64,000 nt of DNA from the NCBI GenBank assembly GCA_037833965.1, contig AP031356.1:9756501-9820500 (forward strand), in the 5' to 3' direction. A model generated the notes under the pieces. That model did no database searches. It saw only the letters and a program-made list of their open reading frames with translations, and was not told the DNA's origin. Source of the stretch: Marchantia polymorpha subsp. ruderalis. Lineage: Eukaryota > Streptophyta > Marchantiopsida > Marchantiales > Marchantiaceae. The translations under genes and the position numbers were made by a program. Positions 1-64,000 of this stretch are shown in pieces (the stretch's first letter is position 1; every line of letters begins with the position of its first letter).

Positions 1-1406
1 GGATCTTTGTATACATTACTCTAAGGCCCAGTATACATGGACTTATATCCTCGGACTTACTTCAGTTGTTTGTGTATCAATCAAATTGAGAGCCTACACT
101 TTCTATTCTGTTCATATATCAACGACGTTGAGTGATTTGTGTCAGAAAGCATTTGTTCAAGAAGACTTCTGAACTGAGAGTCTGCAAACTGTACCAGCAT
201 TCATGAACCTTTCAGTTTCCCTGAACGATAAACATATTTCCTTGAATGTAACCAAACTGCAAGTTTGAAAGTGGGAAAGACGAATAATTCTCGTGGGTGG
301 AAGAAGCCCCTTCAAACACAAAAACGACCTACGCAGCCGTATGAAGCAATCTGACAGAGTAGTCTGGATTTCATCCGAAGAGTATCATGAAAAATAACAG
401 ATTAATATACCGGCCACAGCGGGATATGCTTTCGAGCCCACGGATATGCTTTCGAGTCAGACCTGTACAATTGTCAAGCAGTTGACTTCACCCTTCTACA
501 AAAATCTCTATCGTTCGTCACCTTCATCAACCAGACCGTCGGGTACAACAACTTTCCGAATTTTCGCTCAACGTTGTCAAGTTGACACTGGCACCTGAAT
601 TTACGTTGTTCTACTTATCTTCGCTCTTCAGCCGACAGGGTCTGGGTTGGCCACCTAAGTAAGTCATTTGTGTAGCACTTTTCTTACTGAAGCGACACTT
701 GTACCGAAGCCTTCTCATTCAGTTACCAGTAGAGCCCATTCCATACTCGATAAATCTACAGGATTGCCATGGTGGTGACATCTGTCTTCACGCCGTCATC
801 AACCATACGCAACGACTAACATCTACGTCATGAGCATGGTTTCATCGATAGGTTTTCACTCTGTTCGTGACTGTAATATCGCAATTTCCAGTTTGCATTG
901 AGTTCGATCATGAATAATAGATCTTCATCCATGACGCTTTCATAGTGCGCATTTGGTGACTTATTTTCAGTGTGTACAGTTGGCGCATGATGAGAACAAC
1001 AAGACGTCAATGTCAAGGTAGATTGGTTCCTAGGAATGAGCTCAGTTAGCTCAATGGAACCAAGTCCAATCGGGATACTAACAGAGGCATCCATAAAGCT
1101 TTTCGTATTAAACAACGACATGTTTCGAAGAGATTCTTCCAATTTCCTAAGAGAGGCTGGTCTGCAATGAAGGACTTTTCCTTCAAAGAGAACAAAATAC
1201 AACGAGGCTCCTTGCTTCAGATGACCATTACTTGGAACTCTCCCGTTGCCAGAAACAGTAACTAAAATTGGCAGGGGATGAGTACCTTTCGTGACCCAAA
1301 GTGCTATTGGTGCTTGGTTTCTGTACAAGCACATGGACATCATTCTGGCTGGCGACTTTATGGCCGTCCAAAAGCGTAAATGAATACTATAACTAACTAT
1401 TTCCTC
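1..1406. other. Unassigned sequence downstream of DR1
   Basis: No recognisable gene. The longest reading frame is 171 codons on the minus strand (828-1343). It has no domain I recognise and lies directly downstream of the DR1 stop codon, so it may be DR1 3' untranslated sequence or a chance frame. No RNA gene or repeat was seen. Confidence 0.4.
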
Positions 1407-2861
1407 CTAATCAAGATCTGATCCTGATTGTTGTACGGAGGATGCAGATACACCACCGCTCGAATTCATTCGAGCACGCGCTTCTGCAAACATGCGCTGC
1501 TGGGCAGCAATAGCTTCTTCCTCCGTCATTCCCCCAGGAACTGCTTCTTTACTTCCCCACCTCCCACCTGCTTTGGGAGAATCCTGCGAGATATAGCAAA
1601 GGCAACAAAGCCTCAGGTCTAAAATCCGTGACGACGTGTCAATTTCAACAGAAAACATATAAAATTTGAGTCAACAACACCTTCGAGAAGCTACTTTGAC
1701 ATTAACATACAAAGAGACCAGACTTACCAAGGTTTCAAACCTATGTTGTTCATATGCTGCTTGTACCTCTCCGATATACTCACCGAAGCCCAAAATCTGC
1801 AAGATACGACGAAACAAAGGATAACCATGTCAAGAGATATACAATATGAGCAAGTTCTTGTCATGCACATGCACAATCAAGTGAAAAATAATCCAAAGAC
1901 AAACGAGGGACATACTTCAAGCGCCCTAAGGACGTGTTCAGGAGCTATTGTTCGCTTCTCCTCCTTGCTGCATATTTCATTCGATTCGGATGAGATCAGA
2001 TTTATAAATTCTGTGATGCATACGAGCCAGGAAAGGTTAGCCAATACATGATGGATGTACGAGTAGATAGTTATGGGCCACTCTCAACTTTCCCTGTTAT
2101 CTTTAGTCCGGAGCACGGAATCGGTGAAACTATGCATACTATCTAATCTAAGACACTACTTTTGAGCCTCATCCTTTAACCAGGTAGCCTCCGACGAGCG
2201 AGCGGGCAACTGAGCCATCGTTATTATTATGAGTTAGAGGTAGACAAAAGCTTATTTAACTTGAACACCACATGATACACGAGACTACAGGATAGAATCG
2301 ATTCAGAAGCCATGAGAACTAGCACCTAGAAAGACGGTATTAGAGAGAAGCACAGGGGATGAACACTCACCAACGCAACACTCGACAAGTAAGTCCTGAG
2401 CGTCCTTTGCCACCCGGACATCTGGTGGCAACATTTCTTTGATTATCTTGGTCATGGTTGCTGATGAGTCCGAATCATGCACACAAGATGGAAGCCTGGG
2501 TTAGCCTCAAGATGATATATGCAATCGTGGAACTTTAGCCAGTTCACGCCACTTTCGAAAGCATGTATCCGAGAGACGAGATAGCCCCATTTAAGGTAGA
2601 TTCTTAGACTATCAGTCTAATATACGATACTCTATACTTTGACTCGTAACACGGTAATCAGATACGTTCTGAAAATGAGATAGTTGTGTAAACTCGGATA
2701 ATACTGTACACGACCCGGATGAAATCTGAGCACAATGGCAATTCATCCCGATAAAGAACAGCATCAAACCATCTGCAAGGCTTAACCTAATTTGATACAC
2801 TGTAAGAACGTGCACCTTTTGGTAGCGACACATCTTCTTTGCCCCGGCTGGCGCTCTCCAT
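1407..2861 (-). CDS. DR1: DR1 / NC2-beta, TBP-binding transcription repressor, five exons
   Basis: Beta subunit of negative cofactor 2, a nuclear histone-fold protein that pairs with NC2-alpha (DRAP1), binds TBP on promoters and blocks TFIIA/TFIIB entry. Exons on the minus strand are 2816-2861, 2371-2460, 1916-2010, 1728-1796 and 1407-1583. They join in frame to 158 codons, the usual family length. Visible family motifs in order: KEDVSLPKATMTKIIKEMLP across the first junction, DVRVAKDAQDLLVECC, EFINLISSESNEICS, KRTIAPEHVLRALE (histone fold, about residues 10-78), LGFGEYIGEVQAAYEQH, then MTEEEAIAAQQRMFAEARAR in the C-terminal tail. All introns have GT donors (GTGCAC, GTGAGT, GTATGT, GTAAGT) and CAG acceptors, and phases match. 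The start is the ATG at 2861, just upstream of the conserved KEDVSLPK. A shorter product from the internal Met at 2455 is less likely. No breaks seen, so it is probably functional. Confidence 0.93.
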
Positions 2862-4800
2862 TCAAATTTAGATCAAATGAGGAGACTCAAGCTGCAATTT
2901 GGATGCCCTCTCACTCGACGATAGAAACTAGTTTTCCCATGATACCTGCTTCCGATCACGAAAGAGCAGAGAGAGTTGATGAGTCAAAGTCGCGGCCGGC
3001 GGGGACGAAGATCAGACAAATCGACTCCGGGATCACAAGATGGGGTAAGAAGCTTAACTAAGAAGATGATTCCTACAAAAGTTTAAACATGCTCGAGAAA
3101 TTTCAAATTACAGGCCAACTTTGTGAGTTCACTCTTCCACCTAGCTTCCACTGCATTCCCGGCACCAGAAAACGTCGACAAAAAAGAAGACAACGAAATT
3201 GGGCCCGAAAAATTCTAGACGCACAATTAAAGCTCGTTACGGAATACTAGGAATAATTTCGCAAGCGATGTACGCAAACGAAGTGGTGACAACTTCAGCA
3301 GTACGGATCAGCAGAAACCCAATACCTGAGCAATTTCCTGTCTGAACCAAGATTCAAACACACGCCAGGCACTTTATCGAGGCCAAAAGCGCGGCGCGTC
3401 CCCAGGACCTGGACTAATCTGAGAGAGTTCACGGACCGAGCCGAAGACGCTTCAAAATTGTAACGAGACACTCCCAGACGAAGCATCCGCTCCGACGAGA
3501 CCTGCAACGAACACCGGCGCAACCCCGCGCGCGCTGCGAGAACCGAAACAGCCACTTTCGGCCCCAATTTCCCGAGAAAAAATCATCCACCTGATCAAAC
3601 CAGGCCCCCACGCAATCCCGACGACTCGAGGTACAAAATTTGCTCAAGGCGGGAAAGAATCATTTAAAATCGAGGCCAGGAAAAATGACTTCGCTCAGGT
3701 GATGCACTCCGCGCGAACAGAGACAGACTAGTCGGGCTGCTTCGCTCCCTCGCTCCCAAAAAGCGGATGGGGTTCGCGTTCGAGATTGTGCGCACACACA
3801 ATTGCCCGCGCGGTCCGGGCCCGCCCCCGCGACGTCGAGCACCGACGGCTGCTGTACTGCACGGTCGGGCCGCGGGCCGGGGGCACCGTCGTCCTTCGGA
3901 TCCTAGTTCCAACAGCTCAGATTATCGCACGCTCGCTGTCCAGCTCACGCACCAACGGAGAAACTGGATCACGTCCGGTCGTGACGCCCACTGGGCGACT
4001 CGTGGTTACGGCTCAGCGAACCCCCGACCTTCGTCACTTGATTTCTGGGGCGTGCAGATGCGCTCGATCGACGGAGTTGCGCGGTCGGGTACCCGGTTGA
4101 AAAGTCAAACGTCTCCGGCCTTGATGGCGCTCCTGCATGGTTACGGATATCGTTTTAGGTTCGGGGCGCCTCTGGCCACCGGGATCTCCCGGTCGGCAGC
4201 TCGCTCGCTGACTGTTCCCGATAACCTACTCTTCGAGAGAGTTCGTGCCGCCCCGCGAGTCGCTACAGACGCCACAAATCGCCTCGGGGCTCGACGATGT
4301 TCGCACAGGTTCGAGCATGATGCGCCTTGTGAAATCACTCTTACGTCGACTCTGTCAGGCACGACTTTGTAACTCGTTCTCTGACATCTTCCCCGAAAGT
4401 CAATTTCTAGACAGTGACGGCCGTCTCCGATCCGTAAAACGTATCTTCCTATTTCGAGAGAAGGAACGATAGAAAGTAAATGTCGATGACAGTTGGGACC
4501 GAGTACTGTAATGGAACAACTCGATCGCATCCAGGGCTATATATAATCAGCCGATTTAAGACGATGTTCACATCCATATTTGCATTTACAATTTGTGGAT
4601 GCTCTTTTCTTGGAACTTCAAAGCTTCCTAAAACATTGTTCTGATGTATACTTGTGGTCTCACTCCTGGTCCGATCGGATCTGAAGATGGAATGATCCGA
4701 ATCTCCGTGAACCCTTTACACGATGTTGAGCGAAGGTGGCGGTTCATCTCTCAGTTGTTTGAAATTGATTTGGCCAAAACCTTTGCCATGTATCTCTGAA
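2862..4800. promoter_or_regulatory. GC-rich upstream region of DR1
   Basis: Intergenic. About 3,180-4,450 is clearly richer in G+C and CpG than the flanks and lies upstream of the DR1 start, so it probably holds the DR1 promoter and 5' leader. Several overlapping frames of 60-200 codons on both strands are the usual by-product of GC-rich DNA and show no domain. A TATA-like TATATATAA lies near 4,539-4,547, but I cannot tie it to a gene. Confidence 0.4.
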
Positions 4801-5927
4801 ATTTGTAATTGTACATAGAGATAAATTCAGGTCCGTTTGTTGCTTGCGAAACTGGACTTGCAGGACTGATGGACAAGTTACAAAGAAAAATTATAGAAGC
4901 TGAACTTGAGGTGTTGAGAAGTGCTAGACGGATCTTACTTTTCAGTGATCCTCATACTAAATCGATAAATCGTTGTCAATCCAAAACTTTTCTCCATCAT
5001 TCGTTGTTTTCTGTTAACTCTCATGTTCTTTGTAACTTACATTAAGATGTTTTATAACACCAGTCTCTTTGAATAAAATAATTTTCAATCTTTACCAAAG
5101 AAAACCTTTTCCTCAACTTGGAAATTATTATAAATTCATGTTTTTACAAAACTCTGAAACCCAAATGGATCTAACAAAATTACGGAAAAAAAAATTTAGG
5201 TCAAAAATCTAAGTCTCCAAATTTCTAAACTTGCTTACTATTAAACACATACAATGTGTTCATTTTTGTAACAAATGTGTCTTGTATACTTTAATGGTTA
5301 AAAGCTAAGATCTCAAATTATCCACATCAACAGAGTTTCCGTTTTTAAATTTCTGCACCTAAAAAAAGTAATTTGTCGATATTTTGTTTAATATGACGGA
5401 CTTAATTTTCACTGAATTAAGTTATGTGGTATCAAATATATTTAGAAATGATATTTCTTACGAAATAAATAATATGTATGAAGATATCTTGAAAAAGAAT
5501 GCAAGATTTTGTCAAAAATATACAATAGATACTTTTAACACTAAAAATTGTATGAATAACTATTTTCATACAAAGTAAAAAAATTCTGTCATGTGATCTA
5601 CTTTCAGTTTTAATAATATTTTAATAAATAATTTAATAAAATAAATTAATTTTATCTTTCGATTTTAATTCTAAGTTTTGGAAAAGAAAAGTTTGAGGAG
5701 TCATTTCGTTTTTCTTAAATAAGAATGTATAGTGTGGTCAGTTCACTCATAGTATTTAATCTTGACTTCTGTTTTATGTCTCTCGAAATTCTGCATTTCA
5801 AAGATATGAGTTTCTTGACGTATGAATTTCATTTTAAGTGAATATACTTGTGAAATATTTTTTCAAGTTTTACTAATGTATGGATGAAACTCTTTATTAG
5901 TGCTTTTTGAAGTCATTAAGGATTGAT

Positions 5928-5991
5928 CGTCCATTCAAATAAGTACTCATAATGAATACGTTCATTATGAGTACACATTTTTCAATGGACG
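5928..5991. repeat. Foldback hairpin
   Basis: Outer arms CGTCCATT / AATGGACG (5928-5935 and 5984-5991) enclose a perfect inner inverted repeat of 14 bp (5943-5956 and 5961-5974; GTACTCATAATGAA and its complement) around a 4-nt loop. It could be a small foldback element or chance structure in AT-rich DNA. Confidence 0.6.
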
Positions 5992-6195
5992 TAGAGAACA
6001 TCAAACACATCTTCATCTAACATTTCATGTATGAAAATAACTTTCAGTTGGATGCAGTATGTATCACCGAAAATTGTACTTCAAGTAATTGATAATGACT
6101 GTAGTGTAGATAAATCAATTGATTTCCCTAATATACATTCCGTATTGATTATTTGAATATTTCAATCAAACAAATGATTTTTGTTTATAAGTTCA

Positions 6196-6250
6196 AAATT
6201 TCTTTCACATGTAGATCCAAGATCAATGGATTTACATGTGAAAGAAATTT
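6196..6250. repeat. Inverted repeat, 23-bp arms
   Basis: Arms 6196-6218 and 6228-6250 (core TTTCTTTCACATGTA and its complement) differ at one position and are separated by 9 nt. A hairpin-forming repeat of unknown origin. Confidence 0.65.
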
Positions 6251-9200
6251 GGGGTTGAATGAATAAAATATATACATTTCATAGATAAGTATGAATTCAA
6301 GAAATAATACATGAAAAAAATTTATAAATATAAATATTTTTTAAAAAATATATTATTTTTCCATGATTTCAACTAAATATTTGCAGTAAAGTGATGTTTG
6401 AATATTCATTTCAATATTTAGAAGTTGTGACATCAAACATTCAAATAAATTGGTATGAATGAATTAAGCATCATTTTCAAATATTAAAATTTATGACAAT
6501 CTGGATACTTTATAACTAGTGGTGCTTTAGTAATATTTTTTAGTCTTCTATAATTTAAAGGATTTCTTTTTTTTTCTTCACCTTAAAATAATTTTCAGGA
6601 TTATTTTTTGTAACTTTCACTGATTCATTTAGTAACTGACTTATTTTATAACAAATTTTTTCCAATCTACTTTTGCAGATCTTTTTGAGAATATTGCAAT
6701 CTCAGATTGTTGATTTGATATTCATATGTTCAAATAAAATGAGATTAAGTTTGTGATATTTTTCATTTTACCAAATTTTTATAAAAAATTTATTTTAATG
6801 AAGATTTTAAAATGTAATTTTTTAAACTTTAGATGTGATATTATAATTTGAAGTAAGAAAATAAGCTGCAATTTTTTCAATAAAATTATATACGATGCGA
6901 TAAATTGATTGTAAATATGTGAAATAAAATTTCAATGGAAAATAAATATTGTATTTTTTCATTGCATGAATAATTAAATGTATATTTAACATATATTTGA
7001 TTTTTTATATAGGTTCAAGAAATAAAGTTTAACATAAAGTTGATTCTTAAAAGATCATAAGAAGTAAATAGCAACAATAAGTGTATAAGCACATAAGGTT
7101 CAAACGATTTTTATAATCATGTTTCAAAATTGTGTTTTCAAAACTTTTAACGTCATTATACATATAGTCAAACTTGATTTTGTGAAAAATGAACCTAAAA
7201 TATTGTAAAAAACTTATGATACAATGAAAAAAATGTTTATAGCTTTATTGAATGTAAACCGGTACGAATAACATGTTGTTACAATAATTGGGGTTACTAA
7301 AATTTCAATAGATTGACTTCACACTAATAAGGCATGTACACAAGGAACAAAAATTGCGAATGAATGAATAATCTTCTTATATTATTGTTTTATAACCTAT
7401 ACTTGAACAAGTTGCATCATCATTTGCTATCAACCAAAAACTCCATATTTTGAAATCATTGTAGATACAAATCAAACTAAAATTCCCAAAAAAAGATTAA
7501 CTTTATTAGTCATCTATGAGTTCATTTGCAATTGTGATTTTTTATTTTGATCTCAACCAGGAATTTTGAATAGGCTACTAATGATTAGGCTTGTTTATTG
7601 TAGGCAGCTTGGAGGTAGCCGCTTGAAGTACCTAAATTAGATTATGCCATCACACCTATTTATGCTCAACGCTAATTCATTGTTGATTTTGGATGAATAG
7701 ATGTAAGATTATGTATATTAAGATGTAAACTACGTGTGAAATAAAGTCTACTCTTGCAATAATGATTCTCAGTGTAAAACCTGAGAATCATTAGTGACAA
7801 ACTCAAGCAACAAACAATCCATCAACATTAGCGCATAACATGGTTCACCCTTAGATGCTAGGTTTCTGGGGTAAAACATTGGGATCGTATAGAGTGTGTT
7901 AAGTTTGGTAAAACATAGACCAAACACATACCCTTTATATTTATCAAACAAAGTCTACCAATCTTAGCTCTAAATAGCTAAACATAGGATTACTTCTTAA
8001 CCGGAATTAACCTCAACAATATTAATGAAACAAAATACTAGAAACTTATAATTCAAATAAAATTTAAATGTTTAATGTTTGCAATAAACTATATTTTGAA
8101 TGTCACAATAAACTTAGAAAAATTATTTCTAAACAAATTCAAGAACTAACTAATAATTAATTCTAATAACTAATATATCTTAAATAATATTGGATACTAA
8201 TCACAATGCATTAAATCTGAATTTAAGTAAGAAGATCATAATTTTTAATTTTCAAAAACTTAGATAAAATAAATTTTTTTGGGACAAAAAATATATATCC
8301 CATTTTTTGCATGCTTAGATTATAGTGTGAATAGAATTTATTAAAATCGTGTAAGATGAATAATCAATCCTGTATTATTTTGATTAATAAATATTACTCT
8401 AACTACATGCTACTTTCATTTGTTTTGAACTTTCTACATTTCAATTGACATTCAAATTTTTTTTAACATTTAATTACTGTAGATACTTAAAATTGGAGAT
8501 TTTATTTGTCCACAAATTTTACATGTTAATGATTGACAATTCTTTCATAATCTAAAGCATTTTTTGCATATTTCATTTCATTACGTAAAGTAGAATTATA
8601 CTCAAATATTTTATCTCAATAAGTAATAAATATCCAAATTGTAATACTTTAGGAATTTATAAAAAGAAATTCTGTCATCAAATTTTCTTAGATGGTGTAA
8701 ATGAATATTGAGTTTAATTATTGGAAATTGAATTGAGCATCACATGTATATTATTTACAAATTCATTTGCAATTGCAAATATACACTAATGCATCTTATT
8801 GTAAATTATTGTTTCATAATCAAATTTATAACTATAGTAAAATTTATACTGTCTAATTTAAATACTTTCAAAAGATTTAAAATTTGATTTTAAAAATAAT
8901 CAGTTTAAAAACTTATCAGTTAGGTTCAAAATTGCTCTAAATCTAGGTTTATGCATTGATTAGAATGAAAGATTGTTAAAAAACTTGAAATTTTATATGA
9001 TTGAATCTTGCTTCAGGCTGATCTGATGTTTTATATAGCACACAATTCTATTAGTTTCTTATATAAACAAATTTTTTTATTAGATCCAAAGAATAATAAG
9101 TTCGACCTTTATAGAAAATGTTCAAAGTTGGTTGGAAGTTTTTGGAAAAAGTTCAAATGTTAAATCTTTAGAATGTTTACATTTAAATCATGATATAATT

Positions 9201-9450
9201 TTTAAAATGAAATCATAAAATAAAACTACAATGTGTAAAAATTTGTAGAATTCAATAATTTATATTTTTTTATTAATCATAAGTTAAAATTAACGAGTTA
9301 AAATATTTTTTTGCTAAAGTTCAACAATATCATCTATTTTGTAACAGATATAAGAATAGTTAGTAAGTTAGTAATTCATGTGAGTTATTTTTCTTATTGT
9401 CAATTTTGCTTTATAACTACTTTATCTGTCACAGTGCACAACACGTGCAT

Positions 9451-9893
9451 TTGTCACGGCTGCATGCATGGGAAGGTCAGAACAAGGCTTCGGCGCGGCC
9501 ACCTCTTGACAACTTGGCGGTGTGACATCTCGGCAGTGTGGCCACGTCTTGGTATCCCAACGGCTCAATGCCGTCTTGACACCTTGGCATTCTAGATTCA
9601 ACTCATCTAGACAAGATCAGTACAACAACTCAAGTACAAAAAGGAAGGGTTCTTGTCGCATACTTCAGTAGACCAACACTAGTTGATGGATTATTAAAGT
9701 CTTGTATTTCTTTATAGTCGTGCTTTACTTTTCTTGACTTCTTGTGTTTGATATTTGGTCTATGTGTTCATCTCTTGTCCAATTTGGTTGCAGCTTGACT
9801 TTTTTGTCTTAGCTTGTCCATAATGGTTTGATCTGCTCAAGGCTTTAAGCCTTCTTGCAATCGTCAACGTCTGTGCAAATCTCAATTGTCACC
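9451..9893 (+). other. Probable LTR / leader of the decayed gypsy element
   Basis: The base composition changes sharply here from AT-rich DNA to mixed sequence, starting near TGTCACGGCTGCATG (about 9,452). It runs up to the gag-like reading frame. By position this should be 5' LTR plus untranslated leader. I could not fix the LTR end or a primer-binding site, and the 3' LTR is not visible. Confidence 0.35.
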
Positions 9894-10790
9894 ATGAAGA
9901 ACTTCGAACAAAACATCGACCTTAGTCAAATCCTCATAGCACTTCAACACTTTCAGCAAGAAAATGCAACTCTCCAAAAGTCGGTAAATTGTCTACAAAC
10001 TCAACCACAACAATCCATTGCTGCATCTGTTGCTCCGACCGTTTTTGAACCAAAGATCTATTAAGAAATTTGATAGAACGCGTTCCAAGTTTTGAGGCTT
10101 TGTGAGCTAGGTGCTTTTTATCATACAGTTACATCCTTGTCGCTATGCAAACAATAGCACTTGCGTGATTTGTTGGTAACCTGCTTGCCGAGATAGCTAC
10201 AACATGATTCGGCTCCATCTTGGAAACCTTGTCTCCTCTCTTGCAGAATTTTGATGTCTTCATGGAGGAGTTTGAAGCAGTATATGGAGATAGGGAGAAA
10301 GCCAGGACATCAACAAACAAACTGCAACAAGTAATCCGCTCAGCCACTGTGTATGCCTCGGAATTCAGGCAGCTGACCTGCGATCTCACTTGGAGAGAAG
10401 CAACATTGATCAATCAGTTCCATTGTGGCCTTCTTGACGATATCCAAGATCTTTTACTTACGCTTTCAGATTCTTCAATTCTTATTGAAGCTATCACACA
10501 TGCCATTCAATGCAACAACCTCCAATTTAAAAGTTGGTAAGAGAAGAAGATTACCTCCAACATCCAAAATTTGACCAATCGTTCCATTGTGCCATCTTTG
10601 GCCCTAAAAGCGACAGCAATTGCATGTCCAGCCTCTTCTGAACCTGGTCTCATGCAGATTGACGCGACCAGATTCAAATACTTGACAGAGGATGAGAAAC
10701 TCCGTTGCTGAGCAGAAAAATTGTGCCTATAGTGCAGAAATCCGGGACATATTGCGCGTCATTGTACTTTCAAATCTGCCAAACTCTAGG
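9894..10790 (+). pseudogene. Ty3/gypsy gag, decayed
   Basis: Remnant of a capsid/nucleocapsid gene. It starts MKNFEQNIDL and is followed, through frameshifts and stops, by the capsid core (about 10,130-10,535) with EEFEAVYGDREKAR and YASEFRQLTCDLTW. These are typical of the gag of chromovirus-like gypsy elements. A zinc knuckle follows near 10,706-10,775 in the order C-x2-C-x4-H-x4-C (CRNPGHIARHC), with an in-frame stop inside it. It continues into protease and RT remnants on the same strand. Several breaks make it non-functional. Confidence 0.8.
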
Positions 10791-10923
10791 TTCAATCAAT
10801 AAAAGTGCTTCAAGTGTTAGAAAATGAGAGCGTCTTGTCGCAATAGGAGCCATATTGTAGGATCACATCTAACATTGACTTTGCAAAAACTATTGTTCAA
10901 CTCTTGGCTCTAATTGTAGTTTC

Positions 10924-11439
10924 ATGCAACCTATCAAGATCGTTCTTCATCCGAACATCATACTTCAAAAATCCGCGTTAGTAAACTCTAAGGACACTTC
11001 TCCATTTATCAATCAAGCTTTTGTCATCGGGTATAATATTTGCACTATCAAAAAGGTTGTTTCTACTCTGATGGAAGTTATCAATGGACGGAGCGTTGCT
11101 TCAGGTGCAGTCACAAACGAGACAGCTCCCCTAGAATTTCGTATTGGTTCTCACTCAAAGCTAATTTCCTTCAACATCAAATCTACATCCTATCATCATG
11201 TCATATTTGGTATACCTTGGCTAGAGGTGCACAATTTAATCATTGATTGGCGTTCTCGAGATCTTACTCTAAAGCACAACGGTGCCCAGTTTCTCACCCC
11301 AATTTCTGAAAAACATCGTGTCAAGTTTTGTTTGGAATCCGATTGTCACGCTTTTTGGTGGCCAACACCACTGCTTGTACTCCTTAGTCTTGTTTCGTCA
11401 AGTTTGCAAATAATGTGGTCTGGTAGCCAAAAGGGGTGA
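10924..11439 (+). pseudogene. Ty3/gypsy retropepsin, decayed
   Basis: Aspartic protease segment of the same element. LVNSKDTSPFINQAF stands where an active retropepsin has a D-S/T-G catalytic triplet, so the catalytic Asp is gone. The C-terminal signature VIFGIPWLEVHNLIIDW is well kept. The open stretch is 171 codons. It lies between the gag remnant and the RT start, as expected for gag-pro-RT order. Confidence 0.8.
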
Positions 11440-11589
11440 GAACAGGTCCTACTCCTATCAAAAATCCTGCCAAAAAAGTCAGTTGTGTCAAAATATATTC
11501 TGTCGGACAAAGACCTTTCTATCAAGTTGCCAAAATTCTTCAACCCTTTGTCATTCACATTCATCCAACTAATGATGAAAAACCTTGAC

Positions 11590-11950
11590 CAAGATCAGAA
11601 CCTGTCAAGCTTTTAGAGAAGTATAAGAACTTTGCCGACATCTTTGAGAAGAAGAAAGCCGACCAGCTCCCCGATCAGCGCCCGTACGACTGCCTCATTG
11701 AATTGGAAGAAGATACAACACCTCCTTTTGTGCCACTCTATGGACTTTCAGAGCCCAAAATTCAAGCTCTACGGGACTACATGGCAAAAATCTAGCAAAA
11801 AAATATACTAGACACTTCAAGTCTTCAGTAGTCGCCCCAATCTTGTTTATGAAGAAAAAAGAAGACTCTCAGGCTCTGTGTGAAATACTGCTATCTAGGA
11901 AAAATGAGTTGCTCAAGAAGGCTCTAGCCTTATGATTGCTAGCAACAGAA
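11590..11950 (+). pseudogene. Ty3/gypsy reverse transcriptase, N-terminal part, interrupted
   Basis: Reads through stops and shifts as KYKNFADIFEKKKADQLPD, RPYDCLIELEEDTTPPF, PLYGLSEPKIQALRDYM and a degraded KKKEDS...LRLCV motif, the start of a gypsy RT. Similarity fades near the position of the conserved LPLI-x-LLDRL segment. The next RT motif (DRLWLGKVFTKINLRGAYN) is found only at 42,811, about 30.9 kb away. The two halves are therefore probably one gene split by the nested insertions. Confidence 0.8.
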
Positions 11951-12932
11951 AAACATCACACTAATACGGCAATTCCATAAGGTGAAAACACTTTAAAGGT
12001 TTCTCCCAAAAAACGCTCTATACATGAAGAAATTTGAAAATAAAGAAATCAAAAAATTTTAGTTTCTTTTCCTGGTTTTGTACCTCGTGAACTTCAAAAC
12101 ATCATAACTTTCTCTAGATGTGATCTCTCAGTAAAATTTAGTTTGACAGAGAGCTTATCTTCTAGTACACACTGGTACAAATTTTACAAACGATAGATAA
12201 AAGAAAAAGTAATTTACTATGTATAAATTTTTCCGAAAGTGGTATTTGTGAAAACATACTTAACTTCCAACACTCATAACTTTCTATCTTCATACGATCT
12301 AGATTTGAAACAAATATTGAAACATATCTCACTTTCGGCTTTACAATCTCCAAAACATTTTGAGTATGCTTTGAAAAAAAATGTTTTTATGTACTAAGAC
12401 CACTTTTCTCTCAAATGGACATCGTCTTGGAAAAAGTAACACATTCCTCTACTAACTAATCCGTTGGTTTCATCAAATCCCGCAACATTCAATGTCATTT
12501 CACCTATAAAGCAAAAGATATATCAAAACACACACAAAGCCCAAGGACACCAAGATTCTACACCTATGAAAAAGCAAAGTTGAACTGAGCAGAATGAGTT
12601 GCTCACTCTTTACTATATAGCTTTACAAGAAAATGTTTAAAAGTAAAACGTAAAGTAAAAATTGAGCGGAATGAGCTGCCCACTCTTTATTACATAGCTT
12701 TACAAGAAAATGTTTAAAAGTGAAAACGAAAAGATAAAACTAAGTGAAATGAGACGCCCACTCTTTACTATATAGCTTTAGAAGAAAATGTTTAAAATGA
12801 AAACGCAAAGTTGGAACTAAGCGGAATTAGACGTTCACTTTTTACTATATAGCTTTACAGGAAAAATTTCAAAAGTGGAACGTAGAACATGAGTAGTATA
12901 ATTGTAATACAACTTGGAAGTACATATTACAC
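11951..12932. mobile_element. Left flank of insertion X (host of the nested array)
   Basis: Sequence between the broken gypsy RT and unit U1. With its right partner (42,607-about 42,805) it would form an insertion of roughly 1.2 kb that entered the RT before U1 arrived. No coding domain is visible. It contains four tandem copies of a 77-bp repeat. Its last bases (near-copy of TACAACTTGGAAGTAC at 12,909-12,924) resemble 42,630-42,645 across the U1 insertion, so X had a short tandem repeat there. Termini and target duplication of X could not be determined. Confidence 0.4.
12570..12890. repeat. Tandem repeat, four copies of about 77 bp
   Basis: The shared core (CACTCTTTACTATATAGCTT with small changes) recurs at 12,604, 12,681, 12,759 and 12,836, giving a period of 77-78 bp. 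Copies also share AAAATGTTTAAAAGT and an AATGAG motif, with about 10-20% divergence. It lies within insertion X. Confidence 0.8.
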
Positions 12933-13505
12933 TGTGATAATCCACCAAAGGCTAAAATTGCAGTTTAACGGCAAAAGGGTCGAATCCACAGGGACAGAGA
13001 CATCACACAGATGACTAAGTGTCACGTTTTAACAAACTATTGAGGAGTTTGAATTCTCAGGCTATTGTCACTCCCAGAAATACTACGAAGGCCACCCATG
13101 AAGGCGCATGAAGCAGCGTAACACACACAACCTGAATTCAACCAAGGCTTACTCCGAAGTTAACAAAACTTCACTTTGGTATTTAGGGGGGAAAATCCCG
13201 AAGGAATACAAACAGGAAAAATCGTCCAAAGGTGTAAGTCCAAACTTGAAGATCCTGACTAGACTACACTAGCTCAGAACATTCGGACGAAGACCTTCAG
13301 CTACAAAATGCGGTAACTTCGACAAGCTATAGCTCCTCTTGGGCGGTGACAAAACGAAAGACAAAAACAAAATGCGGTAACTTCGACAAGCTATAGCTCA
13401 TCTTGGGCGGTGACAAAACGAAAGACACAAACGCGCAGAGAAAACAAGTTCCTGAACTGAACTTCCGAAACTGGAAAATCCTCCATGGCCAACGCCTTGA
13501 ACTGC

Positions 13506-13511
13506 TTTATA
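13506..13511 (-). promoter_or_regulatory. TATA box of U1
   Basis: TATAAA on the minus strand, just after the ORF1 remnant and about 575 bp before the end of the unit. It corresponds in position to the TATA boxes of the other five units. Confidence 0.5.
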
Positions 13512-13546
13512 CAATCTAAAATCATAACTACCTAACACTCTACACT

Positions 13547-16197
13547 TCACCGGCTATGCCTCCTATGCGAAGGCCGACTACTCACTAACTCCCTACCCGT
13601 CCACTCGTCTGCTCTCCTACGCAGTCCGAGCCGCAACAACACCGCGGTCACCTTAGCCTCGAGGTTCGCAATGGCGTCCCGCGATCTCGAAAAGAATGAC
13701 TCCAACCGCTTCGCCACGCGCCGCCGACTCTGCCTGTCACCAGACATCAAAGTTGCCGCACGTATCTTCATTTTGCGCAATTTCATTCTCTTCCACGCCG
13801 CAATCTCCCAGCGAGCATAACCTCTAAGACACCGGTCAACCCGCGAAATTAACTCCTCCCGCGTGCGATCTGTCGCGCTCCGGTTGTGGCCATCAACCTC
13901 TGCCAACTGTAACTTCGCCTCTGCACGCTGCACTCTCAATTCGTCGCACTGCGATTGCAGTCAACCTAGTAATTCTTTGTCTGCCTTCCGCACGGTCCGA
14001 TTCTTCTCTAACGCCTGTGTCTGCCGCACGAGCTCCTCTGCCAGAATACGGTTTTGAGCTCGTTCGGAATTGATCTCCGTCTCGATCCTCGCACGCAACT
14101 CTTCAATTTCTCGATGGGCATTGGCCGCTACATCATCTTGCAACTGAAGCGCTGCCTTCTGCAATTTCTGCGAAATGGTACACTGTTCTTGCAGGAAATT
14201 GTATCACTCCTCCAGCTGCCGACACTTCTGGTCCAGGGTCTCCAACTCGGGTTTCGTCGCTACTTTGATCCGAGTCCGATTCCTGACCAGCTCAACATAG
14301 GATCCACGATGGCGGTGATCAGCGTACTTGCTTGCCTTGCGATCAAGGTACCGGAGTAGTGGTACCACTTGCTCACAGAGCACCCCGGTCGGGGTACCTC
14401 GCACCGACTCCACTTCCTCCTCCGCCGAAGGCGTGTTGTCTTCGGTCTCGAGAATCTTTGTCGCCACAGAAATCCTCGGCGATTCTCTTGAGCTGGGTCG
14501 CGCAGCTTTTTCTGCTGCGGCCTCCACACCATGTCCCGCCAATACTTCCAAAGGGGTGGGATAACTTGCTCCCGGTGGGCCTGATGCACCTGCTCGGACT
14601 ACTACCGCCGAAGGCGTTTGTGCCTAGGCACACGTATTTTCCCCTCCCTGCCTTCGTCTGCTGCAACTTGCTCGGAAGGCAAGCACCTCTCCATCGCAAG
14701 CATTTTGGTCGTTGCCGCATGCCGTCCTCTGTGGCCCGAAGATCTACGTGCTTCCTCCGAAGGCACTCGTGCCTTCGGTGCAGGGAGATCAGCTGACCTC
14801 CCAAGAACTTCTGCACTCACATCGTCCTCCGAGGATGGTGAGTCTCTCGTAACTGCGGCTCGCCCTGTGTCAGCGCTGCTGTCCGCCGACAGAATTAGCT
14901 TGCGTGCCTTCTGCTTCGGTCGGGCGGGCTCGTTGTTTGCCCGACGCCTGACTGGAGCAGTGGGCACTTCCCGTTGGCTCAAGTCTGCCTCTCCATTCCA
15001 CTTCCGCTTCCAAGGTGCTCGCGCTCCCCTCGGTTCGTCATCCGCTCTTGGTCGAGCTGGTGGTGTGTTGGCGGGCCCTTCGTCGGAGTCTGTGTCAAAC
15101 TCGACATCCCTCACATACCTGCCCAGATTTGCTCGCGACAGCAAGGAAAATTGTACCCGCTCCGTTGCTGTCAGACACCCCATCGACCGATAAAAATTGA
15201 TCAAGAAGGGGGAGCGGTGATTGATCGACCCTCCCTTTTCCTCTTGCGCGTGCTGTCGCGTGGCCTTCCACAAAATCCGAGCTCAATGAATCGGAGTTCT
15301 TGCCAACGCCAGCTGCACAAATCCCACCTGCCAAGATGTCATGTAGGTGGTCATGTGCGGCTGTAAAATCTGGAGGAGTGCCACCGCGACATTCCTCCGC
15401 TTGCGGTCTTTGTAGTCACGGGTCTTGTACCCGTTCTTGCTCGACTTGAAGTTCTTGAAAAGTGCGCCCAAGGAAATTTCTTCTTCCTTCGTGACATGCA
15501 CACTCTCGCATTTGAACAGAAGATCGCCTTCTTCTCCCGAGCATCGCCCCAAGACCTGCTCCCAATCGCTCACTTGCCATCTCTCCGGGTGCGGGCGATA
15601 ACCTCGCGGAGGCTGGTTCTTCTCACGCAGCCACTGCCGGACCATCGCCGGGCACACACAATTCCATCCTCACAGAATGAAGTCGAGCTTCACCGCCATC
15701 AGCTCATCTTGAAATGCTCACAATTCGACCTGCGGCACTCGTAGGGAAACCTTCCGTAGCGGAATTGACTTAGCCATTAAATTCTTGGAAATCTCTGCAA
15801 GCTCCTGCTATTGCTGCTGCAAACTCTCTCTGCAAACTCTCCGCAATTCTCCGCAACTCTCCTGCAAGACTCTGCTGCACGTCGCGAACTCGAGCGAGTG
15901 CAAAATTGAAAATGCGTGAGTGAGTCTCTTCCTTCGGCGATCAAGATTTGTCATCGTTCGACACTTGGGCTGGCAGCGGCCCGCTTGAATGCTATGCCGG
16001 CGCGGAGGCGTAACGGTCTGATTCACACGCGCGAATTCACGCTCCTCCGTTGCGCGGACTCCCACACTTGTACATTCAATCTTGATCCCACCGATTTCCG
16101 CTGACGCAGCTCTCCGTCTGAGTACCGCCGAAGGTGCTCGCGGCGAAGGTACAGACTTCCGCCGTTTTCTTTGTCTTTTCTTCTTTCGCTGAAGACG
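13547..16197 (-). pseudogene. ORF1 of U1, broken by stops and frameshifts
   Basis: Collinear with the ORF1 of the other units. The N-terminal block includes PRGYRPHPERWQVSDWEQVL and KNGYKTRDYKDRKRRNVAVA (about 15,290-15,760). Next come INFYRSMGCLTATERVQF, the acidic DTDSDEGPANTPP segment and RPKQKARKLIL, then VPLLRYLDRKASKYAD (about 14,350). The C-terminal basic block ends near 13,547. At least five frames are needed to read through. The sequence upstream of the shared Met (15,780-16,197) was separated from the rest of the leader by U3. A decayed copy of a protein of unknown function. Confidence 0.75.
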
Positions 16198-16202
16198 CTT
16201 CC

Positions 16203-17190
16203 TGTAATAACCCACTAAAGGCTAAAACTGCAATATAGTGGTAGAAAGGTCGAACCCACAGGGACAGAGGAACACACAGGGTACAAAGTGTCACGTTTTA
16301 ACAGACTATTGAGGAGTTTGAATTCTCAGGCGACTGTCACTCCCAGAAATACTGCAAGTGACCACTCGGAGCGCACTCGGAGGTCGCACAGTGCAGCGTA
16401 ACACACACACACACACACCTGAAACTACAAAAATACAACCCAGAGATCCGTTAGGACCTCTACTTCAAGATTTCAGGGGGAAAGTCTCTCGCGAGCACAC
16501 TCGGCAAAGCTGCGGGCAGTGACTTCCAACTCCGGCTTTTACAACACTTCCACTAGCTTGCTGCTAGTGTAGGAAACCCGGTTTGGACTGCCTACTTCGG
16601 ATCGAAGTCACTCCTACGCGGTGAACAACACTCTCAACTCACAAAACGCGCAGAGAACACAGGTCCGCACTGAAGGACTCACTGTGAAACATTCCAGTAA
16701 CACAACAACAGTCTATTGAAGAGTTTGAATTCTCAGGCACTTGTCATTCCCAGAAATACTACAGGAGTTACCCTCAAGGCACCTGCTGCAGCGTAACCTG
16801 AATTTACAACCAAGGCTTACACGAAGTAGCAAAACTTCACTTTGGCATTCAGGGGAAAAATCCCAAGGAGTACAATCAGAAAGAAACACTCGAGGGTGTA
16901 GGGGCGAAACTGTTCAAGTATCTAACTAGTCACTGGCTCTGAGCATCGGCAGTCACCCGCAGGTGCAGATCCGAACTACTCAAGTCTCTAACCAATGTAC
17001 TAGCTCTGAACATTCGGCCGAAGGCCTTCAGCTACAAAATGCGGAACGCTAAGTTGTAACTCCTCGTGCGTGGTGACAGAACTCAAGGACACAAACACGC
17101 AAAGGAAATGGGTTCCTGATCTGCACTTCTGATGGGAAAGAACCCCAGGCAAAACGCCTGGAACTATTTTATACCTTCTAAGTCCTACTT
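16203..17190 (-). repeat. Terminal module of U3 with an internal duplication of about 0.4 kb
   Basis: This roughly 0.97-kb block ends every unit. It contains two related halves: the motif GAGTTTGAATTCTCAGGC followed by TGTCA(C/T)TCCCAGAAATACT occurs near 16,314 and again near 16,721 (407 bp apart), each followed by an ACACAC tract or CCTGAA. The same two-half structure is seen in U2, U5 and U6. U4 has a deletion in one half and U1 has one half only. No protein is encoded. Confidence 0.75.
17167..17173 (-). promoter_or_regulatory. TATA box of U3
   Basis: TATAAAA on the minus strand in the conserved context GAAGGTATAAAATAG, about 965 bp from the end of the unit. It directly follows the truncated protease reading frame. 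Confidence 0.55.
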
Positions 17191-18739
17191 AGTCGATTGG
17201 CACCCTGCGTACACAACACCCTGCTATTTCCACATCGATCTCGGGTGGCCCTTGGTCTTCGCTCTCCACTTGATATACTTGAGAGGATGTGGATGCGCGC
17301 GGCTTCCGCGGATGCCGTAGCGAAAGCATCAACATTCTCCGATACGTCTTATTGTCCTCCAAGAGCTGCTTGAACGTGATGTTCACTTTTTGACTCCCGA
17401 GATCTTCGACCAAGTCATAGTGGGCGCGTTGGGTCGCCGGGGTCGGCGACGACGCTCTGCGAGGTTCCACGGTGGCTGCCAACTTCACCCCAAGGGAGGA
17501 TGTCAAGTCTGGCCGCGGCGGGTCCTTTTGAGTGCGGATCGCTTCCTTCAACAGGTTGGCTACCTCGTTGCGGATATCCGGAGCATAGTCCCGTTTCAGT
17601 AGGCGCACTGGCTCGTCCTCGACTGCTGTCTGGGGGCGCACTGCTGGTGCCTCTCGCGTAGCCGAAGACTTCCGAGCAGGTCGCAAGTCGGACTTGCTGG
17701 ATGTCTTCTCCTTTCCTTTTCCCGTCCGGTCGTCGGCTCTCCGTTCGTGCTTGCGAGTGTCACGCTCTTGCTCCTTCGATTTCTTGGAACTACGAGTTTC
17801 GACCCGTGCGCACATAACCTCTTGTAATAACCCACCAAAGGCTAAAACTGCAGTATGGTGGTAAAAAGATCGAACCCACAGGGACAGAGGCAACACACAG
17901 AGTAAAAGTGTCACATTTAACAGACTTTTGGTAGAGTTTGAATTCTAGGCGACTGTCACTCCCAGAAATACTGCAGTGCTCGACTCGGAGGCTCGACTCG
18001 GAGGAGGATCTCAACTCGGAGGATGCTCGGAGGATGCACGGTACAGCTTGGTCACTCAACACACACACACACACCTGAAACTGGCAAAAAGCACAACTCG
18101 GAGGTCGGTCAGGACCTCCGCTTCGGATTTCAGGAGGAAAGTGTCTCGCAAGTTCACTCAGAGGTTCTGCAGGAAGTGCCTCCCACTCCGGCTTTTACTG
18201 CCCTTCCGCCAGGAACTAGCGGGGGTACCCGGACTGGACTTCTCACTTCGGAACGAAGCCTCTACGTACGCCGTGGACGTCACCCTCGACTATCACACAA
18301 AACGCAGGGAGTGCAGACCCGACTGAGAACTTACTGAAAACACGATCCAGTAACACACACACAACCTGAATTACAAACCAAGGTTTACACGAAGTAATGA
18401 AACTTCACATTGGCATTCAGGGGAAACTTCCCGTAGGAGTACAATCAGGATATGTCACTCGAAGGAGTAAGGGGGAACTGTTCAAGTATCTAACTCGCAG
18501 CCGGCTCTGAGTATCAGAAATCACCCGCAGGTGCAGATCCGCACTACTCAAGTCTCTAACCGGGTACTAGCTCTGAACATTCAGCCGAAGGCCTTCAACT
18601 ACAACATACGGTAACTTCGCTATGCTGCAGCTTCTCTACGTGGTGCCAGGACCAAAATGCACAAACACGCCAAGAAAGTGAGTTCCTGATCTGCACTTCC
18701 GAAACTGGAAGAGTCCCAAGGCAAAACGCCTTGATCTAC

Positions 18740-18745
18740 TTTATA
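18740..18745 (-). promoter_or_regulatory. TATA box of U4
   Basis: TATAAA on the minus strand (context GAGGGTATAAAGTAG), 34 bp after the ORF1 stop codon and about 920 bp before the end of the unit. Confidence 0.55.
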
Positions 18746-18778
18746 CCCTCAAAAGATCCTAACTAGCACTACGCTATC

Positions 18779-21334
18779 CTATCTACCACTCGCAGTATCT
18801 GCGCGAAACCAAACTACTCTACTGCACTCAGCAGATCCGGTGCTGCGCCTCCTGCGCGCCGGACTGCTCCGCGTACTATCTCTACCTTGCCAGTCTTCCG
18901 ACCGGCTGCGTAACCCCAGGCGTCGAAGCGCTGTGGTGACTTCCGACTGCAAGTGCGCCATAGTGTCGCGCGCACCCGACAAGAAGGTTTCTAATTTTCT
19001 CGCCACTCGCCGCCGACTCCGACTGTCACCTTCCGTCAATGCCGCCGCCCGAAGCTCGAACTCCCTGAGTGTGATCCTCTCTTGGGCTGCCACCTCCCAA
19101 TGGGTGTATCCTTTTAGACAACGAGTCACCTGTGCCGCCAACTCTCCTCGCGCCCTGCAGCTGCTCTCCACCTCGGCCAGCTGCATTTCTAATCCCGCAC
19201 GTTGTGCTCTCAAATCCGAGCACTCGGATTGCAAGTTGCACAACAACTCCTCATCCTCCTTGCGGGCTCTTTGACTTTCTTCTAAGGCGCGCGTCTGGCG
19301 CGCAAGCTCGGCTGCTAGGACATTGTTCTGTCTCCGCTCCTCCTGCAGTTCCAACTCGATCTTTGCCCGTATTAGTTCGGCATCCGCCTGACTTTTCGTC
19401 GCCGCATCCTCCTTCTGCTGCTGCAAGGCTTGGTATAGCTTCTGGGTGACCGCCAGGTGTTGTTTGAGGGCGGTGTTCCTTTCCACATATACTTGGCAAC
19501 TAGAGGCCCACTTTGCCACCTTGATCCTCGTCCTTCGCCTGATAGTCTCCACATAAGACTGCGGTTTTAAGGCACTTCCGTATTTGGATGTCTTGCGATC
19601 CAGATATCGCAGGAGTGGAACTATCTGTTCGCACAGCACCCCTGTTGGCGTTTTCTGCACCGAATCCGCTTCCTGCTCTTCCGAGCTCGTATCATCCTCA
19701 GTCTCGAGGATTTCAGTCGCCACCGAATCCCTTGGCGACTCCCTGGAACTGTGGCGCGCAGCAGCTTCTGCTGCGACTGTTGCTCCACTGCCTGCTAAAA
19801 TATCCAGGGCAGTGGGAGATCCCACTGCTTGAGCCCCTGTTCCGGCTCGATCTTCGGTTTGTGAAGGGGTCGACGCCGCAGTGACTTTTGTCACTCTTGC
19901 ACCGCCCGCTTCTGCTGCCTGTCCTTCCGGCGCAATCTGCGCGGAAGGTGTCCTTGCTGAAGGTGCGTCCGCCGAAGGCGTCCGCACACTGGTCGTTGGC
20001 CCCATCCGTCTCGCAGTCGGCGAATCCGGCTGACTCTCTGTTGTCCGACTCGCAGTCGGCCGACCAGCAGTTGTCCGACTGGGAGTCGGATACACCCTGC
20101 GCGTCTTGACTCCACTTGGCCTGCTTGTTGGGGGCGTTCTTCCAGAAGTGCCTTCCGCCGAAGACGACCCTTTGAGGATTGTTGGCTCGTCAGCCAAACT
20201 CTCTTCTGCTTCCGGCCTGCTGTCCGGTTCAACGCGCCGTTCAGTTGGCCTTCCTTCCGCTTGTCGACCTTCAGTCATCCGACTCGCAGTCGGCCGGCTG
20301 TCAGTCCGTCCATCTCCTCCCGAAGGCCGTGGTGCCTTCTGTGCAGAGGTATCTGCCGTCTTCCCTAGAATCTGAGCGATTATCTCTTCCTGTGTGAGAT
20401 TCCGCCGGGTCGGAGTTCGCCTGGTCTCCTCAGTAACAGTTGGCATTTTGCGTGCCCTCTGTTTTGGTCGACTGTGAGGCTCGGGGGTGGGCCGACCACG
20501 AGTCGGCGCAGCTGGTACTTCCGGCTGCCTGTCCTCAGGTCTCTCATCCCACTTCCGCTTTCGCGGAATGCGCTCACTTCGACGTTCTTCTGCTGCTCTT
20601 GCTGGAGCCGGAGCCGGAGGCGTACTGGCAGGTTCCTCGTCCGGATCTGTGTCTACTTCGGCCTCCCCCGAATATCTTCCTGGATAAGTCCGGGTCAGCT
20701 GCGGAAACCGAGTCTTCTCAGCATTCGTCAAACATCCCATCGCCCGGTAAAACACGATTAAGTAAGGCGATAGATGATTGAGCGTTCCTCCCCTCTCTTC
20801 TTGCGCATGTTGGCGCGTCACCTTCCACAGGAGCCGTGCCCAATGCACCGGAGCTCCTGACAACACTAGCTCCACGAACTCTACCTGCCAACCATGCATG
20901 TAAGCGGTCTTGGTCGGCTGCAATATCTGCAGCAATGCCGTCGCGACATTTCTCCGCAATCGATCCTTGTAATCCCGTGTCCGGAAACCGTTCTTGGGAT
21001 GTCTAGCCACCTTGAAGAGCTCATTGTAAGAGACTTCTTCCTCCTGGGACACTTTCACGCTGTCGGCCTCGAAGAGGAGATCCCCTTCCTCGCCGGCACA
21101 CCTGCCCAACACCTGCGCCCAATTGCAAATGTCCCATCTCTCTGGATGTGGGCGAAATCCGCGAGAAGGCTTGTGTCTCTCTTGCAGATACTCGCGCACC
21201 ATCTCCGGACATGTCCAATTCCACCCCCATAGGAGAAAATCGAGCTTCAGCCTCAACAGCACATCTTGAAATGCGCGTAGACCGATCTGCGGCACCCTGA
21301 GTGGAGACACTCGCAGCTGGGGAACCTTCGACAT
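18779..21334 (-). CDS. ORF1 of U4, 851-residue element protein of unknown function
   Basis: The only uninterrupted ORF1 in the nest. I chose the Met at 21,334 because the sequence around it (AACGCAATG, then MSK or MTR) is shared by other units, while the upstream extension to 21,424 is not. Layout: residues about 1-210 form a conserved, Trp-rich globular-looking block (VPQIGLRAFQDVL, KLDFLLWGWNW, GFRPHPERWDICNWAQVLGR, KNGFRTRDYKDRLRRNVATA). About 215-560 are acidic, then Pro/Ser/Thr/Arg-rich and low complexity. About 565-590 are conserved (EQIVPLLRYLDRKTSKYG). About 610-730 are a probable coiled coil. About 735-830 are a basic conserved tail (HWEVAAQERITLREFELRAA, SRSRRRVARKLETFL). No zinc knuckle, protease, RT or integrase motif. 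It could be a gag-like or DNA/RNA-binding accessory protein; I do not recognise a family. It lies between the leader and the TATA box of the unit. Confidence 0.7.
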   Translation of the reverse strand: MSKVPQLRVSPLRVPQIGLRAFQDVLLRLKLDFLLWGWNWTCPEMVREYLQERHKPSRGFRPHPERWDICNWAQVLGRCAGEEGDLLFEADSVKVSQEEEVSYNELFKVARHPKNGFRTRDYKDRLRRNVATALLQILQPTKTAYMHGWQVEFVELVLSGAPVHWARLLWKVTRQHAQEERGGTLNHLSPYLIVFYRAMGCLTNAEKTRFPQLTRTYPGRYSGEAEVDTDPDEEPASTPPAPAPARAAEERRSERIPRKRKWDERPEDRQPEVPAAPTRGRPTPEPHSRPKQRARKMPTVTEETRRTPTRRNLTQEEIIAQILGKTADTSAQKAPRPSGGDGRTDSRPTASRMTEGRQAEGRPTERRVEPDSRPEAEESLADEPTILKGSSSAEGTSGRTPPTSRPSGVKTRRVYPTPSRTTAGRPTASRTTESQPDSPTARRMGPTTSVRTPSADAPSARTPSAQIAPEGQAAEAGGARVTKVTAASTPSQTEDRAGTGAQAVGSPTALDILAGSGATVAAEAAARHSSRESPRDSVATEILETEDDTSSEEQEADSVQKTPTGVLCEQIVPLLRYLDRKTSKYGSALKPQSYVETIRRRTRIKVAKWASSCQVYVERNTALKQHLAVTQKLYQALQQQKEDAATKSQADAELIRAKIELELQEERRQNNVLAAELARQTRALEESQRARKEDEELLCNLQSECSDLRAQRAGLEMQLAEVESSCRARGELAAQVTRCLKGYTHWEVAAQERITLREFELRAAALTEGDSRSRRRVARKLETFLSGARDTMAHLQSEVTTALRRLGLRSRSEDWQGRDSTRSSPARRRRSTGSAECSRVVWFRADTASGR
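20045..20090. repeat. U4-type palindromes in ORF1
   Basis: CCGACT-CGC-AGTCGG at 20,045-20,059 and TCCGACT-GGG-AGTCGGA at 20,074-20,090. Further copies of the same stem lie near 20,025 and 20,280. They fall in the low-complexity middle of ORF1, where other units carry palindromes of different sequence. Confidence 0.75.
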
Positions 21335-24262
21335 TGCGTTGCCTGCACACACAAACGTTCTCCCTTCCGCTCGCTCTCTCACAATCGCCACTGCGCGTCG
21401 GCCACTCAAGCACTGACTGCTCACTCTCTCTGCGCTCGTTCAAGATCGCTACTCCAATTCTTTCAAGGTCCGCCAAGATCCTTGCGCAACTCGTCTCCGC
21501 CCTCTCTACTCTCACTGCAGGTCGCTCCGCCCTTGCGCGTAATCTTGGAACTGGAAATCGCAAAGTCAAGAATGAGAGAATGAGACTGGAGCGCAGTCTT
21601 TTCTTCTCCGATTTCAAGAACGTCCAACGTTCTTACTGGTTGCAACGTACGCAGCCGGCTATACGGCTTAACGGTTCGCCCTTTGCATGCGCGAATTCAC
21701 GTCTCCGCATTGCGCGCATTTGCATGCTTAAACGTTGAATTCTCCCGCCGCCGCCACCTTCCGGACTCGAGTCCGCTGCAGGGTATACGTCGGCCCTGTT
21801 GTCTTTTCCTAACCCGCCCTTCTCCGGAGGCGTGTCGCCGCTGGTGTGTTCATTATCCGTCGGCGCCTTGCTGGAGGCGCACATCCAGCCGGAGCGAATT
21901 ACGCCGGCGCGCAGTCGTACCGCCTATTTTGTCCTTTATGCCTCGTCCGTTGCTGCCAGCGCATATCCGTCAGCGCAACTCATGCCAGCGCATCCGGCCG
22001 TCAGCGCCACGTCGGAGGCGTACATCCGACCGGCGCTTTCCTTCCATGAACAGCCGCCAAGGGCGCTTCCGACTCTGAGTTGGTTTCCTCCTGTGAGCGC
22101 GTGATTCCGCCGAAGGCGCATCGCCGAGGGCGTACGGGAATCCTTTCCGGCTGTGAACCCTAGCGCGAACGGCGCATGTCCGGCTACGAGTTTTCCGATG
22201 CTCATAACTTCTCCATTCCTGATCCATCTCCGGCGCTCTTGGACTCGTTAGAACGAGCGTCCCGAGCTCTTTCTAATGCAACTTCAACCAACTGGATCTA
22301 CCGTGTATCCCGATTGTTATGAAGGTTTTCCCTTTCCGCGCTAGCGGCGCTTCGCCGAAGGCGCACTCATGGTCGGATGCCTTTAGAGGTCCGGGCCCTT
22401 CTCCTGACGTCTTTAGCAAAACCTCCTCCTGAGGTGTCTGCGCCGGAAGCGTAGCTTCCTTATACGCTAGAGGCGCGTGAGTAGAGATACCTCAAAAAGG
22501 AGCTTTTGCCGAAGGCGCCGAAGACGTTGGCGTTGGTACATCCGACTACGTGATTCTTTGTGCCCTCGTGACGATCTCATCAATCCACTCTATTTAGCGT
22601 ACCCTTCTCTAGCTACAAACACTGCTTTGGTACTAGTTTTCTAAAATTGTTTAAATTCTGCAAAAAAAACAAAAAGTGTGTTACCACACCTCTTCAGCCG
22701 GCCATTCTTCGTCTTCGTCATCCCCGTCTGAACCTACTTCGACCTGGTTAACTTGGACGTCCTCCTTGGCAGGAGTGTTCACAAATCGTACCGCTGGCCG
22801 AGGGACTGGTGGCTGATCACACTCTGGCGCAGTATGCCCGATCTTCTTGCAATTACTACATGTCGGAGCATAATCTTTTCGCCTTTTTGGATGGGGACAC
22901 TGCGGTGAGAAGTGCCCAACTTCCCCGCAGTTATAACAAGCTCGCGGTGGCGGTGGGTCAAACGTCCCTGGAGGTGCTCTCCGCCTCACGGGTACCGTAG
23001 TGGCCCGATCCACCGGAATATATCGTGGGACTTGCATTGCTGAAACTGCAGGAGGGGTAGGAACCGACTGGACGGCGTAGGCTGTTTCTTCGCTAGCCTC
23101 TCCATAGTACTGAGGGTGCTCTCCATAGTACGGTTGTGCCCACTCTACTGCGTTGACTGGATATGACGGACGGGTGGTAAGGCACTCGGTGTTTGCATGT
23201 CCCACCGCCCCGCACGTAGTACACCATAAGTTCGCCCGCACTCTCCCGGGTGATTTTCGGCGATCATGCCCGCCTACCACTTGAACCTTGAGATCGGCGA
23301 AGTCCTTCACAAGGGTCTCCATCTTCGAAGCTATGTCTCCCGGCGCTCTGTCCGTAGTCACTCGTCGGGTGCCCTTTTTCTTCGCTGACCCATGCTTCTT
23401 CCTCTTCTTCTCCTCCTCCGACGATGAAGTTTCCTCTTCTTCGGATGAGGAACGGTTCTCGTCCGAAGACGATTCCTCCGATGACGGAGTTGTACCTCTA
23501 CGTCGTCTTCGTCCTCCCTTCGGTTTTCGCTCCTTCGACTCCCGTCTCTCTCTCCCTCTTCGGTTGAGAGTGGAAGTTTCGAAGGCTTCTGCCGATGCAA
23601 TCACATCCTCAATAGTGTCGCACTTGCTGCGTCGGCAAAAAGTCTCCATCTCCCGAGTTAAACCGGTCACGTACCAATCCACAGCTTGTTGTACCGAGAA
23701 AGGGGACCCTAGTCCTGTTTTCGGTATTCTGTCGAGGAGGTCCAGAAATCTCTCAGTGTAGTCACGCAGACTCTCCTTCTTCTCTCGCTGCAGATTACGT
23801 AACTTTGTCAAAACCCGGCTGTCGTAGCCGAGCTCGCGAAAGCGGCGAAGGAACTTCTCCTTCAGCTGGGCCCATGTTGTCAACCCAGTCGGATCGATGC
23901 TCTCGTGATTGTACCAACTCCTCGCTTTCTTCCGCAGAAGGCTTGGAAAGATCCTTAGTCGGTCGTCGTCTGCGATCTCGCGATTGGCAATAGACACCGA
24001 TTCGAACAACTTGATGTATGAATCTGCATCGTCGTCATCCCCACTCCCTTTGTACTTCGGGTAGGAATGTTTAGTAATCGGCTGAGGTAGCCGCACATTG
24101 GCTTGTCCGTCCGCCATCGGTGTGTCTGTCGACGGTTCTCGGGCGGTCGGTTCTACTTCACTAGGCGGGTCCGTGCAAGGAATATCTAGTAGAACGGTAA
24201 GCACCAAGTTTGGTTCCGAGTCGCCGGGGGTAGGTTCCCCAAGGATGTCGGCCGAACTAGGC

Positions 24263-24898
24263 TTAGGTACTCTTTTTGGTGTTTTCTTGTTTTGACGCCG
24301 TGTCTCTTCCACGGCCTTCTCTGAATCTTGTCTGAAGATGGTTTAGAGTTCCCCCCTTCTCCTCAAACGCGTGCTGTCGCATCACCCTGTGCAGGATGCT
24401 CGCCCAGTGAATTGGAGTTCCCTCGATGACGCACTCCACAAAAGAGACCTGCCACAATGTGATGTAGCAGGCGCGGTGCGGCTGCAGTAATTGCATCAGC
24501 GCCGCGGACAAAGTCCGGCGAAATCGATCCTTGTAATCACGGGTCCTGTACCCATTCTTGGTTGACCTCCCGGTCTTGAACAGCTCCACAAATTGCGCCT
24601 CTTCTTGCTTGGTCACCTTGATGCTCTCACTGTCGAAAAGGAGATGCCCTGGCATGCCAGCACATCTTCCCAACGCCTGCGCCCAATCTTGGACTGTCCA
24701 CCGGTCAACATGCGGACGCAATCCGCGCGAGGGTGGTCCCTGTGGCTCTAGCCACTCGCGCACCATATTCGCACAGATGTAATTCCATCCCCATAGCAAG
24801 AAATCGAGCTTTCTTGCTATTAAGCGCTCCTCAAAAGCGCGCAGCCCGTTCTGCGGCAGGCGAAGTGGCACCATCCGCAATCTGCTCGGTCTCGTCAT
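24263..24898 (-). pseudogene. ORF1 N-terminal block of U3, truncated and fused to gag leader
   Basis: From the shared Met at 24,898 (an upstream in-frame ATG exists at 25,150) it reads the conserved ORF1 block: LPQNGLRAFEERLIARKLDF, GLRPHVDRWTVQDWAQALGR and NGYRTRDYKDRFRRTLSAAL, up to EEKGGTLNHL. At about 24,336 it leaves the family sequence and runs about 24 codons into gag leader in the wrong frame. The gag frame (start 24,312) overlaps its end. So this is the N-terminal quarter of ORF1, nearly identical to U5, joined to gag by a deletion or recombination. Confidence 0.8.
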
Positions 24899-27595
24899 TG
24901 CGTTCCTGGGGTTCGCTCGCCCGCTCATTCTACTTCCGCACTGCCCGCGTTTCTTTCTCTCTCGGCAAACTCTAATCGCCCTCAATTCCAAATCACGCGC
25001 ACTCACTTCTCCCTCAATCAACAAGAAATCTCCTGTGCGACGACGTCGAGACTGTTCCGCAGCCAGCAGATGGATGCGCGCAGCGCGCACAAGAGATTGG
25101 AATCGCGAATTCAAGAATGGGACGTTCTCCGCCGCCCGGTCGAAGGTCATGGTCGGCTCTTGGTCGTGAAGAACGTCTCACTTGATGGCCGCGCCGGCTG
25201 TACGCTGGAACGGTCTTCGCTCTCACGCGCGGCTTCACGCTCCGCCGTCGTCGATTAAACTCTCACGCTCGAATTGGCGGATTTGAACTCCGCGAGCGTG
25301 TCACCCTGCGGACATGGGGGCGTAGCGCCGAAGGCGAGTTTTCCGCCTTGCGCGGTACACTTGTTCGTACCGCCCCTCAGCCAATCCCCCTTTGCCTTGA
25401 CGCATGTGTCCGCATGTCGGACAAAAATTCAACTCCTGCCTGTGCGCAGGCAGGAGCCTCGGCGGATTCTCCGCCGGCGCGGAACTTGAACATCCTCTTG
25501 TGCACAGGCGTTCGCCTGTGCGCAGGCGAATTCCGTCCGCGGCGCTGCGCTGGCGCGGAAGGCGTTGACCGTGGTCAGCCGTCTCCGTCCAGTCTGTCCG
25601 TTCCTTGTCTCTCCGTCGGCGCTTCCGCCGCCGCAACTCAGTCCGTCCAAGAGCGCATCCACCCGTGCCGTCCGCATGGTCCGTACCGATTGGATTACCC
25701 TGGCGGCTCTTTCGACGTACGCGGCGCTGCGCTGGCGCGGAAGGCGCCGTACACTTTCTACCTCACAAGGCGCATTTCTAGGGCCCAAGGCGGATTTTCC
25801 GCCGACGCCGATGCGCCTGTGCACAGGCGTTCGCCTGTGCGTAGGCGGACTTCGCGCCTTCCCTAACCCTACTTCGCCTGTGCACAGGCGAACGCCTTCG
25901 TCCGTGCATAGGACAAAACTTGATTCCCCCTTCCGCGTAGGCGGAATTCGCGCCGGTGGCGAACTCCTTCCGCCGTAGGCGACCGCCTCCGTTTCTTCCT
26001 GTAGCGATAACTCCCTAAGTCCTCGTCCGTTCCAAGCGTTCTTGGGCTCGTTGGAATCAGCGCGTCGAGCTCTTTCCAACGGGACCCTAACTTGGTCAAG
26101 GCGCCCGAGGGTTGACCTAATTACGGAGGGTTTCCCTACAGCCGCGGACGCAACCTCCGAAGGCGGGTTTTGCGCCTTGCGCCGTAGAGATCCTAACTGC
26201 AGAGCTCGCAGGGAGGGTGGTGCCTGTCCTTACTGCTGCACCCCAAATCCCAGATTCTACAAGATCCCTCGAGAATCCCCGCGATCTTCCGGATTCATTC
26301 TGTTTTGATGTACCGAAGGCTATTTACAATGCTGCCAGGGTACAGTTTTCCAAAAATGTTTTAATTTCCTCAAAATTGCCAAAAGTGGGGTACCACACTT
26401 CCGCCGAAGGCGCATCCTTCCACCGAAGGAGCATCCTAGAGGCGAAGGCATTACCTTCCGCCGAATGCGAACCCTAACGACTAAGACGGCGTTGGGGCGA
26501 AGGAATCTACCGCCGAAGGCATAGTCTAGTGACGAGGTCGTTTTCCCTTGACGAAAGCGTTCAGTGTCACATGCTTCATACGTCTTCAGCGAAAGCTCGT
26601 TTGCAGGCGTCTGAGCCGAAGGCGTGTAATAACCCACCAAAGGCTAAAACTGCAATATAGTGGTAGAAAGGTCGAACCCACAGGGACATAGGCAACACAC
26701 AAAGTACAAAGTGTCACGTTTAACAGCCTATTGAAGAGTTTGAATTCTCAGGCGACTGTCACTCCAAGAAATACTGCAAGTGTTCACTCGGAGATCACTT
26801 GGAGGTTGCACAGTGCGGCGTAGTTCACTCAACACACACACACCTGAAACTATAGAAACACAACTCAGAGATCGGTTAGGATCTCTACTTAAGATTTCAG
26901 GGGGCAAGTCTCTCGTGAATACACTCAGCGAACCTGCGGGTAGTGACTTCCAACTCCGGCTTTTACAACCCTTCCACTAGTTTCTGCTAGCACAGGGAAT
27001 CCGGATTGGACTTCCTACTTCGGATCGAAGTCACTCACACGCGGTGAACAACACACTCAACTCACAAAACGCGCAGAGAACACATGTCTGAACTGAGAGA
27101 CTCAACTGAGAAACGATCCAGTAACATATCATAACAGTCTATTGAAGAGTTTGAATTCTTAGGCACTTGTCATTCCCAGAAACACTACAGGGGTTGCCCT
27201 GAAGGCACCTGCTGCAGTGTAACCTGAATTACAACCAAGGCTTACTCGAAGTAACAAAACTTCACTTTGGCATTCAGGGGAAAAATCCCGAAGGAGTACA
27301 ATCAGGAACAATCACTCGAAAGTGTAAGGGGGAAACTGTTCAAGTATCTAACTAGTAACTAGCTCTAAGCATCGGCTATCACCCGTAGGTGTAGATCCAA
27401 ACTACTCAAGTCTCTAACCAGTACACTAGCTCTGAACATTCGGCCGAAGGCCTTCAGCTACAAAATGCGGATCGCCAAGTTGTAGCTTCTCTTGCGTGAT
27501 GACAGAACTAAGGACACAAACACGCAGAGAAAATGGGTTCCTCATCTGCACTTCCGAAACTGGGAAAAATCCCAAGGCAAGACGCCTTGGACTAC

Positions 27596-27601
27596 TTTAT
27601 A
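27596..27601 (-). promoter_or_regulatory. TATA box of U2
   Basis: TATAAA on the minus strand (context GAAGGTATAAAGTAG), about 970 bp before the end of U2. Confidence 0.55.
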
Positions 27602-28655
27602 CCTTCTAAGTCCTAACTAACACTACACTCTACATTACGCTACCCTACACGCCTGCACAAAACCACGCTACGCTTCTGCACTCTTGTAATAACCCACTAA
27701 AGGCTAAAACTGCAATATAGTGGTAGAAAGGTCGAACCCACAGGGACAGAGGAACACACAGGGTACAAAGTGTCACGTTTAACAGACTATTGAGGAGTTT
27801 GAATTCTCAGGCAACTGTCACTCCCAGAAATACTGCAAGTGTCCACTCGGAGCGCACTCGGAGGTCGCACAGTGCAGCGTAACACACACACACACACACA
27901 CACCTGAAACTACAGAAACACAACCCAGAGATCCGTTAGGACCTCTACTCAAGATTTCAGGGGGGAAAAGTCTCTCGCGAGCACACTCGGCTAAGCTGCC
28001 GGTAGTGACTTCCAACTCCGGCTTTTACAACACTTCCACTAGCTTGCTGCTAGTGTAGGAAACCCGGTTTGGACTGCCTACTTCGGATCGAAGTCACTCA
28101 TACGCGGTGAACAACACTCTCAACTCACAAAACGCGCAGAGAACACAGGTCCGCACTGAAGGACTCACTGAGAAACATTCCAGTAACACAACAACAGTCT
28201 ATTGAAGAGTTTGAATTCTCAGGCACTTGTCATTCCCAGAAATACTACAGGGGTTACCCTCAAGGCACCTGCTGCAGCGTAACCTGAATTTACAACCAAG
28301 GCTTACACGAAGTAGCAAAACTTCACTTTGGCATTATGGGGAAAAATCCCAAGGAGTACAATCAGAAAGAAACACTCGAAGGTGTAGGGGCGAAACTGTT
28401 CAAGTATCTAACTAGTCACTGGCTCTGAGCATCGGCAGTCACCCGCAGGTGCAGATCCGAACTACTCAAGTCTCTAACCAATGTACTAGCTCTGAACATT
28501 CGGCCGAAGGCCTTCAGCTACAAAATGCGGAACGCTAAGTTGTAACTCCTCCTGCGTGGTGACAGAACTCAAGGACACAAACACGCAAAGGAAATGGGTT
28601 CCTGATCTATACTTCTGAGTTTGGGAAAGAACCCCAGGCAAAACGCCTGGAACTG

Positions 28656-28662
28656 TTTTATA
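28656..28662 (-). promoter_or_regulatory. TATA box of U5
   Basis: TATAAAA on the minus strand (context GAAGGTATAAAACAG), about 37 bp after the ORF1 stop and 970 bp from the unit end. Confidence 0.55.
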
Positions 28663-28698
28663 CCTTCTAAGTCCTACCTAGCACTACACTGCACTACG

Positions 28699-31587
28699 CT
28701 ACACGCCTGCACGGAACCACGCTACACTACACTCCGCGGAACCTGTACTACGTCTCCTGCGCGGCCGACTGCCGCGCACTAACTCCCTACCCTGCCAATC
28801 TTCCGCTCGACTGCGCAGTCCCAAACGCTGCAACGCCGCGGACACCTCCACTTCGAGGGCGGACATGGTATCCTGTGCCTTCGACAGAAAGGCATCGAGC
28901 TTCTTTGCTACCTTCCGTCGACTCCTACTGTCGCCTGACAACAACCCGGCTGCGCGCAATTCAAACTCACGCAGTGTGAGTTTCTCCTGCGCCTTCACTT
29001 CCCAGTGGGCGTAGCCCTTGAGACAGTGGGCGACACGCCTCGCCGTCTCCACCTTCGTGCGATCCGCCTCCTTCCTGCGATCCTCTTCAATTATCACTAA
29101 TTGCGATTCGGCTTCAGCACGTTGCGCTCTCAATTCGCCACACTCTGACTGTAACCTGTGGATTAACTCTTCATCCGCCTGCCGTGCGAGCTGACATTGT
29201 TCCAACAACCGCGTCTGTCGCACGAGCTCCTCTGACAAAATCCGATTTTGGGCCTGCTCAGAAATGAGTGCTTCCTTGACCTTCACCTGCTCCTTGGTGA
29301 GCTCGTCCAGTTTCTCATCCTTCATCTTCTCGGAGTGCTTGTAGAATTTCTGATTAAGTTTGTACTGACCCCACAAGCATGCATGCTTCTCCTTCAATTC
29401 CCTCAACTCCTAGTCCACTCTAGCTAACAGCTTGCTGGTGTGGACTTTAGTGCGAGTCCGCCTGCGCACTAACTCGATGTAAGATCCCGGCTGGAGTGGG
29501 TCGGCGTATTTGTCGACCTTGCGATCCAAGTACCTCAGCAACGGAATCACCTGCTCAGAGAGCGCCGCCGCCGGCGCTCCAACAATTTCCTCCTCCTCCT
29601 CCTCGGTGTCTTCTGCTCCTAACATTTCTTCCGTGGAGCCCCCGTCGTCATCATCCGAGTGGAGAATTTCAGTCGCCATTGATTGCGTCGGCGACTGCCC
29701 CGAGTGGGGCTGCACGTCATCGACGTGTGCTGCCTGCGAAGGTACGGCTGCAGCCTCGCTGCTCGTCGCCAAAATGTCTAAGGCGGAAGGCGAATGTACC
29801 CGTGCGGCATCCCCGTCGCTCGCTTGTTGGTTGTCTACCGCGTCCTCTCTGCCGCCGTCGCCCGCCGCCGAAGGCGATCGAGCGGAGGGTGGCTGCGCGG
29901 GGTTTGATTGCGCATTGCGCACCGAAATTTCATCCCGCGGACAGTCACTCCGCTCCACCGTCTGTTGCTGCTCCCTTGATCGGTCCGTGGGGGCTGTGCC
30001 CGGCCTGTGCGCAGGCGCAATTGCCGGCGCCTTGTCCGCCGCAGGCGTAGCGCCGCGGACATCCATCGCCGAAGGCGACATGGCCGGGGGCCGCTCGCCC
30101 GATGTCCCTTGGCCTATAGGCCCTACCGCCGAAGGCGCATCTATCGGCGGGCTTCCCGCCGATGGTGCAGCCTCCGCACGCTCCCTGCTCGTATCTCCTC
30201 GGCTCGAAGGCCCTGGCGCCGAAGGCGCGAATTGCGGCGCGTGGTGCGCCGGAGGGTCTGGCCCCGAGGGCCGGTGTCTCGTAGGCGGTTCTTCCGCCGG
30301 CTCCTTCCCCTTCCTACGTTGGAACGGGGGTGATTCTTGCCTGTGCACAGGCGGCACGTGTGGAGGTGTCCTGTGCACAGGCGACCTGTGCACAGGTGAG
30401 CGCCTGTGCACAGGCGGACTGCTCCTTCCCACGCGTAAGCGTAGATCCACGTCCACTTGTGACCGCCTGTCCGCGGAGGCTCGTCCGTCCGCGGAGGCTC
30501 GTCCGTGCGCAAACGGAACATCTGTCCGCATCGCACGTGGTAACTCCGGAGGCCCTTGGCCCGTAGGCGGCCTCTCTCCCGTCGAGGTTGCAGCGTGGCC
30601 CGTTGCTCCTGCGGTCGTCCGCCCTTCCTCATGCTTCTCTGGCGACGCACTTCCTTTCTCCGTCGCAATCGTCGCCGTGTCCGCACTGTCGGCTGGTAAC
30701 ACCAGTCTGCGTGCCTTCTGCTTCGGCCGGCTGTATGACTCGCACAGCGGCCGCGGTCGAATGGGAGCAGAGGGTTCTTGATGCTGCTCCTCTTCAGACT
30801 CTTCCCTCCATCGCCGCTTCCGCGGCACTCGTGCTGCAGGAGTGTGTCTCCCTTCGTCCCTCCGCCTTGATGGGGTAGAAGTCGGTGACTCCTCTGCATC
30901 AGTGTCGACCTCATTCTCCCGCACATACTTCCCGGGATGGTCGATGGACAATGGCGGAAAATGTTCAAGCTCCGCCGCTGTCAAACAATTCCGCTGTCGA
31001 TAAAAATTGATGAGGAAAGGAGAAAGATGGTTTAGAGTTCCCCCCTTCTCCTCAAACGCGTGCTGTCGCATCACCCTGTGCAGGATGCTCGCCCAGTGAA
31101 TTGGAGTTCCCTCGATGACGCACTCCACAAAAGAGACCTGCCACAATGTGATGTAGCAGGCGCGGTGTGGCTGCAGTAATTGCATCAGCGCCGCGGACAA
31201 GGTCCGGCGAAATCGATCCTTGTAATCACGGGTCCTGTACCCATTCTTGGTAGACCTCCCGGTCTTGAACAGCTCCACAAATTGCGCCTCTTCCAGCTTG
31301 GTCACCTTGATGCTCTCACTGTCGAAAAGGAGATGCCCTGGCATGCCAGCACATCTTCCCAACGCCTGCGCCCAATCTTGGACTGTCCACTGATCAACAT
31401 GCGGACGCAAGCCGCGCGAGGGTGGTCCCTGTGGCTCTAGCCACTCGCGCACCATATTCGCACAGATGTAGTTCCATCCCCATAGCAAGAAATCGAGCTT
31501 TCTTGCTATTAAGCGCTCCTCGAAAGCGCGCAGCCCGTTCTGTGGTAGGCGAAGTGGCACCATCCGCAATCTGCTCGGTCTCGTCAT
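28699..31587 (-). pseudogene. ORF1 of U5, single in-frame stop
   Basis: Same protein family as the U4 ORF1, about 960 codons from the shared Met at 31,587 (a longer in-frame start exists at 31,839). One TAG at 29,410-29,412 follows TSKLLARVD; U6 has CGA at that place, so a single change broke the frame. Otherwise it is open to 28,699. Conserved N-terminal Trp-rich block (31,587-30,950), long Pro/Ser/Arg-rich middle with APSA and PVHR repeats (30,900-29,800), LRYLDRKVDKYADPLQPGSY (about 29,480-29,540), coiled coil, and basic tail ending RRRRSTGSAECSVAWF. Function unknown. Stop-codon readthrough cannot be excluded. Confidence 0.75.
30339..30416. repeat. U5-type palindromes in ORF1 (centre GTGCAC)
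   Basis: Perfect palindromes GCCTGTGCACAGGC (30,339-30,352), ACCTGTGCACAGGT (30,384-30,397) and CGCCTGTGCACAGGCG (30,401-30,416). The same type occurs in the leaders of U5 and U3 (for example near 32,130-32,210 and 25,440-25,535). They encode PVHR-like repeats here but are equally dense in the non-coding leader. Confidence 0.85.
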
Positions 31588-33022
31588 TGCGTTCCTGGGG
31601 TTCGCTCGCCCGCTCATCCTACTTCCGCACCGCCCGAGCTTCTTCCTCTCTCGGCAAACTCTAATCGCCCTCAATTCCAAATCACGCGCATTCACTTCTC
31701 CCTCAATCAACAAGAAATCTCCTGTGCGACGACGTCGAGAATGTTTAGCAGCCAGCAGATGGATGCGCGCAGCGCGCACAAGAGATTGGAATCGCGAATT
31801 CAAGAATGGGACGTTCTCCGCCGCCCGGTCGAAGGTCATGGTCGGCTCTTGCTCGTGAAGAACGTCTCACTTGATGGCCGCGCCGGCTGTACGCTGGAAC
31901 GGTCTTCGCTCTCACGCGCGGCTTCACGCTCCGCCGTCGTCGATTAAACTCTCACGCTCGAATTGGCGGATTTGAACTCCGCGAGCGTATTACCCCGCGG
32001 ACATGGGGGCGTAGCGCCGAAGGCGAGTCTTCCGCCTTGCGCGGTACACTTGTTCGTACCGCCCCTCGGCCAATCCCCCTCTGCCTTGACGCGTGTGTCC
32101 GCATGTCGGACAAAAGTTCAACTCCTGCCTGTGCGCAGGCAGGAGCCTCGGCAGATGCTCCGCCGGCACGGAACTTCATCCTCCTGTGCACAGGCGGTCG
32201 CCTGTGCGCAGGCGAATTCCGTGCGCGGCGTCGCGCTGGCGCGGAAGGCGTTGACCGTGGTCAGCCGTCTCCGTCCAGTCTGTCCGTTCCTTGTCTCTTC
32301 GTCGGCGCTTCCGCCGCCGCAACTCCGTCCGTCCAAGAGCGCATCCACCCGTCCCGTCCGCATGGTCCGTACCGATTTGATTACTCTGACGGCTCTTCCG
32401 CCGTACGCGGCGCTGCGCTGGCGCGGAAGGCGCCGTACACTTTCTACCTCACAAGGCGCATTTCTAGGGCCCAAGGCGGATTTTCCGCCGACGCCGAAGC
32501 GCATGTGCACAGGCGAACGCCTTCGTCCGCGCATAGGACAAAACTTGATTCCCCCTTCCGCGTAGGCGGAATTCGCGCCGGTGGCGAACTCCTTCCGCCG
32601 TAGGCGACCGCCTCCGTTTCTTCCAATAGTGATAACTCCCTAAGTCCTCATCCGTTCCAAGCATTCTTGGACTCGTTGGAATCAGTGCGTCGAGCTCTTT
32701 CCAACGGGACCCTAACTTGGTCAAGGCGCCCGAGGGTTGACCTAATTATGGAGGGTTTCCCTACAGCCGCGGACGCAACCTCCGAAGGCGGGTTTTGCGC
32801 CTTGCGTCGTAGGGGTCCTAACTGCAGAGCTCGCAGGGAGGGTGGTGCCTGTCCTTACTGCTGCACCCCAAATCCCAGATTCTACAAGATCCCTCGAGAA
32901 TCCCCGCGATCTTCCGGATTCACTCCGTTTTGATGTACCGAAGGCTATTTACAATGCTGCCAGGGTACAGTTTTCCAAAAATGTTTTAATTTCCTCAAAA
33001 TTGCCAAAAGTGGGGTACCACA

Positions 33023-34462
33023 ACTCTGCAGATCCTGTACTTCGCCTTCTGCGCGACGGACTGCCGCGCACTAACTCCCTACCTGACCAGTCTTTAGCTC
33101 GACTGCGCAGTCCCAGCCGCCGCAACACCGTAGTAACCTCCGTCTCGAGGGTGGCCATGACATCCCGCAACCTTGACTGAAACCAATCTAACTTCTTTGC
33201 CACTCGCCGCCGGCTCCGACTGTCACCCGACATCAAACCCGCCGCACGAAGCTCTAACTCGCGCAGTGTGAGTTTCTCCTGCGCAGCCACTTCCCAGAGG
33301 GTGTAACCTCTGAGAGAGTGGTTGACTCGCCTCACCAACTCCTCTTCCGTGCGATCTGCCTCCCGCCGGCGATCGTCTTCAAACCCTACTAACTGCAACT
33401 CTGCGTCCGCACGCTGCGCTCTCAATTCCCCGCACTCTGATTGCAGTTTGCGGATTAACTCTTCATCCGCCTGACGTGCGAGCTGACACTGCTCCAGCAA
33501 CCGTGTCTGCCGCACGAGCTCCTCTGACAAATTTTGATTCTAAGTCTGCTAAGAATCCAGCTCATCTGTGAGCTTCGCTTTCTCCTTGGCGAACTCCTTC
33601 TTCGCCTCCTCAAACTGCTCATCGCGCACCTTGTCGACGGCCTTGTGCACCTTCCGCAAAAGAGCAATGTGGCCCAGCAGGCACTCATTCTTCTCCCACA
33701 GATCTTTAATGTCCCCGTCCAGGCGTGCCAACAACTTGCTGGTGCGGACTTTAGTGCGAGTCCGCCTACGCACTAACTCGACGTAGGACCCAGGCTGGCT
33801 GGGGTCTGCATACTTCGTCACCTTGCGATTGAGATACCTCAGCAGAGGTACCACCTGCTCGCAAAGTGCTGCCGTCGGCGTGCCTGCCACCGATTGCTCC
33901 TCCTCCTCGCCCGATACCGATTCTCCTTCTTCGTCATCCTCCAAATTGATGTTTTTGGTCGCCACTGAATTCTTTGGTGATTCTCGTGAGTTGAGCTTCG
34001 TAGCGTCTGCGTCGTCTGCTGCCGCTATTGCCTCACTGCTCGCGGCCAAAATGTCTAAGGCGGTGGGGGATTTTGGTTGTGACAAACTCGCACCGCTCGC
34101 CTGTCTTATTACTACCAACTCCGCATCGCCGAAGGCGTTTGTGCGGAAGGTGTTTGTGCGGAAGGCAATTGTGCGGATTACACACGTGCTTCTCCCTTCT
34201 GCTTGTCCTTCCGCTCCTTCGATAGGTCCTGCTTCAAAGTTGCTTTCGCCGAAGGCGGCTCGCATGAAGTTCCTTGGGCCGAAGGCCCTTGAGCCGAAGG
34301 CGCATCTTCCGCCGGCTCCTTTCCCTTCCTCCGCTGCGCCGAAGGCGACTGCGCCGAAGACGCTCGAGCCGAAGGCCCCAGCCCCGAAGGCGAGTCCGCG
34401 TACGGTGCTTGTGCGGAACACCTATCCGTTGCCGGCACATTCATCGGTGCCGCGTGTCGTCT
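33023..34462 (-). pseudogene. ORF1 of U2, middle and C-terminal part
   Basis: Continues the U2 ORF1 after the U6 insertion. APSA/GPSA repeats at 34,250-34,440, then ALCEQVVPLLRYLNRKVTKY (about 33,820-33,880), RRRTRTKVRTSKLLARLD, a coiled coil with a stop or shift near 33,540, and the basic tail (VAAQEKLTLRELELRAAGLM, SRSRRRVAKKLDWF). It ends at RRRRSTGSAE, where U5 entered. The two short frames after this point run into U5 and are artefacts. Not functional. Confidence 0.8.
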
Positions 34463-35422
34463 TGTAATAACCCACTAAAGGCTAAAACTGTAGTATAGTG
34501 GTAGAAAGGTCGAACCCACAGGTACAGAGGAACACACAGGGTACAAAGTGTCAGACAGTGTTTAACAGACTATTGAGGAGTTTGAATTCTCAGGCTACTG
34601 TCACTTCCAGAAATACTGCAAGTGTCCACTCAGAGCGCACTCGGAGGTCGCACAGTGAAACTACACACACACACTTGAAACTACAGAAACACGACCCAGA
34701 GATCCGTAAGGACCTCTACTCAAGATTTCAGGGGGAAGGTCTCTCAAGAGTACACTCAGCGAAGCTGCGGGTAGTGACTCCCAACTCCGGCTTTTACAAC
34801 ACTTCCACTAGCTTGCTGCTAGCGTAGGAAACCCGGTTTGGACTGCCTACTTCGGATCGAAGTCACGCATACGCGGTGAACAACACTCTCAACTCACAAA
34901 ACGCGCAGAGAACACATGTCTGCACTGAAGGACTCACTGAGAAACATTCCAGTAACACACCATAACAGTCTATTGAAGAGTTTGAATTCTTAGGCACTTG
35001 TCATTCCCAGAAATACTACAGGGGTTACCCTCAAGGCACCTGCTGCAGCGTAACCTGAATTTACAACCAAGGCTTACACGAAGTAGCAAAACTTCACTTT
35101 GGCATTCAGGGGAAAAATCCCAAGGAGTACAATTAGGAACAAACACTCGAAGGTGTAGGGGCGAAACTATTCAAGTATCTAACTAGTCACTGGCTCTGAG
35201 CATCGGCAATCACCCGCAGGTGTAGATAACTACTCAAGTCTCTAACCAATGTGCTAGCTCTAAACATTCGGCCGAAGGCCTTCAACTACAAAATGCGGAT
35301 CGCCAAGTTGTAGCTTCTCTTGCGTGGTGACAGAACTAAGGACACAAACACGCAGAGAAAATGAGTTCCTGATCTGCACTTCTGATGTTGGGAAAGATCA
35401 CAAGGCAAGACGCCTTGAACTA

Positions 35423-35429
35423 TTTTATA
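35423..35429 (-). promoter_or_regulatory. TATA box of U6
   Basis: TATAAAA on the minus strand (context GAAGGTATAAAATAG), about 960 bp before the unit end. The position is conserved with the other units. Confidence 0.55.
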
Positions 35430-35484
35430 CCTTCTAAGTCCTAACTAGCACTACACTGCACTACGCCACACGCCTGCACGGAAC

Positions 35485-38309
35485 CACGCTACACTACACT
35501 CCGCGGAACTTGTGCTTCGCCTCCTGCGCGACGGACTGCCGCGCACTAACTCCCTACCCTGCCAGTCTTCAGCTCGACTGCGCAGTCCCAAACGCTACAA
35601 CGCCGCGGACAGCTCCGCCTCGAGGGTGGACATGGTATCCCGCGCCTTCGACAGAAAGGAGTCTAACTTCTTCGCTACCCGCCGCCGGCTCCTACTGTCA
35701 CCTGTCAACAACCCGGCTACACGAAGCTCTAACTCACGCAGTGTGAGTTTCTACTACGCCGCCACTTCCCAGTGGGCGTAGCCCTTGAGACAGTGGGCGA
35801 CTCGCCTCGCCATCTCTTCCTTCGTGCGATCTGCCTCTCGCCTGCGATCGTCTTCAATTACTACCAACTGCGATTCGGCCTCCGCACGTTGAGCTCTCAA
35901 TTCTCCGCACTCCGATTGCAGCCTGCGGATCAAATCCTCATCCGCCTGTCGTGCGAGCTAACACTCTGCCAACAACCGGGTCTGTCACACGAGCTCCTCT
36001 GACAGAACCTGATTCTAAGTCTTCTCAGAAATCAGTTCTTCTGTGGTCCTCACCACATCCCTGGTGAGCTCTTCCAGTCTCTCCTTCTTCAACGTGTCGT
36101 AGTGGGTGTGCGACTTCCGCACGAGATTATACTGTCCCCACAAGCAGTCATACTGCTCCTGCAACTCCTTAAGTTCTCGGTCCACCCGAGCTAGCAGCTT
36201 GCTGGTGTGGACTTTAGTGCGAGTCCGCCTGCGCACTAACTCGACGTAGGACCCAGGCTGGCGAGGATCCGGGTATTTATCAAATTTGCGATCCAAGTAC
36301 CTCAGCAGCGGTACTACCGGCTCACAAAGCGCCGCGGCCGGCGCACCAACGATTTCCTCCTCCTCCTCCTCGGTGTCTCCCGATCCCGACATTGCTTCCG
36401 TGGATCCTCCTTCCTCATCATCCGAGGGAAGGATTTCGGTCGCCATTGATTGCGTTGGCGACTGGCCCGAGTGGGGCTGCGAATGGTCTGCGGGTGCTGC
36501 CGCCGATGGCACTCCTGCACCTTCGCTGCTCCCCGCTAAAATGTCCAAGGCGGTGGGTGAATGTGGCCGTGCTACATCCCCATCATCCGCCTGTCGAGCG
36601 TCGATTGTCGCTCCTTCGCCACCGACGTCCGCCGCCGAAGGCGATTGAGCGGGATGTGTCTGCGCGGGGTGTAATTGCGCATCGCGCACTCGAATTTTTT
36701 CCCGCGGACGTACAATCTGCTCCTCCGTTAGGTCCTGCTCCCTCGATTGGTCCTGCGCGAGGGCTGCGTCTGGCTTGCGCGTAGGCGCAATTTCCGGCGC
36801 CTGGTCCGCCGCAGGCGCAGCGCTGAAGGCGTCTATCGCTGAAGGCGACAGAACCGAAGGCCGCTCGCCTGATGTACCTGGGCCCGAAGGCCCTACCGCC
36901 GAAGGCGCATCTGCCGGCGGATTACCCGCCGAAGGTGCGGTCTCCGCACGCTCCTTGCTAAAGACTCGATGGCCCAAAGGCCCTGGCGCCGAAGGCGCAA
37001 ATCGCGGCGCGTTATACGCCGGAGGGCCTTGCCCCGAAGGCCCTTGACCCGAAGGCGGATCTTCCGCCAGCTCCTTCCCCTTCCTACCTTGTACCGGGGG
37101 TGAATCTTGCCTACTCGTAGGCGGCCGCCTATGCGTAGGCGAACTTTCTCTGCCTACGCGTAGGCAGAGGTCCACGTCTGCAAGAGGTCGCTTATCCGCT
37201 GGAAATCGCCTGTGCGTAGGCGGAACACTCGTCCGCATCGCACGTGGTAACTCCGGAGGACCTTGTCCCGCAGGCCCCTGGCCCGAAGGCCGCCTCTCGT
37301 CCGCCGGAGGCGTAGCGTGGTCCGCCGCTCCTGCAGACGTCCGCGCTCTCCCGATCGTCTCCGGTGACACACTTCCCTTCTCCGTGACGATCGTCGCCGT
37401 GTCCGCGCTGCTGGCTCGTAGCACAAGCCTGCGCGCCTTCTGCTTCGGCCGGCTGCACACTTCGTGCAGTGGCCGCTGTCGTATGGGAGCAGTGGGTTCT
37501 CGATGTTGCTCCTCCTCTGGTTCCTCTCTCCATCTCCGCTTCCGCGACACTCTTGCTGCGGGTGTGCTTCTTCCCTCGTCCCGCCGGGTCGGCGGAGTAG
37601 AAGCTGGTGAATCCTCTGCATCGGTGTCGACCTCGTTATCCCGCACATACTTCCCGGGATGGTCGACGGACAATGACGGAAAGCGAGCGAGCTCCGCCGC
37701 GGTCAAACAGTTCCTCTGTCGATAGAAGTTTATCAAGAAAAGGGAGAGGTGATTGAGAGTTCCCCTCTTCTCCTCGTAGGCGTGCTGTCGCATCACCCTA
37801 TGCAGGATGCTCGCCCAGTGAACTGGAGCTCCGGCCAAGATGAGCTCCACAAAAGAAACCTGCCACAAGGTGATGTACGAGGTGCGGTGTGGCTGCAGCA
37901 ATTGTAGCAGCGCCGCCGCTACAGTTTGGCGGAAACGATCTTTGTAGTCGCGGGTCTTGTACCCGTTCTTGGTAGACCTCTCCCGCTTGAACAATTCCAC
38001 AAATTGCGCTTCGTCCTGCTTCGTCACCTTGATGCTCTCACTATCAAATAGGAGGTACCCGTCGGTGCCGGCACACCTCCCCAATGCCTGCGTCCAATCG
38101 TGGACGGTCCACCGATCTACGTGCGGACGCAATCCGCGCGTAGGTTGTCGCTCCGCGTCCAGCCATTCGCGCACCATGTCTACACATATGTAATTCCACC
38201 CCCACAGCAAGAAATCAAGCTTTCTTGCAATCAGCCGCTCCTCGAAAGCACGCAACCCGTTCTGTGGAAGCCGGAGCGGCAGCATCCGCAACCTGTTCAC
38301 TTTTGACAT
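35485..38309 (-). pseudogene. ORF1 of U6, open for most of its length
   Basis: From the shared Met at 38,309 (longer in-frame start at 38,561) it is open to 36,015, covering the Trp-rich N-terminal block (KLDFLLWGWNYICVDMVREW), the acidic and Pro/Ser-rich middle, PVVPLLRYLDRKFDKYPD and the start of the coiled coil. Beyond the stop at 36,015 the same frame continues with several more stops (LVRQTR, LRAQRAEAESQLV, GYAHWEV, RRRVAKKLDSFLSKARDTM) to about 35,485. So the C-terminal quarter is broken. Same family of unknown function as the U4 ORF1. Confidence 0.75.
37108..37169. repeat. U6-type palindromes in ORF1 (centre ACGCGT and variants)
   Basis: GCCTACTCGTAGGC-like copies near 37,109 and a perfect 22-bp palindrome at 37,148-37,169 (core TGCCTACGCGTAGGCA). 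The preceding bases (CCTTCCCCTTCCTAC, then GGGGGTGA) match those before the U5 palindromes at 30,339. So U5 and U6 carry different palindromes at the same place. Confidence 0.8.
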
Positions 38310-39843
38310 TGCGTTCTTGAACTTTGCTTGCGCAACAACTCTCTCTCTGCTCTGCTCGAGCTTCTTGCTTCCTCTGCAAACTCTAATCTCCCTCAATTCC
38401 AAATCGCGCGCACTCAATTCTCTCTCAGTCACCAAGTAATCCTCCGCGCGGCGATGTCTAGAATGTTTCACAGCTAGCAGGTGGACGCGCGCAGCTCGCA
38501 CTAGAAAGTGAAATCGCGAATTCAAGAATGGGGCGTACTCCGTCTCCTGGTCAAAGGTCATGGTCGGCTCTTGGTCGTGAAGGTCGAATCACTTGATGGC
38601 CGCGCCGGCTCCGCGCTATAACGGCCTCCTCTCTCACGCGCGGCTTCACGCTCCGCCGACGCCGACTTAACTCACACGCTCGAATTGGCAATTTGAACTC
38701 CGCTAGCGTACTACGCCGCGGACATGGGTGCGTAGCGCCGAAGGCGGATTTCTCGCCTTGCGCGCTACACTCGTTCGTACTAATCTTTGGCCAATCCCGC
38801 TCCGCCGAAGGCGTTCGTCCGCGCATCGGACAAAAGTCGAACTCCCTTCTGCGTAGGCAGAACCCCCGGCGGAATCTCCGCCGGCGCGGAACTTCATCTG
38901 CCTGTGCGTAGGCGCTCGCCTACGCGTAGGCGAATTCCGTCCGCGTATCAAATGTTTGTCCGCGCCGATCCCTCGCCGTAGGCGCAGCGCCGAAGGCGGT
39001 TGTGCCGAAGGCGTTGACCGCGGTCAACAGACTCCGTCAAGTCTGTCCATTTCTCTCGCCTCTCCGTCGGCGCTCTTGTCTCCGTAACCCCGACCGGCCG
39101 AAGGCGCACTCATCCGTTCCGTACGTATAGTCCGTACGGATTTTACTACTCCGTTGGGTCCTCGCTTGTCCGCGCTGCTGAGCTGGCGCCGAAGGCGCCG
39201 TACAATTTCCAACCCCGAAGGCGCATTTCTAGGGCCGAAGGCGGATTTCCCGCCGACGCCGAAGCGCATGTGCGTATGCGAACTTCGCTCGTCCGCCTGC
39301 GCAGAGGTGTTAAGCCTCCCCGCCTTCGCGTAGGCGACATTCGCGGCGGACATCCCGCCGACGTCAAACCCTATTTCGCCTACGCGTAGGCGAACTTCCC
39401 TCGTCCGCGCATAGGACAAACTTTCCTTGCCTACTCGTAGGCGAGAAGCTGAGTGTCTTGCGACCTTCATAACTCCCGGAATCCTCCTCCGTTCGTGGCG
39501 TTCTTGGGCTCGTTAGAATCAGCGCGTCGAGCTCTTTCCAACGAGGCCCTAACCAAGTCGAGGCGTTTGGGAATTGATCAGGCTCTGAAGGATTCCTCTA
39601 GCGCCGAAGGCGGATTTTGCGCCTTGCGCCGAAGGGGTTATTACTTCAGAGCCCGCATGTAGGGCGGTGCCTGTCCCCGACGTTGCACCCAACTCCTGGA
39701 TTCTACGAGTTCTCTCGAGATTCTCTGCGATCTTCCAGTTTTACTCTATTTTGATGCACCGAGGGCTATTTACACTGCTGCCGCGGTACAGTTTTCCAAA
39801 AATGTTTTAATTTCCTCAAAAATACCAAAAGTGGGGTACCACA

Positions 39844-41111
39844 CGTCTCTCTTGGGCCGAAGGCCGTCTTGCTTGCGCCGAAGGCGTCCGTGCCTTTGGC
39901 GTAAAGAGGTCCGCTGATCCCTATGCAGCCCGTGTGTTCCCATCCTACTCTGAGGATGGTGTCTCCTTCTCTCTGGCGGCACGTCCTGTCTCCGCGCTAC
40001 TTGCAGGCAACACGACCCTGCGTGCTTTCTGCTTCGGCCGACTGCAGAGCTCGTGCAGTGGCCGCTTCCGTTTGAGAGTAGCCGAATCTCGATGTTGGCC
40101 CTTCTCTGCTTCTCCCTTCCATCTCCGCTTCCGTGGCACTTGCGCTGCGTATGATTCCCCTCCCGCTCCCGGTTGGGCTGGTGGCGTGGAGGCAAGAGTC
40201 TCTTCCTCGTCGGTGTTGACCTCGACGTCCTTCACATAGCGCCAGGGATTGCTGAGTGATAGCAGTGGAAACTGAACACGCTCGGTCGCGGTTAGACAAC
40301 CCATCGACCGATAAAAGTTGATCAAGAAGGGGGAGAGGTGATTGATCGATCCCCCCTTCTCCTCAAACGCATGCTGCCGCGTTATCTTCCATAAGATGCG
40401 CGCCCAGTGAATCGGAGCTCCGACCAACGCCAGCTCCACGAAGGACACTTGCCAAGAAGTGATGTATGTGGTCCTGTGCGGCTGCAAGAGTTGGAGAAGT
40501 GCTACCGCGACATTTATGCGGTAGCGATCCTTGTAGTCCCGGGTCTTGTACCCGTTCTTGCTGAACTTGGCACTCTTGAAGAGGGTCGCGAAGGAAATCT
40601 CCTCCTCCTTCGTGATCTTGATGCTCTCGCTATCGAATATGAGATGTCAGTCCTCTCCCGCACATCTTCCCAGTACCTGTTCCCAATCTTGGATGGTCCA
40701 TCGCTCTACGTGCGGTCGAAACCCGCGCGTAGGTTGGTCTCTCTCCTTCTGCCATTCGCGCACCATGTCCTGGCACACGTAATTCCATCCCCACAGGAGG
40801 AAATCGAGCTTCACCGCAGACAACTAGTGCTGGAAAGCGCGCAGCCCAATCTGCGGAATCTTCAGCGGAATCATCCGCAGCTGAGTTGCTTTCGACATCG
40901 CGTCCTTGAAATCGTACTTCGCAAACTCTCCTCCGCTATGCCCAAGCTTCTTGCCCGCGGCTGCAATTCCTCTGCACACTCTACTCTCCCTCAATTCCCG
41001 CGGTCGCGCACTCAATCCTCCCTCTGCTATGCAAGTCTCTGCGCGTCGCCTACTCGAATTTCTCTCTGCTAGAATGTGTGCGCGCGCATCATCGCGAGAA
41101 ATCGAAATCAC
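39844..41111 (-). pseudogene. ORF1 of U2, N-terminal part
   Basis: Reads the shared Met context (MSKATQLRMIPLKIPQIGLR, near 40,900), then a stop, the N-terminal block through a damaged codon region near 40,640, and an open stretch 39,945-40,487 (TYITSWQVSFVELALVGAPI, INFYRSMGCLTATERVQFPL, SRPKQKARRVVLPASSAET). It is then interrupted by U6 and resumes at 34,457. The frame upstream of the shared Met (to 41,111) is less conserved. Broken copy. Confidence 0.75.
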
Positions 41112-41400
41112 GAGAAATCGAAATCACGATAGATTAATAGATTAACGAGAAATCGAATCGAAATCGACATTAGATTAACGAGAAATTGAAATCGCAAATT
41201 CAAGAATGAGTCGCCCGCCCTCGGCTCACAAGTTTTCATGGTCGACACTTGGTCGTGAGTGTCGACTCACTTGATGGCTGCGCCGGCTTGGAGGCATAAC
41301 GGCCCTCCTCTCGCACGCTCGACTTCACGCTACGCCGTTGCGCGGACTCACACGCTCGAAAATTGAATTTGATTTTTGCCATCGTACTTCGCCGCGACCT

Positions 41401-41910
41401 TGTTCGCGCAGCGCCGAAGGCGTATCGCCGAAGGCGCTGCGGCGGAGGCTTTCGCCTCTGGCCGACTCGCAACTCTGATCTATCCCGCACTGCCGAAGGC
41501 GTTGACCCGCAGCGCCGAAGGCGAACATCTACCGCCGAAGGCGTTGACTCCCAACGCAGGAGGCGGACTTCTTGAAGACGTCCGTCGGCGTAGGTGCATC
41601 GCCGAAGGCGCAGCGACGAAGGCGACTGTGCCGAAGGCGTTGACCGCAGTCAACGGGTATTGTCTTGTCTGTCGATCCCTCTTGTTCCCTTGAAGGCGCT
41701 TTTGCCGCCGGAGCTCAGTTCCGCCGAAGGCGCACATGTCAGTACCGCCGAAGGCGGACCGTACGGAGTTGCTACCCCCGAAGGCGTAAACCTAATCTTG
41801 ATGCGCTGGCGCCGAAGGCGCCGTACGAAGAAGTTCACCCCCGAAGGCGAACATCTAGGGCCGAAGGCGGCTCGTCCGTCGACCTAGCCCTTCAGCCGAA
41901 GGCGCTCGCT
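41401..41910. repeat. Dense GCCGAAGGCG palindrome cluster in the U2 leader
   Basis: I count twelve exact copies of GCCGAAGGCG in these 510 bases, plus variants (ACGAAGGCG, CCCGAAGGCG, TGAAGGCG). Each is a short stem with a GAA-type loop. The same motif is scattered through the leader and ORF1 of U1, U2, U5 and U6. It is not in tandem: spacing is irregular and the sequence between copies is unrelated. Confidence 0.9.
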
Positions 41911-42601
41911 CTTTGTATCTTCCGATAATCATAACTCCTTGATTCCTCATCCGTTCTAAGCGTTCTCGGGCTCGTTAGAACAAGCGCGTTGAGCCCTTTC
42001 CAACGGAACCCTAATCAAGTCAAGGAGTTGTGAATTGAATAAGTTTTGAGGGATTTCCCTAGCGCCAAAGGCGGCTAGCGCCGAAGGCAGATTATGCGCC
42101 TTGCGCCGAAGGAGATCCCCTTCAGAATTGATCGTTAAGGTCGGGGCGCCTATTCCGGACATTGCGCCCACTTCCGGGATTCTAAGAGATCATAGTAGAC
42201 CCGTGATTATCCATCTTCACTCTATTTAAATGTACCGATTACCATTTACACGGCTGCTGCGAAACTGTTTTCCAAAAGTGTTTTAAATTCCGCACAAAAA
42301 CAAAAAGTGGATTACCACAAGGCGCTTGCTTCTGCTTGCGCCGAAGGCTTTTCAACCGAAGACACCTCTGCAAAGAAGCTTTGCCAAAGGCGCCGAAGGC
42401 GCGTCCTTCAGCATGAACCGTCCGTTCCGTCCACGGCGCCCGACCGTGGCCTAAGCCCCAGAACTCCTAGATTCTCCTAGACCCGTGATTCTCCTTTTTA
42501 CTATGTTTTTGCATACCGATTACTATTTACAGCTGCTACCGCGGTACTTATTTTTAAAAAATGCTTTAATTCCGACAAAAAACAAAAATTGGGTTACCAC
42601 A

Positions 42602-42810
42602 TACACTAAACTCTAGTACAATACGTAGTACAACTTGAAAGTACGTTCTACACTCAACTCTACTTACATTTAACACACATAGCATCCACACTATTTATGC
42701 TTTTTCTCCCTTAGTTAAACTCACACAAAACAATGAGTATATTGTAATCTCAAGCCTTAATTAAATCCCACCACACCACCGACTCAACCAAATCACAAAA
42801 AAGAATCAAT
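42602..42810. mobile_element. Right flank of insertion X
   Basis: Begins with the U1 target copy TACAC (42,602-42,606), followed by about 200 bp of AC-rich non-coding sequence up to the gypsy RT. It contains a near-copy (TACAACTTGAAAGTAC, 42,630-42,645) of the sequence just left of U1. Together with 11,951-12,927 it would be the pre-existing insertion into the RT. No terminal repeats could be identified. Confidence 0.35.
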
Positions 42811-43175
42811 ATGGACCGTCTTTGGTTGGGTAAAGTTTTCACCAAGATCAACCTCAGAGGAGCTTACAACATTGTCCGGATTTGCCATCCAGACAAGTGC
42901 AATTGGCTTTTTGAACAAGCTAGGGGAATTTTGAATACATGGTCATGCCTTTTGGACTCACTAATGCACCTGCAGTCTTCCAACACCTCATGAACAAAAT
43001 TTCTTCCAACACCTCATGAACAAAATTTTCCACGAAGACTTGGACGATTTTCTTATGCTCTATCTAGATGACATTCTAATCTTCTCCAAAAAATCAAAAA
43101 AAGCACGACAAACATGCATCTTTGATGGTTATCAAACTCCGCAAAGATGGTTTCTATAAAGCCAAGCTGCTTCAA
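42811..43175 (+). pseudogene. Ty3/gypsy reverse transcriptase, middle part
   Basis: Reads MDRLWLGKVFTKINLRGAYN, then through shifts HLMNKI, LDDFLMLYLDDILIFSKK (catalytic Y-L-D-D at 43,061-43,072) and MVIKLRKDGFYKAKLL, after which similarity is lost near 43,175. It continues exactly where the left RT piece ends at about 11,950. A 26-bp tandem duplication (42,976-43,001 and 43,002-43,027) shifts the frame. RNase H, integrase and 3' LTR are not visible. Confidence 0.8.
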
Positions 43176-46100
43176 TAATTAGACAGAATGATCATATTTG
43201 CAATGATTGCATGCCATTGCTCATTGCCGGCAGCAAGAGATCAAAGAGCGGCGAGATGAGCATGCGATATGGTGTTGGTGAGTTTACAACGTCTCCACCT
43301 TCATGCTTGCTGTCCATGTCTAATGGCCCTAAAGACACTGTCAAAAGCTCTCCTCGTTCACAGTTACAGTGGATGTGACTGTGCAAGTCATTACGCATTA
43401 TTCCTTATACTGAATGATGAAAGCTTTCAGGGTGCAGAATGAAGGTGATTAATATGTAGGTCCTTGCACAAGTGATCTATTTGTATTGGTGAATTTTGAC
43501 TGCAAGTTTTTATCGTAAATATTGGAGTACAAAAGATACGATCAAAAGTGCAGGACTAAATCAGTCATTATTAAATAACGTTTTTGATTTTTGCTAACAT
43601 AGTTTTCCTCTGCTTATATTTATTTAGAGATCCTATTTTGATAAGAAGATATTTTGATTTTGACTTTAATTTGAAATTTTTTTTGGCTAGAAATAAATTT
43701 CATGTGAAATTTTTACCAATATCTTTCACATTGTCTTAGATAACATGTATAATTAAGTATGAAGCATCACATAATTCAAATTGATGAAACAAAAAATTTA
43801 ATTTCAGAACAATATCATATAAAAAAAAATAAGAGTGAATTTCATAGGTTTTATGATGGTTGTAGTTAACAATATACTGCTTTGAAAAAAAGGGCAATAA
43901 AAAACGACATTAATTTTCCATTGAGTATACGTCTACTACACACAAAATTAACTTAATGAACTCAAATTGTATCAAGGAGGAGTTATTTTAGGGTTATTGT
44001 AGAAACAACTTTAGAATTATATTTAACCCAGATTAATAAAAAAAATATGAATGAAAGTTTAAATTATCTTTTTGAGCTTTAATTTGCTTTATTTTAACAA
44101 TACAGTAAAATATTGGCGAGTAAATCAAGAAGAACTCACACAAATTCACACAAACTCAGAAAATATACTTAACAATAAGAAATTATAACGATCTCAAGTG
44201 CTTCTTATTAGTACAAGTGATAAATTGAAAGCAACTTTTTGAATGCAAACTTATTCCATTCATATTTTTCTTGTGAGTGTTAGCTTGTATAATTGTCACG
44301 GAAATGACTACAGTTTAGGGTTTGATGCTTACAAATTGACTAAAGTACTGGGTCTACTGAACGGAATATTCACTTCCATTTTTTCAGATATATTGACTGG
44401 ATTGGGAGAAGTTTTAAATGGAACGATAATGGGTACGAGGGACATGACTCTTAGGACCAAAGAAGTGTCCTTAGTATCTACACATAATAAAGAAATTTTT
44501 AAATGTTAGAATTTTAGATTTACGTTTTATAGAGAAAATAAATTATGCACTTCACGATAAGACATGCTATTTGTTAAACTTGATTTATTATCATGTGATT
44601 TCGTGTAAAATTTATCATTATCCTTGCGTCTTTTATTTTCAATATGCGATGTAAATTACACTCAATGGTACAAGAATGTAGAAAAGTGATATGAAATCAC
44701 AATTGAAATAGTTTTAGCAAAGGATTGAATCAAATAAAACGAGCAATTGTCTGATCATTTGAATGTAGATATTTTTGCAAAACATCTTCTCTCAATCCAT
44801 GTTGCCGTCAAAATGTCACGTTTGGCTTTCTAAATTTTTTTGAATTTTGTGTTAAATTTACACAAGTTCTATTCACCTACATTCATGTATTGATTTAATT
44901 TCCTTGATAGAAAAATCTTCTGATGGTTTAGACATGGTATGAGATAAATTTTGTATGAGTGAAAGAAAGTTTTCCATGAAGTCATATTTTGAGAACTTTG
45001 TGAGTCCTAAAATATATCTCTCTTGCATTTTATTGGACTAGAATAGAAGAAGCTGTTTCATTACTTTTGGTTACTTCAATTTCAAAATCGAGTACATACA
45101 AAAGATAACTTGAACGGTAAACATCAAATCAGTGTGTCACTAACTTGTATTCTATCTCACATCTGAGGTTTGCCATTTGGTATCCGAAACCCAGGCCGCA
45201 TTAACTTGGACTTCGAAGATAATGAACCAATTGGATTGCAACACACTCCTGATATGCCGAGGTTGGCGTGGCAAACTATATTGGGCTACTATGTAAGGTT
45301 ATGGAGGCTGAGTGATTTAGAAACTTCTCTTGTGCAAACCGAGGCAATGCAAAGTACAACAGGTGCAGTTGTCTTTGGACACTAGAAGAACCTACGCATT
45401 GTTCAAGTATAGCCCTTGCAGTGTAAGCCTCACTGCTTTGGATGACAATTGTGATACATGACAAATGATATAATATCTTAAATGTGACGGAAATTTGTTA
45501 TTCATAATTTAGCGACGAACTAATCTTTCTTAGGTGATTTAATGACAAATATTTGTTGTGGCATTCACTGCACAAGATATCTAGTTCCGTAGTTCCACAT
45601 GAATATGATGATCGCAGAAGTGACTTTATGAGCTTCCTCGTCTATTCTTCCTTAAGAATTCGATCTTCTTCCATCTCCTGAATGAAAACAACCCTGATTG
45701 TGGTGTAGATTGGACTTTTGACATCCTGGGCATAGATGCTTCAGCGTACATAGTCTTGTGGGTACCATACAGAATATGGAGATATTTATGAGAACTACTG
45801 TTTTGTTGTGGACGACATATTCAAGCCGGAGGATTCACAAAACCGCGGAAACTTGTTAAGGTTTAGACCCCCGGGTTTTAATCCAGGTATGACAGTGGAG
45901 CGGCAATGCAGGGAGAAACTGAGAAACTGGGTGGTATCTTGGGTCGATATCTGCCTGGGAGAATTCTCGTTCTTCGAGCATTTATCGAGCATTTATCGGG
46001 CGTCCTCGGATTTCCATGAGGATGTTGTCCTACTGGTCTGAATGTTCCTGACAGTAGTGGTGATATCATCGCTCGACAGGATTCAAGTCCTAGTGGTGGG

Positions 46101-46350
46101 TTCAACTCTATGTCTGAAAGACGAAAGAGGTTTGGGTAATTTTCTGAAATCTTATTTAGATTTTTCTTTTACTTTTCATCTGACTACACCAATGAAGCTG
46201 TGGACAAAGAAGCAACGAGTCATTCGATGCTAGCATGCCCTTGATTTCCAAATTCCTGCTTCATTTTGAGCCGCAGAAACAAGAAGGCAATGAGCGTGCT
46301 AAGTCCTATTCTAGTTAAGACATACAGGTTGGAGAACAAAAGAGAATAAA
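43176..46350. other. Unassigned AT-rich sequence
   Basis: Nothing recognised. The longest frames are 88 codons at 44,243-44,509 and 71 codons at 45,170-45,385, both without known motifs. Parts near 45,770-46,100 may belong to the decayed aspartic-protease copy that is clear further right, but I could not align them with confidence. Confidence 0.5.
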
Positions 46351-46499
46351 TAAAGAACGATGATAATCATGTCAACTTTGACAAAAGAATACAACAGTAA
46401 TACGCTGGTGATTCAGTTTTGGTGCTTATACAATCTCACTGATCACCTCTCAACAAAAAATAGATCACTCATCTGTGTGATGCGTTTTCATTCGGTCCC

Positions 46500-46740
46500 T
46501 TTTATCGTGGATTTCGAAGATACCATGTGTTATCATGATTATTTGGACGTAGTGGACATGATCTTGGATGGCAGAAGACAAAATATGCCTCGAGAAACAT
46601 TCTAGGTCGCCATTGAAGGTGACGGTGGAGTTGTGATCGATTCCGGAGTTCCATAATCATATTTGACCCTTCTAGCATCCGATCTGATGATTCAAGCATT
46701 CAGATAAGTTTTTTACAATTTTGGTATGCCATATTAGCCT
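46500..46740 (+). pseudogene. A1 (pepsin-like) aspartic protease fragment, decayed
   Basis: In one frame with four stops: DVVDMILDGRRQNMPRETF, stop, VAIEGDGGVVIDSGVP, stop, SYLTLLASDLMIQAFR, stop, VFYNFGMPY. This is the C-terminal lobe of a nepenthesin-type plant aspartic protease: a short strand and loop, the second catalytic motif V-V-I-D-S-G, then the Y-L-x-L-x-A helix. The first lobe is not clearly visible upstream. It is a dead fragment, unrelated to the retroelement proteases in the window. Confidence 0.65.
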
Positions 46741-46750
46741 CCGAATGAAG

Positions 46751-46825
46751 CTGCTAATACACCCTGCATGCATACGAAAAATCTTTTCCTACGTCCCTGT
46801 GTGTGCCAGTAGGGTGTATTAGCAG
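46751..46825. repeat. Inverted repeat, perfect 15-bp arms
   Basis: CTGCTAATACACCCT (46,751-46,765) and its exact complement (46,811-46,825), loop 45 nt. Could be a small foldback element remnant. Confidence 0.65.
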
Positions 46826-48725
46826 TCACACAGTGGGCACAGTCAGATCAATACTTTTGTGTATTTTGGCCTTGCTGGCTGGATCTATCAGCCTTGTTGA
46901 AGATGAGATCAATATCGAGAGTAAGTAATCATCTGATACTGTCATGAAGCACTGTCATTTACTGGGCAGGCGATGAAATTTGCCGGCGAGGTTTATGGAT
47001 GTACCACAATGCAAGCTGATCATGCCTTATACTATGTTACAATAATACCTCTGCCATGTACAGAACAATATAATGATCACACAGTTCTGAACAGTGCAGA
47101 GCACGAAACATTGAGCATGTAAAACCTTCTCATTTGTGATACAATTCTCAGTAGAACGCAAAACAGAAACCCTGTGCCATGTTCAAAGTACGCAATACAA
47201 GATCATTTATAATTAAATACAAAACTTTGACTGTTCAGAACAACTTCTCTCCAAGTAATAAAGAGTAATCTGAAACGTTCTTGAAGAGACTTGACGTACT
47301 CCTAGGGAAGATTAGAATCCACACAAGTGCATTGCACATGTACAAAAATACAATCTTCATAAGACTATTTTGTAGCATGCCAGCTATCTCTATGGCAGAC
47401 TGTAGCAAAAATCAGGTCACTTGTGCTAATAAGATCTGACTATCTAGGACGATCAAGAAACTTAATACCAATACTGGAGAACAAGTCAAATTTAAGAAAT
47501 ATGGGGAATAGGTGCAGGCAGGTGTCATCATTGTATTACGCTTAAACCAAGATCTTGATGCCCAAATCATCATCAATAAATTTCAGAAGTGTTGCACTTT
47601 AAAAAGAAAACAAAGTTCGCGTAAATATCCAGAAAGATGCGAAAGTTGTTAATTACTCAACGTTGTGGAAATTGTAACCGGGGCCATCGGTACGATTTCA
47701 ACAATATACAGATTATAAAAACATCACCTGATCTACTTGAAAACTAACTCTACCTGCTATACCTACAATTTCAATGGTGAAGAAGAATTTCACGTGTCCA
47801 TGAAAGACGAAAAAATAACTGAGTTGACCTGCATAATGCCTACACTACTATACCGACGAGTTGCAAGCTTCTCGCGCCAGAACAATCGCAACAGGTCAAT
47901 CCTGAATATTGTCGAATGAAGCTTTGAAACAGATTAAACCAAAGCAGTCAATGTATTACCATGATCCATTCTCGTTGTATCTCGACAGACTCAGACAATT
48001 ATATTGACAACTTGCACATGGCCTCGCACGTAATCTGCTGGCATGCTCCTGTGTTGTCCGATGGAAGAGCTAGTGATGGATAAGGCACGGATAAGACAAC
48101 ACATCAAAGTTACAGAACTCTCACACAATGCTTCAGCTGCACTCTTCGTAACAGTCACTGCCGTAGAGCTTCAAGCTTCTTTTGGTTTCAGACACCTGCT
48201 TCGTACTGTGATTGATTTTCGGGCCATCTTTAGCTACACAAATTACGTTCAGCCTAAATGACGTCATAGTATCCACAAGCTTCGTCCTCATGGGAAATTT
48301 TCTTATGAGCTTTTCTAGATAGATCAGCTGCGGGAAAGTTTCACGGAAACATCAGTAATGTAAGTTTTCCCTAACCAGGATTCTATGAAGACAGAAAAGA
48401 AACAGTTGAAAGCCGCAAGAACAAAGAACAAACGAAGAAGCCGACGTATCCGATTCTTCATAGCAGAAAGGACGGTATAGAGGTGCTGGAGGGGCACCCC
48501 ACAAGTTACTGCCATGTAATCGTTGGTAGCATCCTTAAGTCCGTTGGCTTGCTTTGAAAATCTAGGTGACGCGGGTGGCCTTGCCTCATGACATTAATAA
48601 GCCTAGGTTGCCGAATAAATGAAGATTTTCATACCCGTCTAAAATAAATAAACTTTCACAAATATGCTTCTAGCTCATATTCCCATAAGTAATTTATCTT
48701 ACATTCAACAACTGAAGCAAAAGAG

Positions 48726-48756
<31 letters not shown>

Positions 48757-51700
48757 TGGAATGTTAAAATGATCAATTCTAATGTTAAAACGACCACATT
48801 GAGACTAGAGACGTGGCTCATGGTCACAAGACTTGTATAATTATTTTTTTTTCGCACACAAGTTCAAGTATCAACTGCGAGCCTGTTTTTGGCTTCCCCT
48901 CTCCTTCCTTTGCTAAAAATTGAGATGATACTTCCATGGACCAAGCCATTACCTTGCAACAAAGGATTGACCAGCTCTCTCTCAAGTTCATTTTTGAAAT
49001 CCAAGATGTGTTTTTTACAGGTGACGCGTCTGTGGTCATTTTAATATTAGATGTTGTCGTTTTAGCATTCCCCTATATATCTATATTTTTATTTTACTCT
49101 ATATTTTTATCTTCCTATGTTATTCGATTCTGATGATAAAATCAATGCAACTAATAAAATAACCGTCTTCAATTTTGAACCTGATCTTCTTCTAGCAATA
49201 CTCAAAATAATATTTAAAACCAATTTCAACTGGATTGCTGATGGTACTATTTGGACCTCTGACTGAGAGCTACAAGATGACTGATCTGAGCGACTACATA
49301 TTCAAGTCAAATCTTGCAATAAATGTCATAACAAACAATCACTTTTATGTTTGTAAATTTGACTCTTTATAACGAAGGGTTATCCAGTGGTTAAGTAAGA
49401 GCAGATTAAGTTCCATCACTTCCTTTTTTCTTGATAGTTTTACATTCATTCACAAGGTGTAGGATTTGAAACTGGGTAGACTATCTTCCATTTCCCTTAT
49501 ACTTATCAAGAAGGCAAACAAAAATTCTAACTTTTGCAAAGATAGGTTCTGGATTGGAGATCGATAGCCAAATATAAGTTAGATAAGTTTGCACTAGCAG
49601 AAACATAGTCTTAAGCCATTCAACAATTAGTCAAGACTCAGAGGTATTAGACTTCAAGCTGCATATTTCACAGAATTGGACAAAAGGACAGCGACATGAA
49701 TCCTATGAAATTTCTCTCTGCTTTCGTGATCATGCAGTGGTCATTATTTCCAAATTGAGAGAACACAAAGTCAAATTAGAATATGTGTTTAGGGTGGATA
49801 CTGTGATCGGAGACAATTATGGTCATTCAAGGACCTCAATTGATGTGGCCCCTATTATATTTGAAGGCACAATGTCAGAGATTCCGGTAGTTGGTATTGC
49901 TTTGCCACATAGAAGTTAAGATCGAGTTTTTTCTGATTATGGACATAACAACAATAGTGGACACAAGTCTTCAACTTTTGTCAGCGCGCATCGAAAAGGA
50001 TGTAAGAGATGAAGCAAAAAAGTAGCTTTACCAATTAACTATCCTCACGATCCTACTTATATCTTGAGGTAGGTATACCGAATCTTATTAGAGGATTTAT
50101 TGTGTCATATCATTCGTGACCGACAGTTGAAAATGATATCCAAGCATGCATTCCATTTCTCTTATATCACCCTAGTATCTTTACCAGAATTTGGACATAA
50201 AATCGCCATGAAGTATGGATGGATATGAGCATGCATGTTAGAAATGTAGAGGAGACAGATGGCGACACGCGGAATAACGGTAGAAGGAGACGCTATCGAA
50301 AGAATCAAAAGCAAAGCGCTTCGAAGCTTATAAGGCACCAACTCCCTCGGCCCAAATGAGGAGAGGGCTGGTCTCTCTAGTGAAGAATAATTGCTTTTCC
50401 ACCTCGACCTCTCGTCTGATATCTCCTTCCTTTAGCTTGTAAGATCTACAAGGAGAAGGGTTCCAATCGATCCTAACCTATCTGTCACCATCGCTCAAAT
50501 TTACGGTTCCTAGTAATTATTTCGTATTCCAGTCCTGTTTTAAAACTTCTGAACCGCGGACATAAAACAAAATATATCTCAAAATGGACAATTCTTTGGG
50601 GTTATGATTGATATGAAGGGTTCGTTAAGGGGGAAATTATAACTTTTGAAACTACCATCTTTTAGCATACCATTTTGATCTAGTAGTTCATAAAAGGTGG
50701 ACAGTGCTGTGAATTGTGCCTGCTTCAACCTGAATATGAACGTCGCAATCATAATTTTCAATCCCAATAAAAAAAAGTAATTATGACTTTATCAAATAGG
50801 ATTTTCATCTGAGAAGTGTGGTGTCAAGACCTTAACATACATATACGCTCACATTGTGATATCGCTCAATAGAGTAATCAAGTCCATGCCTAGGACGGTC
50901 CTCTACCAAAATGAGGCTGGTCAGGTTCACATGTCAATATGTCCTAGTTCTCCAGCTTTGACTTCTGAGCTATCACACTGCAGAAAATCTCTGGTTCATG
51001 GTCTTCTTTTTAAGCCTCGAGTGCATAGTACCGTGGCAACAAGCAATATATTTTCCAGTGAATAAGGAATTCAATATCATGGGAAATAGATAGCTCTAAA
51101 TTGTCCAGTATCACACTGAAGGCGGTGATGCAATGTCACCCATTGTACCAAGCCAACATCTTCCGTCGGGTATTTTGCGATTAACCTTTCCACTTACTTA
51201 TCACGCTGAACGTGGATATCAGTTCTCTAAACCGTGGACTTGACCTCGCCAAAAACAAGGAGTCGAGGGATCCTGTATTGAAGAACACAAACTGTTCTTA
51301 AAAATAAATACTCCTTGTAGTCAACCATCTCCAAGCCCAGGCTTCAAGGAGATCAGTTGCTACCATCTCTCGATAACTAATTAGCTCATATCTCATTTCG
51401 AAGAAATAACCTGTAGACGATTGAACAAATAGCATCGCCTGTCGGTTCACCCTTGGAGAAGATCTGAACTTCGGTCTGAAATTATACAATCAGTGAAGTG
51501 CTGGCGAGCAGTGAAATTAATGAGTCAGCGAAAGAGCCTTTACATGTAAACTAGGTGATGCCATGAAAGAAGCCCAGAAAGAAATGGAAACTGGTATTGA
51601 GCTGCAGATTAGATTACTGATTATGCATCCCATTGAATGTTGATCTCATTCTTTGCTTGTTGGTCTCTGCATGCGATATCGTGCCGTGTCGGAGTCTATG

Positions 51701-52673
51701 GTTAAACATTTGGGCTTCCATGCAGAACTCGTGCCGCTAAAGTTTTAAGAGCATGTCCTTATTATGGAGATTGCATCTTGCATCTAAGCAAATGTCCGTG
51801 CACCTCGAACGTATGCATTTTCGAAAGATGTGTGCGCTCGTCTACCTTCTCGCCTCGCCAGGCTCCCTGATCTGCCTGCGGCATTCCGCACGACGGTTTT
51901 GCATTTGTTCCCGACCTCCAGCCAAGGACTCTTCATCGTCACAGCCCAAACTTCTAACTCCCCCTTGTCCACATATTACCCCACCGGACTCATACCCTTC
52001 TACGGCAACATGATTAAAGTGTTCCGTAAGTTGACCATGTCGATTGATGGTCTTAGCTGTTTGCTGATGGCACTTTGATCCTTCTTTATCATCTTCTCGT
52101 TCTGCTTTACCCACGGACAAGGAGATTGAGAAGAAACCGAGCGCTGTCGCTGCAGCCCTTGAATCTTCCTTCCACATCGGTCAAGAAAACTCAACGCTTT
52201 AAGTTTACCTTCAGAAGCTGCGGAAAGAAATTTGCAGTAGAGTCGTGACGTCTTCGAGTGCACAGTCTGAAGGCGGTTCGCAAGCATGTGATAGATACGC
52301 TTCTATCCTTTTTCAGCATGTCCGGGTAAAAAAACAAAATGTGCAGAAATGAACCTGTCACAAAACCGCGCGTGGTAGATGCCACCCATATCCAGACCTT
52401 CACTGCGAACGATCACGCAACTCCGCAGGCTACCGAAGCTTTGTACCTCGCACTCTGCACCCACTCTTCATTTCAGCTCCACATGCCTCCGACGTACGCC
52501 ATAGTGAGAATCTGCAGTTGGGAATGCGGCAAAGGCTCCGATCCGGTGAACATTGCGCTGTCGAATTCTCCGGACAGTGTTTGGGGTGGGATCAGGAAGG
52601 TTGCAGCATCGTCGAGATTTGATGATCGCTTCTGGGTTCATCGGAGCGAAAGATCGAGGGATCAGAAAATTGT
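46826..52673. other. Unassigned sequence upstream of the NF-YC-like gene
   Basis: No gene recognised in about 5.8 kb. There are many frames of 60-110 codons, none with a known domain. A TA dinucleotide run lies at 48,726-48,747. Composition rises in G+C toward 52 kb, so the last few hundred bases probably hold the promoter and leader of the gene at 52,674. Confidence 0.45.
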
Positions 52674-53177
52674 ATGATTTCTCGTGAGGAGTGTGGGAAA
52701 GCCATGGAGCGCATGGACAGGCCTCCGCGGCCCCGCCCTCACGAGCGGCAGATGGAAGGGGCCCAGACGCCCCCGGTGATGGAGTTCAAGGCGCACCCCA
52801 TTCCGCTGGCTCGGATCCGGAGAATCATGCGAGCGGATGCGGACGTGAACATGATCTCGGCTGAGACTCCGGTGCTGTTCGCCCGAGCGTGCGAGATGTT
52901 CATCGAGGATTTGACCGCCAGGGCCTGGAAGAAGGCCCAGGAGAGCGGACGCAGGACCGTCAACAAGAGCGACATTGTCCAGATTGTCAGTGGAACCAAA
53001 ATTTTGGACTTTCTGGATGACATCCTGCCTCCGGAATGGGCCTCTGGATCCAAACCCGAGCAAGACAGGATGGAAGAAACTCCACCGAAGCCTTTTCCCG
53101 ATGCCGTGAGTGATTTCGTATCTCTTTCGTGTGCACAAAATTCTCAGAACTATTTCACCATGTGCCACTTGATTTAA
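52674..53177 (+). CDS. NF-YC-like (HAP5) histone-fold transcription factor subunit
   Basis: NF-YC pairs with NF-YB through histone folds. The dimer recruits NF-YA to bind CCAAT boxes, and in plants it also recruits other regulators. The 167-codon frame has the core at about residues 43-120: IPLARIRRIMRADADVNMIS, then AETPVLFARACEMFI (the most diagnostic NF-YC string), RRTVNKSDI and ILDFLDDILP. The N-terminus is Pro/Arg-rich. GTGAGT at 53,106, after codon 144, looks like a splice donor. The last 23 residues (VSDFVSLSC...) look unlike NF-YC and may be intron, so the true C-terminus may lie in a downstream exon. Alternatives are other NF-YC/DPB3-class histone-fold proteins; the MISAE-FARACEMF string favours NF-YC. 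Confidence 0.8.
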   Translation: MISREECGKAMERMDRPPRPRPHERQMEGAQTPPVMEFKAHPIPLARIRRIMRADADVNMISAETPVLFARACEMFIEDLTARAWKKAQESGRRTVNKSDIVQIVSGTKILDFLDDILPPEWASGSKPEQDRMEETPPKPFPDAVSDFVSLSCAQNSQNYFTMCHLI

Positions 53178-55021
53178 TGATCATGGAGCTTTCTAAGCGA
53201 GTTAGACATATGCCTTGAGTAAGGATTGTGTCAAACTTCAGGATAAAACCTCGCGCCTTTCTTTTGTTCTCAAGTTGAGTTAGAGAAGTAGTTGTTTTAT
53301 TGGATTACTGTCTTCAACGACACATCGACAGCCTTGTGAGGGAAGTTTGTATTGGTTTCGACCGGAGAAATCTTTATGAACATGACATTTATTAGGGAAT
53401 AATGTGTTTATTTGAATAAAGGAGCTAAGGGCACGGCCTAAGAAATTATGGGGATAAAAGTTTCGTCTCTTGATGAAGTATTTTTCACTGGCGGATGCAT
53501 GAAATGAAACCCTTGACGTATAAACAAAAATTTCATGTCCTACGAAGAAGTTTCATTGCTGGAAGAAACTGGAGATTGTGTTTGTGACTTGCATCTCTTG
53601 TACTTCGGGTATGTACCTCAAGAATAATCTGAACGAAAAGTTATCCATTCTGAAACAGCAGAAGAAACTTGTGATATCGACTCTTCTTAACCCGCTAGGG
53701 AGCACTGAAACATTGAGTCGCCGACCAATTGCTTCCAGCTTACAAATCACAGTCTGAGCTCCATCTATTCTTCAACATGTCACACAAGCAATCAGTTTTC
53801 AGTAACACTCTGTTCCTCCGAAGCTCAATTACCTCCGAGCGTTCATGTCATCGAACATTCTCACTCATGATTGGTGGATCATCGGCAATGGAAAATTCAT
53901 CCTGAAGACATTTTATCCCGTTTCTAATCTGACTACTGCGGTCCTCCTGGAACAGACATAGAGACGGAATTAGAGCTTTGGTATGAAAGTTAATCCATTG
54001 ACAAGCTAGTCATGTTTAATACGTTCTCCACACTATCCATCTGTATGTCTTTTCTGAATGATTTTCTCGTGTCTTTTGTTAATAATTTCATGGAGGAGGT
54101 CTTCTGGTATAATTCCATTTATAATTATTCTTTGTTAATCAAGTTTTTTGGTGCTGTACTTCTTTCAAAAAGTCACACCCTCCTCTACCTCTTGAGATCA
54201 GTTGCTAGTGCGTGATTGTGCAGTTTATTCCATTAAGTTAATTAGTGACATTCTAAAATTTTACATTAAACATGCAATAAATTTCCAACATGTGAAGAAC
54301 TCATGGCAATTGGTATTTCCGAAGTCTAGTAACGCTTTCCACCCACCATAGCCTCATCCCGTTCAACCTTTGAAGGCAGAATCATTTGTTTAAGCCCGCA
54401 GACAATTGTATGGAGTCCAGATCTCTTTCCTTGCTCCTGACCGAAGCCATGGTGTTAGTTAGTAGGTGTCTTATTTGTTCTGTTGTTTGTGAAGGCTTTC
54501 AAATGTGGCAACCTTTAACAACCTTCACAAAAAACAGAACAACCCAAGAGATTCAAGCTGCACTATGTTTCTAGCAAACTGCGGGAGTCACTGTCACCAA
54601 CTTGCAAATTTGCGGGCAAGAGATCGACATTGGCTCCTATATTTGAGGCTTTGAATCAAAAGAGAAAGAAGAGAACCTGAATTGTCATCGTTCGATAGAC
54701 TCGAGTCACTCAACCCGCCAAAGTAGGACAGTCCTTCACACTTCAATCAAAGTCAGATTCGTAGTGCAGTTAAAAAACAAAGAACATACATAAACTTCAC
54801 TGGATCACCGCAACGCAATCTTTCACTGGGATTTACGTTTGAAATTTCGCAAAATGGTATCCAGGATATCCATCTGGACAAACTAGTACCCAGTCAGGTC
54901 AAAAGCTGTATAAAAAGTGATTCAAAACTACAGCATGAGTTACATCAGGAACAAGATTCGCTGCCAAGCTTCCATTAAAAATTGATTCTGGTGACAAGAT
55001 GGTATGATTCAGAAAGATCTT
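53178..55021. other. Unassigned intergenic sequence
   Basis: No gene recognised. It may contain a downstream exon or 3' UTR of the NF-YC-like gene, and the 3' UTR of the F-box gene on the other strand. One hairpin-forming repeat lies at 54,477-54,540. Confidence 0.45.
54477..54540. repeat. Inverted repeat, 19-bp arms, one mismatch
   Basis: Arms 54,477-54,495 (GTTCTGTTGTTTGTGAAGG) and 54,522-54,540, with a 26-nt loop. A possible foldback or small hairpin RNA source; no other support. Confidence 0.6.
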
Positions 55022-56290
55022 TCAAACTGCAGCGAAGGGGTCTAATCCAGGAGCAAAAGCGGATGAGATCCAGTCCCAAGTTCCGTGACGGCTAGTGGTT
55101 GCACATGGTAATATATTCCATGTATTCTCCTGGATGTCGTAGACCCAAAACGTGTATTGTTCAAGTGTCACGTCGTACCCGTAGTGATATGCAAAATTTT
55201 GATGAACAAAGCCCTGCAAAACTTCCACAGAAACTGGATTTCTACACGAATGTACCTCTGACACGTCTGTATTTCCAGAATTTCCCTCCAATGTGTCTAT
55301 ATTGATATCTATGCTTCGGATGTCGTAACCGAGGGGATAACATGAAAATCCAGGTACCATCAAACCCAACGATGAAGGTGAAAAATGTAGTAGTGCATTT
55401 CCGTTCCTCTCAATATTCCCGAATGAAAAGTGTCTCAATGTCCACGATTGGGTGCCTATGCAAAATCTTACTAGAGTAAATTTCCCTGTGTGGTTTTCCG
55501 AAAACAAGCCATAAAGACATTTGTTGTGAATGGCTGAATGTTCTAGAGAAAATGTGCTGGGCGATGAAGATTCCGAGTACTTTTGGGGCATATTCGTTTC
55601 TTGACGAAATAGCTGCCACGACCGCAACTCGGATGCATAAAGTTGAATGGTGCAAACCAGACGCACCCCCATCTTGCAGCAATTATACAACAAGAGTATC
55701 TTGTAATTAGGACACCCGCCTCTGATAAGATGAACAGCACATGGCAGTCTTCCGTGGTCGAAAGGAATTTGCTCTGGACTCGTTACGTCCAGCCAACTGC
55801 CTGTCACGACATTCGCTATTTGCACCTTCAGGGTGAAGTCAGAGGCCGATATCCGTTCTGAAGAGCCGCATGTCCACACTCTGCAGAGTAGAGGGCCTTC
55901 CAATACTCTCAGTCTCAATACTCCTGTTGCATCCCTATCGGAAGGTAACCAAGGATGTAAAGCAAATTCTTTCCAGCGATTGGAGCTTAGTTCGAAACCG
56001 ATGAACCCAAAAGTCGTCGCCTCACATGGGAAATACGTGGGCCATGTCGAAGAAACGGAAGCAATCTCGCTCTGGAAGAAAGAGGAGTCGCGAAGAACTT
56101 GAGGATCTACCTTCAGTTTGCGTGACACGTGAACGACTTGTCGTCGGTCGGCAAACATCGAACACCATTGTTTGGACAAGCGGCGAACCTCCAGAATTTG
56201 TGGGAATGGGAGCCGCGCGAGAATTTTCTCGACGATGAATTGCGGAAAATCGAACGTGAACCTGCTCGTGCCTCCTTCTGTGACCTCCAT
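55022..56290 (-). CDS. F-box protein, 422 residues
   Basis: Single-exon frame with an N-terminal F-box at about residues 14-52 (FPQFIVEKILARLPFPQILE, then RRLSKQWCSMF). The F-box docks SKP1 in SCF ubiquitin ligases, so this is probably a substrate receptor. The remaining 370 residues have the alternating hydrophobic/aromatic pattern of plant F-box-associated or kelch-like propeller regions (for example YTFWVYDIQENTWNILP near the C-terminus), but no clear kelch signature. Start chosen at the first Met, just before the F-box. Intact and about the usual length of plant F-box/kelch proteins. The substrate cannot be inferred. No neighbour suggests a pathway. Confidence 0.8.
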   Translation of the reverse strand: MEVTEGGTSRFTFDFPQFIVEKILARLPFPQILEVRRLSKQWCSMFADRRQVVHVSRKLKVDPQVLRDSSFFQSEIASVSSTWPTYFPCEATTFGFIGFELSSNRWKEFALHPWLPSDRDATGVLRLRVLEGPLLCRVWTCGSSERISASDFTLKVQIANVVTGSWLDVTSPEQIPFDHGRLPCAVHLIRGGCPNYKILLLYNCCKMGVRLVCTIQLYASELRSWQLFRQETNMPQKYSESSSPSTFSLEHSAIHNKCLYGLFSENHTGKFTLVRFCIGTQSWTLRHFSFGNIERNGNALLHFSPSSLGLMVPGFSCYPLGYDIRSIDINIDTLEGNSGNTDVSEVHSCRNPVSVEVLQGFVHQNFAYHYGYDVTLEQYTFWVYDIQENTWNILPCATTSRHGTWDWISSAFAPGLDPFAAV

Positions 56291-57497
56291 GTCGGAGGGT
56301 CACGAGGAGCAGCGAAGACTGATGCTCGTGGCGCAAGGCCGCGCCCTTTAAAGGCGACGACAGTGCGCCGTCGCCGCCTTCCACTTCTAACCGAGCTCCC
56401 GACCTCCTAATATTCGAATCCTCACTATCGGACTTCCGTTGCATCGCATCCGAATTCAAGACACGAACCTGCGTTTTGCAACGGCCGTGCGACTTGACTG
56501 TCAATTGCAACGGAAAATTGAAAGACAATTCAATGTTAAAATAGAAGCCCTGATTTTCAAGCTCTATAGGATTAAATTATTATCTGTAATAAAATGTGGC
56601 TACAATTGAACAATTTATTTATAATAAAGATCTACGATGGCTTCAGGAATTTTGAGGCCATCGTACCTGAGGGCAAATGTTAAAAAAAAATGCTCTGAGA
56701 TAATTCCGGATACCAGATTCATTTGGTTAACATCTAACTTATCCTCGTTGGTGATATTCCAATCTGAGGTTGCTGTATCGGCGTAGCGACTTCCGCAACA
56801 TAAGTTCGTTGCATTGTTATATATATATATATATACACACTCAGCTTGCATTTTGGTTCTCATCTTGCTCTTGAGATAATATACTTCTCTATGCATATGG
56901 ATCATTATTTCTGTCGGTATCGCCACCAGGAATCATTCTTATATCTTGGTTCTCAGTCCTTTCTTCATACGACCTGAATCCAACATCTTTATCAACTGTT
57001 TCAAAAGATATAAATCCGAAGTGTTTCTCTTTTGATTTATCATCATCATCCAGGCATATGGAGTTGCATGTACAAACAAATAGAGAATGTATGTAGCTTT
57101 TTGGGCTTACTATCTCGTCGCTTTAAATTTATTGATTGTCATGATGTGAATCATGGAACCATAGAACCATCATGTATATTGTCTAGAATTATTGAATTTT
57201 TTTCAACACGTGTATTATGATTCTCTATTTGTCAAGATTGTCTTATATCATGCCGACAAAATCCACATTATTCAACGGTTATGTCTGCAAACGAGACATC
57301 TCCAATTCAGCACAAAAATCGAAGAGATCAAGTAATTTGTTCCCCACCGCTTGGCAGAGATTGAGCCACATTCTTTGTAACAGCGTGGCCGACTATCAAT
57401 ATCTTCTATCAGTAACGACATCAAATGAACGAAGAATTTCTACAATTGGTTTTACTTCTCGATGCATAAACTGCAATCCGATGAGAATGATGAGGTT

Positions 57498-57523
57498 GGG
57501 GGGGGGGGGGGGGGGGGGGGGGG
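57498..57523. repeat. Run of 26 G
   Basis: Uninterrupted G tract, followed by A and two more G. Its length may be affected by sequencing error. Confidence 0.85.
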
Positions 57524-57605
57524 AGGTTTTTATGTCTTCCTCCATTAAGTAAGATCCAGTGTCTTGAACTTGACTCAAATCAACAAGTCAATGTGCTCCA
57601 TGAGA

Positions 57606-57646
57606 GTCGATGTGGTCCATATTGAACCACTATGGACCACATCGAC
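57606..57646. repeat. Perfect 16-bp inverted repeat
   Basis: GTCGATGTGGTCCATA (57,606-57,621) and its exact complement (57,631-57,646), loop 9 nt. The strongest short hairpin in this half of the window. Confidence 0.8.
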
Positions 57647-59732
57647 CAGACAACGACTCTGTGCTGTTTGCCTTGAGTTTATTTATTGAGCATTTCTTTC
57701 TACAGCAATTTATATCGACAGCAAAATTAAATGAGAAATATATCTTATTACTTGCTTCTAGAACCTGTATAGAAAATCCAGTTGCATGTGTCTTCACGTT
57801 GGGAAGCAAAAAAAGTAAGTGAGTGACACCTACCTATGATACTTCACGCCTACGCTTTCGGTATGTTTGTGATGATCTCCTTCGAGACCAAAACAATGAA
57901 CCTTGCCGGTAGGGTCATACGCATTCATGAAGCTGGTGATATCGGTGTCACTGTCGAGACATGACTCGATCGTAAGAGATATCTATCTCATCTCTGAAGT
58001 ATATGACGAGCAAAATCTATTTCAGTCTGACCAATGCAAACGCTGTGCACGATATATCATCATGGAGGAGTATCTTATAGTAAGAATTTGCCTCTGATCA
58101 TTTACTCCCAAGTCGCCTGTCCCAGTGACTCACTCCTTACAAGCAACTGCATTCACAACAGTTGCCATTCGCACTCCGATGCTGAAACTAGAACATGGGT
58201 TCTGACTCCATCTGCAGAGATGAATTCCCTTCCTCCATAGTCCACCCGAGAGAGTTGTCATATGATATCAAATAATCGGAGGAGAAGCTTACATACAGGT
58301 TACTCCCAGTGGTCCTTTGGTTCATGCATAAGAGCTTTACTAAGACTTTTCTGCGACAAGAACACCACATGTATGATCACTCTCAAATGATTATTTTGAT
58401 TTGGAGGATGAGTCTGAGTCGTGGAAAGATACCGAAAAGTATTTGAATATATACTATGGATGTATATATGCTGTATACTATGATCCAAACCTCTTACGAG
58501 TTTTTTTACATCCCACACATTGGATGAGAGAAACATACATTGGATTGGAGGAGGAGATATAATAAATTACAAACCTAAATATAGAAGAGCTAGAGTAACA
58601 TTGCTTACTTGTATTGATACAATTACATATAGTTCATATTATTTATTATTATCAATACATAACAGCAATTTCATCGTTTGTTAAGATTTCTGCATAAAAC
58701 ATAAATATCATAAAACACAGGTTTTATATATTCGTTGGTTCATTTCTATTCCAAATTGTATTTAAATAAAGTTTCTGCTTGCACTATTTGCACAGAAATC
58801 TTTTATCGATCATGTTGGTTCTTATCATATTTGTATATTTCAAATTTTTATATAAATATTTTCTATATCAAACTATGTAAATTATATAAATAAATACAAT
58901 ATTGTAAAACTGAACATATTAAATTTGTTAGAATGTGAACATATGATATTTCTAAAATTGTACCAAGCCAAATTTAAATTTGATAAATAAGTTATTTTCT
59001 GGAAATTTTTGCTCTATAAAATGTTTGTTTGAGATGAAAATATTTTATATGATTATCATGAAAAGATACAATGATAAACATTTATTTATGCTAGTCATGA
59101 CAAGATTATTTGATGTCAAATTTGCTAAATTTGGATATCATATATCATATTTTGCATCTTAAGAAGATTCACGTTAGTAAAAGGTATTTGAATTGATATG
59201 ATTCATGTTTGTCTATTTCAAAAATCACACATGAGCAATAACAAATTTTTTTCTTGTGTGTGGAGGTTTGTTATGTGCTTTAGACTAAAGTTATTTAGGA
59301 ATTTGGAAGCATTACATTTAAAAAAATAACATAGAATAAATTTTGGTTTCAAAACTCATAAATTTAAAATTTTGCTTAAATATTTTCATATAAAAATGTT
59401 GCAATCGTCTATTGAAGATTTATTCCTTTATATTCAATTCTGTTTGTTGGTTATGATTTATATATTGTATGGATTTAAATTATCAAATTCAAATTAGTAA
59501 TTTATAGTAATAACTACTTTCAAAAATTAAGGAGTCAAGTTAAGATTTAGACTAGATAGAAGATTAAAATATTTGAACACAAAAAATTAAAACTTTTAGT
59601 AAACAGTTTTAAAGGTAATGCAAACATTACTTTTAGTAATCCATATCACCATATCATATACTTGGCAAAAAACTGTAACTCCCCGGGCCGAACCCGTTGG
59701 AGCAAAGGGCACGAGACTATAGAAAAAAGGGC

Positions 59733-60038
59733 ACGATTATATAGCCAAAGAGAATAAGCGGCGCCTAAAATCATCCCAAGTGCTGCTAATGTGGCCACTA
59801 ACCTATTTCTTTGGAAAGCTCCTACTAATATAAGAAATTCCCCGATAAAGCTGCTAGTACCGGGTAAACTCATATTGGCTAATGTAAAAAATAAGAAAAT
59901 GGTAGAGAAAATAGGCATGGTGCTGACTAAACCCCCATAATATTTAACAATTCTTGTCTTATGTCGGTCGTATAGAGCGCCAACACATAAAAAAAGGGCT
60001 CAAGAAACCAGTCCATGACTTAACATCAAAATTTTAAT
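59733..60038 (-). pseudogene. nad4: Nuclear copy of mitochondrial nad4 (NUMT)
   Basis: About 300 bp encodes an internal piece of NADH dehydrogenase subunit 4 of respiratory complex I: MLSHGLVS, stop, ALFLCVGALYDRHKTRIVKY, then PIFSTIFLFFTLANMSLPGT, SFIGEFLILVGAFQRN and AALGMILGAAYSLWLYNR. The match ends abruptly after YNR, where unrelated sequence follows. On the other side it ends near 60,038. One in-frame TGA replaces a Ser codon. The flanks are nuclear-type AT-rich DNA, so this is a transferred fragment and not a working gene. The good preservation suggests a fairly recent transfer. Confidence 0.9.
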
Positions 60039-60388
60039 CAAAAAAATATTGAAAAAATCAAAGAATGGATAAATCAATTTAAATAAAAAAAAATTTGAAG
60101 CTAAAATTTCCAATTTTTCATTGAGTATGATGCTTGCTTTCTCTCAATGTCATAGACTTCTTTATATTCTTTTTTAAATAAAAAATAAAATTTGAGCATT
60201 ATTTTTTAGATGTATCTGTTCTATGATTTATCTTTTCATATTCAATAAGAATGCCAAAGTTGAAAAAAATCATATTTAAAAGATTCTAGAACTAATATGT
60301 TTCTTTTTTGTAAATATTTTATTTAATAAGCTAAGATTATTAGAAAAAATCCAAAAATCAATCTCTAGTCAAAAGTTTATGATATCAA

Positions 60389-60433
<45 letters not shown>

Positions 60434-60934
60434 AATGTAATATTGTGACATTGTGAAAAACTCCAATATTGATCAAATATTTCCATGAATTATTGCAATT
60501 GAAGAAGCAAATAATAGCTTATGAGATTCACATTTATGCTTACTCTTTGATGAGATTGAACATCATGCACCAAACAATATGAATCGTTAAAAAAACTAAA
60601 TTCTTAATTTCTTACTAATTTAATATTTTAAGATGTTTCGAAAAATAATTATTGATTAAATAATTATTATTATATTTAAATTAAAAATAAATTTATTATA
60701 AAATAATCAAATATTTTAATAGGAAAAACTCAAATACTTTCAATAAGCTGAAAAATATATTCCTATGAAATGTGAAATTTAATTGCTAACTGATTGCAAG
60801 ATTTAGAGCATTGAATATTAATTTATAGCAAATACATATAGTATATGAAATATAATCTAACTAATGACATGATTATGACTCATAACAGATTATTGACTGA
60901 GAGAAATCAAGCTTTTATTAATTGTAAAAATGTG

Positions 60935-60965
<31 letters not shown>

Positions 60966-62180
60966 TGATGACCAAAAAATTGAATTAAATTTAAAATTAA
61001 ACTTACAAATTTGAAAAAAATTTAATCTTTCGTTTAAAAAATATCCCAGAAATTATTATAGATTAAATATAATAGATTTGAAAAAAAAATTGAGTGATAT
61101 TAAATTCTTTATATGTGGTTTTTTTAATTACTATTATTAAATAATCATCTTTTGCTTACAATAAAGCAGTACAGCATCATCTATTTTTAAATATATTCTA
61201 GATTTGATATTGCTGTAATCAGAAGCCAAATAACGGGATAGATGTTTAACCTATCAAAGAGGAAATCTGATAATTCTTAAAATTTATTTCAAATTTCAAG
61301 AATTGATTCAAGTCATTTTTTAGATATGAAAGAGTATGATATTTTTATGATCTAATGAAAAATGAAATATCCTTAACATTTTAGTTTGATGATAAATACA
61401 GACATGATCTTCAAAATTTTATTCTGAAATTATATATATGATCGCATTTGGACATGCATAAATTGATTAGAATTTTTTTGAAAAAAAAGTATAATTTGTT
61501 TAAAAAAATATTGCCAGAAATTATCAAGAAATTTTTTTATTTGATTGATTGTATGAACCTCTCATTTGAAGTTATTTGTAACAGTGTGTTGTCTATCTTC
61601 ATTGAGATAATCAAACTACATAATACGTTCCAGCAAATCAGATTATAAGTAGCAAGACAATGCAGATCCATATTGAATATGAATTTACTCAAAAATGTTA
61701 TAATATCAAGATACTGTAGAAGGATTTAAATGTACATAATCTAGTCTAGATTTTGAGAAAAATCATTTCAAAGTGAACAACAGTGATCATTTAAACTAGA
61801 TTATGAGTTTTTCTTTCTTCAAGGTCTTGAAGATGATCTTCTTTCTTTATCTTGAGTTCACAACATGTCAATCAGAATCTAGAAACTTCCGATTGATAAT
61901 GGTTTGATAATGATTAATTAATGTATTATATTAATATTTAATACGATTATTCATAAATAAACATAATCTTAATATAAGATCTAGTCTTTTACTTTTTCTA
62001 AATTTTAAAATAGCTTTGCTCATCCTGAACTTTTTATAGATTCTCCTACATAAATTTTGAAAAAAGATTAGAAAGCAAATTTTATAACCAAAGTAAGGAT
62101 TTGGATTAATTCTGCAATACATACAATCATATGCAAAAAACCACAAATATATTTATGACCGCAATCAACTTATGTAAACA
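60039..62180. other. AT-rich gene-free DNA with microsatellites
   Basis: Very AT-rich, no gene recognised. AT dinucleotide runs at 60,391-60,429 and 60,938-60,965. Confidence 0.6.
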
Positions 62181-62189
62181 ACATGTATT

Positions 62190-62920
62190 TTGTTATTGTG
62201 CTTATCTCTTTGTTATCTTCTGAGTAAGTCGAATGAGTCAAAATAAGTGAAAGTTTTCAGGTTTGCCCATCTCTTTGTCATATCTTATTTGAGTTGAATG
62301 AGTCTTGTTTGATCCTTATGTGGTTGCATGTGTTGAGATTTGCAGCGCTTATTTGTTATCTCCTAACTCAGTTCATTGAATCTCACGTTTATCCTACTGT
62401 AGTTGTATATTTTGAGGTTTGCTTATCTCTTTGTCATGTCTTAAATGAGTTGAATGTGTTGAGAGTTGCTTATCTCTTTGTCCACTCCTAAGTGATTTGA
62501 ATGAACCAAACTTAAGTTAAAAGAGTTGAGGTTGCCCATCTCTTTGTCGTGTCTTGATTGAGTTGAAAGTGTTGAGAGTTGATAATCTCTTTGTCCATTC
62601 CTAACTGAGCTGACTGAATCAAACTTAAGTTAAAAGTGTTGAGGTTTGCTAATGTCTTTGTCATGTCTTGATTGAGTTGAATGTGATCAAAGTTGCTTAT
62701 CTCTTTGTCCACTCCTAAGTGAGTTGAATGAACCAAACTTAAGTTAAAAGTGCTGAGTTTTGTTCATCTTTTAGTCATCTATTAACTCATTAGAAGAAGT
62801 CTTGCTTTACCCCTATGTGGTTGCATCTCTGAGCTTATTTGACTGATTCTTGCTTGATGATTCGGTTGCATGTGTTGAGGTTTGCTGAAAATCTCTTTGT
62901 CATCTCCTAATTGACTTGAA
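62190..62920. repeat. Decayed minisatellite (ATCTCTTTGTC family)
   Basis: Degenerate units built around ATCTCTTTGTC, then a CC/AT-rich stretch and TGAGTTGAATG, recur at about 62,207, 62,267, 62,426, 62,471, 62,537, 62,586, 62,650, 62,697 and 62,890. Spacing is irregular (about 45-65 bp, with larger gaps). A 74-codon minus frame across it is a by-product. Confidence 0.75.
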
Positions 62921-63250
62921 CATATTGTGATTTGGTAATATATTCGTCATCTACTAATTGCGTAGAATGAGACTAACTTAGTTAATTGAGTTTTGCTATT
63001 TTGAAAATCTGATGATTCTAGCAATATATTTATCTTTAAGTATTTCAATAGGAGATTTGTTCAAATTATCAAATGTGTTGATGGTTATAATTTTACTACA
63101 TCAGTATTCATAAGTACTTCTCCTTTCGTCGTTGTTGATATTATAGAGAAAAGCCACAATAATCAGAACGGTGTCTTCATTAACTTTCATGTTGCTAATA
63201 GGCAGTGAATATATGCATGAAAGTTGAACAAACCAACAATCTAGAAGATG

Positions 63251-64000
63251 CAACAATCAGATATTTTATGACTAAGGGTCGGAGATATTGTCATTGTTGA
63301 AGACAAGGCAATTGACATGTCGTCTTGAAAGTTCAAAGAGCCTTCGAGGAGCTACCGAGCGCCACCTGATTGAGCTCTCGTGTACGAAATTTCGTTTTCT
63401 CAGAATCATCAGCGCAAAAGAAAGATAGCAAGAGTTGTTCGATTCGTCTTCGACAGACGAACTGAAAACAACTGCAGTGCTTGGCACACGAACAAAGCTT
63501 CAGACATTTGATGTGGAAAGTCGAAGCGGTACCACAACATTGTCAGAGACGAAACCCTCAGCGATGGTACAACACAATTCCGTTCAATCGGTACGAGCGT
63601 ACCAGAAACCATCGCCGAATGCACACCATCTTCGGATGGGAATGAAGGAAGGCCAAGACGGAGAAAATCGCTGATGCCGATAAGAGCCCTCCGTCCTCCA
63701 CAAGCCCAGAGGCCAATCCGCCACACGACGATCCAAGAAAGGACAAAACGGTAAAAGTTCCGATCTACTGAATGAACATCGAAGAAAGCTCAGAACGTCA
63801 GTTTCAGAGGGAGCAGCCTCCGCATGCATGTCGTGAAGTCGGGAAACCGGAGGACGCAGACCGGTGGTCAGAAGTCGAGTACACCCGCGGTCTCGCGACG
63901 ATATGTTTCCAGGACTCACGACATTCAGAGTTCAAATGCCTCTCGTACCGCAGCCGCCGCGCCGCAGGCTTGCCGCTGACTGGACCCAGCTGCTCAGCGC
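63251..64000. other. GC-richer sequence at the right edge, unassigned
   Basis: Composition rises sharply toward the end of the window. Overlapping frames of 60-111 codons exist on both strands, without a domain I recognise. It may be the edge of a gene continuing outside the window. Confidence 0.35.

What the first reader, a model, noticed from the sequence alone, without database searches (positions are those of the whole stretch)
17823..39843. Possible giant LTRs of about 5 kb that carry their own ORF
Units have TG...CA termini with a short imperfect inverted repeat (TGTGGTAACCCAC against GTGGGTTATTACA), 5-bp TSDs and a TATA box about 0.96 kb from the 3' end. No second copy of either end exists within a unit. 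These are properties of solo LTRs of Ty3/gypsy type, in which U3 would be leader plus ORF1, and R-U5 the terminal module. U3 contains gag and a protease start between the same ends. An LTR with an 850-960 codon ORF inside would be unusual.
Basis: partly seen in the sequence, partly recalled or inferred. Interest (0 to 1): 0.85.

Follow-up and report, generated by a model that had tools for sequence, protein, structure and literature searches.

The report
Giant LTRs carrying a conserved gene
An abundant retrotransposon of a liverwort (Marchantia or a close relative) has terminal repeats of about 5 kb that each hold a large, selectively conserved protein-coding gene, so a terminal repeat left behind in the genome can also be a copy of that gene.

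Summary
Confirmed. The units are LTRs. Elsewhere in the same genome two 4,869-bp copies, 99.94% identical, flank 5,790 bp holding a tRNA-type primer site, gag, protease, RT, RNase H, integrase and a polypurine tract, with a 5-bp target duplication. The window holds six nested units on one strand, each with a perfect 5-bp duplication. Genome-wide 6,340 LTR 3' ends match the pattern and 1,355 LTR-primer-site junctions do, so most LTRs look solo. The LTR carries a sense ORF of ~851 codons (family A) or ~1,040 (family B) in what must be U3, between the polypurine tract and a TATA box present in 39 of 39 terminal modules. It is under purifying selection: pN/pS 0.23-0.24 in frame, 1.6-1.8 in shifted frames. 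Relatives of the protein were found only in Marchantia polymorpha or unnamed data; no convincing Pfam family or fold match. Gag inside one window unit is a rearranged copy; the junction tested occurs once. Closest analogue: the MMTV sag ORF in U3; the Ty3/gypsy pol excludes membership there. Expression and function of the ORF are untested.

The parts
17823..22688 (-). U6: solo LTR, family A, 4,866 bp, TSD CCTCT; inserted in U5
   Evidence: 99.5% to solo copy L013; family has paired LTRs elsewhere
18779..21334 (-). ORF1 of U6 (851 codons from ATG; 881 from an upstream GTG) inside U3
   Evidence: purifying selection
18740..18745 (-). TATAAA 33 nt after the ORF1 stop codon; inferred U3/R border about 30 nt further
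   Evidence: TSS position is inference
17823..18739 (-). terminal module of U6, read as R-U5
   Evidence: inference from TATA position and from the PBS following this end in full elements
16203..26397 (-). U5: rearranged B-type unit, TSD CTTCC, 5,324 bp net of the nested U6; ORF1 N-terminal part, then gag-protease piece, then terminal module
   Evidence: junction near 24335 matched in full at one place only
24335..25150 (-). first 272 codons of ORF1 kept in U5
   Evidence: tblastn (97.8% to B)
22689..24336 (-). gag piece in U5 (Retrotrans_gag, CCHC), upstream of the nested U6
   Evidence: the BLAST match runs 2 bases into U6
17192..17822 (-). further gag/protease-start piece in U5, downstream of the nested U6
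   Evidence: the BLAST match runs 2 bases into U6
27685..33022 (-). U4: solo LTR, family B, 5,338 bp, TSD ACTCT; inserted in U2
28702..31839 (-). ORF1 of U4 (97% to an intact B copy; frame broken after codon 809)
34463..39843 (-). U3: solo LTR, B-like, 5,381 bp, TSD CGTCT; inserted in U2
35469..38561 (-). ORF1 of U3 (71% to B; open for 848 codons, then broken)
26625..42319 (-). U2: older solo LTR, 4,966 bp net, TSD AGGCG; carries U3 and U4; ORF1 remains at 39981-40898 and 33075-34070
12933..42601 (-). U1: outermost solo LTR, 3,769 bp net, TSD TACAC; carries U2 and U5; ORF1 remains at 14758-15777 and 13535-14623

Best explanation
The units are LTRs of an abundant Ty3/gypsy-type retrotransposon of a Marchantia-like liverwort. 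Element order: LTR - PBS - gag-protease - (in-frame stop) - RT-RNase H-integrase - PPT - LTR. The element has a third gene, ORF1, in the sense direction. It lies downstream of the PPT and upstream of the LTR's TATA box, that is, inside U3. Everything between PPT and R is copied into both LTRs at each reverse transcription, so ORF1 is duplicated with the LTR, and solo LTRs can keep a complete ORF1. (Shown: LTR identity, position, conservation. Inferred from here on.) Transcription starts about 30 nt after the TATA. ORF1 is therefore the last gene of the genomic RNA, in its 3' LTR, and is translated from a spliced or otherwise subgenomic message, while ORF1 in 5' and solo LTRs needs another promoter. 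The product is a soluble, non-envelope accessory protein (conserved helical N-terminal domain, disordered middle, basic coiled-coil C-terminus) that probably acts in trans on element RNA, particles or silencing.
For: Paired LTRs around gag-pol: L009/L010, 4,869 bp each, 3 mismatches, TSD TTCGC. Domains gag, CCHC, protease, RVT_1, RNase H, H2C2, rve. PBS TGGCGCCGCTGCCGGGGA after a 22-nt spacer behind the LTR end in A and B; the genome has 29 exact copies of a tRNA-like T-arm/acceptor end (GGTTCGATCCCCGGCAGCGGCG) that would pair with it once CCA is added. PPT GAGGAGGGGGGCA directly before TGTGGTA in A and B. Five LTR pairs share 5-bp TSDs (L009/L010, L018/L019, L023/L024, L026/L027, L033/L034). 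Solo LTRs with perfect TSD: 7 of 20 A and 7 of 20 B loci. Genome counts at <=1 mismatch: 6,340 LTR ends, 1,355 LTR-PBS and 1,159 PPT-LTR junctions; reversed-pattern controls 0. ORF1 intact in 19 of 21 A LTRs (849-851 codons) and in 7 of 15 B LTRs (1,034-1,050). Variable sites by codon position: A 34/28/96, B 54/53/160; pN/pS 0.24 and 0.23, shifted frames 1.6-1.8. ORF1 or its remains in all six window units. TATA in 39 of 39 terminal modules.
Against: No transcript, ribosome or protein data. One complete element with its own TSD (L023/L024) has the same ORF1 break in both LTRs, so it was copied without an intact ORF1 (or converted later); L047/L048, neighbours in an array, also share a break, but array growth could explain that. 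Eight of 15 B LTRs fall short of a full ORF1. In both families the leader differs less than ORF1 synonymous sites (A 0.8% against 4.3%, B 3.9% against 7.3%), so selection or recombination also acts outside ORF1. Copies were taken as best matches to the terminal 1 kb, which favours young ones and makes the terminal module look extra conserved. The tRNA's identity, and whether the 29 places are tRNA genes, were not tested. The R/U5 border is unknown. The N-domain model is of low confidence (pLDDT 62).
Confidence: 0.88

Rival explanations
1. The units are LTRs, but ORF1 is a passenger: a once-captured gene that no longer does anything, open only because copies are young.
For: One complete element was copied with a broken ORF1, a second case is ambiguous; 8 of 15 B LTRs lack a full ORF1.
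Against: Third-position excess, pN/pS 0.23-0.24 with shifted-frame values above 1.5; dN/dS about 0.2 between families A and B, although dS is near saturation; ORF1 or its remains in all six window units of different age.
Confidence: 0.07
2. ORF1 is an envelope-like third gene (as in Athila or Bagy2), merely placed after the PPT.
For: Same sense as gag-pol and 3' of pol, the side where plant env-like ORFs lie (PMC7264820, sections 3, 4, 8 and 9 read).
Against: No hydrophobic stretch of transmembrane strength: best 19-residue Kyte-Doolittle mean 1.22 (A) and 1.14 (B) in the two proteins tested; charged, low-complexity and coiled-coil-like composition; lies in U3, not between pol and PPT.
Confidence: 0.05
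3. The 5-kb units are independent mobile elements (for example a DNA transposon) that use the same ends.
For: Most copies look like single units, many with 5-bp duplications.
Against: Pairs and arrays at fixed spacing, with PBS and PPT sequence abutting the unit ends and gag-pol between them; no transposase family matched ORF1.
Confidence: 0.01

Closest known systems
MMTV sag/naf ORF in the U3 of a retroviral LTR (PMC9412291, passages seen)
   Same: Sense ORF within U3, hence in both LTRs. That the main MMTV promoter lies downstream of the ORF is recalled.
   Different: Animal betaretrovirus with env; here the pol is Ty3/gypsy of a plant. Sizes recalled for MMTV (sag about 320 codons, LTR about 1.3 kb) make ORF1 about three times and the LTR about four times longer. 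No sequence comparison with sag was made.
Plant LTR retrotransposons with additional ORFs: Athila, Bagy2, Grande, RIRE2, Retand (PMC7264820, abstract and sections 3, 4, 8, 9 read; PMC11963269, passages seen)
   Same: gag-pol plus a further ORF 3' of pol.
   Different: There the ORF lies in the internal region between pol and the 3' LTR; here it lies beyond the PPT, in U3.
Retrosat2 / FRetro3 of rice (PMC3485330, abstract, introduction and one discussion section read)
   Same: Element with unusually long LTRs (over 3.2 kb) and an extra ORF.
   Different: ORF0 is upstream of the gag-pol ORF; the LTRs are described as not coding for replication enzymes.
Marchantia polymorpha gene models such as Mp_8g15400 and AXG93 hypothetical proteins
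   Same: Mp_8g15400 is 96% identical to ORF1 of family A over 58% of the query.
   Different: Named hypothetical proteins in the listing; whether those loci lie in LTRs was not checked.

Membership tests
LTR retrotransposon | two near-identical direct terminal repeats, TG...CA, flanking an internal region, with short TSD | tested here: met
LTR retrotransposon | PBS complementary to a tRNA 3' end after the 5' LTR and PPT before the 3' LTR | tested here: met
   by sequence only: the 29 tRNA-like places were not run through ARAGORN, and tRNA-Asp is a recalled guess
Ty3/gypsy (Metaviridae) | domain order protease-RT-RNase H-integrase | tested here: met
   (L009/L010); two long ORFs in one frame separated by one stop in 2 of 2 internal regions read
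Chromovirus branch | chromodomain at integrase C-terminus | tested here: not met
   no Chromo match listed at E<=5 for the one RNase H-integrase ORF scanned
Tat/Ogre/Retand branch | second (archaeal-type) RNase H | tested here: inconclusive
   only RT_RNaseH models matched; no tree with named references was made
Athila / env-like plant elements | sense ORF between pol and PPT, with transmembrane segment | tested here: not met
   ORF lies after the PPT; no transmembrane-grade stretch in two proteins
MMTV-type betaretrovirus | betaretroviral pol and env | tested here: not met
   pol domains are Ty3/gypsy-ordered and the best-scoring named RT relatives are plant proteins
works like MMTV sag (U3-borne gene) | intact sense ORF within U3 under selection | tested here: met
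   U3 limits inferred from PPT and TATA
works like MMTV sag (U3-borne gene) | ORF is transcribed and translated | not testable with these tools
   no transcript data

The most novel reading that the evidence does not exclude
By placing a trans-acting gene after the PPT the element turns its LTRs into gene copies: solo-LTR formation, normally a dead end, leaves many complete ORF1 loci that can go on supplying (or squelching) a factor for the whole family, so element and host are selected on a dispersed LTR-borne gene family rather than on full elements alone.
Probability: 0.25. Interest if true: 0.88.

Novelty: new variant of a known kind. Interest (0 to 1): 0.72.

Why it matters
The plant papers seen describe LTRs as regulatory and place additional ORFs in the internal region (PMC3485330 introduction; PMC7264820, sections read). 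A conserved 850-1,050-codon gene inside U3, in a family with thousands of LTR copies, changes how solo LTRs, gene models and element fitness should be read in this plant lineage. It also makes a question testable: what does a retrotransposon gain from a gene that every LTR carries? A practical consequence is that a number of 'hypothetical proteins' of Marchantia polymorpha (38 named ones) are probably this element's ORF1.

Tried and rejected
Gag as a normal part of U3: rejected. The 101-bp stretch over the ORF1-gag junction of U5 matched in full at one place only, the window itself; the other 39 of the 40 places scored (of 777 candidates) matched only the first 52 bases, the gag side. The second junction was not searched. 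U5 is best read as a full element reduced by two internal deletions (inference).

ORF1 as a diverged gag: rejected. ORF1 and the gag-protease ORF share no alignment better than E 0.5, and no gag model was listed for the ORF1 proteins.

tRNA identity: the first pattern had one C too many and found 0; the corrected one found 33 places, 29 exact, but no locus could be cut, so ARAGORN was not run.

Literature: ten searches answered. Search 57, for six phrasings of an ORF in an LTR, returned one paper, on MMTV; some returned none. No report of an ORF inside a plant LTR was seen in these listings; the library lacks most subscription papers and holds no preprints.

Full report
WHAT WAS CHECKED. The window is G000:C7:9756501-9820500 of a 241.5-Mb genome in nine contigs. 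Contig lengths seen were 5.6 Mb (C1) and 24-33 Mb (C2-C7 and C9; C8 was not listed). ORF1 and RT have relatives in Marchantia polymorpha at up to 96% (over 58% of the query) and 91% identity, so the host is taken to be M. polymorpha or a close relative; the genome itself is unnamed.

THE UNITS ARE LTRs. A search with the terminal 978 bp of the unit 17823-22688 listed 40 places matching over their full length. At one of them (L009/L010, on C9) two 4,869-bp units with 0.06% mismatches flank 5,790 bp. The outer flanks share TTCGC. Directly inside the left LTR come 22 nt, TAAGGAGCCGACAACTTCTTTT, and then TGGCGCCGCTGCCGGGGAC; directly before the right LTR comes GAGGAGGGGGGCA. The internal region encodes gag, CCHC knuckles, protease, RT, RNase H and integrase. 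In 2 of 2 internal regions read (L010 and L011) gag-protease and RT-integrase are in one frame separated by a single stop; whether this is readthrough or splicing is unknown. Family B has the same PBS and PPT.

HOW GENERAL IT IS. Of 20 further A loci, by their flanks: 7 solo with perfect TSD, 4 left LTRs, 6 right LTRs, 1 inside an array, 2 without a 5' end. Of 20 B loci: 7 solo with TSD (one of them internally deleted), 2 left, 3 right, 2 inside arrays, 5 without a 5' end, 1 composite (flanks printed; classification by reading them). In the listed full-length places 20 of 40 A and 8 of 40 B lie at LTR+internal spacing, 10,657-10,697 and 11,159-11,204 bp, with one array of five A places at exactly 10,662. 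Whole-genome pattern counts at <=1 mismatch: 6,340 LTR 3' ends, 1,355 LTR-PBS junctions, 1,159 PPT-LTR junctions, controls 0. If each LTR-PBS junction has one 3' LTR partner, about 3,600 LTR ends are solo or orphan; the patterns differ in length and tolerance, so this is approximate.

THE WINDOW. Six units on the minus strand are nested: U1 12933-42601 (TSD TACAC) carries U2 26625-42319 (AGGCG) and U5 16203-26397 (CTTCC); U2 carries U3 34463-39843 (CGTCT) and U4 27685-33022 (ACTCT); U5 carries U6 17823-22688 (CCTCT). Net lengths of U1 to U6 are 3,769, 4,966, 5,381, 5,338, 5,324 and 4,866 bp. All six hold ORF1 or its remains, between the leader and the terminal module, so the arrangement predates the split of these subfamilies. 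U5 keeps 272 ORF1 codons, then a gag-protease piece, then resumes about 20 nt beyond the ORF1 stop position, before the TATA. Its first junction matched in full at one place in the genome; the second was not searched.

ORF1. In intact A copies it has 849-851 codons from ATG (19 of 21 LTRs), in B 1,034-1,050 (7 of 15; one more has 952). Nine of the 40 fetched loci were dropped before this count because they lack a 5' end, are internally deleted or composite (L016, L017, L036, L038, L039, L040, L042, L046, L051). Intact ORF1 in solo LTRs: 8 of 8 A copies incl. U6, but only 4 of 9 B copies (L035, L044, L045, L052; not L037, L040, L043, U3, U4). The ORF1 stop lies 33 nt before TATAAA in U6. TATA(A/T)A is present there in 39 of 39 terminal modules and is the only such hexamer on the sense strand of the LTR in 34 of 36 LTRs. 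Hence U3 is about 4.0-4.4 kb and R-U5 about 0.9 kb (inference).

SELECTION. dN/dS is 0.15-0.31 in the 8 within-family pairs that I chose, and 0.17-0.22 in 3 A-B pairs with dS above 2, so near saturation. Over all pairs of 15 A copies and of 7 B copies pN/pS is 0.241 and 0.232; the same alignments read in the two shifted frames give 1.58-1.82. Variable sites fall on third positions (96 of 158 in A, 160 of 267 in B, the B count with U4 included). Against a simple story: the leader differs less than ORF1 synonymous sites in both families (A 0.8% against 4.3%, B 3.9% against 7.3%), and the element L023/L024 was copied with a broken ORF1, or converted later.

THE PROTEIN. N-terminal ~230 aa conserved and helical by prediction, a Pro/Ser/Thr/Ala-rich middle, a coiled-coil-like C-terminus of net charge +17 (A) and +10 (B), no transmembrane-grade stretch (the coiled-coil call is by eye). 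No Pfam match at E <= 0.001 for the three long ORF1 queries; only weak rows at E above 1. Relatives: 10 of 10 hits with the N-terminal query and 38 of 43 with the profile are named M. polymorpha, five are unnamed; only the ~8,000 candidates sharing most words were scored. The RT query by contrast gave 3,558 relatives.

MECHANISM. Shown: LTR identity, ORF1 between PPT and TATA, conservation, presence in both LTRs, survival in many solo LTRs. Inferred: expression from the genomic or a subgenomic RNA via the 3' LTR copy, and an accessory role acting at least partly in trans (fits the element copied with a broken ORF1). MMTV, whose U3 holds the Sag/Naf ORF and a U3 promoter used for it (PMC9412291, passages), is the working model.

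NOVELTY. The kind (LTR retrotransposon with an additional ORF) is known; the place (inside U3 of a plant Ty3/gypsy LTR, with selection) was not met in the papers seen. New variant of a known kind.

Noticed in passing
G000 C6:10772631-10815279; C7:8463763-8510057; C4:20823179-20858401: Head-to-tail arrays with near-constant period (A: four steps of exactly 10,662 bp; U5-type gag: 11.16-11.20 kb), suggesting unequal recombination between giant LTRs.
   Followed up: partly
G000 C3:17734510-17740917; C3:13096274-13099264; C2:23113573-23114613: PPT plus LTR start with the TGTGGTAACCCAC end recurs at about 3.19, 2.96 and 1.01 kb spacing: possible shortened or tandem derivatives with far shorter units.
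   Followed up: no
window 17823-22688 and A copies: Leader of U3 is less diverged (0.8%) than ORF1 synonymous sites (4.3%) among A copies; constrained leader or mosaic U3 by recombination.
   Followed up: partly
M. polymorpha proteins P0163 (Mp_8g15400), P0170 (AXG93_725s1500) and others: Annotated hypothetical proteins look like ORF1 of this element; P0170 is a gene model that joins the integrase end to ORF1, a possible splice.
   Followed up: partly
L010 1246-1248 and the matching place in L011: A single in-frame stop separates gag-protease from RT-integrase in both internal regions read.
   Followed up: partly
window 55022-56290 (-): ORF of 422 aa with an F-box match (E 4.5e-05), probably a host gene exon.
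   Followed up: no
window 62412-62778: Tandem repeat of period 114, 3.2 copies.
   Followed up: no
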